Shown here in pieces: positions 1-64,000 of a DNA stretch of 64,000 nucleotides. The translations under genes were made by a program, and so were the position numbers. Below the pieces are notes generated by a model. The model searched no databases. It was given only the letters and a program-made list of their open reading frames with translations, and had not been told where the DNA came from. Source of the DNA: Anadara kagoshimensis (Eukaryota; Mollusca; Bivalvia; Arcoida; Arcidae). The stretch is taken from assembly GCA_021292105.1 (NCBI GenBank), contig CM037869.1, positions 51,701,851 through 51,765,850 of the forward strand. The letters are read 5' to 3'. Each line of letters opens with the position of its first letter. Within the stretch, counting starts at the first letter, position 1.

Positions 1-1116
1 AAAGAATATAATCTAGTGTTCTTTTAATTAAATATCTTCTCTTCCTGATAAAATTAACTAAAAATGTTTTCCATTGTCATTACAGTGAACACAAAACACT
101 TTCAAGTTAAAATAAATATTGCAATTATCATAATTGTGCTGCAGCAAACGATTGTTCCATCCTTTTATTGTCACTAATATTACATTTAAAACCCAACACG
201 TCCGAGTCTTAATAAATTATCAGTGGCATGTCATATTATTGACATTATTTAGTCGTGTTATAAATAAAATGAATGATACAAATATGCAAATTAACAAGAC
301 TATTGACTCGTGCATCTATGACAGATGACCAGTATGGTCTCTAGACAATGTAACGTCTCAAAAACTCATTAATCAAGGGTTAAGTGTATCCAACATCTCT
401 TCAGATAAGATAGTGTGTTATTTCATTACATGTTGTGAGGGAGGATGGAGGATAATGTTGCAATTATAGGTCGAAAAACCTGAAAAATTAAGTTGTGTAT
501 TATATCCGAATGTTGAATAAGTAACTAACTTCAGATTATATTTACTTTTTCAACAATGAATGTTGAATGTTCAAAAGGTAACTAACTTCAGATACGGCGT
601 TCATTGTAATAAATACTATTCTGTGTCCTATTGATTTTTAAAAAACGTTATTTGGGTTAATTTTTATATAATTTCTTATATCATTACATACGTTCTATGC
701 CCTTCTCAAAATATAAAATTATTAGATGATTTGGTTTTTTGTAGAGAATAGAAAATATTTGGGTTCATTTTTATATAATTTCTTATATCATTACACATAT
801 CACCGTTAATAGCATAATTTGGCGTGTATTTACCTACATTCATAAAAATCTAATAGCCACCTGCCCATCAAGGTAACTTTAACACGTTATTTTGGTTAGC
901 ATTTATAGACAGAGTTTGCAATATACAAAGATTATAAATTCACTTTGATTATTAATTGATACCTTAACTGGATTACATTTCGAAATAAATTTGAAGGAAT
1001 CATGTCCAGGGAAAATTCTGTCGAAGCTAAAAAGAATAATTTAATATTGTTGATAATAATGTACTACGGTGTAAATTTCTTTAATTGATAGACATACTTT
1101 TTAAAATTTATTTTAG
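1..1116. other. Upstream non-coding region or intron
   Basis: AT-rich sequence without a recognised gene. Two short direct repeats are visible: one near 483-540 and 541-595 (gaatgttgaat...gtaactaacttcagat), and one near 651-680 and 758-790 (atttgggtt...ttatataatttcttatatcatta). An ATG at 64 begins a short hydrophobic frame that ends in TAA without a usable donor. The missing 5' exon of the M28-like gene was not found here. Confidence 0.4.
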
Positions 1117-1328
1117 GTCAAATTGTTGCAGAATTACCATTTCCATCGGTAAACAAAGAATGGCTTCATTCAGTATTGTTAGAAACATTTTCAACCAGCA
1201 GAGTCAGAGATCATCCAGTTTATGGTACAGGTTACACAGTAGCTAAAGATTTCATAGTTAAACACTTTGAAGGCTTATCGATGGCTGTTCACTACGATGA
1301 AATCAGATCAGAGTACACGTCCGAAGAG
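1117..1328 (+). CDS. M28-like protein, exon A (N-terminal helix region)
   Basis: The acceptor TTTTAG ends at 1116 and the donor GAG|GTACTG is at 1329. The exon enters after one codon base and leaves in phase 0. It reads QIVAELPFPSVNKEWL, then LLETFSTSRV, then YGTGYTVAKDFIVKHF. This matches the usual M28 N-terminal region, in which a helix precedes a conserved 'l..t.R...g...aa.yi...f' pattern. Confidence 0.75.
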
Positions 1329-4300
1329 GTACTGTTGATGAAAAGATTCAATCAGACCACGAGTTCATAAAGAAGTGTAGCAATAAAATATCTATATATT
1401 ACACCTAATTACGTTATTATCATTAAAGTTTGATCTCGAACTCCAAGGAGAAACGAAAAATTTAAGACGTGTCCGTAGTTCGAGATAAACAAAGTTGTAT
1501 AGGGGCCACTCGTACTTTTGTCAACTGGTAATAACTTCTTATTATCTTTAAATCACTTTATATCAACCTTTTAATGGAAGTTTTGAATAACTCAAAATTT
1601 GTGAAATAAAACCCTTACTCTCTTAATTGATTTGATTTTGTCGATAGGAACAAATTTCGTTTTGTTGCAATTCTGATCACACTCTGGATACTATTATCAC
1701 CAAGCACTTCCGGTTTTTGTCCATTGGTGGTAGTTTATGTTGTTTCAAAAGAAGCTGGTTTTATTTCGATCTTAATTAAACCTACGACTTTACCATCAGC
1801 TCTAATTGACTGTTTATGCAAGGACAAAATTTCCAGAAAGCCCTGGGATCAGTTGAGATAAGAGTCATGGCCATTTTTGTTTTTGAATATCATTTTCAAA
1901 GTTTTTATCTTACCTTGATATTGATTTGTAATATGTCTGATTTTGATACGAACGTGCCATGCTCCCGACACTTTTCGAAATAAAATTGTATAAAACACAT
2001 TTTAAATTTTCACCTAGTTGATTAAAAATTGTTAGATCTATCCGAAAATTCGAAATATTTAAATTCAAGATGATCGATATGTTTTAAGTTAAATAAATTG
2101 TAACTTATTCTGGGTTTTTAAGAAAGTTATCGGGAAGTTCGAGATATCCGTGTTCGAGATAACGAGATATAAATATATACGTTTATAAAAGATTCTACCT
2201 TAATGTTTTATTAGGTATTAGGGATTTTCGTTTGGATAGTACATTGGCAAATTCTACATAATATAGTAGAGAGGGCTACAATTATGGGAAATTGTTCGTT
2301 TTGTAAAATTGACGCTGTAAGAGAAACTAATGATTTTGTTTGAAACTGTTTGGTTATCTTGAGTTTTTGTAGAAAAATAACTGATGTAAACGGGCATACA
2401 TACGAATATTCTAAGAAAATGTGTGTTCTTAATTGAAGCCTTTCTGTTATCGGCAGAATGATATCAAATTCAGAGTTTACTACTGAAGTTTGTTTTAAAA
2501 CAAAATCACCATAAGGTATATTGTACTTTTATGTGAAGATACTTGGCTAAATGGTCGGGGGTTCGAGTATTAGTATAGCTGCATGTTATGTCCTTGAGCA
2601 AGACATCTATATTGTCATAGTGTGTACCGACAATGTGATGAAGTACTTAAAACCATGAACATCCAGTCCAAGTAGGAAATGGGACATGTCACTGAGGCCT
2701 ATAGACTCGAGGTGAATTTTAAGTCGCTCTTGATATTGCAATATAAGAATGTGTTTTGCTCACTTATAATCCACAGGTTCTGTCGGTTACTTCAGTATTA
2801 TTGGTGTATTAATCTAAGGTACATTGTATTTAAGAAAAATTGAGATGGGATGTTTGGAATTTTACGAAATTATTGAAACCTGATGTTTCACTTGTAAAGG
2901 TATATTCGCCTAGGTCATCTGATAGTGGCTATGGCTATGTTTGTGGGGGTTACTAGTGTTTATAGAAGCTAAGTAGTTGAAAGGGTTGCTGCCCCACCGG
3001 TCCATTAACGAGACCGTGGTGATAATAATAACATAAATACTAATAATATTAATATTTTTAATTTACATTTCACACAATTTACATTATTTTTCCAAGCAAT
3101 ACAAAACGTTTAACAAAAATATAAATTTACAATAAAGCAAAACACACGCTTTAGTAAAATGTCGACTAAAATATCAATGTGGATCAATTAAAAGGGTTTA
3201 GTTATATATTTGAAAGTTCCCTAGTCTGATGTCAAAACTACAAGTTATGAAGTTTATAATTTCTCTTAAAATCTTTTTTTATTATTATTTAATAAGTTTT
3301 TTATTTTTGATAAATCTGACATATATTTTAAAGAAAAGATTTTTCATTTTATGTGTGGTTATTCTGAGTTTAGCCATGGTGGATCTGTCTTTACGAGGAT
3401 GGGGAAGATTAAGTTGCATGGTTCATAGTGTGATTGTATGAATTGATTGAATAATTTGAGTTAATGGGTCATTAGTATCGTTATGATTTGTTCTTTGTGT
3501 TCTATATCAATGATTCTTTGTTAAATGTTGGTAAGATGGAAGTTTATAGGTTCTGGATTATTTATGATAAAAGAGTAACCTAATCGATTAAATATATTAT
3601 TTCACAGATGTTATTCACACTCTGCGGTATAAGACTATTTATTTATTTTGTATAACAGAGAATTTCTTTAGAAACGTATTTGTCATGACCTTGACAGGAT
3701 TCAAACACAAGAACCTTACATCTGGAGTACCGTTTTATTAGAATTCTTGCAAGTACTATTGTTTTGCAACTGAATAAATGTAGTTAATAGTGCCTCACGC
3801 AAGACATTGTAGTAATCAAATCCATGAGTTCAATTAACTCCAGCCTGTAGTGTAGAGTCATTTGAAGACGATTTTTTTCAGAAATGACCAATTTTAAACT
3901 GAAATTTTGTTCAATTTTCGTCAAAATGAACATGGCATGTTCTGACCAAGCATTCTAAAAAATAATACTATAAAGTGTACGATATAGACACGCAATAATT
4001 GTTTGAAGTTATAATTGTCTATTTTTGTGATTATTTATTATATATTTTTAGCCACGTGGTGTTAATATTATCGGAATTTTGCCAGGAACCCAAAGCAATG
4101 ATTCTATTGATACGATATATCTACTTGGGGCATATTATAACACATACATGAATACAGATGGTAGGTGCATTTTTCTCGATTAAAAAGATTATGTACTGAG
4201 GAGATTAATACAAAATACATTTAGTCATATGTTTTATACAGAAGTCATTATACATTAATTCCAAAAGTGGTTTCATTTCAACTGTTTCACACGTGTCACA

Positions 4301-7300
4301 TTACTTTCAAATTACTAAAAGACCTTGGACTTAAGCCCTACGATATGGGTTTTGTTGCGTTCTTTCTCTTAAAATGTCATACAATTATTCCTACTTTTCT
4401 GTACAGATAGAAAATACTAGTAATAATAATGCCTTCAATTTTTCTATTGTCAACTTTCCTTTTCTGTGCAGCAATATACCCGCTTCTCATGCACAGTGTG
4501 TATCTATTGCCGAATAATACGCTATGTAAAAGCATGTACCCACTACAGGAACTTTGTACAATGATTTAGGCTGCTTGAAAATAAATTGTTGACTCAGGGA
4601 TATTGCAAGCCTAGGCTTATCAATGCCCTCAAAAAGTTTTATGGCCGTCATTGCAGTATTGTTGATAAGTTTGACGTCTCTGTGTCCAAGATTGCCTGAA
4701 TACATTTTACGTTCCATAGTTCCATGTTTCTTTCACACAATTTTCATTACACACGTGGTGGGTGTAGCTAGTTAAACCGGAGGTGCTTACCTCCCCAGAG
4801 CATCCGGCGTTTGGTCAATCATTTACTTTTTCTATTTTTTATTGATAAGTGTTTTAAAATAGATTTATTTCCGTATAGAATAATAACTTAATGTTTGTTT
4901 TATTTTATAAAATAACCATGTTAGGTATATTTGACAATGGTGCTGGCGTAGTAGCGTTGATGGAAGCCGCAAGACTTCTTGTTCAGTCTGGTAGAAAGAA
5001 AAATACATTGTTGTTTGTTGCTTTTGATGATCATGTTATTGGTAATATTCTTATTTTTGCGTTAATATTTAATGAAAACAGAAAAATGCAAAAGAAAGAT
5101 TTTTTATCGAAAATACAGTTTTAGTTTTTTATTAGCAAAACTTTTTTCAACATTAATTTATAAATAGCTTGCACTTTTGTGACTTTTGTGAAAGTGAAGT
5201 TACGCTTTTTTCCATAGAAAATAAAATAAATCTAAATATCAATTGATATTTATATTTATGACGATGTTTACACCAAAAGTAGTGTCCTTGATGACGTTTT
5301 ACGTCATATATGCAACAGAGACCGCCATTTGCTTAGATTTTCTAAATGTTAAATAGGCTAACTGACGTTTTTGCTCTGTGCAGATATAATGTATTCTATG
5401 TTAATCACTGATGCGCAAAATACTTCATGTTACGACTAGGTACAAGTTACTGAATATTATCAATGTTTATTCAGATTCATTTTTTTCTATGGAAAAAGCT
5501 TAACTTCACGGTCACAAACAGACGGCTTGACAGTAGTTCATTAATCATGGTATTCGTATACTACGTTATATAGTTCTCATCTAACATACATAAAATAACG
5601 TAACGAAATGTAGAATTATAAAATGTTTGAAACTTACCCAATTTTGAAACGTTTGAAATAAATATGTGAAAAAACATTAAAGTATGTGCAAACATTCTGT
5701 TTTTAAAATTGGTTTACTAATAATGTTAAATATCAAAATATAGTTTAAACAGAAAACATATAACAGCCTTAAATCTGCATTTATTACATGTATAACTGTT
5801 TTCAAAACACTTGATTAAATAAATTTAGGGATATTGTTTAAATCAGCCTGACTGCATAATTGCTTAGCAATCTATTCCCAACTACATTACTAAAGTGTGA
5901 GGGTGTTTTCGCCTTTGATTTCTTTCATCGATATATTTATGTATGCATTGGAGACAACTACCAAAAATTCAAGGGCCTGATATGTTCCGTAGGCTGTTTA
6001 CTTACAACTCTAATGGGTATCTCTTGTCGAATAGTTAAATAACGGATTAAAAAATCTTTTTGTACTTTGTAACTTTAAACACGGGTCAAACGCTCAAATT
6101 GTCCATATTTAATGATGTATACGGTCGTAAATATTTAGAACTATGTTCTGATTTATTCATTTTTTATTTATTTAAAAATTAAATAAAAGTGGTAATAATC
6201 ACTTATTTATTTATTCTATTATAAATAAAGAAGAGTTTGGAGATAAAGACGCATATTTACCTTGTTGTCGAGGTGCGAAACATTTTGTTGAGGAATGGCT
6301 GCCTAATTATATGCAGAAAAGAAATATGAAGTATCAGAAAGTAGAGTTTGGTGGTGCAATTATTTTGGAATCCATTTTGAATTACGATTCTACACCTGGT
6401 TCAACCGTTATAAATTTTGATGAAATTGGATTAATTTATGTGACGGTAAGCATTACAAGAATCATTTAAAGAAAGTTTGATTCTTACGTTAAAATAAGGC
6501 TGACATTTATGTGTGTGTAGGGTACATTGGTAAATATAATTCATGTATTTTTCTATGCCTCGCTCACGTAACTATATGATCTCGCTGTTTATCAATTCTC
6601 AACTTTTTTACTGTACCTTTTGTATTTAATTCATAAAACTTGGTCAATAAAAAATTTAGATAGCTTTTATGGCACATTTTAGAAATAAGTTGAAGGTATA
6701 TATTTTGAAGACAGAAGCTTATATTTGAAGATATAAACGAATTCTTAATTTTAGTAATATCTTTTATATAGTTACATCCTTTGATATATTTTAGATGTTT
6801 AAAGATCTTTTGAAACCAATTATAGCAGATGGTAATAGGGGTGACTTTATATTGACAGTTAGTAGAGACAAAGATACGTCAATGCAGGAACCTTTTAAAA
6901 AAATCTGGGAAAGTTTTTCTGCTTTGATAGCAAAAATTTATTCTTTGAAGTTTAGTGCAGTTTTTTCAAATGATTGGGTTTTTCGTTCAGTTGAAATGAA
7001 TGTAATACGTTCGGATGTGTTTGCATTTTATAGAAAAAATTATAATGGGATCTTGATAACTGACACGGGTACGTTTGTTTCTATTGAAATTTGTCTATAA
7101 TGTATTTTCTTACGACAAAATGGAGAGCTTCCATGGTATAAGTTCACTTGTCTAACCTAACTTGTCAGTTTCAAAGTTTTTACTTTGCATCTGGATTTTA
7201 ATTTTGATATAAATAAGTATGTTTGTTTTTATTATAGTCGAAAATTCAAGATTATTCTTAGTGAACTATATTCAATTTAAGTTTTACAAAAACATATACA

Positions 7301-8013
7301 ACCGTCAAAACAGTTTTTGTAAAATTTAAACTGGTATAATATGTAATTATGTAATAAAAATAATAATAAAAGTTAACGTTTTTCGATACATCCTGTTTTT
7401 TTTCGACGTGATTAAAATTCACAAATAAGTGTTTTTGTTTATCTGGTTTGTAAATATTCTGCAAAATAGAGATACATGTAAATGCATTATTTTTTTAATC
7501 TTTTATTTCTTGAATAACTGGCAATCTGAAAAAAAATGCAAATAAATTTATATTTCCTTATCGATTTATGCGTATTCATGTTGGAGTCGCTCTAAAATGT
7601 TTAAATTCATTAGTGTTTCGAGCCATAGACGTTTGAACGAAAACATGATAAATGTAAAGACATTAAGATAGACTCTCTCTCTCTCTCTCGTTCTCTCTCT
7701 CTCTTTCTCTCTCTCTCTCATTAACTTTTAGACTAACATAAATGCAGAACTATAAATAACGATATATGTTTTAGGAATATATCGAGGATTTAGGAAGGAT
7801 TGTCATTTAGTAGGAGAAGATTGTAATCAGAAAGACAAGATTACCGATGAAAAATTAAAATTTCTTGTGAAAACTACTGGCATTGTGGTATTGACTCTGG
7901 AATATTTCGCAGCTGGAAATATAAGTGACATAATACTTACAGAAATTCAGAATGTACGACATACTATTACAACATCCACATCAAAACCCATACAACAACC
8001 AGGTCAAGTATAG
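1117..8013 (+). CDS. M28 metallopeptidase-like protein, probable pseudopeptidase (six exons, 5' end not found)
   Basis: Six exons join in frame: 1117-1328, 4052-4160, 4925-5041, 6231-6445, 6795-7068 and 7775-8013 (about 388 codons), ending at TAG 8011-8013. All introns are GT-AG and the phases agree (0, 1, 1, 0, 1). The fold is that of M28 peptidases (aminopeptidase/carboxypeptidase Q/glutaminyl cyclase superfamily). Visible landmarks are NIIGILPG, then LLGAYYNT where LLGAHYDT is expected, DNGAGVVALMEAARLL, TLLFVAFDD, FDEIGLIYV, IRSDVFAFY, ITDTGIYRGF and a late DCHLVGED. The first zinc-ligand His is Tyr and the catalytic-position Asp is Asn. The EE pair can only be placed shifted, across the exon 3/4 junction (VI-EEFG). 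Loss of hydrolase activity is therefore inferred. The first exon(s), with start codon and any signal peptide, were not found. An AATAAA lies at 8040-8045. A weak donor at 8003 (CAG|GTCAAG, phase 1) could instead splice into the lectin exon at 9257. Confidence 0.82.
1428..2175. repeat. Possible decayed DNA element with 'ttcgagata' ends
   Basis: The motif TTCGAGATA or its complement recurs near 1430, 1480, 2137 and 2152 at the two edges of this intronic block. Repeated use of this motif at opposing edges suggests degenerate terminal repeats. No transposase frame is visible. Confidence 0.3.
2550..2765 (+). mobile_element. tRNA-derived SINE-like fragment
   Basis: A box B-like GGGGGTTCGAGTA near 2557 is followed by a body with 'cttgagcaagacatc' and 'ttaagtcgctctt', which recalls the SINE at 37108. 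The box A side is degraded. Confidence 0.4.
4052..4160 (+). CDS. M28-like protein, exon B (altered metal-binding motif)
   Basis: Phase 0 in and phase 1 out, with donor G|GTAGGT. It encodes RGVNIIGILPG and then YLLGAYYNTYMNTDG. This is the strand that in active M28 enzymes carries GAHxDT. Here His is replaced by Tyr and Asp by Asn. Confidence 0.8.
4430..4815 (+). mobile_element. Reverse-transcriptase element fragment, copy F1
   Basis: It matches the copy at 8362 over the RT C-terminal coding part (LINALKKFYGRH-like frame, with stops) and the start of the shared 3' UTR (acacacgtggtgggtgtagc). The extreme 3' end is missing. Confidence 0.7.
4925..5041 (+). CDS. M28-like protein, exon C (DNGAG bridging-Asp motif)
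   Basis: Acceptor GTTAG ends at 4924. The two leading bases complete GGT with the previous exon. It encodes IFDNGAGVVALMEAARLL and then NTLLFVAFDDHVI. The Asp of the DN-G-G motif, which bridges the metals in active enzymes, is kept. This is the most clearly M28 exon in the window. Confidence 0.85.
5184..5521. mobile_element. MITE-like element with about 35-bp terminal inverted repeats
   Basis: The left end (gtgaaagtgaagttacgc, then ttttttccatagaaaa) is the imperfect reverse complement of the right end (ttttctatggaaaaagc, then ttaacttcacggtcac). The interior of about 270 bp has no frame. It lies in an M28-like intron. Confidence 0.55.
6231..6445 (+). CDS. M28-like protein, exon D
   Basis: Acceptor AAATAAAG ends at 6230; donor ACG|GTAAGC. 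It starts EEFGDKDAYLPCCRGAKHFV and later reads VEFGGAIILESILNYD and VINFDEIGLIYVT. The segment corresponds to the region after the catalytic Glu. An insertion containing a Cys-Cys pair separates the EE pair from the AKHFVEEWL helix. Confidence 0.8.
6795..7068 (+). CDS. M28-like protein, exon E
   Basis: Acceptor TTTTAG ends at 6794; donor G|GTACGT. It is phase 0 in, phase 1 out. It reads MFKDLLKPIIADGNRGDFIL, later FSNDWVFRSVEMNVIRSD, and ends YNGILITDTG. IRSDVFAFY stands where active members have SDHxPF, so the Asp is kept and the neighbouring His is not. Confidence 0.8.
7128..7242 (+). mobile_element. Reverse-transcriptase element 3' end, copy F3
   Basis: It carries the common 3' tail of the family (gtctaacctaacttgtcag, then tttgcatctggattttaat), about 60 bp after the exon ending at 7068. 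Confidence 0.65.
7673..7719. repeat. (CT)n microsatellite
   Basis: Near-perfect CT repeat, interrupted by single bases, in the last M28-like intron. Confidence 0.9.
7775..8013 (+). CDS. M28-like protein, last recognised exon
   Basis: Acceptor TTTTAG ends at 7774. It reads IYRGFRKDCHLVGEDCN, then ITDEKLKFLVKTTGIVVLTL, the usual C-terminal M28 helix. A Thr/Ser/Pro-rich stretch (TTSTSKPIQQPGQV) and TAG follow. The His in DCHLVGED may be the last zinc ligand. The T/S/P stretch looks like a domain linker, which leaves room for splicing at 8003 into the CTLD exon at 9257. Confidence 0.78.
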
Positions 8014-8039
8014 AACATAAGGGATTATAAACATAATAT

Positions 8040-8045
8040 AATAAA
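8040..8045 (+). terminator. Poly(A) signal candidate after the M28-like gene
   Basis: AATAAA lies 27 bp after TAG 8011-8013. It overlaps the start of a retroelement fragment, so it may belong to the repeat. Confidence 0.3.
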
Positions 8046-8085
8046 AAACAAACACACTCTCCGAATCAAAATTCAGAAGCAAGCG
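8042..8085 (-). mobile_element. Reverse-transcriptase element 3' end fragment, copy R0
   Basis: Short match to the reverse complement of the family 3' end (aaaaacaaacacactctccg, then aattcagaagcaag). Confidence 0.45.
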
Positions 8086-8361
8086 CATTATGATTAGTTT
8101 GCTTTGCACGGCAATGGCAATTAACGCACTATAAATGCCATTTCTAAACATTTCAGTGGTTATATTTACATTTCCTATTTGTTGAAAATCTTATTTTTGG
8201 TATTTAAACCCAAAAAAACTAAAACACTGTCGTGTACAACATGCATTTCCAATCGTTGGAACAGCCAATCAATGAGGTGACGCGTATAGCCACAAAGAAA
8301 GAGATGAGTGACGTCACATTAGCAATGGCATTTATACTCCAATAACTGCCATCTAACCTTA

Positions 8362-8884
8362 AACGCAAACGAAAGGCTACATTTGAAAATTTATGACAAA
8401 TGTGATGACTTTAATTTTTCTATTGTCAACTTTCCTTTTTTATGCAGCAATTTATCTGCTTCTCCTGCTTATAGTGTATTTGTTTCCCAATTAATGCGCT
8501 ATGGTAAAGCTTGTTCCCACTACGAGGACTTTGTTCAACGAAGTACGCAGCTTGCAAATAAATTGTTTACTCGGGGATATTGCAAGGCTAGGCTTATCAA
8601 GGCCCTCAAAAAGTTTTATGGCCGTCATCACAGTATTGTTGATAAGTTTGACTCTGTTTCCAGGATTGCCCTGGATATAGTCCATGTTCCTTTCACACAA
8701 TTTTGATTACACACGTGGCGAGTGTAGCTAGCTAAACAGGAGGTTCTTAACTTTTCTGGAGCACACGGCCCAACTTCCCTGGTGGAAGTTTACGTGTCTA
8801 ATCTAGCTTGTCAGTTCCAAAGTTTTTACTGTGCTTCTGGATTGTGATTCGGATATGGATTAGTTTGTTTTTGTTAAGTACATT
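8362..8884 (+). mobile_element. Reverse-transcriptase element, 5'-truncated copy F2 (best-preserved C-terminus)
   Basis: An open frame encodes the end of a reverse transcriptase: YDKCDDFNFSIVNFPFLCS, SQLMRYGKACSHYEDF, KALKKFYGRHHSIVDKF, ending at a TGA near 8704. It is followed by the shared 3' UTR. This C-terminal signature belongs to a metazoan RT family with GIPM-TN-APLLADL core motifs, which I consider Penelope-like or related. The class is not settled here. Confidence 0.75.
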
Positions 8885-9129
8885 AAAACATCACAAATGT
8901 AAATATTTGCGTATATAAGCAGATGTTATCATTGTTTATAACAAGAAATCTATTGTCAAATAACATCATATCACAAAGATAAACTCAGAGGTTATATTTT
9001 TTTATTGTCAATAAAAAATGAAAACTTATGAAATCGAAATATTTTAATTTTAAGTTGTTGAAATAAGTGATTGATACGCGGTAATGCATTGATAACTAGG
9101 ATCATTCCAAATGTTTTGGCAATTTTGAA

Positions 9130-9152
9130 TCAATAAAATAAAATAAAATAAT
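9130..9152. repeat. (AAATA)n microsatellite
   Basis: Short aaata pentamer array. Confidence 0.7.
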
Positions 9153-9256
9153 TTAATTTTCGAGTGAAAGATTTCGAAATTTACGCCTGTGACTTGGTGT
9201 TATTTCCACGGTTATTATGATTCATTTTTACAATACTGTGTTTTATTGTTCTTTAG

Positions 9257-9430
9257 AAAACATATGTTTAAACGATTACGAGTACGACAAAGACGTAAAT
9301 ATATATTATAAGTTTTACGACGGACTCTTCAACATGGTTAGTTGGAGTGATGCAAAGGCTTCTTGCGAAGATGAAGGGGCGCAGTTATTGATCTTGCGTA
9401 ATAGGAAAATGCTTGAATTTGCATTAAGAA
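9257..9430 (+). CDS. Receptor exon: CTLD 1, N-terminal half
   Basis: Acceptor TTCTTTAG ends at 9256; donor A|GTAAGC. It reads ENICLNDYEY, then YYKFYDGLFNMVSWSDA and SCEDEGAQLL. This is the first half of a C-type lectin domain, with an N-terminal Cys, the WSDA helix and the second Cys. The exon enters and leaves in phase 1. Confidence 0.82.
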
Positions 9431-12247
9431 GTAAGCAATTTTAATTTTAGTTTACATTTAATATATTTGCTTTAACTTCCAAAATGGTAGCGACGCAATA
9501 TACATTTGTATTATCATGTGTTAAAGATACCATTATTCGATCGAAATATTTTAAGGTTTAAATACTAAATATATGGTTTTACAAAGTCTAAATCCATCTG
9601 AATTCAAATGTTTTGTTAATTCAATATTTTGATAGTATTGGATTTGTTCACTATTCTCGTAGGTGTTTCAGATCACTTTTACCCTGTTTGTCGTGGTTGT
9701 CGTGTCGTCAAATCTAGAACGGTATAGCATTTAATATCATAGCTGGTCATTAGTGATTTTAAAGTCAGATAAAGCGTGCTTTTACATGATAGAGTTTACT
9801 TTTGCGGTACCTGTTGTCGACTGTCTTCATCTAGTATTTTAATGTCTTTGATTTTTAATAAGAAATAAAATATTTATAAAAAAACAACAATAATAATCTA
9901 TGTCCAAACCAAAATCAGAAAACAAATTAAAACTTTGAAGCTTTGAAATTAGGTTTAACACGTAACTTCAACCAGCAAAATGAGATTGGGTGCTACGAAA
10001 GGATAAGCATAATAGCCTCACCGGTCAGATCTGTCATCAAAATATGAAATAAAAAGAACGAACATATAACGATGGGCCGACAAATATATCCAGGGTAATT
10101 TTGGATACAGAGATATCATACTTATTAACAATATTGTGATGACGACCATAAGAATTTTAAGGGGCTTAAAAAGCCTAAGCAAGCAAAACTCTTGCGTCAA
10201 TTATTTGTAAGCAGTGCGTTTCCGTGATAAGAAAAAGCTTTACCATAGCGTATTAATTTTGAAACAAATACAACATAAGCAGGGAAAGTAGGTAAATTTC
10301 TTGCATAGAAAAGGAACGTTTACAATAAAAAAAATAAAAGTCATTAAGTTTGTCATAAAGCTTCAAATGTAGCGTTGATTTGGGGTAATAGTCGCGGTGT
10401 AAATCTCAGTATGAATTTGAAGAATCAGCCGTATTTATTTTCACTTCACAGGTTAGATGACACCAACATGATTTGCAATGTTAAGAACATTAATAGATCG
10501 AACGTAATCTATATATCTCTATGTAAAGCTGAATTATGTGGCGACATTTTCTTTTAAGAATCATTAAGGTTCTGCATCAATTCTGTCTAATAAAAGAAAT
10601 CAGCAAGCAAGTGTGCACATTCTTACCAATCGTTACTTAAAATCTTCCTACAAAATAGAAAATGTTTAAATAGTAGCCATGTCAATAGCATTTTATAGGT
10701 AGAGGATTGTGTAATTAGTCAGGTGTGGACTATGACATACACTGTAGGCACTAAAACTAGATAAAATGTTGTTTACGATCTGATCACAATATAAACAAGT
10801 TTATTGTAATATTAGGGTTGTTGTAATAATGCGACTGATTACGTGCCTATATGCAAACGATATCAATTGTCGTGGTTAAGACTTAATCCTGTTGATAAAC
10901 AATGCAACAACAGTATAGTTGACTACCTCATATAATGATAATACAGTCAAATGTCACATAGATAATTTGAAAAACAGTTTCGTAAATGTTCCTTGGCTTT
11001 TAACACTTGTTGCGGAAAAAAATTGACATATTTCTAAGACTACAGTGAGGAATAAAAGTTTTTGACGTCCCATAGTTTCATGTTCCTTGCACACACATTT
11101 GAATAAACACATGACGGGTGTAGCTAGCTAAACAAGATGTGATTAGCCTTCTGGAACACCCGACCTCACGTTCCTGGCGGAAGTTTTCGTGTCTAACCTA
11201 ACTTGTCAGTTCCAAAATTTTTAATTTGCTTCAGGCTTGTGATTCGGATATTGATAAGTATGTTTTTAATTATACAATTTTTTCTATAGTATCGGATATT
11301 TCATTGTGGGTTGGAATGAGTGATGCAGAAAATGAAGGCGAATGGAAATGGGTAGATAGCACAAATGTAACAATAGACTTTTGGGACTCTTGTCAACCAG
11401 ATGACGCTTACATTGGAGAGGACTGCGGCTTGTTACATATTTATAATCAAAAAATTATTGATGTCAATTGTAATATGATGTTTTTTCCATTCATATGTAC
11501 ATGTGAAGATAATGCCACTGTAAGTTTAGAGACAGATCTTCAACCACATGAAGGTAAGATCTGTTGTTAATTATTTTAAGAAGATTGATTGTATGAATAT
11601 TCCGTTCGATTCATTCTAACCCCTTTATTACGACTATAGTTTTAGTAGTTTGTCATGTTTGGTTATACTTCGAATATCAAACAAAATGTACCGATGTATT
11701 TTTTCTAAACAAAAAAGTACAGCAAAATTAAACATTAATACATTAAAATAAACATTAATACATTAAAATAAACATGTAAAATGCTGTCAAATATTACTTA
11801 AATTCCACAAATAAACATAAAAAACATGCTAGCTTATATCGACTGTACAAAAAAGAGATTAACTTTTACATGAATAAAATACTAATAATTTCTAAATACC
11901 ACCTTAAAAGTAAAGAAAAACTTTGAAACTGGAAAATTAAGTAAAACACGTACTCTGTCACTAAGGAAATAAAGCTGGGTGCTCCGGAAGGATAAGCACT
12001 TCATGTTTATGTACCTTAATCCGTCACAAGTGTAATCAAAATTGAATATGAAAGCAACATGGAATTATTGGACGTAAAATATATCCAGAATTGTTTCGGA
12101 TGGATAGTCATCATACGTTTGAACGTTATTGTGATGAATGCCATGGAAAATGTTGAAGGTCTTAGTTTGCCTTAGCGTGCAATATCAATGCGTTTTAAAG
12201 ATCTAATTCATGGATAGTTCTACAATATATATATATTATATATATAT

Positions 12248-12291
<44 letters not shown>

Positions 12292-15200
12292 CATTAAAGT
12301 CTGGTTCCATATGATATTTTTATCAAACAGATTGTTTTCTTGATGGCTATACCTTTATAGAAGAAGCACAGCTTTATTATAAAATATTTGATGAGCCTCT
12401 AAAACATAATGATGCTGAAGATGCCTGTAACGGCGATCAAACACAACTTTTGTCAATATCTACGTTGCATGAATACAGTGTGATTTATAAGATAATCTCC
12501 GGTAAGTTGAACTTACAAATGTAGTTTGAATTTTTTTTCTACAAGGGTTATCCTAAAATAAAATTCCATTTCGTTTTCCATTAGAGTTCTGCATCGCTAA
12601 TTGTATTATCATGAACTCGCAGAGATTGATTGTAAGGAAGCAAGAACCTAAAATATGACACATTTAATGTTACAACAAAATGTAAAATTTTTCTCTTACT
12701 TTGTATGTCGACAAAATATAAAATTTCAAACCTCAATACATTTTTGGCCTCAAATCTGAGTTTTAGAGGCTTCATATACTTATCTTTATAATGATTGGTT
12801 GATGTAGTATTATTTTGTATTATCCCTGACTGTACCTAAACATATTGATGCACAACGGACAAAAAGTGTCAAACAAATATGAATATCTAACTTTAATACT
12901 GGCCAAAGGGTCTTTTAAAATAATCTTCACGAATATAGGTTATATTTAAATAACTGACTAAAGCATTTTAGTGTTTTGCTGGAACATAACTTTAGCTTCT
13001 TACTTAAGATAACAACAGTTAATGTGGGTATTAGTTGGAAAGTAAGCTATCTTTTGATTATAAAACATTTCATTAATTCGTACAAAGTGCACCTGACACC
13101 TTTCTTGTAATACGTGATATCGCGACTACTCGTTTGTCGGAACTCTCCAGTGGTTAAGATATAATGGCGCATTTGTCTGGGTACAAACATGGCAACAAAT
13201 CGGCGTCCGTCACAACCCCAACGAGATTTGATCATCAGAGAATTATTAATGTCGTTAAAAAGAGAAGAACTGTGTCAATACGTCGGAAAAGACGATGTTA
13301 ATCATTCTAATGAAAGAAAATAATACCTGTTATAGACAGGGTGACGATTATGGCATCCAGAACACCCAGCTGACGGACATTGCGCGACAAAAAAGTTTTT
13401 TAACCTTATCAACGAGTTTACAATGATTCAGCGATTTACGGGGGTTGTCAACAATTAATTGTCATGTTTGATGTTGGTCAGTTCTTGTTGTAATCGTGTG
13501 GTTGGTTAAAGCAGAGGGTCCATGATAGAAAGAAGGACAGCACGCCTATCAGCTGCATGTCCATGATGTTCAGAGAGCAGATTTAGGTATGTACAGTCAT
13601 TGTTTAATAATATTAATATCATAAATGTTTTATTGAGAAAACTGAATTTAGTGTTCACTTCATGTAAGAACTTGTTTCTGGTATTAAAAAACAGTTATAT
13701 GTTTGGGTATATAGTTTTATTTAATATCAGAAACAAGTGCCTGCAAATGCTTCAGATGGACCAGGGTCTGATCCTGGGACCATCCTGAAGCACTTGGGTT
13801 TGTAAAATGATTATAAAAAATATATGGTCAAATTACAGTAATTACTGCAAAATAATAATGATAAAACAAATATGGTCACATAACTTTTTTGACCAAATTT
13901 CTTTTTTTAAATTGTTACAGGGCCCTTTGTCTAAACTGGTACACTAAGGATTGTTTAAGTAAATATTTTGTTTTAAAGTGTCACATGTAGGCATTTTAAA
14001 CACTTTAGTAACACTCCAAAAGGGTTCTTTATAATGTCAACTTGATTGGCAAATCGAATAACCAAATTCAGTCCCATAACACAATTTTGGGGGCTATTCA
14101 ATATAAATATAACCTATAGTGGGGGTCCCTATAAAGACGCCATATTTGTAGATCGCTGTCTTTTCAATAATTATCCCCTTTTCATTAACAGATCTAAATC
14201 CACACAGCTTAAATTAATCTTTACCATAGTCAAATCATATGTTATTATTACCAGAAATGTATATATAGAAAATATTAATTATAGTGTTATGAAATGTTTG
14301 TAATCAGTCATTATTTTTTTAAGAAAATTTTGTAATCAGTCAATTTTTTTATGCAAATATTAGTATATCTCAAATGTATTGTTTCATGTTACGATTATTA
14401 TTTCAGATAATGGTATGATGTACATCATCTAGCAAAATGTGTACCAGGGCAGAGTCAAGGCAATCTGCAAAACCTTATAAATTATGGATTTAGTTGGAAT
14501 AGACTGGGCAAGTATATATTTCAGAATGAAATTGCTCTTTTGAAGCTCATCCTTACAAAATGTTTAAATCTATCAGAATACTATTGTTTGCTGAACCAGG
14601 ACCACAGAAAATAATGTAAACCAAATATATAACCATCTCTGGTTTGATTGGAGATGTTCATATGAGGTCATCTGAAATATTTGGTTTTAACAGATTTCTT
14701 ATCTAACAGTCAGTGTTCATTATAGAAAGGGTTGGTTAAGCCCTTATTTTGCCAAATGAACCAATTATTAAGGCTATACTAGACAATATTTAACATTACA
14801 TGAACACAACAATATTTATGTTATGATGTTGTTGAGGAATGTTTTTGAAAACAGCTTTTCTGAAAAATCCTAGATTTAACACTATATCAGAAATAAGATT
14901 AAGACACTTATACAGTAAAACATTGTTATTATTATTCCCCATAAACAATATTTTGAAGTTCCACGTCCATTACTTTTATGTTTTGTTCTCCATGTCAACC
15001 TTGATGTAACACTGAAATCCTTTATTATAATAGTATTTGGCCAAACAAAATCAATAGGGGTGACTTGTCAGGTTCAACTGTAAATTGAGATCATGGTTTA
15101 TAACAGGCATAAAACCAGAAGATCTTCCATTATTTTTCTGATGTGAGCAAGTCATATTTTTATATACATAATAAGTAATTAAAGCAAATCCAGTAACCAG

Positions 15201-18200
15201 TAATTTTTAAGTAAAATAAGACTTGTATAAAACATTTTCAAAGATAAATTTATATCTAATATATTTCAGATGTAATATAACTGTCTATAAGAAACTGACC
15301 CTACACCACATGACGGATACCAGACACTACCTTATGAGACACTGGACAGGAAGTAAATAGAAAGAGATGTCACAAAATTATTAAAGCGCTCAAATTCATC
15401 CAGTGTAGCACTTTATGTATTATCCTTCTCATATTCAGCTGAAAGGGTAGATTTTGATGAACATAATCTGTATATAATAGACATAATTTAGAAATATGGA
15501 CATGACAATATTAACCAATTTATGGATGAAGATAACATAAAAATGGTAGGGAGTGTACTACTGGACAATCAGATAATTTTTTATGGAATTATCAAAGAAG
15601 GGGCAGACTAACAATCACAGTTTTATAGTGCTTTAATTATAGGAGAAATAATTCACCCAACAGAATGAGAACTCGCCATATTATATTCAGATTTTGGGAC
15701 AAACGGCAGTGTGTAGTGCACCATTTTGTGACTTTATTCTTTATACACAGAAAATTATTTATATTGAATGTGTACCATACAATACAAATATTTGTAACTC
15801 TGTATTAACTTAACTTAAAGTTTTCTATCATTGTTTATATCTTTCACTTTATACTAGGTGTCTTACGTAGAAGCAATATGCAGCCTTTGCTCTACAGAGT
15901 TGGGTGAATTTACAATGATTTTCAGGCTCATCACTAACGCTGTCTTGTGAACATTTTACAGTAAATTATGAAAATCATTTCAGAAAATCTGTTATATCCT
16001 CACATGTTTGAACTCACAGCCCTTAATTTTAAAGCAAGATGCTACACTTCTTACATGACAAGAAACTGATTAAATATGATTGATTAAAGGGCATGTTACA
16101 TCCTAGTCAAGAGTATTTCACTGATATTGAGACTTAGATACCACTCATTGTCGTTACAACGTCCCGACGATTTTTTTCGTTTTCCTGCCTTTCCCCCGTT
16201 GTTAAAAGTTGTTATACCTAAACAGTGCGGGGCATAGAATAAGTGGTATGGGCTCTGCATCTTCATAATGTAGCAGAAAACTAAATGGCGGAAATCGTAG
16301 CGGTGATTTCTTGACAAGGTGGTATTTTTCTGCTCCTCTAATCCATCTCTACGGATTAATCTTAGCCAGTTTTTCTTACATTTCGTACCTTTTGAAGTGA
16401 GAAAAAAAGAAATATCGACATTTCCCTTCTACTATCGTCCGCACAGCCTTCAGCAACGTAATGTAAAGTCTACATTGTTTTGTCACGCCATGCTGACACC
16501 ATTCATGTTTACACTGGTTACGGTTGTCCCGCAAATCTCGCAAAATGTACGGGAGAACATACTAGTTCTGAAACGTTAGGTAACTCCGGGTAATCGCGAT
16601 ATCAAGTATTGATATGGCTGAATATTATCTTACAATCTCTAGTGGGATATTAAAAATGTTTAATATTCCTATAGCAAAAAATGCATTTTAAAATTGTTTT
16701 GTATGTGACCAAATGGTTTTTTTTAAATTTTATCTACAATGTTTAAATTATAAAAAATAAGAAATCTGCCAATAAATAATACTTATTTATTTAAAGTTAA
16801 ATTTCGTCAAGTCATTTTTTTATTATTTTTTCAACATTTTACATAATATCTTTAGACAAAAACACCTACACTCACCCATTCTTTCATCTTTCATACGGAT
16901 TTTGTTTATGATACACAAATTCTATATATTAATATGCACAAAATATACTTGTTTGTAGTCATAACTAGTATTCACATAAAGATCTATAGACCCCCATCTT
17001 TGCAAAAAAATATTAGATATTCCCAAGCTTTGTATCAATTTTTTTCGATGATTCGATAGTATTTTGTAATGTGATTTTGTAGTTCTTTTATATGTCACGT
17101 TTTATTAAGGTATCATTCTAGACTAATATACTGTTTGGTCTATGATATAATATGATTTAAAGCATGTGAATCTATGGTTGATATGTCCAATAAAACATTT
17201 TTAATATAAGTAATAACGGTTTTCCCTGTTTTCATAACTATCCAAGATTCAACCCTACTCCAAATTCTCTCACATATTCACAGTCGGAAAAAAAGATGGG
17301 AAATATTTTCTTCAAACGATTTGCAAAATGTACATTTTGAATATTGTTAAATATTTATCGTCTGAAGCAATTTATTAGTGCCATATATTTTGGTTATAAT
17401 TCGGAAATTAAGCCATTTGAGTTTTTTGCAGTCAAATGTTCTATGGAAATTTTTATAGACTTTTTCCTAATTGTTGTGGGAGATTAAGTTCGTCCTCCCA
17501 TTTTAATTCGGCTTTCGGTTTTTTGTATAATGATTCTACAAAGATAGAGTAAATATGTTTTGTTCCTTTGAGTTGCTTACATATGTGTTCAAGAGTAGTA
17601 TTTATTTCTTCGTTGTTGCGATTGTTTGTGTTGTTAGAGATGTTGTGGTTATTGAGCATAGCTCTTTTTAGATCTTCATACACTGTAAATAGGATTCGTA
17701 TATTTAAGTTTTGTTGTATTGATTCTATGTTCATGAAGGTATTATTGGGATTGAATAGGTCTTTTATCCGTTTTTTGTGTAACTTTTTAATGTAAGCAGT
17801 TTTCTGTTCATTTTTATTTTTGAGTCGTGCCATAACTCACAATTTTGTATGGGATGTGTTGAGCAGTAAATAGGTAGTTTGTTATTTTAATTCGGCTGAA
17901 TCAATTAAAACTTCTTTCCAAAAACTATTTGAGATTTGTTATGACTGTCTAGACAAAAATTATCACCAAAGTCATTGATTTGAGTCAAGTTACATTTAAC
18001 TAATTCTGTAAATTAGGTTTTTAGTATAATATGAGTATTGCTTTTTTCAGTCTACGTAGCCATGTTAATTTTACAGATGTGATAAAACTTCCTAAATGTA
18101 TAATATTACATCCACCAAGCTCACCATGCTAGTACCCCTGAATCATGTTTTTTTCTACTTATTTTTTCCCATATATATTGGTAGAATTTGGTTTCTAAAT

Positions 18201-19527
18201 ATATAAGAATTGCATTCTTGGGGCTTGGAAAGAACTGTAAGTGAGTGTGTTAATTTTGGCAGAAGTAAAGATTTAATAACTATAATTTTCCAAATAGGGT
18301 AATCATTCTCTGAGACCAAGTTCTTAAATTACTCTCTTTTTTAGAAATATATTTATTGTAATTTAAAGTACCGATATTATTAAGATCTTGGGTTAAACCT
18401 AATACCGTGAAGTTTGTGTTTGTACATTCTTACTTTATATCTGGACAAATTATGTCTTTACAGTTTGTTTTAGAGCCAATCAAAACAGCTTTGGTTTTAT
18501 CGATATTTGGTTTGAGACCAGAATATTTAGAAAATTAAAATAAGAGGTTCATAGAATTTTTTCAGAGTATTTTTTCTGAACCATCTAAAAATATACAGGT
18601 AGCATCAGCATATTGCAGTTAATTAATTTTAGTGTTTTCTAATTTTATGTTTTTATTGTGACAGAACATATTGGCTATAATTTCTGCACTTAATATGAAA
18701 AGTTAATGGGACACCGGGTCTCCTTGTCGACATGCTCGGGAAATGTTGAAAAACTGAGAGAAAATGTCATTTTTAAACACATAACTGTGCGTTCTTATTA
18801 GGAATTTATACTCATTTCTTAAAATTAGATCCAATTATAAAGTAATTCAGTCTTTCTAATAAAATTGAAAAATACTAAATCAAATGCTTTTTCAAAATCA
18901 ACTAACAGTAATACGCCGGGTATATTTTTCTTTTGTTAACTGCAAAGTGTCATAAATACTTTTTGTATTTTCACCAATAAATCTTCCGGAAATAAAACCC
19001 TTTTGATTTTCGTGTATTAAGTAATCTAATACTGACTTTATTCTATTTGCAATACAGCTAGAAAGTATTTTATATGTAACATTTTAAAGGCCGATAGGTC
19101 GCCAGTTTTTTAATTCGGTTATACTTTTTTCAACCTTAAGTAGTATTGATATAATTCCTTATTTTTGGGTTAGTTCGCCATTTTCAAAACTATAATTAAA
19201 AGATTTGATAAGAAAATATGACAAATCGTTCCAGAAAAACTTTAAAAAAACTCAACAGAAAATCCATCGGGGCCAGGCGATTTTTCATTTTTCATGCATC
19301 AAGTAATTCGTGATATGTTATCTTACCCTCCATTTTAAGAAGTTGATTTTTATCTAATTTTTTATATCCTCATAATTTAGATGTTTATTTAGATTAACAT
19401 TTTTTAGTGAGTGGTCGTTGTTCAAATAAAGTTTTTTATAAAAGTTTTCAAATTCGGTCAAAAGTTCTTTTTTATTTGATATATACTTTCCCGTATCGTC
19501 AATCAATCCGGTTACATTTATATATAT

Positions 19528-19599
<72 letters not shown>

Positions 19600-21994
19600 C
19601 TCTTTTTTCTAGATTTAAAAAAAAGGTTTGTTCTTTTTTCACCATGTTCTATCCATTTAGTTCGTATAAAAACACATTTAATATAATTTTCCCTAATTTT
19701 TTCTAGCCAATCGTTTAATCTTTTAACTTCATTTTCATTATCTTTGGATCGGGAGATAGCATATAATTCAGAGGCTTTATTGATTTGTTTTTTCAACGTT
19801 TTCTTTTTTCATTTTTGCGTTCCATCTTTTTCCTAGAACTGTATTCAATTGTTGCCCCCTTATTCTAAGTAATAATAAATCAAGAAATAAATTATCGTTA
19901 AAGCCTAATTGATAGTCACCCTCCTCCCCATTATTTAAATTTAAATATTCTTGTACTAAGTTAACAATCAATGTGTTTGTTTCCTTCACGTAATAAATAT
20001 CGTACAATAAACTATTGTTGAATTTCCAGAAACCCCTTCCCCTTTCAAAATTTGTAAAGCAAAGTTGAATTTCAGCAAAAGAATGATCGGATCGATAGCC
20101 TGGTTTCATTTCTGTTTTGTTTACCAATGACATAAGTTCAGAAATAACAATAAAATCTAAACGGACAGCTTTTGATGGATTTTGATAAAACTAAGTATAG
20201 CGTTTAGTGTTGTTATTACAAATTCTCCAAGGGTCTACTAAATATAAAACTTTAAATGACAGCAATTCTTCTCTTGCTTTTGGGGTATTTATTTTCTTGT
20301 AATTCCGATAGTCAAGTGATAGGGTTTGTACTAAATCAAAATCGCCCCCTATAATTATAAATTCGTTATTTAAGTCTTGTGTAGTTGTTTTTAATGTTGT
20401 TTAAAAATTTGGTTCATTTATTGGGTCCGTATATATTTATTAAAGTTATTGTATATTTATTTTCTATTAAGATTTCTAGTAAAAGGAAGTTTCCATTTTT
20501 GTCTTTTAATTCATTTTAGCTTTGAATTCAAAATTATTGTTTAAAAATAGCCATCTCTTTAGAATTACTTCTGCTGTATGACATATAAACGTCATAACCC
20601 CTATAGAACATATACTCCTTTCTTATCTTTCTCAATGAAGTGAGTATCTTACAAGAGATAAATACTGAATTTCTTATTTTGTAGGAAATTATTGACCTCT
20701 TTTCTCTTATTATTTTGACCACCGAGACCCCTACAAGTAAAGGACAAAATTTTAATATTGGTCATCTAGACAGGGAAAAAAATCGTATACACAATATATA
20801 CCAAGTATTGTATAACTACTCTATGTATAACAATTACATATGTGGTTGAAATATTTCAAACCCATCATGTACATAACATTCATTCCAGAACAAACATTAC
20901 AAAAACATACAACATACAAATAGAAAGAATACTTACGTCTGAAGTCAACAAATACAAATAATTCAGGGTCTACATTTGCCTGAATTTAAAAGTATACAAT
21001 ATGATGTTTTTGATTGCGTATAGATTGTAATAAACAATACAGAGTTTTTATAATAATCTAACAATATTACAATTCATTGAAATGAAATGAAATGGATCTG
21101 GGGTCAGTTGTTTGAAGCCTGATTAATTAAATCAATTGATTAGTCAAAATTTGAATTTTTAAGTAATTTCATGATCAGACACATTGTGAACTTAAATTTG
21201 AAATGTTGAAATTGAATAAAAATTCCATGAAATTGTAATGAAAGTATCGATTCGATTCTGATATTTTGATTGTTATTCAGGTATTTTATTTCTTTAAATC
21301 ATTGATCAAACCAATTAAACCTCAAACAACTGGGTCCTGGTAAGGACTGGTGGTGATACTCCCGCGTCACGGCATACTCGGCCTCGCTTTTATATAGGCA
21401 GATCAATTTCATGTTTATGTAATGAGCCATTAGATTGGTTCTTTATAAGATCAGCCTGTAGTTTACGAATTTATTTGGTATGAAATGTATCGGAGCTACT
21501 AGTATATGACATGTATCGGAACTACTAGTATATGACATGTATCGGAAATATAAGTGTAGTCCGTTAATTTGTTTGCTAAACCTGTTTAAAGTCATTCATA
21601 GTGTTTCACTTTGTTCAAAAGTGGTGGAAAAAGGTTAGATACATTTCAGACGTGTCTGTGATATAAGAATCGGGGCCGTGTATGCTTCAACGTGGGACCA
21701 CAGTCCATAGTCTACAACAAAACCTTAAAAGCCTGTATTGTCAAATCATCGGTATCAGGATTAATGTATAAAATGGTAAGTATCTATAATTATTTAGTAT
21801 TACCGTTGGGTCATGGTCAGAAAAAGACACATTTTCCTTCAATTAGCAGAAACGAAAAAAATAACCACGTGTTATATTTATTATTTTTAACCGTGATATG
21901 CAAGTTAGTCGACAGATATTGTGCGTTTGATCCAATCACCATCAGATACAGTAAGTCTACCAATACATTAAAGTATAGCTTTGTGAAGAGAGTC

Positions 21995-22050
<56 letters not shown>

Positions 22051-25000
22051 GTCTTTAAAAGAGTTCGCTAATGAGTCAATGTAGCTTGATCGTATAGACA
22101 TTATTATTGATGGGTTTCGGTGTTAAGAAGATGTTTTATATAGTTTTAGCATCAATAAAATTCCTTTCATAATAGGGGGTTATTTAAAATAAAATTTTAA
22201 AATTAAAATTACAACTGGTATTATATGTAATTATTTCATTTAACTTCCAGAATATGATGGCAAATCTTTTCACATCAATTCAGACGAAAGACTACAACAT
22301 ATTTTACAACGTGTAAGCACATTAAATAACAGTTTGGAAAAGATATTAAACGTTGACGGCAAAATGTGCTTTTGTCTCAGTGTTAATGGTTTTCAGGTTT
22401 TCCTGAATGCTCGAAACTGTTCAGATATACTGTCTTTTATATGTGGGAGCTATTGCAAAGAGGATAGTGTAAAGAAAATATCGACGGACTACAATGAGAT
22501 TCCTACCAGTATGTAAATATTATGCAATATATAAATCGAATAGTTTAAGTGTTTTGAACTCAATAAGATTTTGTTGGAATTGTTTCTTTGATTACTATTT
22601 TTATCTTATTTTCCCTTAATAGTCGTCCATTTTACAATGAAGCACATTGTTGTTTTGTTTTCAGTTAGAACCTGTTTTACCGTTGGTCTTGTGCATATGT
22701 CTAAGATTAATTGATGAATCTATCTTATTTTAAGCTCACTAGAATACATGATATTCATTTAATCAACAAATTAAAGATAATCAAGGGATAGAACATGATC
22801 AATGCATATGTATGTTTAGTTCATTTTTTTGGTATAAACAAACAACATTGACCTGTCTGCTGGACCTTTGATTTAAATATTCATTACGGACGAGTAAGGT
22901 CAAGTTATAGGAATCACACGTCTTAATGATGTGAATACGAATCGTGGGCAATGTGTATATATATTAATTGCGAATCCTGACACTACCTATGTATTGGGTG
23001 GACCCTCCTATATGAATATTTCTAATAAAAGGTCAAACGGACAGGCCAATGTCGTTTGCCAATAACCGTCATTTCTCAAGATATAACACAATTCTGCTTA
23101 GAGGCGGTTTATTGCGAATAGAGACACAAATAAGCAATTTATATTGCATATAGTTTGTGCTCATCGGTATACTGATTGCATCTTGGCAAAATATTTGTCC
23201 AATCAAATGAAATAGGTTCAACATCTTCATAATAATTTTGGTTTCATAACTTTGGCCCAAGCACTACTGATGAGGAATTGTATTCCGAAACGGCCGTCTA
23301 GTGCTGTAAAATTAAAACTGGTATAATATGTAATTTAAACCCCTGAGCCGATATCTCTGCTGGTGGCTGGTGCCCCGAGGATATCACCAACTCAGTAGGC
23401 AATAATTTCGTATTATTGTCAGAAATATACTATAATTGTCTAAATTTCCTGCAAGTTAAAATTTGAAATTTCTCAAAAACTAAGGTATACTCCCTCATGC
23501 AAAGTATTTCCTTAGCTTAATTTGGTAAAATATATTTTGGCCCTTTGGGTAGCTTTTCAACATCTTCATAATAATTTTGGTTTCATAACTTTGGCCCAAG
23601 CACTACTGATGAGGAATTGTATTCCGAAACGGCCGTCTAGTGCTGTAAAATTAAAACTGGTATAATATGTAATTTAAACCCCTGAGCCGATATCTCTGCT
23701 GGTGGCTGGTGCCCCGAGGATATCACCAACTCAGTAGGCAATAATTTCGTATTATTGTCAGAAATATACTATAATTGTCTAAATTTCCTGCAAGTTAAAA
23801 TTTGAAATTTCTCAAAAATTAAGGTATACTCCCTCATGCAAAGTATTTCCTTAGCTTAATTTGGTAAAATATATTTTGGCCCTTTGGGTAGCTTTTCAAC
23901 ATCTTCATAATAATTTTGGTTTCATAACTTTGGCCCAAGCACTACTGATGAGGAATTGTATTCCGAAACGGCCGTCTAGTGCTGTAAAATTAAAACTGGT
24001 ATAATATGTAATTGTCTATCAAAAAATAAAAAATATATACAAGTTTCTCATCCATAATTTCTGTAATTTTGTGTTAATTCCTATAATGTTCTATATTATT
24101 AAACAGTTGTCATTATTAAACTGATATAACAAAGAAAGTGCATAATATTCAATTGCAATTGCATTTTCAGAAAGAAATCAGATCCTTGTATCAACAGACA
24201 GAAGCATAAAATACTTTATCACAGAGACTCAGGTTGAACTGACACTTCTAACAGAAATTATAACGGATGAACCAGTGTATAGTTTTGACATTCTCTTTAA
24301 CAAGGATCTTTTGTTCTGGCACAGCCGCAGATCAACATTTATTATAGAAACTTCATTGTTTGATTCAGCCAACTATACTCATCGAAAATATGTTTACACT
24401 GGCGACCCACACACGTACCTTGCTGTTGATTGGTTGTTGTATAATATTTATTACTCTTCCATGAATACACAAACAATAAGCGTTTCTAATGGAAAGTTTA
24501 CAAAGATACTATATCTAGAAAATGTTGAGAAACCTCAATACTTACAAGTAGATCCTACCATAGGGTACGCATACATTTAATTTTTTCTTTTTGATTTTTT
24601 TTTTACAAATATATCGCTCATTTTGATTGTACAAAACATAGTATAGATTATTATAATGACCACATTTTCTCTCAACGAAAATGTTCAAATAATCTGAAGG
24701 CATGAAGTGGTAGATTTATGTAATTTATGACTATATCATACGTATTAGTAATTGTAGAAATTTGGAAACTGGTATTTTAATATAAAGTGCTTTAAGTCTT
24801 AATTATGCCTGTTTAACTGCTTATGTCATTTTGTTATCGTGTCCGTTCATTCTTGCATTAGTTCCAAGTGTATGTTTTAGAACAAATGTCTAAATCAAAC
24901 CACAAAAATAATACAAATAACAGCAAAAATATTTTAATCTCATATATGTTATACTACTTTACAGGCTAGCATTTTGGCTAGAACCTTTGGAATTGTAGCT

Positions 25001-28000
25001 GGATCGATGGACGGTCAAAGTAAAACACGAATTATAAATGGAAAATTTGACTACATTTCAGTTAATTACTACAAAAGCATCATTTTAGCTACTACTTACA
25101 ATATATTAACAAAATTCGAATACAATGGTCATGATATATCTCTCAGATCACTCATTCACCCAGATGATTTTTATAGCACGGAATGCATCAATATAGGCAG
25201 ATCTATCCAAAGCATCGACGCAATTGTCGATATTGATTACGGATTATATTCTATTCGAAATATACACTCATTATTTCCGGAAGCAAAACTAAAATATCCA
25301 TCATTTGAGGACTTTATGAACATTGCAAATATTTTTTTCACAGTCAACAATATGCTTATTGGTATAAAATACATATTCGTGAATAAAAGGCCATCAATTG
25401 TTTTTGTTCAACATGTCTATACATTGAATGAAGATTTTAAGCATTTGAAGATAATAGATGAAAGAAAGGACATTACCAATTTTGAGAATCTCAACATTTG
25501 CGGAAAACATGGTAAGTATGTTTCAAGTGAACCGTGTTATTTTAATATAATTAATGCTTTAATGTAATGTTAAGTGAAGAAAATTCTCAACAAACTTACA
25601 CAATTTGTATACAATTGGCATATCTTTTAAAATTTTTAAAATGCATTTTTTTTTAGTTTTTACCACGCCAGTTAGATAAATTCTTAAGCATACAATTTGT
25701 TTTGATTACTTTCATTTTTGTTTTACTTGAAGGATTCCGCTGGTGTCCATGGATAAATCTAGATCCACTGTGTCAGCAACTTACATTACGAACATTCTCC
25801 CAAATAAGATTTAAAAGATGTATTTGTACTATGGATGGAATATATTTGAGTCACAACTCTAAAGAATTATGTAGTAAGTGAAGACAAACTTATTTTACGG
25901 TACTTTTATCTTTAACATACTATATTTTTTCACAGTTAATAATCCCCTAGCTCTACAGCTCATTCCACAAAAACACACTCCCAATTTCAAAAATATAACT
26001 TACCCTCAATACAATAATAGTTAATGGCTTGACTTTGTATCAACACAAGCTTTTGAAGAAACGCCATATGCGTGAAAACCACAATGATGTTATGTACAAT
26101 ACAAATTTTGGTATTATGATTTCTTGATCTAACACCAGTGACTTTTAACAGACTACCAAAGCTCCGTTGACGATTTTGGGCTTTCTTCGGCTAGTTTCGT
26201 TTTAAAGGGAGTCCCACAAATATTACTTCGACTCAAAAAAGAGACATTCTGTGCCGCTAAAAGATAAAGAACCTGCTAAGTTGATGTAGATTAATGGACA
26301 GAAGGAAGATCTTGCTGATGTATGAAAATAAATCATTTATCATATTTGTTTGGTATCGTTGCCTGTTAAGATATTAATAACCTTCTTTAGTATACCTACG
26401 ACATTATATGAAATTATATTTCCAAAATATTTACATATCATGTAATCTTTTATTGGCGTCGTAATTACAAGTCTAATAACGAAACAGAACTTTAAAAAAA
26501 TCAGTCGTATGTTTTATTTCAAACTCACTCGGTTTGATGACAGCTTCCAAATACATACATCAGTAACCAAAACTGCAACCTAATCAATAAAAAATTGTAT
26601 ATGACACGTTTGACGTACAAGTATATAATAAAGCGATTGTCTATAAAATGGAAGGTACTTTTAGACCCTTCGTTCAATTTTAATCAATTTGAGTCAGCGA
26701 AATGACACTTTTATGCAAAAACGAACGTTTATTTTGCAAACATTTTATTGAGTTTAATAAGATACATTGTGACCCAATTCGATAATCACCGCAATGCTCT
26801 CGATTTTAGAGTAAGTTTGTGTTTCTTTTACACAGATCGAACCTAGTAACATTCATAAAAACAAATTATCATGTACCAATGTGTCAAATTATTTTCAGAT
26901 ATTAGTGTATGTTCCAATGAGAATGGGCAGTGTTCACAACAATGTAATGCCTTAGATCATTACCCATATAGTTATTGTTCCTGTTATGAAGGATTCCAAT
27001 TGTTGTTGGATGGTAAAACATGCATACGTAACGATGGTAAGAAAATATTTTTCCCCAATATTGCTTTGGGAATTTTAAGATGTGATCGTGCCATATTACA
27101 ATCGTACTAATGATAAAATTACTACGTCAACAAGCAAATAACACAATCACTAGTTAAAAAAATATTTGTTTCTTGTGAACAAATGTGCTTCAACACAGAT
27201 TATCGAATAAAAAGCATTACATAGAGAATAACACGTGGTAAAATCCATATCATATGCAATATCTGACCGAGAAACCAATATCAGACTGAGGGCTTTAGCC
27301 TGAGGTCTGATATTGGTCGAGGTCTGATATGGCATATGACATGGATATCACCATGTTTTATTCTGTTTATCATATACTGAAACTTTCATCATGTAGAATA
27401 GATAAATGTATCGCAGACACTTAAAATGACAAAAATGACCGAATTAAACTTGCAAGAAAATTAATTTTGAACTTGTATAACTGTTGAGTACGGTTATTCT
27501 TGGTACTCTGGTTTTCTCAATCTTTCATGACTGATATGGAATGTCAAATTTCTTGTTTATCTACCAGTAAAGTAAAATATATGATATCAATATAATTTCA
27601 CATATAGCAACTATACTTCATTACCAACCACCTGGGTGGTTCAGTGGTAGTGTTTGGTTCAAGTGTGGGAGGTCGTGAGTCAACCCCCAATTAAATCATA
27701 CTTTTAAATACAAAATAAATAAACTGCTCCCTTGACAGACACTCGATATGAAGAAGGCAGAGTACTGATTGGGTCAACTGGTGTACATATTTGATAATTC
27801 ATACTTTAAAATTTCTTTTCTGTGTGTTGCAAGCTAGATATGGAATTTGTTTATGTCTGAAGTGTTGGGGTTTCGCTTTTTTTTCTACAAACTTATGCGT
27901 GCTTCTATTAGACATTTCTCTGTCCATGGTCTGTCGTTCTATAACGCCGTCCAAATCTAGCAATCTATTTGCGAGAGAATCCATCACTCTCCACCCCCCT

Positions 28001-29509
28001 TGCATTGTTTACAAACATAGGCGAACCGTTATGAACATTAACGATGCCGTCCGAGGAGTTTCGAAACGATAAAGTAGTTTGTTCCGAGTAGCCGGTCTGA
28101 TGTGCATATCAGACCAGCGGTGACACGGCTTTCCGACCGGGCACGTGCGGTCGGTGATATGGATCACGTCATTTTAGCCGTATCGGGGTATGCAGAAACT
28201 ACGTAATTAGTACTAAGTATATGATAAAATGCAAGAAACAAGACACATATGCACTAGAAAAACTAATTTTGGACAGGCACCGGACCAATCGCAACCGTTT
28301 AAGTTCTCTTAAAACTTTCGTATGTATCATGGCAATTTTTTTTTACGTTCTTAACATCACTTTCGAAGGTGTGTCAATACGTAACCAGCCACACCTATTT
28401 CCGGTTGAGATCAACCTCTCCTTTTTCGATGTAAATGTTTGCTAATATAATGCACTTACACCAACGATGGTAAAGTGTTATCAGTTCAGAGCTGAAAAAA
28501 AATCAGGATGTTTTTCCTTGACTCGCTTCTCCTTAACTTCACGACTTCTTCGTAAGACAAGAAACGTTTTTCAAACTTATATACAGTCACAAGACGCATA
28601 AAATCACCCTTTGTCCTACGCGCGCTGCAAACTAGTTCTCTTGTTGCTTAAAGATATGTAGACCCAACAAGCCGTTACCTAACTCATACATAAAAGTTCG
28701 TGTTAGATCGTGAAAACGCTTTTATATGACCTATCTTATGCCTGCGCTATTTCTTCCACTCCATAACATGCCTTTTAAAATATACTAGATCTAAAACTTT
28801 GTTACACATTTCTTCGTCGGTAGAATTTTTTTGGGTTGACATGGCTTCATATTCTTAAGACGTTTATTCGTTTGCATTTCTTACCTAGAATTAAACCTGA
28901 GGGTAATATCGCACAGGAGACACATAAACATCGACTAACTTGCCTTGTATTTTTTGCCTTTTCTTTGTTTTAAAAGTACGGGTAGCTTTTAAAAAATATC
29001 TCCAAGAGTAGTTAAAATGTCTTCTAAAAAACCGGAATAGTGAAGGTAGATTTTTTAAATTTTTATGATTTTTAAACTTTTTTCCTTTAAGTTTTTAATG
29101 TCTTGAGAATCGCCAAAAGAAGTTAAATACTCCTTTCTAATTTTGATCTCATATAAAATAAAAACATTGCAACTTACATGTAATTGGCCCAAGTAATAAA
29201 TAGTGGTCTGGTATTTATGTTTGTGAATATACAATGTTCTTATACTACCATTCCAAGATAAACTGAGCCTTATACTGACCTAATCTAATTTATTTGTACA
29301 TATACTTACTATTAAGATAGATTCAAGCAAATACTAGCCTGAAAATATACTGGCATAAATAAAAGTTATACCTAAGTACTCACACTGCACTGGGGTGCTC
29401 TGGTTAAGAAATCTATGATTAAAATATGTTTCTGAGGTACAAGTTAGATTTCAGTTCATGGCAAGTCTATAATTTAGCCGTTTTGATATATCTAGTGCCA
29501 ATAATATTG

Positions 29510-29562
<53 letters not shown>

Positions 29563-29578
29563 TAAATAAATATAATAA

Positions 29579-29622
<44 letters not shown>

Positions 29623-31305
29623 TTAAATTAAACAGATATGCCAGAAATCCTATTGCTCGGTGATGGAGTAAATTTAGAGTTGTTCTTACCACAAGGAAAA
29701 TTTGAATACAGACAAAACATCCATATAGAAAGATACGAAACGTACGACCATGCGGGGATAGAATTCGACCCACGAGAACAAAAAATATACTGGATACAGA
29801 ATAAAGTATTTGACATCAATAGAGCTTATATTAATGGGACTGGTATGTACATACTCACCCATGTCAAAATAACAATCCAGAAGCAAAGTAAAAACTTTGG
29901 AACTTTGAACATGTTAGGTTAGACACGTGGAATTCCACCAGGGAAGTGAGACCGTGTAATTATTAGTTATCCGTTTAATGACATATCATATCACTATTTT
30001 CACAGAAACGTTTTTGAATCAGTAGTGTTTACACTTAATTTGTGAAACCAATTTTATTTCGAAAGGTTAGAAAAATATTCAAAAGACCAAATATATTATT
30101 CAAATTAGCCCAGGAAATAATTCGTATGAGTGTGTGTACCTTAGGTTTTGAGGAGAATCTTCATATTTTAATTTAACAGCAATTAATAATATAATTGAAT
30201 GGTTTAAATTTAGTTGTGTAACCTATGACGTACTAAAACTAAAAAATTGTGTGCATTTAAATAACAATAACGTTATGTATTAAAAATACATAACATTATT
30301 TTGTATTAAATACTTCTAATTCAAATTATATAGAATATTAATATAGCATTAAACAAAATACAAACGAGTTTCAATGTTATGGAATTCATCATTACAAAAA
30401 GTCGCCCAAATGAACTAGTGTAAAATCTTCATGTCTGAAATTTTAAGAATTATTATAAGTTCAACGTTTCCTTTGCAACATTTCTGTGAATTTTCATTTA
30501 ATTTGGGTCAATTTTCATTTTCTCATTTTTTCCATTGACATTGGAACGGTCATATTCGAAATTTTTAGCCTTTAAATAACTTCAACGCTTCTAATACAAC
30601 TATTTTGTTTAAAGCACTTGCTTTTTTGGCCTTTTTTAGTTTCGATGGCAACAGGTTTCATTTTGAAAAATTTAAAAACCGATTGCACATCTTGGATTGG
30701 AAAAAAGGAAGAATAATGATTATAATAAATAACGAGTATTAATCCAATGATGTATGCACCATTATAAATACGGCGCCCAAATGAATACGTTTTAAAATGT
30801 CGTTTTGTAGATTTCAAGTCTTAAAATAACTTCTGTTTCGTTACAATATTAAAGTTATATTTCATTCATTTAAGAGCATTTGATATTTTTCCAACTTTTT
30901 AACATTTCCATGGCAACATGTTTGATTTTAAAGACTTTAAGAATAAAAAATAAGTTGGATTGTTACTTATGGAAGATACTCACGGATGATGACATTGGCT
31001 TGGTATAATTGGACCATCAACACCAGCTTATGTCCATATTGAATTGTTATCCCTAAATATTTTATGATGTAACACCTATATAGCTTACCCCTTTTTGTAC
31101 TTTATATACTGTAGCTTGATATTTTATTTTATTTTTACATCTAAATCTTAAGCCATTATGACACAAAAGTCTCACTTTACATACACATCTTATTATTATT
31201 TTTTTTTTTACAAATTTGAAAACTAATAATTTATTACCTTGCCATTAAATACATAAATATATAATATAAATATATAATAAAAAAGTGAATGGCACTCTTA
31301 ATCCA

Positions 31306-31340
<35 letters not shown>

Positions 31341-34300
31341 GTAGTGTAAAAATATTTCTCTCTCTCCCGCTTTCTCTCTCTATGCACAGTTTATACAACT
31401 TTGAAGCATTAAACTAGTACCACAATGCAAAGACATACATAACCATAGAAAATAAAATGATATTATTTGCAAATCTAATAAAAACAAAAAAGTGTTCAAT
31501 TAGTAAGTTAAACGTTTATTATTTTTAAATATATATTTTTCTTAGGTCGTGAAGAATTTTACCATGGATCTTTGATTGAGTTACGGACTTTAACTCTCGA
31601 TGTATTAGAAAGGAGACTTTTCTTCTCTGTCCCCCTCAATTCTTCAATTGTATCAATTAATATGGATGGAAAAGATTACCAAAAGGAACACCAATTATCC
31701 AATGAATATTATGCAAGCTATATTTCTTTAGACACGTTTAATGGGTAAGAGTATAAATCAGTTTTCTAAAGTTTGTGAAAACATGTAGATCAGTTAGTAT
31801 TGAGTCAGACTCAAGATCAAAAGGTCGTGAGTTCGAATCACGACAGACGCATATTGTGAGTTTAAGCAAGTTATTTCATATAACGTTGCTACTAATTAAC
31901 CGGTATGAGGATAATTGTTCGTTGTACACCCTGGAAGCCTTGCATCTGCCAAACGCAGTTAAACGTTTTAGATCACTTAATGATAAAGCATCAGGAATTT
32001 TACAATCACAAATCCAAAACAAACATACCAATCTATGCTATTATCTCAATATAACAGCAAAGTAAAAATTGAGTTAAACACGTACACTTCAACCAGTGTA
32101 GAGAGAACGTGTTGCTAATGCTATACTAATCCATGTTCAAATCAAAATCCAGAAGCAAAGTATAACATTTGGTACGTAAGACACGTGAACTTCCACCAGG
32201 AGAATGAGACTGGGTGATACGGAAGGGCAAGCTAGCTAACGGTTTAGCTAGCTACAACGCCGCGTTTGTTATTAAAACTTTGTGAAAGGAACTTGGAACT
32301 ATGAGACGTCAAATACATCCAGTGCAATCCTGAACAAGACATCGAACTTTTATTACATATAATATTCTTGTGCTCGTCAGTCAAATCACCAGAAAGTTGC
32401 CTAATTTCTATTATTTAACTGGTTAGACGATTATATTATAGTATTTCATACATATCTAGTTCCCAATAATATTCGCGTATTATCTGGAATATATTGACAG
32501 TTTTCTTCTTTAATTGTTTACAATTGATGTGGTTGACAATTGATAATGTGACATTTATTAGGGATAGATGGTCTATGAAAATTGAGTTACATTTGAATTT
32601 AGTATTGAGTTGGTCACAAGAAAGAAAATTTTTGCTATTATTCATTGTATAATTTACATGTATGATGCCTTTTTCATACAGCTTTTTAATAAATTCTGAA
32701 TTTCTACCAACCCTTATATGACAGTTGTATTATACAAAATTTTGCTGGTTCTATCATTGTTCTATTTCCCTATCTTTATCATTTATTTATGCTGTAAAAA
32801 CATCACCCTAGAATTTGTTTTTTTAAATTTATTAACCAGCTGAATAAGAAAATCTCCCTCAACCTTAAACATTATATCGAAATCAACTTGGGCACCTATT
32901 ATGCTGGTCCATTTACCTGCACTGTGAACAATCTGCGAATCCAAGTTGTGTTATGAACAAAGGTAGATCATTTTCAAACACCAACTTGATAAGTTTTTGT
33001 CTTAATATCTCTTTTAATCTTATCCACTGAGCTATTCCAAAATCTTTTGAATTCTGTAAGAAATCTTGGAATCTAAATAAGCAAATGATTGAATTGGGAT
33101 ATTGAAAAGGTTTTCAAAACGGAAATACTTCCAATGGGAGTCAATTTGCTTTTTTCATGTTTCAAGAAGGCAATTTACTTTTTGGCATATTTTGATTAAA
33201 ATTCAAATCACATATTTTATTCACATCGGCATCAAATATTAACCCTTAATCTCGTTATACCGCTAAATAGTTTGTATTCTATACAAAGCTTCTCAAAATT
33301 GTCTTTTTACGTTGCGAACAGTAGTTTTCACTAAATTATTATATTCTAGGGAAGAAATTATAAATGATTAAATTTCCATCAGACTTTTCCTTTAATAAAT
33401 TGTGAGATCAGATTTAACTGGATAATGGAATGATTTACGCGATGATTGGTTTCTATAATTGTGTCCTAAGATTGGAGAAGAACGATGGCGAAAGTAAAAG
33501 AAATCAAGACGCGCTTGCTTTAATGGATTCTTTTCTCTCCAAACAAATCGTTATGTTGTAGGACTTAGTTTTGAATGGGTATAAAATATACAATTATGGA
33601 CATTTTAGTGGTTGTGATATTCACAAAAATTGATTACACTAACACAGTTAAAATCAACATTATTTTTTCTTTCAGATCTGAAAATTTGACAAAACCTTCT
33701 AGCTTAACATTTATAATTATATGCATTTGAATTAACTCTTTATACGTCATGGTATAATATTTGCTGATGTATTAATTCGATCTTCAATCGTTTCATCGCT
33801 TCTTTTTCAGATTTATATACTTCCATCAACACCATAAATTGAAGAAAGCCAATGGAATATACAGAATCAATGTTGAAAGTAAACATGTACAGGAAATAAT
33901 ATCTCGAACTGATGGGCTTTTAGCACTGCGTTCATTTGCTATTGATGTCAAAAATGGAGTTATATTCTGGTTGAGTGGACTCAATGATCAAGTGCTGAAA
34001 CATCCAATTGATGGTGGGACAAAAAGAAAACCCCTTGTTCCTTCCGGTCAACTGATAAGATACACAAACATATGCCTACTAGGTAATGAAGCAACAAAGA
34101 TCTGCTACTTAGAGAAAATGTTAATAAAAATATAAACAATAAATAATTGCCACTTATTGATCTAAATTATACATAAATTAAATTCACATGTAAAATAGAA
34201 ACTTTTTCAATATCTGATCTGAGCATAACATTTCATTTCACCACTGTAGTGACTAAAACATTTATCATCATCGCCAGTTTAATTGCAATTCAAGATGTCC

Positions 34301-37300
34301 ATTTTGTCAGACATTATGATGTCTACTATATGCCATGAATTAACCTTTACCAAAACAGACCTGATACTATTTTGCAATGGCGGTGCAGATGTAAACAAAA
34401 TAATTTAATATACTAAAATGTATTTTGCACCTCACTTTTTATCTAATAATTAATATGTATTTTGTTTTCTTTATTCATTTCTAAGCTGAGATATTGGTGT
34501 CTGGTATAAGACGACACGTGCGTGAAGTTCGCCTGCGTTTGATTGCGGACTATTTTTGTTTCGTAGTAATCGTATCGTCATCAATTGGAATGTAACCTAA
34601 ACAAAGATCAGGGGTCCCCCTATATTCTTGTCAAAACAAATGACGCAGTTTTCTACGATAAATCATAACAAATGTCTATCTTTATCCGAAAATAAATGGA
34701 AAAATGCAGTTCTTGTGACAATGGGTGTAAGTTGATTTGTATCAGTACATAATATACTAGTATTCAATGTTCTTCAATAACGATTTATCTGTCAAAGTAA
34801 ATGTTCCATTCCTGTAAATTTAAACTGCACAAAGAACTCCAAACACAATCATAATCATAGGTATCAATAAAAAATAATCTCCAAAGATTCGATTATAAAA
34901 AAAATTGATCATGAGTCCGAGGTCTATAATGACGTCGAATGAACTGGCACCCGTTAACAGTGATCCGTGTTTTATACTGTAACGTTACTAACCCATAATA
35001 CATCACGACTCGCCGCATTCGACTCTGATATTAATCCCGTCATTCATAAGATATAAATGGTATAGAGGATCTTGCATGGGTGTTTATATAATATTGAATT
35101 TATTCAACGAGTTGAATGAACTTAATATTACATAAACACGAAAATCTATTTTTTATATAATCTCATAAAAACGGGTTTTTCGTAGATTTAAAACTTTAAA
35201 CGTTATAAGAAAACAGCTGATTAACCGAAACACAACAAGTTCACGTAACTGTTTACATGCGTAAAAAGTATACCTTCTGAAATATTAAAAGTAAAAAATT
35301 GTCTGTCCGTAGGACACAAAAACAAAACAAACATTTTTAATTTACATACAATGTATCTTCTTTTAGAAGAAAAATAAAAAAGTATCGGCTTAAATTAGAA
35401 TCAACAAACAGTGTGTGAAATGAAACAAACAATTGTGAACTGTGTCAATTGTTTGACGTCATAGCGCGCGCACTCTGAAATGTCAACAACCTGGACAAGG
35501 ACTTACGTACACGTGTTACTCGGAATCGCTATCCATGATTATTCTGGCCCGTTTTAAGGAGCTGGTGTTTTGTTTTGATAAATATGGATTTAAATGTTTC
35601 CTCCGGTGACTGGTCCTGCAAAAATTTTGTTGAATCCGCCATGTAAATGCATTACTGATTGTTAATTATTTGATGATGACTGTTGCGTGAACTGATGGAG
35701 GCTATACCAGATGATTGTGACTTAATCTAGTTTGTGCTGGCTGTCCATTGAGTATTTTGGAAATTTCTTTGTAATGATCGGTATTTATTTTAATATGGAT
35801 GATATATTACGGTGACCAGAAATTTGCATTATTTGATTTGAAGGAATGTATTATCGTGCGTCGTGCGTAAGGATATAACCTAATTTACACGTTATTATGA
35901 CGTTACACTCATTCAATACGATTTTTATTGTATGACTGTATTACATGGATTATTGAGTAGATTATGTAATAAATGTATATATCAAACGAGTGACAAGACA
36001 GAAATCATCAGCCGGTGCATGCTAAAACCTACAACTTGGTCAAAATTTTCAAAATTGGGATTTTTACCTATTATGAAAGTCCATAATGTTTTATACATGT
36101 TAAGAAATTTTGAAAGTAAAACACAAATCCTTAAATATAAAAATGACGTCAAAAAAACTTATATGATGTCACAAGTTATTGATCAAGTTTTCATGAGTGC
36201 TTTCAATTTGCATTCAATTTTCAATACTCGAACATCGTTTAACAAAATGGTGTCACTCTTCATGTGATATCTTGATACGTTAACCTATAATGGTCTAACT
36301 GAGTTTAATCAGTATTTTGAAATTTTGTCGGTCTCTGCTTTATTGCGACTTGATCTGGTTGGTCCGTATAGGAACATGATCAACAGACCTCTTTACAAGT
36401 GTAAAGGTAGTCTCAGAACAATCGATATTACGGTCACTGATCTTCAAAACAATTTTACCGGGTTCTATACTTGAAAATCTTAAATGTATTTGATGTTTCT
36501 GCGTCTTCCTTCATTCTCAATATCATGCCGATATCAACGATAAAGTTTAGTTATGATTGGTAATTTTACAAGAAAAGTTGTTTCAATTATTAAAACATTT
36601 TGTTTACAATTTTTGAAACCGATTGTATTTTATAATGGTAATTTAAGTGAAGCGCGTTCATTATAATTCTAGATTTAAAAATAAATAAATAAACTTTCTG
36701 AATGCACTGGTGCTTGCGCATTCCAATAAACATCCTATCGATTTGATACTTTGACCTATTTTATCTCACTTAAATTTTATATCTTATTAAATGTGCTGAT
36801 AAAATGATCCAAAATAATACAGGGCCGATCAGAAATGAGCTGATTAAAATGTTTTCCAATCTTTCTCGGTTTCTGGGTCCATAAACACTCTATGCAATGT
36901 TTTATTGTTATATGCAGATTTTGTAACATTACTAGTATCGAAGAGTGCCAACAGCGACGCGACAGTATTGGCGCTTTAATTGCTCAAATCCAACAGAACT
37001 CCTGTCTATGAGGCATTGTGCATGTCCTGCAATTTGCATTTTATAAAAAGTGACTGCAGTGTCGAGTCCTGCCAAAATAATTCATTGTATACATATTTTT
37101 GTTCTGTCTTAAGAGGGCAGTGGCCTAATGCATAAGACGTCAGTATACAAATAAAGGGTCTCTCACCGCTGTAAGTTCGAATCCCACTTAGACTACATGT
37201 GGGAAAGTGAATTTTCCTTGCTTTTGGACTTTACTGGTTAACCTGGTATCAGTTTAATGGAATGTGGAATGGTACGCTTGTCTGAGGCGCATTCGGTAAA

Positions 37301-37913
37301 CTAGCACCTTAAAAGTCGCTCTAAGTGTGCTAGACAAAACAGACCATACAACACTTGCACTTCACATGCAACACGAAATTGTTCATAGATTAATCCATAG
37401 AGATAATAAAATAGTTAAAATAGTCTCGTCGCGAATAGCTAAACAATTGCTGATTCGGCGTTAAACAACATTCAACCAACCAAGCCATTAATATTAATAT
37501 TGAAGTTGTTTTGAGGTTTTTTAACTATGTTCCCATGTGCTCTTCGAGCACTTAAATTATTCTTCACATGACGGATGATGGAGCTTAAAACAATTTTTCT
37601 GATTGCATACAGTATCTTTAACACTATCCGACAAATTACTGTACGTTTAAAGTGAAATGATGGTGCTTATTCTGTCTCCCTCCTCGTTTTGTTTGTTTTC
37701 TTTCGTTGTTTTATACTTTATACTAATGGACAATATATAATTTGTTATGTCACCGCTAAGGCCAGTAACTCTACTGTTTACATACACAGAGGTTCTCATG
37801 GTACTGTTACTGGATCCGATAATGCTACATCTTCATTGAAAAGACATAAGAAATCGTATGACAAATTTTGTTAAACATATTGAATGTTATTCACACATGA
37901 TCTTCCCGGGTCA

Positions 37914-37953
<40 letters not shown>

Positions 37954-40900
37954 AGATAAAATTGGGTAAATGTTTGTATTTATTATAATTTTGAATTATA
38001 TAATTAATACTGATATAAGGTTTATAAAACGTGACCAATATCAGTTTCGCAATATTTTTAATACAACATCTTCATTCTCCGAAAATACATGACCGAACTG
38101 AGTGCTCGTCCACATCTACTTTAAACCCGTATAAATGCTGTAAAAACATATGGATGAATTAAAAACTAGACCTAATCTTTGTCTCCTTGAGTTACCTTAT
38201 CTTACCACCCCCACACTTGAAATCACTCAACTTCAACTAGTTCTAAAATTAAAAACGTCAAACTTGTAAATTGACGTACAATACTTGCTGTTGACTTCCG
38301 TGTTTGTGACGTAACTTCGTCGCGATTTTTCTCAATTGACGTAATTGCCAAGTTGTAGGTTTTCGCATGCACTAGTTAGCTCATATATGAAAAAATAAGT
38401 ACATCAACAGATGGTGTATATTTACCACAAATAGGCTGTCATACACTTTGTAAAAGGTACTGTTTACATGTATGTGGGTGAATGAAAGTTGAACTATTAT
38501 ACCACAAGTGTTTGAACTCAAAACGGCAAAATTTTAAATTTTAAGTATGATTAGTCGGCGTCTTTCAATCGACTAAATTACTAAGGTTACTGTTCGATGA
38601 AAAAGTGATACAGTTCAGTTCATATTGTAATTTTACTAACCATTAAAAAACTTCCGGATGGAATTTTTCTTAAAATTATAATCACCACTGCTTAGCCATT
38701 CTGTAGTAAGTAAAGACAGCCTATGAATAGTAAATAGTAAAGCGTTTTGTTTGTCCTAAATAAACCTTGAAATCAAAATTTACGCCAAGACATTTAAATA
38801 GGCAGGTTAGAACCCCTAATCATCAATATTAAAGTCGCATGATTAATGATAATATTGTCTTTTCTTTCAAATTTTTTCGAAAATCTTAATGCATTTGTTC
38901 CTCTAATATATTTCGTGCTTTGGTTTGTTTATTTGGTATAATTTTATAAAATACACATTGGTTATGTCGTCAAGGTTCAAGTTAAACATCTTTATATACC
39001 ACAAGACAGTTTAACAAAATTCAATTTATTTTAGGTGATAACTTATATGCAACTGGAGCAAGAGGCGAACTCGGACAAATTAACATTGAAGATGAAGTTG
39101 GACAACTTTTTGAAAAGGATAAATATCAAATTACCTCAATAGTTGGAAAAAAGATGCTCAAACTGAAAAGACGTAATACCAAAATTATTTCAAACATTTA
39201 TGAAGTTTATAATATTATTTGATAAATATGAAATAACTTAATGAAAAATATTAAGATTTGTAATGGCACACCTTTTTGCTATATCAAACACGTTTGAATT
39301 TTTTTCTTTATTCACAAACATACCAAGCTATGTTGAAATCTTTGAGTAAATTGAGAACTAAAACTATTTCTTTTTCATCGAGGATGTAGGGACAGTGCTC
39401 CAGATATAGTATCTAAACATTGCAATGTCGCTGTTACAGTTATTGAACAGCATCTATAAATATAAATCGCCACTCTAGTTTTGTTTCAACCACTGATAAG
39501 CAAAACTTTAAAAAATATTGCTAACAATAACAAATTTAACAGCTGTAAATTTAAAAAAAATGTTTTTAAAATGCTAGATGGTTAAGTAATTAATTAATAT
39601 AAACTAATTTGTGATATGATTCAATGCAAAATTTCTATTTTGATTACAGAAAATTATGTAAACACAGAAGAACATTGTAATGCAGTATCAAAATGTTTAG
39701 ATGCAAGTATGGAGTGGATTTGTTTATCTTCAGAAAATATATGTGATGGCGTCGATCAATGTTATGACAGTTATGATGAAATGTATTGTGAATATAAAGA
39801 ACATGGGAAAACATATACACGCATTAACCTATCCTGCCAAAATAATCTTGTTTTGCATCAACATTCCTATCAAAAAGAAGATTTACTGTTCGTGGATTGG
39901 GAAACACATCTTTTTTCAAGATTTATAAATATCGCCGAATCACTGCATATTCAATGTAGTGTTGACTATGATATATCCAATTTCATAACAAACTCAAAGC
40001 AAACATTTAAAATTGTATATTTTTTGTCTACCACAGATTTCGACAAATAATCAAATCAAAGGTGTTACGAGGGCGTCAACAATTTATCGAGATACTTGTT
40101 TTATCAGGACGGGGAATATCTAAAATATGGTCTACAAATACCTTCGAAGATTTTAGAGATCTTCATACTCTTGAATTGTTTGACATTAAACTCTTAGTTT
40201 TAGAAAATGATATTTTTATTAAATTGACACAGTTGCAAACCCTTTTGATTTATGTGCAAACATTAATTCAAATAGAAATGGGCGCCTTCAATGGTCTCAA
40301 TCTTTGTCGAAACCTTACTATATCTGGAACCAAATTACAACAATTACATCCACAAACATTTAACAATATGTCTAATCTGATCAGCTTAGACATATCAAAA
40401 AATAAACTGACAGTAATTGACAAGGTACTGTTTGAAAGCTTGACGTCACTTCAAGTTTTAGATACCCGAGGGAATGACATCTATATTTTGGGAAAAATAT
40501 TTGAGACAAACATGAACCTTAAGTTGATATATAGTGACACATTTGCATTATGTTGTGTAAAACCCAAAAACATGTCTGATGATGAATGTGTAGCTCCACA
40601 ATTTGACGTCTCAAGTTGTGATAATTTAATAAAAAACACCATTCTTAGAACTTTTCTTTGGATCATTGGAATACTAGCTGTTTTTGGAAATATTGGAGTT
40701 TTAATTTATAGATTAGAATGTACAGAAGGGTTGTATCAAGATACATTTTCAGTTTTAGTCGGGAATTTAACTATAGCAGACTGTTTAATTGGCGTTTATC
40801 TCATATCGATAGGAACTACTGATGCAGTTTTTCGAGGCGAATACATATGGCAAGAATATAGATGGAGGAAAAGCAAATTATGCTCTGTCCTTGGGATTAT

Positions 40901-42104
40901 AGCGGTTTTATCATCGGAGGTTTCCATAATAACTATATCTTTTGTGACTGTTGCTCGATATTTTGTAGTTAAATTTCCGTTCAAAGAATATAAAATATCA
41001 AGGAAAAATGCTGCTTTTGGATGTGTTATTTCATGGATAATTTTCTTTTTATGGCTTTATTTCCGTATTTTGTTTTCGAGAACTTTTATTCTGTCTCTGG
41101 AATCTGTGTATCCCTCCCTTTGAGGAAAGAATCAACAATTGGTTGGACTTATTCGTTTTCACTCTTTGTCGTTTTCAATTTTTTAATTTTTCTGTTTATT
41201 GCAATCGCACAGGTTCCGATAGTATACGAAGTTAAAAAAATATCGTCTAAAGTTCAGAGTTCAGGAACAACAAAGTACGTTGAAGTGGCAAGAAGGTTGT
41301 CATTGGTGGTGGCAACAGATTGTTTGTGCTGGATTCCTATTGGAACAATGGGTTTGTTGCATTCATTTCTTTACTTTCTATAGGCCAAGCTCAGGTTGTA
41401 TTTGGCCGAGTTATTTAACTTTCACGAATATAAAGCTTTTCAGATATTACAAATAACCATACGATAACAAAATTCAATTTTTCTTTCTGAAATTAGAAAT
41501 AGTTTCTGAATTTTCTTAAGACAATGTGGATTGATAAATTTCAAATAGTGAAAACCCCGTAACATTGAGTAATAGATTATACATTAAATATTTTTAATAT
41601 TTTTTGGAATTATCATTTCTTTAGAGACGTTTTCAGTACAACTTCTAAACAATTCTACTTAAGCTGTTCGGATTTAGGACTGAAATAAATAAAGTGCATG
41701 TTATATATTGAAGATTCAGAACAATTGTTGTCTTAATTTGCGTCTTCATTCGAATTCATTTTAACTCGTACTGCTGGTTTGTGAAATTTCTAAAGAAATT
41801 CCATTTTTTAATATTCATAAACGAAACGACATGTACCAATAGCTTAATATTTTTTGTATTAAACAAATAGTTCATGTATATATATATATATTCAAACAAT
41901 TGTGTTGCATAAGCTCTGTAATGGTATTGTATATGTTTATTTTCTAGATTTAAGATATATTTGATATACACAATTTGTGTTTTAGGTATTCTGGCTATAT
42001 TTGGGTACGATATGCCAAGGACAATATATGCATGGACTGTCGTTTTTGTTTTGCCGATCAATTCTGCAATCAATCCGTTTCTATACACTTTTATCGATAC
42101 AGAG
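9257..42104 (+). CDS. Chimeric CTLD / YWTD-EGF / LDLa / LRR / 7TM receptor (type C LGR-like GPCR)
   Basis: Exons are 9257-9430, 11290-11553, 12331-12501, 22251-22508, 24171-24564, 24965-25511, 25733-25873, 26899-27036, 29636-29842, 31546-31744, 33811-34082, 39035-39172, 39650-41351 and 41986-42104. Every junction is GT-AG and phase-compatible, nearly all phase 1. Domain order is CTLD, degenerate CTLD, YWTD-type propeller, two EGF-like modules, a second propeller, one LDLR class A module, six 24-residue LRRs, an LGR hinge (CC...SSCDNL) and a rhodopsin-family 7TM core with NLTIADCL, SSEVS, CWIP and NPFLY. The core resembles relaxin receptors and GRL101. It should sit in the plasma membrane with the modules outside. 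Frames shift by -1 near 24985, 40020 and 41046, each at a T run. The N-terminus, signal peptide and C-terminal tail are not resolved. The order is read from the sequence; that it is one transcript is inferred from phases. Confidence 0.8.
9896..10640 (-). mobile_element. Reverse-transcriptase element, copy R1
   Basis: Inverted copy running from the 3' UTR (9896) through the C-terminal RT region to RT sequence with 'gaaatcagcaagcaa' near 10600, homologous to 58390. It is broken by many stops. It lies in the CTLD 1 intron. Confidence 0.65.
11063..11272 (+). mobile_element. Reverse-transcriptase element 3' end, copy F4
   Basis: It matches the shared 3' UTR (gacgggtgtagctagctaaac ... gtctaacctaacttgtcag ... 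gattcggatattgataagta). It ends about 18 bp before the CTLD 1 exon at 11290, so its tail forms part of the acceptor region. Confidence 0.7.
11290..11553 (+). CDS. Receptor exon: CTLD 1, C-terminal half with QPD
   Basis: Acceptor TTCTATAG ends at 11289; donor G|GTAAGA. It reads ISLWVGMSDAENEGEWKWVD, FWDSCQPDD, EDCGLLH, VNCNMMFFPFICTC. WVG, paired Cys and the C-terminal FIC are CTLD hallmarks. QPD is the galactose-type sugar motif of the family. The downstream WND motif is altered (IDV), so calcium and sugar binding are uncertain. Confidence 0.88.
11915..12185 (-). mobile_element. Reverse-transcriptase element 3' region, copy R2
   Basis: Inverted, diverged copy (gggtgctccggaaggataag near 11974, followed by the RT C-terminal part). 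Confidence 0.6.
12222..12288. repeat. (TA)n microsatellite
   Basis: About 65 bp of TA repeat with small interruptions, 40 bp before a coding exon. Confidence 0.9.
12331..12501 (+). CDS. Receptor exon: CTLD 2, N-terminal half
   Basis: Acceptor TCAAACAG ends at 12330; donor G|GTAAGT. It reads DCFLDGYTFIEEAQLYYKIF, later DAEDACNGDQTQLLSIS. The layout matches the first half of CTLD 1, and the phase is 1/1. The domain continues after a 9.7-kb intron. Confidence 0.8.
12502..16990. other. Large-intron segment without recognised genes
   Basis: No coding exon recognised. An imperfect hairpin lies at 13669-13800 (acttgtttctg...cagaaacaagt, then gcttcagatgg...ccatcctgaagc). A GC-richer patch at 16130-16600 contains AAATGGCGGAAATCG (near 16284). 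The rest is AT-rich and may be unclassified repeat. Confidence 0.4.
16990..20770 (-). mobile_element. Decayed LINE, L1/Tx1-like
   Basis: Read on the minus strand it starts at an ATG at 20765 with MTNIKILSFTCRGLGGQNNK, the usual start of an L1-type endonuclease. Then come SDHSFAEIQLCF and RGRGFWKFNNSLL near 20090-20000, RT pieces around 18750-18480 (including ATCIFLDGSEKIL and GLKPNIDKTKAVLIGSK) and a C-terminal CTFCKSFEENISHLFFDCE near 17330-17260. Many stops and frameshifts, and a (TA)n tract, break it. Confidence 0.8.
19518..19596. repeat. (TA)n microsatellite inside the LINE
   Basis: About 79 bp of TA repeat. It encodes only an Ile-Tyr ladder on the minus strand. Confidence 0.9.
21485..21546. 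repeat. 26-bp tandem repeat, 2.4 copies
   Basis: The unit atgtatcggarctactagta plus tatgac is repeated with one difference. Confidence 0.8.
21999..22049. repeat. (TA)n microsatellite
   Basis: About 50 bp of uninterrupted TA repeat. Confidence 0.9.
22251..22508 (+). CDS. Receptor exon: CTLD 2, degenerate C-terminal half
   Basis: Acceptor ACTTCCAG ends at 22250; donor A|GTATGT. It reads EYDGKSFHINSDERLQHILQ, later MCFCLSVNGFQVFL, then NCSDILSFICGSYC. Only the terminal Cys pattern and SFIC recall a CTLD; the WIG core is gone. Phase agrees on both sides. Confidence 0.7.
23217..24013. repeat. 339-bp tandem repeat, 2.35 near-identical copies
   Basis: Units begin at 23217, 23556 and 23895 (ttcaacatcttcataataat). 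Copies are almost identical; one visible difference is aaaactaagg against aaaattaagg. Diverged single copies occur elsewhere: 30035-30175 and 48180-48350 on the minus strand, and 48640-48740 on the plus strand. Confidence 0.9.
24171..24564 (+). CDS. Receptor exon: YWTD propeller 1, first blades
   Basis: Acceptor CATTTTCAG ends at 24170; donor GG|GTACGC. It starts RNQILVSTDRSIKYFI and contains LAVDWLLYNIYYSS and QYLQVDPTIG. These are LDLR class B (YWTD) repeat patterns, 'lAvDw...nlYwtd' and 'VDPxxG'. The exon leaves in phase 2. Confidence 0.82.
24965..25511 (+). CDS. Receptor exon: YWTD propeller 1, remaining blades, with a -1 frameshift
   Basis: The natural acceptor TTTACAG ends at 24964. 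It gives GLAFWLEP in the expected frame (consensus GxLFWxD), but this hits a stop soon after. The following FGIVAGSMDGQSKTRII is in the next frame. One extra T in the run near 24985 would join them. A second AG at 24968-24969 gives an uninterrupted frame from 24970 but loses the FW motif. It continues through IILATTYNILTKF and ends NLNICGKH; donor G|GTAAGT. Confidence 0.75.
25733..25873 (+). CDS. Receptor exon: EGF-like module 1
   Basis: Acceptor CTTGAAG ends at 25732; donor A|GTAAGT. It reads FRWCPWINLDPLCQQL, later RCICTMDGIYLS and KELC. Cys spacing with C.C followed by a final C is EGF-like and stands directly after a propeller, as in LDLR-family proteins. The module is divergent. Confidence 0.65.
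26899..27036 (+). CDS. Receptor exon: EGF-like module 2
   Basis: Acceptor ATTTTCAG ends at 26898; donor G|GTAAGA. It reads VCSNENGQCSQQCN, then YSYCSCYEGFQLLLDGKTC. This is a full six-Cys EGF module of the LDLR type (C..n.G.Cs..C......y.C.C..Gf.l..dg..C). It is a complete 1-1 phase module. Confidence 0.88.
27216..27370. mobile_element. Hairpin (MITE-like) element of about 150 bp
   Basis: The left arm (gagaataacacgtggtaaaa, then tccatatcatatgcaatatc) is the imperfect reverse complement of the right arm (gatatggcatatgacatgga, then tatcaccatgttttattctg). Arms of about 65 bp flank a short loop, so the whole element folds on itself. Confidence 0.7.
27628..27770 (+). mobile_element. tRNA-derived SINE
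   Basis: Box A-like tgggtggttcagtggtag and box B-like ggtcgtgagtcaaccc are 30-odd bp apart, as in a tRNA head, followed by a short unrelated body. Confidence 0.5.
29515..29620. repeat. Two (TA)n tracts separated by 25 bp
   Basis: Tracts at about 29515-29560 and 29585-29620, directly before the exon at 29636. Confidence 0.9.
29636..29842 (+). CDS. Receptor exon: YWTD propeller 2, first part
   Basis: Acceptor TTAAACAG ends at 29635, right after two (TA)n tracts; donor G|GTATGT. It reads MPEILLLGDGVNLELFL, then AGIEFDPREQKIYWIQ and INRAYINGT. This is a clear class B repeat ('giefDp.eqkiYWi'). A retroelement fragment begins within about 15 bp of the donor. Confidence 0.85.
29851..29958 (-). mobile_element. 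Reverse-transcriptase element 3' end, copy R3
   Basis: Inverted 3' tail (cagaagcaaagtaaaaactt, then aattccaccagggaag) starting within about 10 bp of the donor at 29843. Confidence 0.7.
30035..30175 (-). repeat. Diverged copy of the 339-bp repeat unit
   Basis: The reverse complement of the unit junction is recognisable (tgtgaaaccaattttatttc, then aaatatatta, then gtaccttaggttttgagg). Confidence 0.5.
31308..31380. repeat. (CT)n microsatellite, two blocks
   Basis: CT tracts at 31308-31340 and around 31356-31380. Confidence 0.85.
31546..31744 (+). CDS. Receptor exon: YWTD propeller 2, second part
   Basis: Acceptor TTTCTTAG ends at 31545; donor GG|GTAAGA (phase 2). It reads REEFYHGSLIELRTLTLDVL, ERRLFFSVPLNSSIVSINMD and YASYISLDTFNG. 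The pattern 'tLDvle.rlFfs...sIvsinmDG' is class B-like. Confidence 0.78.
31786..31975 (+). mobile_element. tRNA-derived SINE
   Basis: Box A-like gatcagttagtattgagtc and box B-like gtgagttcgaatcacga at tRNA-like spacing, followed by a body. It lies about 40 bp after the exon ending at 31744. Confidence 0.55.
32005..32340 (-). mobile_element. Two nested reverse-transcriptase element 3' ends, copies R3a and R3b
   Basis: An inverted 3' tail at about 32005-32115 is followed directly by a second, longer inverted copy (32120-32340) that reaches the 3' UTR start (ggaactatgagacgtcaaat). The sequence suggests one copy inserted into or beside another. Confidence 0.6.
33811..34082 (+). CDS. Receptor exon: YWTD propeller 2, third part
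   Basis: Acceptor CTTTTTCAG ends at 33810; donor G|GTAATG. It reads FIYFHQHHKLKKANGIYRIN, later SFAIDVKNGVIFWLSG and IDGGTKRKPLVPSG. 'FaiDvknGviFWlsg' is a further YWTD-type blade. It enters in phase 2 and matches 31744. Confidence 0.8.
34083..37084. other. Intron segment without recognised genes
   Basis: AT-rich intron of the receptor. A 111-residue open frame at 35932-36267 has no recognisable domain and no splice context, and I treat it as chance. A GC-richer patch near 35450-35520 was seen without clear function. Confidence 0.4.
37108..37490 (+). mobile_element. tRNA-derived SINE (full-length-like)
   Basis: Box A-like gtggcctaatgcataagac and box B-like gtaagttcgaatcccactt lead a body with two conserved blocks (ttactggttaacctggtatc; ttgttcatagattaatccat). 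The tail ends ggcgttaaacaacattcaac plus a short CCAA repeat, a tail type seen in molluscan SINEs. Confidence 0.7.
37915..37949. repeat. (CT)n microsatellite
   Basis: About 34 bp of CT repeat inside the duplicated block. Confidence 0.9.
39035..39172 (+). CDS. Receptor exon: linker after propeller 2
   Basis: Acceptor TATTTTAG ends at 39034; donor C|GTAATA. It reads GDNLYATGARGELGQINIED, then VGQLFEKDKYQITSIVGKK. It is phase 1/1. No domain was recognised; by position it may be the last blade of the propeller or a spacer before the LDLa module. Confidence 0.6.
39650..41351 (+). CDS. Receptor exon: LDLa, six LRRs, LGR hinge and TM1-TM6 (two -1 frameshifts)
   Basis: Acceptor GATTACAG ends at 39649; donor G|GTTTGT. 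An LDLR class A module comes first (CLDASMEWICLSSENICDGV, then DQCYDSYDEMYC). Six 24-residue LRRs cover about 40080-40510, for example SNLISLDISKNKLTVIDKV. The hinge has FALCCVKP and SSCDNLIKNTILRTFLW. TM1 begins near 40650. TM2 has NLTIADCLIGVYL, TM3 follows KLCSVLG and ends TVARYFVVKFPF, ECL2 has SGICVSLPL, and TM6 has TDCLCWIPIG. Frame falls by one base at the T6 run 40020-40025 (otherwise TAA at 40048) and at the T5 run 41046-41050 in TM4. Adding one T at each restores an open frame. A mini-intron with acceptor CCACAG at 40036 was considered for the first, but no good phase-2 donor exists. Confidence 0.85.
41986..42104 (+). CDS. Receptor exon: TM7 with NPFLY
   Basis: Acceptor GTTTTAG ends at 41985; donor GAG|GTAACT (phase 0). 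It reads GILAIFGYDMPRTIYAW, then FVLPINSAINPFLYTFIDTE. This is a textbook LGR TM7 (VLPINSAxNPFLYT). The cytoplasmic tail exon is not certain. The next exon at 43977 is open only in another phase unless one T is missing there. Confidence 0.88.
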
Positions 42105-42717
42105 GTAACTCAATATTGATTTACTCGTTATCTTTAATTATCAAAAGATTTCTAATTATTATTAATATATTGTTTAAAAAGATGTTTGATTTGGACGCTT
42201 TACAATTATTGTTCACATCGATTTCTTTCAATTTCTTTTAAGCCTTATTTATTTTGAATATTTAACTATCGATATTTATTTTGAATTAATTGAATATGTA
42301 ATTTAAAAGAACGTTAAAAGGGGGGTTATTATTATGATTTTGACCAACTTCTCCACAAACACATCTAATGATAGGTTTATACTTATAGATGCTGTCGAGA
42401 ATGACATTCCATTTGAAAAAAGCATATAAAGGTTAGCTATATAAAATCAAATCTTCATAAAAACACGACAAAACAAAAAACGTATGCATTAAATCTATAT
42501 AAAGTCCCCTAGCTTAACAGATATGGATAACGTGACTTGTTGTATTGAAGTGATGCAAAGATTCTTTCTGCACAAAAATGTATCAAAACTAAAATTACTA
42601 CATTTTAGTAACGTGTTTTCAATTTAAAGTACACCTTCAGGTTAACATAAGTCTTCCTGTAATCAACAGTAGCGATTGCTACAATATAGATAAGTAATTA
42701 TGATTACGTAAGACGTC

Positions 42718-42783
<66 letters not shown>

Positions 42784-43599
42784 TTAAATGATTTGGCGAC
42801 AATCTCCAGGATCTGCAGAAAATCTGCTTCATACGAATAAAAAACATATAGGCAAGCAATGGTTAAACAATTCTTTGTTTGAACATTATATTACTAACGC
42901 AGTTGTAAGTAAAAACATGAGGTATACCTGTAAAACAAGTCTTATCATTTAGCTGAAAATGTTAGAATTGTTGATCTCACCACAGCTGTACATTAATATG
43001 GAATAGCTCAATACTATAACTGGATTTTAGATCATTCTGTTCTGGTAAAAAGAATTCTAGATGATAAATTTAAATACCTTATATTAACAGTCCTTCAATA
43101 GAATGTTAGATATTTTGATAAAAACATGTGTTGCGTAATTTAACATTCAACAGAACTTCGATATATCAATGGAAACAAATTGTGCTCCTTTAGTTTTTAC
43201 TTGTTTCTGAATTTCTCTGTGGCAGAATTTAATCATTCAACTACACATATTATACCACTGTTTTTCGTAACACTAAATGGCCGTTTCGGAATAAAATTCC
43301 TCATCTTTAATGATTTTAGCGAATTTTAGAAACCTGAAATATTTCATAACGTTACTAAATATCCAAAAAACCACAAAATGATATCGACGTCATGACGTTT
43401 TATCAATATAATTGAAAGTCTTATAACACTCCTAAAGGAGGCTTTGTGTTTGTCGCAAATGATGCGACTTATTCCTGAAGTACTGGTCTATATTTTGTTT
43501 TTTACCTCAGTGACAAAAGACTGATGAAGTAATTGTGAATGTGAAATGCATACTATTGAAGTAGATTCACAATCGATGATAAATATCAAACTATAGAGA
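42105..43599. other. Gap between the GPCR TM7 exon and the next TM exon
   Basis: No start codon followed by a phase-1 donor was seen that would give the lectin block its own first exon. A reversed fragment of the 339-bp repeat is at about 43262-43315 (ggccgtttcggaataaaatt). Confidence 0.4.
42720..42782. repeat. (TG)n microsatellite
   Basis: About 31 uninterrupted TG units. Confidence 0.95.
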
Positions 43600-43907
43600 T
43601 TAGTGAGTTCAGTGAGTTGAGTAATGATGCTTAACGCCCCGGGCAAGAATATTTTACTTATATCGAGACGTCGCCATCTATAGACGAAGGTGCGGGTTCT
43701 TTATCGTACCAGCCTACCGTGACACTAGAGCCATTTATTTTCAGTTCGCATTCGAAAGAAACATAACTTTCACTTTGTAATGTTGATTGCTTGGCGAAAA
43801 ACAATCATTGTCTACTTTTAGATCTTAGGTTAGCCTTGGTCGGTGTTCTAACCCATGACCTTCCACTAACAGAGCGAATACTCTACCAACTGGGCTATCA
43901 CAGTGGT
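43600..43907 (-). mobile_element. tRNA-derived SINE, inverted
   Basis: On the minus strand it begins gatagcccagttggtagag (box A) and ggtcatgggttagaacacc (box B) and ends near ggcgttaagcatcattactc. It finishes about 70 bp before the exon at 43977. Confidence 0.65.
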
Positions 43908-43976
43908 AGATAAAAAAGAATAGATAAGGATTTTTTGTATCATTCATTAAAAGACTTATTATTTTAAATCTTTCAG

Positions 43977-44087
43977 TTTTAAAGAAGAAAATATTAGGAA
44001 TAACGAAGCTGCAACTAGCTGGACTTATTGGATTCTTGGTACTTATTGTGATAGCAAAACTCTTATTGTTCATCATAAGCTCCGGAG
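43977..44087 (+). CDS. Transmembrane exon (possible helix 8 plus eighth TM of the receptor)
   Basis: Acceptor ATCTTTCAG ends at 43976; donor G|GTAAGG. Entering after one codon base it reads LKKKILGITKLQ, then LAGLIGFLVLIVIAKLLLF. Entering in phase 0 from the NPFLY exon gives F and stop. With one extra T it would read FLKKKILGITK, which looks like GPCR helix 8. Other frames give no hydrophobic helix. Confidence 0.75.
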
Positions 44088-47000
44088 GTAAGGTTTTTTA
44101 CACTAGATTTAGAACGCAAATTGTACAAAGTTGTAGACGAAACAAAAGCTCTCTAACTACTGTGAGATAACGGAATTGGTTTGGTTTGTTCCAATTAGAA
44201 GTTGTGTACTGTAAATGTATTTATTTTTCGTAGTGTACTAATTTTATGGATAAGACGTCAGTCTACAAATCCAGGATCTCTCACCGCTGTGAGTTCGAGT
44301 CCCGCTTAGATTACATGTGGGAAAGTGATTTTTTCTTGCTGTTGGCCTTTACTGGTTAACCTAGTATCAGTTTAATGGACTTGGGAAATAGTATGCTTGT
44401 CTGTGGCGTACTAACTCTGCGAGCTAGCACCTTAAAATTCGTTCTGAGTGCGCGCTAGTACAAGGCAGAGCATATAACACACTAGCATTTCACATGCATA
44501 CACGAAATTGTTCATAGATTAATCCATAGAGATTAATAAAATAGTTCTCGTCGCAAATAGCTGAAAAATTGCTGATGCGACGTTAAGTAACATTCAACAA
44601 ACCAAGCCATTAATATTTAAGTCGTTATGAGGTTTTTTGTTCCCAATTTCTCTGATGGCATACCATATCTTAAATACTACCCTATAAATAACTGTACATT
44701 TAAAATAAATTATTATGGTACTGTTTTCTGTCTCATCGTTTTGTTTCCTTTTTTTTTTTGTTATCTTATACATGTGCCTCATGCTAATGGACCCTATCAT
44801 GCAAGCTTCCCGCTCCGGTAATTAATTAAAATTTTAAAAAAGAGTGATTCGAGCTCCCGCAGCTTGTGTCTGATACAAGTGTTTGTTGAAAGTCGTATCC
44901 ACTACACCACGACGACCACATATGCAGCGCAATGTTATACAATGTATAAAATGTGTTATGTGACCGCTAATTAAGGCCAGTAACTCTTCATTTGACGTTT
45001 CACGGTATATGTACTGTTGTTGGATCTTGTAACCGATAATATTTAATTTAGTTGCTACATCTTTATTGAAAAGACATATAAAGTCGTAAGACACATTTTT
45101 AAACATATTGTATGTTATTCAACAAGTCAGATAGAAACAAATTGAAAAAAGAAATAACTTATCCTTATCTGTTTCTCCTTAAACAGTTGCCATATCTTAC
45201 CGCGCCAACACCTAAAATCACTCCGTTAAAATCAGTTTAAACTTGAACTCATTTTAAGAGTTAAAATATCAAACTTGTAAATTGACGCAAACCACTTGTA
45301 TTTAACTTCCGTGTTTGTGACCTAACTTCATCGCGATTTTTCTCAATTGTGACGTAACGTCCAAGTTGTAGGTTTTCGTATGGAACGGGTAAAATAGACA
45401 ATTAATTATATATCTACAAAGTACTACATGTCGTGATGTTTTGTAATGTACATATCAATTTTATTACAAATAACACCAGTGTTTATTTTACATAATAATA
45501 TGGCCAATGATTTTGCCCTTTTCTTATTGGTTGAGAAGGCGTTTGGCGAGCCTGATAAATCGCTGATTTTAGTCACAGCGCAATAACGCACCTGGCGTTT
45601 TTATGACGAAACAATAGGCAATGTTCACGTGCGGAAAAACGCGTGCGACGTGGTGTGACGTAACAATTGGTAATATTCACCGCGCAAAAACGCACGCGAC
45701 GTTATATGATGTAACATTGAACTATAAAACATTATAATATGGTGATAAAACCATTCATATAATACAACAATTCTTGACTTTTGATGAGGTAGACATAAAG
45801 ATTTACCAACCTCTGAAACACAATATTCCCCTTGGCCTTCGACCTCGGTAAATATAATGTGTTTTAGGGTGATAAATCTTTATGTCTTCCTCATCAAAAG
45901 TCAATAATTGTATAGTCAAAAACAAACATACTAATCCATATCCGAATCACAATGCAGAAGCAAAGTAAAAACTTTGGAACTGACAAGTTAGGTTATACAC
46001 ATGAACTTCCACCAGGGAAGGGAGACCGTAGTATTAGACGGCTGTGATTAACTTACAATATAGATGAACACGTATAACGATGCATAATTAAATATAATTA
46101 ATGTATTTAATTATTTTGTTCTTTCAGAATACTTTACAATTCATCATCAATTACATCAAGATGCTTTACAGAAGGGCAAAGGTATAATAAAATTTTGTTT
46201 ATTCATTATTTTCACAATTAATACATACGCTACGTTTGAGCCTGTTCCTAATACTGATTTTTTTAAAACGAAGCAATCTGCTTTCAAATAAGCTCTTGAC
46301 GTAATTATATTGTAAGCCTTTGTTTGACAAGACCCTTAAAGAGTTTTATGGCCGCCATCGTATTATTGTTGATTAGTATAATGATTTAGTATCCAAAATT
46401 ACCCTGGATATATTTCACGTCCGATTGTTCATTGTTCCGATCATTCTCAATTTTGATAACACAACTGGCACGTGTAGCTAGCTAAAATGAGGTACATACG
46501 CTTTCAGTATTAATAACAAAACTCTAGGAGCTAAAGTGTTAATAATTGCAAGACTGTAGCAACTAATGTGTTTACATTTTTTTTCAGAAGCTGAACTTCT
46601 AAACTTTCAAATAAATTTGTTGGATTCGAAATTGAACAACTTAAAAGTAAATGCTTTTGAAGGTAATATGCAAGTTTAAAATTATAAACAATTTCCATGT
46701 TTCAATTTAATTATTATCAACTGTCACGTGTTTGCTTACTTAAACAAATGCAGAGCTGTCCCATATATCTCACCGTACATCTTTATATCTTAAATTGAAT
46801 AATTTACTTCAATTGTTTGAAGGTAACAAATCACTACGTCTCTAAAGTGTTTGATGTTACTGAATCGTACGTTATTCATTTTAAAAAGAAATACCATCTC
46901 TCTAATTGAAAATGCTCGCTCGGAGGTCTTAGGTTCGAAACTGGGGATTGGCATAGATTTAAAAATAGCTAGAGGGTATTCTTTCTCCAAGAACTTGGTA

Positions 47001-50000
47001 TTTAAAAATGAAAGTTACGGGGTTCTTCGGAGAAGACCTTAAAAATGATACTGCGTGTCAGGCCATGAGTGGCACATATATGAACTCTCACTGCACATTG
47101 TCTTGAGTGCAATAAAAAGGTCAATATTAAGCCATTCCATCTACAGCTAGTGACGTCTTGATGAGACATATTCCTCACTGGGACTTTAAACGTTATTCAA
47201 TGAATCAATCAATCAATCAATACAATTAGATTTGATCAGAGACGTGTATCATAATCAAATATTCAATGATCCGAGAGATGTGCATTTAATACATTGTTTT
47301 AAAACAATATAACGATTTTATATGATCGATCTTTAATATTTTCTAATTCTATTTTTCAGATAATTGTCAAGAAATGTTAAAGGCAAACGGTATGTGTTTG
47401 CCGTTTCGTTATCAAATTTTGCAAGTTTATGTAATGATAATAAGTTTTTAAGTAACATTCTCTATTGTTACAAGACTGTTCGAAACATTGATTAATTAAT
47501 TGGTCAATATTTTCAATATATATACAATTGATCATTTTGCATACAACCTGAAAAAATAGTTCTTTCTAGGTCATTTGTTGGATAAAAAGTTGATCAATGT
47601 TGACGAATTACAAAAAAATATGCATTATTATTCATATAAATTAAAAGAAAATTGTAATTGGACTCCGTTCGATATTGGTAATTATAATTGTTTTCAAACC
47701 AGTTTGTTTAAATTTGATATATAGAATCTAGATATCTCAGGATTTAACAAATTAACGGTTTTTGTCAATAGAATTTTCGTTAGAATAGCACAAATTATGC
47801 AAATCAGCTGAATCTGTAGCCAATTTCGTAAACAATGTCACGAGGTCCATTTTATTAAATTTTTGCCAGGCATTTCTGCCACGTTACAATTAAAAGTAAA
47901 GCAGTAAATCAAAGATTCGAGAATCTGGTTCGTTAGTTGATTATCCATGAAAATATACAGTCAGTTCTTATATTTCAATACTTTTTAAAAATTACACTGA
48001 CAAAATTTATGATATCTGTAAAATAAATACTCGTCATGCTCTGTAATTACATGTATGTTTAATCACCAAGTAAACCAATATTGCCGGTAACATCCGATCC
48101 ACAGAACTTACAGACTTCAAATTACGTAACCATTAAATATTGTACCAGTGTTAATTTTACAGCAATGAAGGCTGTTTTAAAATACAATACCTTATCATTA
48201 GTGATTGAACAAAAACTGTGAAACCAAACAAAATTTATTCGAGGGTTGAAAAAATTTCCAAAGGACAAACATATTTATTTTAAATCAAAATTTTGCTAAG
48301 GAAATATTTTGCATGAGGAAGCATACTTTAGTTTCTTTTAGGATTTTCAGATTCTAAGTAGCAATAGTATATTTCTGAGTGTACAGAAGTATTGTTCACT
48401 GAGTTATATCCTCGGAGGAACATCCAAATAATAAAAAATGCGTGAACTCAATGTAAACATACTTTACTTAACATTATTATAGCGTTTTCAACATAATGCA
48501 AAACATAAAACCACGATGATAATGATTTTGTGTAGAAGCTCGTTTTACATAATGACTTCAAGAAAACGTTTCCATGCTCTCTTTTGTTCTTTGTTTTTTT
48601 AAATCTTGGCATTTCTTATCATGCACATGTCAATCTTAATAAAGTTTTGGTTTGATACGTTTGCTCCAAGCACTACAGAATCGGAATTGTATTTTGAAAC
48701 GGTCGCCTAATGTTGTAAAATTAAAACTGGTATGATATGTTTTATGAAAGATACTGGCCATTGATTTATTAACCAAGTTTTTTAAACAGAGTTTATTATA
48801 GTTGATAAATAAAATTGTAAATATAAAAATATATACATAAATTCGGATATTTAGATTACATACGTGTCAGGTGTAGCTACCTAAACATGAGGTTCTTACC
48901 CTTCCGGAGCAGCCGACCTTACTTTCCTAGTAGAAGTTCACGTGTCTAACCTAACTTGTCAGTTCCAGAGTATTAACTTTGCTTCTGGATTGTGATTCGG
49001 AATAGTACGTTTGTTTTTAAATATATTTTCTAGACTACATCTAGATGCTGTTATACTTGTATATATAAGGTGGCGATACAGCTATAAGGTCTCTTATGCC
49101 ATGAGGAATACCGCATATACTTTATCAATCTATAATAAATAAAATATACAAATTCAAGTGAAACTTTTAAACTTTTAAATTACGTCACATTAAAACTTTT
49201 CCAGCAAGGAAATGATGCCGGTTGCTCCTACTCGGGAAGTAACCGTTACTATTATCAAATTTCTACATTTGTCTGGTTTGATTGATATACAGTTCTACAA
49301 CCATTTAATGAAGTTCATTTAATTAATTTTATTGTTAGTTAATTTTTTGGTGATATAAGTTAAAGTCATATTGTCATGAAGTAATTATTCACAAGTTATA
49401 TGTTTAAAATACTATTTTAGAGACAGGAATTTGCTGTGTAGATTGGTCTGATTTCAATGAAGGCTGTTTTGTCATTAACACAAACAAAAGAAATTGGTAT
49501 GAGGGAGAGGTATGAAATTAGGATTTCGAATGAGCAAATTCTCAAATTACCCTTCTATTACGAAGCCTTATTTGGCTCAAATGCATTTAATTTGTTAACG
49601 TTTTGATTGTGTGGAAAGACTCATGATATTCTTTATCTAGCTATTTTGCATTAATTGATATTGATCAAACACAAACGTACCGGTGAATGTCATATCCACA
49701 ATAGTAAATGTCAAAGCCAATCCTTTGTAAGCGTGTATATATAGTTAACTAAGTCAATTTCCAATAGAGACGCGAGACTGAATTTTCACTTTTAAAATAT
49801 TTTTTTAGCTTAAAAAGAAATTAAAACAGAAAACAGACATTTTCGAGAATTTACATAGATAAAATACAACTTGGTTGTTTATTTGAGTTTAAATTGTTAG
49901 TTTGTAAAAGTACTGTAATTACTGTAAAACACTTTAATTCGCCGACTGCAAAAATCTTGTGTAGTGATCAGACAGAATAACTCTTATAAGTAAATTTCAC

Positions 50001-53000
50001 AAACCTCGTTACCACAAGTTATCGGAAACTGACAAATGGGTAACTGACAACCTGACGCGGTCATAATGAGGTATGATGATGGTAAAAAGAATTTAAGAAA
50101 TATTAGAAACAGAACAGCAAATAAATTTAAATGCAAAAGAAAAATATACCAGTTTAGAGGAAAAAAAATAGATGGTCATTTTGTAATAGATGATAAATAT
50201 TTTTTGTTAAAAGGTGGGTTTATAAACTTTTATCCTTTTAAATTACACAAAAACAAAACTTGATTAACTCATGATCATGAATCTACAGATCAAATAGTAT
50301 AAAAAATACTATATGTGCTTGCAATACAAATATAAATGTTAAATGATAATATTTATAATACAAATTTTAATAAATGTGATTATTTATGATACACCGCACC
50401 CAACTATTTTCATATTAATGTTCAATTATCCTATCAAATTAATTTAACAACTATTTAACTGGTAAAAATAACTAAATTTTAAATAATATTTTTGTTCCAT
50501 TATTTGAAAAAAAGTAATTTATTATTTATATCAATAGAATACATGTTTGTATCAGAAAATTTCTCATATTGTAATAAAAAACAAATATGTATAAAATTAT
50601 TTTTTCAAAGTTCACATACTCCATAGTGTTTTAGTTTCTTGGTATAATCTTCCCACGGCAAACTTCAATAGGTAGTTTCTGTATACTATAAATCCACAAC
50701 AATAATGTTGTTTAAAGTGGGATATCAACTCCCAGTAATTAAAAGATTATTAATAAACATCATGTTTATTAGGAGAACTTTATCACCTGTAATGAAAAAG
50801 ACTTTCCGTCGAATTTGCAAAAAATAATTGACACGTGTGTGTATAATTCATCAGATATATGAAATCTCTATGATACCCGGTATTTAATATTATTTCTTAA
50901 AGTTTGTAAAGATATATTGGACTAAATTAGACTTAATTCATATCAGATTGATCAGAATGGACTGATGGGCCGACTTACTGAGCTATTAAAATAAATTTTA
51001 ACAATTTAAAATTATTAAAAAATACATATAATTTTCTTATTTGACAGAATTATTTTTTATAATTATTTTCTTCATTTTTGCAAAAAATTATTTGGCTTTC
51101 ATTCCCCTTGCTGTTCTCGTGATTTTTATATGAAAATAAATCCAGAAATTTAAGAAGCTGACTGACAAATCTGTCTTTAATTTGTTTGAAAATTTTAAGT
51201 TAAAACTTCATATTTTTCATTGTGGTATTGTTATTCAAATGTCGCAAAATATATTTCTTTTTTCACTTTTAATGGGATTGTTACCACTGATTCATTATTG
51301 CTGAAACTCGGATACCATCTAGTAGCCTTTCATTTAACAGTTTTTATTTTTTTTATTCCTTTTACATTGATATGTTTTTTTTATTTTCACTCATGGATAC
51401 ACTTCCTTTTGCGCCCCTGTTTTAAAATGTGTTAATACTGAAATAAGAAATTTGACATTTCAAGTTGTGAAAGGAACGAAACCTTCCATTTTTTAGATTT
51501 TAATTAGTAGGGGAAATAAAACAACGTATTGCATGTATGTTAAGAGATAGTGTCGAAATAAATGCCTTATTTATAACTTAAAATGGAAGTAATTTCCCGG
51601 CGTCCTAAAATTTTACAAAAATACTGAAATAACCGGGATTTTATAAGGAAATCAAATATATGTGGTCATTTTTGTATCGTTTTTGGTTTCTTTTTAACAA
51701 AAAAAACTATACATTTGTTATTTATTTCTATGTGCCGATCGTAAGACACTGAACCGTAGATCGTTACACAGGTGAAGTACGACAATGTACATGATAGTTG
51801 CCCATGTACCGATCGTAAGACACTTAACCGTAGATCGTTACACAGGTAAAGTACGATAATGTACATGATAGTTGCCCATGTACCGATCGTAAGACACTGA
51901 ACTGTAGATCATTACACAGGTGAAGTACGACAATGTACATAATAGTTGCCTATGTACCGATCGTAAGACACTGAACTGTAGATCGTTACACAGGTGAAGT
52001 ACGACAATGTACATAATAGTTGCCTATGTACCGATCTTAAGACACTGAACCGTAGATAGTTACACAGGTGAAGTACGACAATGTACATGATAGTTGTCTA
52101 TGTGTTGAATAACGTTTTTCATGACCGTTTTCGTGATGAAAAAACTTTCGCGACATGTAAAGTTTATGAGATAGAAGGTGCTTACCATTCTGGAGCACTA
52201 ACTACATTGATAAATGCTGACTGTACTTGCAAGCATTTAATTATTTTCTTTGCTCTTGGAAATGCTTTTTAAAGACGGATTGTGATGTTTTTTGTTGATG
52301 TGTGATTCAAACTGGAAAATACACATGTAAGATATATAAATGTCAAAATATGTCTAGAATTAAAATTTCCTGTCTAGTTATAAACTACACTTAATGGATT
52401 CACCGAAAGTTTATTGAATCTGTATATGTTTTCTTAATGTTCTTAGATCAGCTGCCGTCAACATGGATATTTGGCTACAGTAGATACTGAAAAAATCTCG
52501 ACATTCCTCAAATCAACATTAATTAATTTGAATAAACGTAAGCAATATTTAATATAGTAGAAAATAATACAAATTATAATACGCTTTAGGTAGATCCATA
52601 CCTTACAATTCGCTTGAAAACACGTATTGAAATTTTGATATGTTGTAAATAGGCTTTAGCCATTCAATATGCCAAAATTTCATGGTAGGTTTTCGACCTA
52701 TTTAAGAAGTTCTGAAGCGCCATCCGGTGGCCGTTTTCAAGGCACAAATGACCAAAGTATAACCACTTGTATCAACAAATAAGCTTTAACAAATTTTTGT
52801 CATACTTCGAAACCAAATGTGTTTTGTATTTAAATTTACCATGTCATGAAGATTATTTCGACCAATGAAATTTTACTTTCGGTTTCGTGTTAATTTTCTA
52901 CAGCGCCGTCTATTAAAAGAGACTATTAAAAGTACGGAAAACTAAAAGTAACACCTTTCTTTAATTTGTAGATTATAAAATACTAAGTTTAATACGACCC

Positions 53001-54421
53001 AAACAAAAAAGGGGCCGTCAAGGTACTTTTTAAAAAAAGCCTCAAAATAATTAAACAAGAAAAAGCAAGTATCTCTCACATAAGAAGTTGCCATTTATGT
53101 CCTAGTATACTATTATAAACTCATGTTTTCGTTTGATGTTAACAAGTGAACAAAGACATTGATTGTTATCTATTTGACATACAAAACAAAACCAATTGGA
53201 AATATTATATAGTCTGTACCCATTACCGTTACCACACACAGATGGATAAAAGAGGAAAGGAGGTTTACATACGTTAATAAAGAGTTCATGATTCTAGGCC
53301 GCCCGGAAATGAAACGCAAATACAAGAGCATAGTCAAACTGCTAACTTTTTGACACAAAGAAATTTTTACAGTATGTTGTTTAAAAAATTGCTTATTGCG
53401 TTAACTATTTGTATTAAAATTCACCAAAAAATCTAACATTTAGCAGCATTTAAAACACTGAACTTCCAATTGTTAACAGTATTCAAATCCTTCAATTATT
53501 CAAAATTGTACTCGCAACAGTTTAAATTTACCTCATCCACATTAAAAATGCATTTAAATCTTTGAAATAGTACAAACATTGTCTGATATTGTAAATTCTA
53601 ATTTTTAATGCAGTAAATATTATAAATGATACGCGTGTCAGCGTTCCCGCCATAATTTAAAGGTACCGAAGACCACATATTCGTGACATCATAGATAGAA
53701 AGACGTCAAATTAAACATTTGAACGCAAACAAAAACGTTGATGTCTCCATTAATGGATCTACCTTGAATACACCAATTGCTTTGCGAATAATATAAATGA
53801 ATATTCGTATATTCAAAGTTCAGTCATATGTCATTTTGTACAGGAATATTCAAGTCAAAATGTAGTTTCTCTGAGAAAAAGATAAGAATTGTGCGTCACT
53901 GTATGCAAATTTAAAGATTTCAAAACTTCAATATTAAATACGTTATGCAAAAATTACAGTAAAAATAAAAAAAAATGAATAGACCTGACAATTTAGTGAT
54001 TCTCCTAATCAAATTATATATTTGTTCCAGTAGCGTAGAGACAAGAATCCAAATAGCCAAGAACTTCTAAACTATATAAAATATCATTTGGTGACTGAAC
54101 ACTACTTAGCAAAGCCAAATAACCTATCTAGAGACATTGGTTTAATCAAATAATTTCATAACATGATATCGTTATTCCATGTAGACCTAAAACTGATGAA
54201 AACCACTGTTTAATAAATTTGTGTGTATGTATAGAAAATGCCATATTTATATTTATATAATAGAATGCAAAATAACAATGTCTTTAAATTGTAACATTGC
54301 CAATATAATGTACAAATTATTGTATGTATATTTATATGTAATATTGTATATATAGTATATTGTAATTAGTCTTGTAAATAAAATAAAATATTTAATTTAC
54401 AAAAAAGATAATAATAATAAT

Positions 54422-54452
<31 letters not shown>

Positions 54453-55539
54453 CCATTAGACAATAAGACTCTTTCATGTTCAATTTGTATGCATTTTTTT
54501 ATATACTTCCAAAGCTATAACATATTGGATTGGGCTTTACACACACCTGAACAAACAAAATCAATACAGATGGCTTGAGACAAATGCAGGTTATAAATTC
54601 AGCAACAAGAAGGATGTGTCAGCTCTTTTTCGCTGTGCTGATCTGACAAGGCCCAACGAATGTGTACAAAAAGATGGTTTCATATGTCAAATAGAGTGAG
54701 AATGATTTTTTCACAAAAACATCCAATAATTTATTTGAAAAATTAAAAAAAAATATAGATCTTGTAATTGTCGTTTGATTTAGAATATCAAAATTCAATT
54801 TTAATACATTCAATGAAACAAACAAAGTAAAACTAAAAAAGAAAAATATAGAAGTTAACTACTGTTGTTTCAGCATTTTTAAAACTACCATTTCATATTT
54901 TGTTTATGTATAAGGTACGAATACCACGATTACACTTCCTGAGTCATATCGGGGTGTACATTTCACTTATTTAACTAATGTAAATAAATCATTTATTCAA
55001 AACCCTGTATAAGATATTGAGTATAAAGTAGTCATAAATTTTTAATTATTCTCTATTGCTGAAACGAAAATAAATCACAAAAATATCAAAAAGCAACTTC
55101 TGAATTACAGAATTAGCAATTCAAATATTTTTCAATATTATCTAATATTTTTTTAATTTAAACAAATATATTATTTTCATTATTTTAAGTTTTGACAGAA
55201 GAAGAAAATATGTTCCAGACTCTCTTTGTCCACATGGCTGGTTTGAAATAGAAAAATCTTGTTTTTTGATTTCGGGTTTTAAGGTTAATTGGACGGAAGC
55301 AAGGGTGCGTAAAAAGTCGACATATGTACATTATTGAATAAAATACGTTTTGAAAAGTTAAAATGATAAATCAGCAGAAAGTGTCGCCATTAGTGCAGTC
55401 ATAATTTGACATAAAAATAGGAGTTAGTGAATAAAATGAGACTTATAAGTATATTAAACATATAAATGAAAGTTTTGGACTTTAAAATATTGTAGCATGA
55501 AATAGGCGACTTAATTTGGGAGGAATGTAATAATGAATT

Positions 55540-55587
<48 letters not shown>

Positions 55588-56584
55588 TTCTGCGAAATAT
55601 ACTATTATACTTTATATATTAATATATATATATAATCCATTTTATTTTTGATATCAATACTAATTATATATTATCCAATATTTTAACCATAATGCGTAAA
55701 ATCATTTTAATTTAAAATACAACGATGAATATCTTTTATCTTTTAGGACTACTGCAGACTGTATGATAATGCAAGCCTTGCTACCATAGATAGTCGTAAA
55801 GTAGATAACCTTTTACAACCGATATTAAGGCAAATGACATCAGGTAACAGTTATTGTAAGACTATTATAAACAAGGGTTTATTGCCAATCGTTTTAATTT
55901 GAAAGATAACTAAGTTCGTTAAGTAAATGGATTATTATTATAACAAACTATTAAATATATTAAATATCAAACTGTCAAAGGGAAGTGATGATGGGGTGCA
56001 CTGAAAGGGCAGGTACCCTTCTGTCTTACTAGTTATATCGACTTCCTGCAAAATCAAATTTAGGTATGAAAGGAACATATTACAATGGAACATTAATCAA
56101 TCCAATTTTTCTAAGTTCCCAACGACCTTTTCGAAATAATTATTTTAACATACTTGTAAAACGGTAACTGATTGCTTAAACTGAGCTTTTAACTATAATC
56201 TTTCATTATTGTTTTTACTATACCTATACCTATTTGATTGAATTCTTCTTTAAAAAATAAGTACCCACGTGTAACCTTTTACGCATTTGGAAAAGACATA
56301 CACTTGTTTTAGTGCCGTGCTTTCTTTTTAGATCATCGACAGGATTCTTTCTGGATTGGCTTAAATAGGGTTTTCAATTCTACTCATTGGACATGGGAAA
56401 AAACAAGAAAACTTCCTAATTATGAGAATTGGATTCAGAACGAGGTACCGTAAAACATGGTTTCATAAATGGTTCTTATGGTTCGTATGAAAGATATATT
56501 GATGGATTCAGATGGAACCCAGTTGACGACTATCGTGTCAGATATTTCATTTGCGAAAAAGAACTGTATGGTTTTTATTGCTAG
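43977..56584 (+). CDS. Membrane-anchored protein with coiled-coil neck and two CTLDs
   Basis: Exons are 43977-44087, 46128-46181, 46588-46662, 46754-46822, 47360-47389, 47570-47677, 49421-49509, 52447-52537, 54515-54695, 55199-55304, 55747-55843 and 56332-56584. All junctions are GT-AG and phase-compatible. A Lys-rich stretch and a hydrophobic helix (LIGFLVLIVIAKLLLFII) come first, then five short exons forming a Leu/Lys-rich neck, then two CTLDs ending with FICEK and TAG 56582-56584. Positive charges before the helix put the N-terminus inside and the lectins outside. Neither CTLD has EPN or QPD, so sugar binding by the standard calcium site is unlikely. The last exon needs a -1 frame correction near 56440. 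No start codon exon was found, so this may be an independent type II lectin or the C-terminal part of the preceding receptor. An AATAAA is at 56783-56788. Confidence 0.8.
44240..44610 (+). mobile_element. tRNA-derived SINE (second copy)
   Basis: Same family as 37108-37490: box B gtgagttcgagtcccgctt, then ttactggttaacctagtatc, then the ttgttcatagattaatccat block and the 'gacgttaagtaacattcaac' tail. Confidence 0.7.
44846..44922 (-). mobile_element. tRNA-like SINE head, inverted
   Basis: On the minus strand, gtggtgtagtggatacgac (box A) and gggagctcgaatcactc (box B) have tRNA spacing, but acceptor stems do not pair well. It is called a SINE head rather than a tRNA. Confidence 0.5.
45776..45906. 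mobile_element. Hairpin element with about 37-bp inverted repeats
   Basis: The left arm ttgacttttgatgaggtaga plus cataaagatttacc pairs with the right arm gataaatctttatgtc plus ttcctcatcaaaagtcaa, around a 55-bp loop. CpG-rich short repeats (aaaaacgc, gtgacgt) precede it at 45560-45720. Confidence 0.65.
45915..46033 (-). mobile_element. Reverse-transcriptase element 3' end, copy R5
   Basis: Well-conserved inverted tail (caaaaacaaacatactaatc ... cttccaccagggaag), abutting the hairpin element. Confidence 0.75.
46128..46181 (+). CDS. Neck exon 1
   Basis: Acceptor TTCTTTCAG ends at 46127; donor G|GTATAA. It encodes EYFTIHHQLHQDALQKGK, phase 1/1. It is a short polar segment just outside the membrane helix. 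Support is its phase fit and its place in a run of similar mini-exons. Confidence 0.6.
46310..46500 (+). mobile_element. Reverse-transcriptase element fragment, copy F5
   Basis: RT C-terminal remnant (aaagagttttatggccgcca) and the beginning of the 3' UTR (cgtgtagctagctaaaatga). It is truncated and lies in a neck intron. Confidence 0.6.
46588..46662 (+). CDS. Neck exon 2 (coiled-coil-like)
   Basis: Acceptor TTTTTCAG ends at 46587; donor G|GTAATA. It reads EAELLNFQINLLDSKLNNLK with hydrophobic residues near heptad spacing. Phase is 1/1. Confidence 0.65.
46754..46822 (+). CDS. Neck exon 3
   Basis: Acceptor AAATGCAG ends at 46753; donor G|GTAACA. It reads ELSHISHRTSLYLKLNNLLQ, then LFE. The end resembles neck exon 2 (KLNNL, FE-G junction), which suggests exon duplication. 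Phase is 1/1. Confidence 0.6.
46885..47222 (+). mobile_element. SINE-like element with (AATC)n tail
   Basis: Box B-like cttaggttcgaaactgg, a body, then 'cactgggactttaaacgtta' and an aatc tetramer tail. It lies in the intron between neck exons 3 and 4. Confidence 0.5.
47360..47389 (+). CDS. Neck exon 4 (30-nt micro-exon)
   Basis: Acceptor TTTTTCAG ends at 47359; donor G|GTATGT. It encodes only DNCQEMLKAN. Phase is 1/1. Good splice sites on both sides support it despite its size. Confidence 0.5.
47570..47677 (+). CDS. Neck exon 5
   Basis: Acceptor CTTTCTAG ends at 47569; donor G|GTAATT. It reads GHLLDKKLINVDELQKNMHY, then KLKENCNWTPFDI. It is amphipathic and Lys-rich, with phase 1/1. Confidence 0.6.
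48180..48740. repeat. Two diverged pieces of the 339-bp unit in opposite orientation
   Basis: 48180-48350 matches the reverse complement of the unit junction (aaggaaatattttgcatgag). 48640-48740 matches the unit start on the plus strand (aattgtattttgaaacggtc, then attaaaactggta). Confidence 0.6.
48850..49022 (+). mobile_element. Reverse-transcriptase element 3' end, copy F6
   Basis: 3' UTR from acatacgtgtcaggtgtagc to tgcttctggattgtgattcg, well preserved. Confidence 0.7.
49421..49509 (+). CDS. CTLD 3, first exon
   Basis: Acceptor ACTATTTTAG ends at 49420; donor GAG|GTATGA (phase 0). It reads TGICCVDWSDFNEGCFVINT, then NWYEGE. This is the classic CTLD opening, 'C...W..f..sCf.......W.ea'. Confidence 0.85.
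49510..51729. other. CTLD 3 intron, first part
   Basis: Very AT-rich, with no recognised element or exon. A Lys-rich open frame at 50066-50263 looks like chance. Confidence 0.4.
51730..52103. repeat. 74-bp minisatellite, five copies
   Basis: The unit starts atgtaccgatcgtaagacac and includes gttacacaggtgaagtacga. Copies start at 51730, 51804 and every 74 bp after, with few substitutions, and stop about 340 bp before the exon at 52447. Confidence 0.9.
52447..52537 (+). CDS. CTLD 3, second exon
   Basis: Acceptor TGTTCTTAG ends at 52446; donor C|GTAAGC. It reads ISCRQHGYLATVDTEKISTF, continuing the first CTLD helix ('C...gg.LatI.s..e..fl'). It is phase 0 in and phase 1 out. Confidence 0.85.
52538..54514. 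other. CTLD 3 intron, second part
   Basis: No recognised exon or transposon. An (AAT)n tract at 54409-54452 lies about 60 bp before the next exon. Confidence 0.4.
54409..54452. repeat. (AAT)n microsatellite
   Basis: About 14 trinucleotide units. Confidence 0.9.
54515..54695 (+). CDS. CTLD 3, third exon
   Basis: Acceptor CTTCCAAAG ends at 54514; donor GA|GTGAGA (phase 2). It reads ITYWIGLYTHLNKQNQYRWL, RCADLTRP, CVQKDGFICQIE. YWIGL, the third and fourth Cys and FIC complete the lectin fold. Without splicing at 54696 the frame would stop at once (TGA); the phase-2 donor fits the next CTLD exon exactly. Confidence 0.85.
55199..55304 (+). CDS. CTLD 4, first exon
   Basis: Acceptor TTTGACAG ends at 55198; donor AGG|GTGCGT. 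It reads SLCPHGWFEIEKSCFLIS, then VNWTEAR, a typical CTLD opening. The phase is 2 in and 0 out. Confidence 0.85.
55541..55584. repeat. (CT)n microsatellite
   Basis: About 43 bp of CT repeat in a CTLD 4 intron. Confidence 0.9.
55747..55843 (+). CDS. CTLD 4, second exon
   Basis: Acceptor ATCTTTTAG ends at 55746; donor G|GTAACA. It reads DYCRLYDNASLATIDSRKVD, the equivalent of exon 52447-52537 with the same phases (0/1). This supports tandem duplication of the CTLD exon set. Confidence 0.85.
56332..56584 (+). CDS. CTLD 4, last exon with a -1 frameshift
   Basis: Acceptor CTTTTTAG ends at 56331. It reads DSFWIGLNRVFNSTHWTWE, then NYENWIQNE, where the frame meets TAA. One base downshift near 56424-56444 gives GTVKHGFINGSYGSYERY, RWNPVDDYRVRYFICEK and a stop at 56582-56584. 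FWIGL and YFICEK are CTLD landmarks. The inner Cys pair is absent. A 46-bp intron starting at GAG|GTACCG would be too short, so an indel is preferred. Confidence 0.75.
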
Positions 56585-56782
56585 AAATGATGAGCTTTTA
56601 ACATTCCCAACTTAAATCGCCAGAACATTTTAAAGAAGACAGATTAAATGTCTCTTTTAGTTTAATTGTATTGTACTTGTAAAGTGTTTGTAATTTTATT
56701 CATTGGTTTAATCAAAAACAAACAATCCAACCCGTATCTAAAATACACTACAAGGCATAGTACAAACCTATGTGTCCAACAT

Positions 56783-56788
56783 AATAAA
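56783..56788 (+). terminator. Poly(A) signal candidate
   Basis: AATAAA lies about 200 bp after the stop of the two-CTLD gene. In such AT-rich DNA the hexamer is common, so this is weak support. Confidence 0.35.
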
Positions 56789-56874
56789 CACGACCTGCTT
56801 AGCTGGCTAAATGGGATGATGGATATGTGTTAACCGAGGGCCAAGGGCTAATGTGGCACACCGAGGCCAAATAA

Positions 56875-57021
56875 ATGGGACATTATGAAAATAAATTAAT
56901 GATTATTTTATTAATTAACATTAGTTTTTCATACTCTCAATATATCAGTGTCGTCGATCGATTGTACTATCAACAAAACTATTTTGTAGCAAGTGTTGAT
57001 TGGTATCATAGAACGTTTTCG
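56875..57021 (+). CDS. Candidate signal-peptide exon of a downstream gene
   Basis: ATG 56875 opens MGHYENKLMIILLINISFSY, followed by SQ and a short polar stretch (YISVVDRLYYQQ). A charged start, hydrophobic core and small-residue end fit a signal peptide. A possible donor ATG|GTAAAA follows at 57022; without splicing the frame ends at 57057. No partner exon was found downstream, so the call is weak. Confidence 0.3.
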
Positions 57022-57057
57022 ATGGTAAAATCTTCAATTTCTGTAATCATTTTATAG

Positions 57058-57675
57058 CCAGTTAGGTCATGCGTTAAACTTCAAGCAAGCTTTCCCCAGA
57101 AAAAACATGCTTGTCTGACATTCGCTGCAGCACGTTGTTGTCGTCTTTTGTTTGTAAACATACCGCGTCAAAGAAACGCTTACAAGACATGAGAAACGAG
57201 AGAGTAGACATGTGTTGTTTTTTGTATATTTTGTGAGCTACTATTATTGATAATATTTTTATAAAACAAACAAATTTTGTAATCGGAAAAAGTTTTAATT
57301 TGCTCTTGCCCTATTGCATTTTCAGAAGCGCTATGTAGTCAGCCATTTTGTTTTTTAATGAAATGATGTCAGAATATTTGCACGCGCCCATATTGGCTCA
57401 GATCTTTCACATTGGCTCATTTAATCTGATATTGGCCCAGTTTTGTGAACTTATTAGCGAGGCTGACCTTTTAGTATTGTATCAATAACACATGTTGTTA
57501 AAGAGTACCTGTATATTTTGATAACACAATATCGAAAACCGCATCAAAATTGATGACCAAAAAGGAAAGTTATAGCGGTTATACGGCCTTGGATTTGGCC
57601 TTTTCTTGGTAGCTGTAAGTATAACGACACATAACAAGGCTGATCCGTATGTGACGTCATTTAAGTAACCTTTTT
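57058..57675. other. Intergenic segment
   Basis: No gene or repeat recognised. Short stretches such as cattggctcat and atattggcccag recur near 57400-57440. Confidence 0.4.
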
Positions 57676-58555
57676 AGTAATCAAAAACAAACATACTAAT
57701 CCATATCCGAATCACAATCCAGAAGTAAAGTAAAAATTTTGGAACTGACAAGTTAGGTTATACACGTGAACTTCCACCAGGGAAGAGAGGCCGGGTGCTC
57801 CGGAAGGGTAAGCACATCCTGTAAAGCTAGCTACACCCGCCACGTGTGTTATTAAAATTGTGTTAAAGGAACATGGAACTATGAGACGTCAAATATATCC
57901 AGGGAAATCCTGGACACAGAGACATCAAACGTGTCGACAATACTGGGATGACGAGCATAAAACTTTTTGAGGGCTTTGATAAGCCTAGGCTTGCAATTTC
58001 CCTGAGCCAACAATTTATTTGCAAGCAGCCTACTTCGTTGTACAAAGTCCTCGTAGTGGAAGCAAGCTCTACCATAGCGTATTAATTAGGAAACAATTAC
58101 ACCATAAGCAGGAGAAGCAGGTATATTGCTGCATAAAAAAGCATAGTTGACAATAGAAAAATCGAAGGACCACGTTTGTCATAAAGTTTCAAATGTAGCC
58201 TTTGGTGCGCGTCAAATCCAGGTATAAGTCTGAATATGAAGCAGAACTTGAGGAATCAGTCGCGTCTTTTATTTTAAGGATAGATGACATTTATAGTTTC
58301 TAAATTTAGGATTGTTAAGAGACAGAACGTCATGTATATATCTACAATGGTTTGGCGACAGTCTTCTCTCCATAAATTCGAAAAAAGAAACAAATCAGCA
58401 AGCAATGGTGCAAAGTTTGTTCTTATTGGTATTACCGACTGTTTGCTGAAAAACTACATTATCAAACACAACAAATATGTTATCTATCAAAAATTCCAAC
58501 ACTTTGTTGATGGTATCTTCAGTACATTTTTGTTTAGATGATGCTTGACAAAATA
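57676..58555 (-). mobile_element. Reverse-transcriptase element, copy R4 (includes RT core)
   Basis: Inverted, 5'-truncated copy from the 3' tail (57676) through the C-terminal part (KALKKFYAR-like frame near 57970) to RT core sequence near 58400. Allowing one frameshift, the minus strand gives FLIDNIFVVF, QQTVGIPM, TNFAPLLADLFLF. These core motifs identify the family as a reverse transcriptase. Confidence 0.75.
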
Positions 58556-58699
58556 ACCAGGATCACTGTTCATCATAAAATATTTGTATCTTAGCTTACC
58601 GTAACTGTAAAAGAAAGACAAGTGAATATTTTTTTAAGACGTCCTTTCAACTTAGAATGAGGGATAGTCGTGTATAATGTAGAAACTTTTTACATAAGA

Positions 58700-59940
58700 T
58701 AATCAAAAACAAACATACTAATCAATGTCCGAATCACAATCCAGAAGCAAAGTAAAAAGTGACAAGTTAGGTTAGACACGTGAACTTCCACCAGGAAAGT
58801 GAGGTCGGGTGCTCCGGAAGGGTAAGCACTCTCTGTTAAGCTATCTACACTCACCAATGCAATCAAAACTGTGCGAAAGGAACATAGCACCACAAGCCGT
58901 AAAAGACATCCCGGGCAACCCAGGACACAGGGACATCAAACCTGTCAACAATACTGTGATGAGGGACACAAAACCCTCTGAGGGTCTCTAGACGATTCAT
59001 TCCAAACTTTTCTTCTCTGGCTAGTCCACTTACTAATTTGACTCGAAAAAGCAAGACATTTGTTTTAAGCAAGGACTGTTAACAGCCATTTGAAAAATTG
59101 AAAACCAAAAAAACTTATTTCTGCTCCTATTTTGTCATCAAGATAAGGATGCAAATTATTAGAAGCAATATGCTCAATTCCTTACAATTTTGGAGAATCC
59201 ACATTTGGATGATTCCAGATGTAGAATATACTTTTCCTCAATAAGACTGAAGACTATCTTTGACGATTGTCAAAATGTGTGTTATAGTTACCAATAATGA
59301 TTTTGTAGTACATTTAGATGAGCCTGCTATATATCTTTCCTTGTATGGATTTTTATGGAGTTAAGGAATCCAATACAAGCAAGGAAGATCAAAATCTTTC
59401 TCTTTAAGATTGATACCGAAAGACTCGAGTACCACCCCCCTATGGTTGGAAAGAACTTCATCTATGGTAAAATTAGTTCTAGTATATGCAGGGTTATTTG
59501 ATATACCATCTATATAAGCTCCTTAATAAGACATTCAAGGTAGAATTTCTTACAAACGAGAATAATGTTTTTGAAAGCCTTTTTAGCTGGGACAACAACA
59601 TATTTGTTGTGTATAACTGTTAGTATTTTCTTGATTTCTGGATTCATAAGTACTGAAGACGGTTTAGTTCTCATAGACCCTTAAGGTATGGCAATCCTAG
59701 TTTTAACGAAAGATCTCACAACCTTTTTTTCCAGTCGGTCAACAGCTTTTAATTTAGCCCAACGTCTGGCATACTCTTCAACAGAATCCATGACAAGTCT
59801 GAAATTATGTCTCCAAGTAAAAGGTTAAGCTTCTCTATATTTAGGACCTTTTGAAAGTAAAGATCTTAATTTAGTGTTCTCGATTATATTGAGATCACCA
59901 GTTATCACATATGTTTATAATTAAATATTTTGGATGCAAT
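58700..59940 (-). mobile_element. Reverse-transcriptase element, copy R6 with internal deletion
   Basis: The 3' UTR and last RT codons (58700-58990) are joined directly to upstream RT coding sequence. On the minus strand from about 59910 this reads VITGDLNIIENTKLRSLLSK, TWRHNFRLVMDSVEEYARRW and KYVVVPAKKAFKNIILVCKK. The RT core motifs present in R4 are absent, so the middle of the element is deleted. Confidence 0.65.
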
Positions 59941-60462
59941 AGGTTTATTGTAGTAGTAGGAAGCTAGAGGTGGCAAATTAATTTTGAAAAAAGCAGGAAC
60001 TTTAGATTGTACTTGTTTATTTGAAGAATATTGGAAAAGTGTATAGCATCTATGCTTTTGTTAGCATAGTGTAACTTAAGGCCAAGTGGTACAAATGGGC
60101 ACTATCCTACAAGTTTCTGATTTTTTTTCTATACTTGTAAAACTTTTTCAGATGCATCTGAAAATGCAAAAACTATAGGTGTCCCCTTTTTACTTTTTTA
60201 GCTATAAAGCGTCGAGAATGTAACAAATCTTAAATTTTTAGCAATTTACGAATTTTAACGTAGGCTAAATAGGAAATCGCTATTTTTCAGGCACTGAAAA
60301 ATTGGAAAAAGCGTAGAAAATTACAGTGTGTCTTACAAGTTTTTGAAAAACTAACATAATGTAGTTTAAAATTTGAATTTTCTGAAAATGTAAAAAAACA
60401 ACATATGTCCCCTTGCTCAATTTTTCCCTATAAAACTTCAAAGGCGTAATCTGATTTATATA

Positions 60463-60505
<43 letters not shown>

Positions 60506-60744
60506 ACAACCACTTGAAACTCACTTACATCAATGAGGTAACACACCAACCAACTCACTCCAAAATGGAAACCCACTCCATACACATTGGTAGAGGGTTG
60601 TCATTGTTTTTTTAAATTGTTAATTTGACCGTATATTATCCAAAAATATAAAAAAATGTGATGTTTGTGTTTCAGGTCTCAACCCGTCAAAAATTCACAA
60701 TGATACCGTGGTCAAAAACGATGCCTTACACACTTTACCGCCCG
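59941..60744. other. Intergenic segment with (TG)n tract
   Basis: No gene seen. A (TG)n tract lies at 60463-60502. The text around 60070-60430 has two related halves (ctataggtgtccccttttt and acaacatatgtccccttgc contexts), perhaps an old duplication. Confidence 0.4.
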
Positions 60745-60845
60745 CTTACTTTCGCGCATGCGCATTTCGCGTTTGTCATGTATGTATTTCCGGTAACATG
60801 GCGCTATATATGTACCACTGTAATCACGTAACAGATAACCTGTGG
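60745..60845 (+). promoter_or_regulatory. Candidate housekeeping-type promoter with short first exon
   Basis: A GC-richer island in AT-rich DNA holds an NRF-1-like palindrome (CGCGCATGCGC near 60753), an ETS-like TTTCCGGT (60787) and a YY1-like AACATGGCGC (60795). The embedded ATG 60798 reads MALYMYHCNHVTDNLW up to a possible donor TGG|GTAATG at 60846. This layout is common at TATA-less animal promoters. No downstream exon was identified. Confidence 0.3.
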
Positions 60846-61394
60846 GTAATGTTAGTTTATGTGCAAGTCTAATGAGAAATTTATCTATGTATTTTTTTTT
60901 CTATTTCCTTATACAATAATAATATAAATTCCCTTTACCGGGATACTTTGCATGTCCTTGAACAAGGACAAGTATACACAATTTGCACTGCGCTTCACGT
61001 TATTTAACCTAAACCTCGGATAAGCACTAGTCCAAATTAAAGTTTAGAAGATCTTCTGTAAATTTTATTTCATTTCGATTTTACAGAATATATATATAAC
61101 TTGCAGTGGCGGATCCAGCGGGGGGGGGGCGGAGCGTAACCCTCTTCTCTCTCTTCTCTCTCACAGCTAATTGTCAATCACCCAGCGTAATAGTTAGTTA
61201 TTCAGTGGTACTTATTAATCAATTAGTGTACACAGGTAGAAAAATGCAATCGGGTGATGATGTAATTTACCAGTTCTCTGAAGCATGAAAGGATCCAGGT
61301 AGAACTGACCGATCTTAGGTGATAATGTTATTTACCTTATCGCTGAGGCGTAAAAGAAACCAGGTAGTATCAGTTACAATTACAGGGAGATTAT

Positions 61395-61680
61395 ATATGT
61401 ATAGCAATCTGGGTAGCTCAGATGGTAGAGTACTTGCTTGCCTATGGTTTGGGAGGTCCCGGGTTTGATTTCCAGTCCCACCCTGCATTTTTACCCCTTC
61501 CTGTTAGTTTGGTAATCAGTATGGCCCTCACAGATGATGGACACAGGCATCCACAGGTATCAGTGATGTTTAAAGTCAATCCAAGGGTATGGGTGAGATT
61601 TCCCAAATGGTGTGGGATACTTAAAAAAACAGGGGATGAATGTAGCCATCTGGGTAGCTCAGTTGGTAGAGAACTGTAAT
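61395..61680 (+). mobile_element. tRNA-derived SINE with a second head
   Basis: ctgggtagctcagatggtag (box A) and gtcccgggtttgatttcc (box B) form a tRNA-like head at 61409-61484. A second box A-containing start, ctgggtagctcagttggtag, appears at 61650, as in a tandem or nested insertion. Confidence 0.6.
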
Positions 61681-61739
61681 TGTGTATATGTGTATTAGGA
61701 AGGAGAGAAGAAACAACTTTCAAACTGAGTGTTCAGAAT

Positions 61740-62880
61740 CCCAATCTTCTGTAATCATCAGGCTACTTTTGCCAAAGTGTATATCTATAGCTTCATAGTA
61801 TGTACATGTACACTGTACTACAGAATAAGGAATGTTCCTACTGTCTCATCAATGAGATACCATTTAGGAAAATCTGTGATCTTTTTACATTGGGCAGCCC
61901 ATATTTGATTCCCTAGGAAGGTTGGGATTTTTATTTGCATTGTTAATGTAACTTCAGAGTATGTCTCTGTTCATTTTAATAAAGGAATCTCTAAGAATAT
62001 GAAAAACACTTTTATTCTCATACAAAATTAAAGTTATTAAAAAGTATAAATGGTTATATATCCTAATTCACATTAGGTGTTTTCATTTATCAGGTTTTCA
62101 GTAGATTTAACCTTACTGTCATAAGTCTTATTTAATTCATAATATTTTTAATTGTCCAAAGATTATTTAAATTAGCAAATGACATTGTTTAATTGTCTTT
62201 TACCTCTGTGACAGGAGGGAGAAATCATCTGAAATAAATCTGCTTTTAGCATGTGCCTAATCTGAGAAAGGATCAAATCATGGTTCCCTAATAATAAACC
62301 AGCATGTTATGATCCATACCAGAATGTTTGACAGTAAACTACTCTTATATCCACTAATTCCACAACTGTTCCAGTTTCCCCTAAAGCTCACCTGTCCTAA
62401 AATTGAAGCAATTTCTGACATTTGTCATTTTCTGTTCTGAAATGTACTTGCTTAACTTTATACAGGAACCACTTAACCTGATACCTACAATGATTACTCA
62501 TTTAAGATTATTTAGTTTAAATAAATCATGGCTGAAGAAGTTAAATTAGATTAAAGATTGAACTTTCCACACAAAATTATGCCTACAATAAATATTGGGA
62601 ATATTAAATTAAGTTAAATAATGCTCTCATCACATCCCCTACTGAAATGGTTCACCATCCTTCATATGCCATGTGTTGAGTATTAACATTTTACATTTTA
62701 ATCATCTCCTCTAAAACTACCAAACCAAATTTGATGAAACTTTGTGTTTATCATGACTTGGTAAAGGGTTTCAGATTTGCAAAAGGGGGATAGTGAAAAT
62801 CTTCTCTTCTGAAGTTACAGTACAAGAGATAGACCTTAGATATTTCATGTGTAGCATACTAAGGACATATGGATTCAGAT
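61740..62880. other. Segment without recognised gene
   Basis: Moderately AT-rich, with no coding exon recognised. It may be an intron or 3' UTR of an unseen gene. Confidence 0.35.
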
Positions 62881-63400
62881 TTCCTCGATTTCAAAGATGG
62901 CGGTAACTTTCACATTTTGTTACACGCCCTCTGATTGGCTGAATTTTTCGATAAACGGTAATAGACTTTCTGTGAGTTCGATAATTCGGTAATGCAATAT
63001 TATATGGCACGCCTCACCAACAAAAGTTCGATAAAGTGCTTTAACGGTCGTTAAAGCGCTTTAACGAATTTAATGTTGCATTAGCGTCGATAACAAGAAC
63101 AAAATTTCCACTATTTTTATTTAACGAACGATAAATGGATATTGATTCGATAAAGCGCTTTAACGACCGATAAAGCGATTTACCGTTCGTTAAAGCGCTT
63201 TACCGTTCGTTAAAACGCTTTACCGTTCTTTAAAGCGCTTTATCGAGATTTTAGAGCTTATTACCGATATTTATATTGCATTACCGAATTATCGAACTCA
63301 CAGAAAGTCTATTACCGTTTATCGAAAAATTCAGCCAATCAGAGGGCGTGTAACAAAATGTGAAAGTTACCGCCATCTTTGAAATCGAGGAAATTTGTCA
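62880..63400. mobile_element. Long-TIR element carrying a palindrome-rich core
   Basis: About 115 bp at the left (tttcaaagatggcggtaact ... gataattcggtaatgcaata, 62888-63000) is repeated in near-perfect reverse complement at the right (tattgcattaccgaattatc ... agttaccgccatctttgaaa, 63275-63385). The core is filled with ttaaagcgctttaacg-type palindromes, and its left part matches the element at 63503. Confidence 0.8.
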
Positions 63401-63502
63401 AAATAATAATGCGCCGGCTACAGCGATCGCACCTACCTACAGCAGTTTACCATGTACTCGACCGTTAAAGCACTTTATCGAACTTTTGTTGTCGAGGCGT
63501 TT

Positions 63503-63750
63503 ATGGCACGCCTCACCAACAAAAGTTCGATAAAGTGCTTTAACGGTCGTTAAAGCGCTTTAACGAATTTAATGTTGCATTAGCGTCGATAACAAGAACA
63601 AAATTTCCACTATTTTTATTTAACGAACGATAAATGGATATTGATTCGATAAAGCGCTTTAACGACCGATAAAGCGATTTACCGTTCGTTAAAGCGCTTT
63701 AACGAACGGTAAATCGCTTTATCGGACTTTTGTTGGTGAGGCGTGCCATA
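63503..63750. mobile_element. MITE with about 30-bp TIRs and TA flanks
   Basis: It starts tggcacgcctcaccaacaaa and ends tttgttggtgaggcgtgcca, each flanked by TA. The interior repeats cgataaagcgctttaacg and its reverse complement. The first 180 bp also occur in the neighbouring element core from about 63004. Confidence 0.85.
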
Positions 63751-64000
63751 CTGTCTTGGTTCACATCTTTAGGGAAAATCTAGTGTGAGAAAACTCGCTT
63801 GTCGAATATTGGTTCTAATCTCAATGCACTTCGATTTCTTTCACTATCCTTGAACTTAAAGTCTCTACACAAGACTATACAATTTTGTTACAAACTGACA
63901 AAATATTAAACTGGGACAGGCCATAATCTCAGAAAATTTGTCAGTTCGCTCAGGTTTCACATTCTTGGCCATTCTAGAATTCTTATTCATTGAATCACAT

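Follow-up and report, generated by a model that had tools for sequence, protein, structure and literature searches.

The DNA analysed here (the window) is a stretch of 64,000 nucleotides of the bivalve Anadara kagoshimensis, corresponding to C13:51701851-51765850 of a genome assembly of 1.115 Gb in 36 contigs. An initial annotation, made from the letters of the window, had described between 9257 and 42104 fourteen exons for a receptor with lectin, propeller/EGF, LDLa and LRR modules in front of a seven-helix (7TM) core. AG/GT borders were found at every one of these exons (Table 1), in agreement with that description. The junction phases from E1 to E13 were 1,1,1,1,2,1,1,1,1,2,1,1, as obtained in a scan for phase-compatible pairs only, and the E13-E14 junction was read by eye as phase 1; all 13 phases of the window recur in a divergent paralogue at C9:5.82-5.85 Mb (hereafter C9). 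The acceptor adopted for E6, at 24965, is absent from the phase-compatible candidates for the E5-E6 junction, yet it fits the paralogues, and it lies in another frame from those candidates because of a frameshift in E6. Position 9257 was not borne out as the start of the gene, being a splice acceptor preceded by six exons of a Peptidase_M28-like domain (1117-8002), a head that had been overlooked. Likewise, 42104 is a splice donor and not the gene end, so that the map lacks an exon for the C-terminal tail, which was looked for after 42104 and not found. A search for the first coding exon of this copy, with its signal peptide, gave nothing either; that exon may be located beyond the left end of the window.

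Table 1. Exons of the receptor copy and of the M28 series preceding it, in positions of the window.
Feature	Positions	Strand	Remarks
M28 exon a, for the N-terminal portion of the Peptidase_M28-like domain	1117..1328	+	Series colinear in C9 and C14; phase-1 acceptor (by eye)
M28 exon b, first Zn ligand motif position = GAYYNT	4052..4160	+	
M28 exon c, FDNGAG... FVAFDDHV, lacking the EE found in active M28 enzymes	4925..5041	+	
M28 exon d, weak splice scores at 5' side	6231..6445	+	
M28 exon f	6795..7068	+	
M28 last exon, phase-1 donor after ...QPG	7775..8002	+	
E1, CTLD1 first half, phase-1 acceptor	9257..9430	+	Lectin_C
E2, CTLD1 second half, QPD motif	11290..11553	+	
E3, first half of degenerate CTLD2	12331..12501	+	
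E4, CTLD2 second half	22251..22508	+	
E5, YWTD propeller 1, first part	24171..24564	+	LRP match
E6, YWTD propeller 1, second part	24965..25511	+	1 base short near 24988; stop 24996 as assembled
E7, EGF-like module 1	25733..25873	+	81% identity to p14 copy, local rearrangement
E8, EGF-like module 2, LRP/factor X type	26899..27036	+	Sub-cut-off FXa_inhibition, cEGF; LRP match
E9, propeller 2	29636..29842	+	LRP match
E10, propeller 2	31546..31744	+	LRP match
E11, propeller 2	33811..34082	+	LRP match
E12, propeller 2 end	39035..39172	+	
E13, LDLa-like module, LRRs, hinge, TM1-TM6	39650..41351	+	1 base short near 40023 and near 41043
E14, TM6 end to TM7 (NPFLY), donor gag/gtaact	41986..42104	+	

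The intron between CTLD2 and propeller 1 contains a tandem array (23217-24013) with 2.4 copies of a 339-base unit at 99% matches, and a short interspersed repeat at 8368-8870, 11061-11274 and elsewhere recurs in introns of the compared copies. Within the CTLD2 intron, ORFs at 19354-20190 (reverse strand) look by eye like a retrotransposon remnant; the one tested was without Pfam match. Downstream of the receptor, an ORF at 54460-54696 (forward strand) resembles by eye the second half of another CTLD (WIGL...FICQIE) and gave no Pfam match up to E = 1; Pfam, run on four window ORFs other than those of the receptor, was unproductive.

The order of modules read in the initial annotation stood for a CTLD, a propeller, two EGF modules, a second propeller, the LRRs and the 7TM core, while the second CTLD proved to be degenerate and the LDLa module is only LDLa-like. 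In line with the lectin modules, Pfam run on the joined window exons returned Lectin_C at 1.7e-16 over two stretches; the score was 61.3 bits in the window, against 88.4 in C9 and 84.7 in a further paralogue at C14:7.351-7.374 Mb (hereafter C14), each again with two stretches (cut-off 22.6). A QPD motif, which we take to be the galactose-type sugar-binding motif, is seen by eye in CTLD1 of all three. LRR_8 was matched at 1.9e-14 on a window ORF, the LRRs adjoining the 7TM, and 7tm_1 on the window ORFs at 3.9e-9, above cut-off, with a second frame at 5.4e-6, below it; the values in C9 and C14 were 3.2e-23 and 1.3e-24. The PDB structure nearest to the LRR-7TM part was RXFP1 (7tmw, 3.9e-67), aligned over residues 43-479 of 482, and the next molecule was LHCGR (4.1e-33). 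The propeller-EGF-propeller exons match structures of LRP2, LRP4 and LRP6 (phmmer, PDB; best 4e-45 for the window and 6.9e-40 for C9). Pfam Ldl_recept_b was not reported for the window, C9 or C14 sequences, and the EGF models remained below the Pfam cut-off (FXa_inhibition 5.5e-6 and cEGF 2.1e-5, both on E8). One LDLa-like module is present in each of the three models, with six Cys and an acidic box by eye; Ldl_recept_a reached 11.4-15.2 bits in four copies, all below the Pfam cut-off of 24.1, and the best PDB match of the module was an LDLa of LRP2 (0.0094).

The exons that precede E1 gave, when joined, a Peptidase_M28 match in Pfam (7e-12; 45.9 bits in the window, 43.1 in C14 and 37.4 in C9, cut-off 21.3) spanning the first 78-93 of the 193 profile positions. 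A colinear series exists in C9 and C14, and from exon c on in a copy at C17:2.69 Mb (hereafter p14). While the match above cut-off is what links these sequences to M28 aminopeptidases such as 6hc6 and 1cp7, they differ from them in their site residues, as compared by eye with 6hc6 in the first half of the alignment only: AHYD is changed to AYYD or AYYN, EE to HA or HV, and the D of NDNG, kept in the window copy, to N in C9 and C14. With these first-half residues replaced, a role in binding rather than cutting is likely for the domain. The transferrin receptor, whose ectodomain has an inactive M28 fold, is a precedent for such a binding role.

Whether this head belongs to the receptor gene depends on the junction between the last M28 exon and E1. 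A phase-1 GT donor was found at the same place in 20 of the 21 copies read, which comprise 16 read by eye (15 of them phase 1) and the window, C9, C14, p14 and C3:23.9 Mb copies; in the exception, a copy on C11 (C11b), a one-base difference before the donor breaks the phase. The acceptor of E1 was of phase 1 in 16 out of 16 further copies examined by eye, and likewise in the window, C9, C14, p14 and C3:23.9 Mb copies. Since phase-1 borders are common in extracellular modules, this match alone counts for little, and the genomic arrangement has to be considered with it: each of the 42 genome matches of the last M28 exon is followed by a same-strand E1, at a distance of 0.7-17 kb between match coordinates. 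The two parts could instead be tandem genes, one for a secreted M28-like pseudo-peptidase and the next for a CTLD-propeller-EGF-LDLa-LRR-7TM receptor, which would always have been duplicated together. A stop is indeed met within 5 codons after the M28 GT in the window, C9, C14, p14 and 6 of 16 other copies, as in a separate M28 gene, and the gap between M28 and CTLD1 reaches 17 kb in some copies. We nevertheless regard this as unlikely, given that the stop is not conserved (the other 10 of the 16 copies have none within 5 codons) while the place and phase of the donor are, even in the copy with only 41% identity in its core, that the 539 bases between M28 donor and E1 acceptor in C9 revealed no signal-peptide exon, and that the spliced frame is open across the junction in both C9 and C14. 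The M28 exon series is most likely part of the same gene as the receptor. An own signal-peptide exon for a gene starting with the CTLDs was also sought upstream of E1, after the M28 exons, and none was found in the window, C9, C14 or p14. A simple scan, which is not proof, went through the 13 introns lying between M28 and E13 in C9 and in C14 without detecting a candidate signal-peptide exon, while in both copies it did detect one upstream of the M28 exons.

Linkage of the modules was then assessed across the host genome. The LRR-7TM part has at least 112 matches at no fewer than 108 places, and propeller exon E6 has 42 matches at 36 places; each of the 42 is followed on its own strand, 7.3-29.9 kb downstream, by a GRL101-like 7TM match. 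A same-strand 7TM match within 70 kb downstream was found for 49 of the 84 matches of E2, 48 of the 55 of E1 and 40 of the 42 of the last M28 exon, the chance expectation for such linkage being 0.34%. Among the other 35 matches of E2 one is strong (C11:16756048), and 34 have E values no better than 5.1e-8, as is expected of other C-type lectins. Four markers (M28, E1, E2 and E6) are all present at 34 of the 108 7TM places; 8 places have E1 and E2 only, 4 lack E6 only, 3 have other partial sets and 59 have none. These marker-less places may reflect divergence or another architecture. At C3:23.89 Mb the LRR-7TM part has only 41% identity and the modules are still in order: CTLD1 (6.8e-8, 2.6e-12), CTLD2 (weak, 0.039, then 4.2e-6), propeller (8.9e-8 and a weak 0.019), EGFs (1.8e-7, 5.8e-15) and LDLa-LRR (5e-66), with the last M28 exon and the second-propeller exons spotted by eye among the ORFs.

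As phases can coincide between modules of adjacent genes, the LDLa-LRR-7TM exon might form a gene of its own that only looks joined to one made of the lectin/propeller exons. We consider this very improbable: every propeller match lies upstream of a same-strand 7TM, even though in the most distant copies the identity of the propeller is down to about 31-38%; window and C9 agree in all 13 junction phases; and the E12-E13 introns of C9 (629 bases) and C14 (873 bases) contain no signal-peptide exon according to the scan. The reading of the modules as one receptor gene, already proposed in the initial annotation, is supported by the linkage at 34 of 108 places, by the copy with 41% identity and by two spliced paralogues with open frames. 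At C3:69.70-69.71 Mb and C11:16.74-16.76 Mb, the last M28 exon and E1 were present without a 7TM match within 70 kb downstream; these copies are possibly truncated or receptor-less.

Those two paralogues are C9 and C14. The C9 model consists of 19 exons, starting with M28 exon b, and is open for 1854 codons; its M28 exon a is frameshifted and was omitted, and the end used for E11 is the second-best scoring one. In C14, 21 exons from the signal-peptide exon through TM7 are open for 1906 codons, the last of which is past the donor, so that about 1905 are proper. All junctions of both models were picked for phase compatibility, and the borders of E9, E13 and E14 in C14 are candidates chosen to keep the frame open. 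The end used for E9 is probably not real; a GC donor a few codons on is likelier, in which case a few residues are missing from the model. The order of domains in C14 according to Pfam is Peptidase_M28, Lectin_C (2), FXa_inhibition and cEGF (both sub-threshold), LRR_8 and 7tm_1. Of 30 LRR-7TM loci, 16 have a frame of at least 551 aa open around E13, with the match free of stops.

As assembled, the copy in the window is frameshifted. The exon for LDLa, LRRs and 7TM, named as such in the initial annotation, is not one open frame here: single-base losses are found near 40023, where 25 of 26 paralogues have the base, and near 41043, where 26 of 26 have it. With the base lacking in E6 near 24988 relative to the paralogues, this makes three single-base frameshifts that had been missed. 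Read as assembled, the window meets its first stop at 24996, inside propeller 1, while the stretches from M28 exon a to E5 (804 codons) and from E7 to E12 (364 codons) are free of stops. An intron at the break between LDLa and LRR was considered and discarded, as no phase-compatible pair of usable size was seen by eye and nearly all paralogues have the base in question. Compared with p14, 13 exons of the window have 90-96.5% identity and E7 has 81%; among the 12 exons other than E6 and E13, ten are without indel, E1 has a three-base indel and E7 is locally rearranged. In two further copies on another contig, L010 (C17:26.42 Mb) and L011 (C17:25.99 Mb), a stretch of 1761 bases (39640-41400 of the window) has 99.83% identity with the window copy, far above most copies, which could be due to very recent duplication or gene conversion.

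The window copy may be a young pseudogene or an assembly error. We hold it slightly more probable than its opposite that the copy is dead and yields no functional receptor at this place, even though the family would be functional. It has one base fewer than its relatives at three places, and the loss near 40023 is common to L010, which speaks for a real mutation; against this, the stretches M28 exon a to E5 and E7 to E12 are without internal stop, the loss of single bases in T-rich stretches may stem from errors in the consensus, and dN/dS relative to p14 is low in LRR-TM4 (0.12), CTLD1 (0.18) and EGF (0.13), though this constraint may predate the loss. In the same comparison, dN/dS was 0.22 in TM5-6, 0.39 in CTLD2 and 0.25 in LDLa, and higher in M28 (0.74; exons c, d, f and g) and in the propellers (0.53 and 0.63); these values, from which TM7 was excluded, come from one pair with one frameshifted member and are a hint only. 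In distant copies the propeller exon has 31-38% identity where the LRR-7TM part has about 64-73%. Both sets of figures fit a core under constraint and outer modules that are freer to change.

The evidence at the DNA level consists of the module order, the recurring splice phases, the linkage at dozens of places and the two open spliced paralogues; from these we infer one mRNA and one protein across all modules. Very probably, as far as sequence allows it to be judged, we are dealing with an expanded family of type-C LGR (GRL101/RXFP-like) GPCRs with a multi-module ectodomain on one chain, in which the outer modules would bind ligands and the 7TM would signal. From N- to C-terminus, the predicted protein would comprise a signal peptide, an M28 pseudo-peptidase, a CTLD, a degenerate CTLD, a YWTD propeller, two EGF modules, a second YWTD propeller, an LDLa-like module, LRRs and the 7TM. 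The outer modules (the pocket of the pseudo-enzyme, the QPD CTLD and the LRP-type clamp) might bind particulate or protein ligands, and this binding would shift the block formed by LDLa, LRRs and hinge, which in turn could trigger the 7TM as in relaxin receptors, probably via a G protein. The many recent copies, in which the outer modules diverge more quickly than the core, point to a repertoire for recognition, be it of microbes, symbionts or self/gamete cues; the role in immunity or nutrition envisaged in the initial annotation is a conjecture from sequence. More tentatively, and with rather more doubt than conviction, we propose a G-protein-coupled repertoire of some 35-50 genes built like pattern recognition, in which an inactivated M28 domain, lectins and an LRP-type clamp, all fast-evolving, are fused in one chain to a conserved relaxin-receptor-like GPCR core, with frameshifted copies as a conceivable source of secreted ectodomains acting as decoys.

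Parts of this design are familiar from other systems. The likeness to RXFP1 lies in the LRR and 7TM alignment mentioned above; RXFP1 carries an LDLa upstream of its LRRs and is not known to have an M28, CTLD, propeller or EGF module. The propeller-EGF-propeller unit is shared with LRP2, LRP4 and LRP6. LRPs are single-pass endocytic or Wnt co-receptors and not 7TM proteins, and in place of their single-pass anchor with endocytic tail, the open frame of the C9 and C14 models runs into LDLa-LRR-7TM.

Closer relatives have been described in molluscs. GRL101 is assigned to type C2 of LRR-GPCRs (PMC11863921), and the Lymnaea receptor, with its LDLa, LRR and 7TM parts, resembles the Anadara family as a type C member (PMC8286064, PMC11863921) but is described with twelve LDLa repeats and six LRRs, in contrast to the one LDLa-like module and the M28, CTLD, propeller and EGF modules found here (PMC8286064). 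In Biomphalaria sudanica, GRL101-like genes with CTL, LDL, LRR and 7TM have been described, and the schistosome-resistance locus SudRes2 is reported to hold ten of them in a cluster, together with two genes from which a domain is absent (PMC12297450). These receptors share the CTLD+LDLa+LRR+7TM plan with the Anadara family, and their genes are tandem-clustered at a locus associated with parasite resistance; as described there, they differ in having one CTL domain named and no propeller, EGF or M28 (PMC12297450). The view that no described receptor of this class also carries an LRP-type unit and CTLDs thus fails for the CTLDs, owing to the B. sudanica genes (PMC12297450), and holds for the LRP part among the matches listed. 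Those matches, covering open-access titles and abstract openings, included no GPCR with propeller/EGF and CTLD, and none with M28. What would be new here, among the matches listed, is the addition of M28 and propeller/EGF to the already known CTLD+LDLa+LRR+7TM plan. GRL101 receptors are orphans. In snails, genes of the GRL101-like kind are part of a locus for parasite resistance (PMC12297450). Should the proposed architecture be true, the ectodomain of a GRL101-like receptor that combines a pseudo-peptidase with a propeller/EGF unit of LRP type would be unusually modular for a 7TM protein, and it would suggest how recognition of particles or glycans could be wired to G proteins, an idea that the many copies in one genome make testable. 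Gene models of the GRL101 family may stop short because these modules are 7-50 kb away, upstream of a 7TM exon that is found easily.
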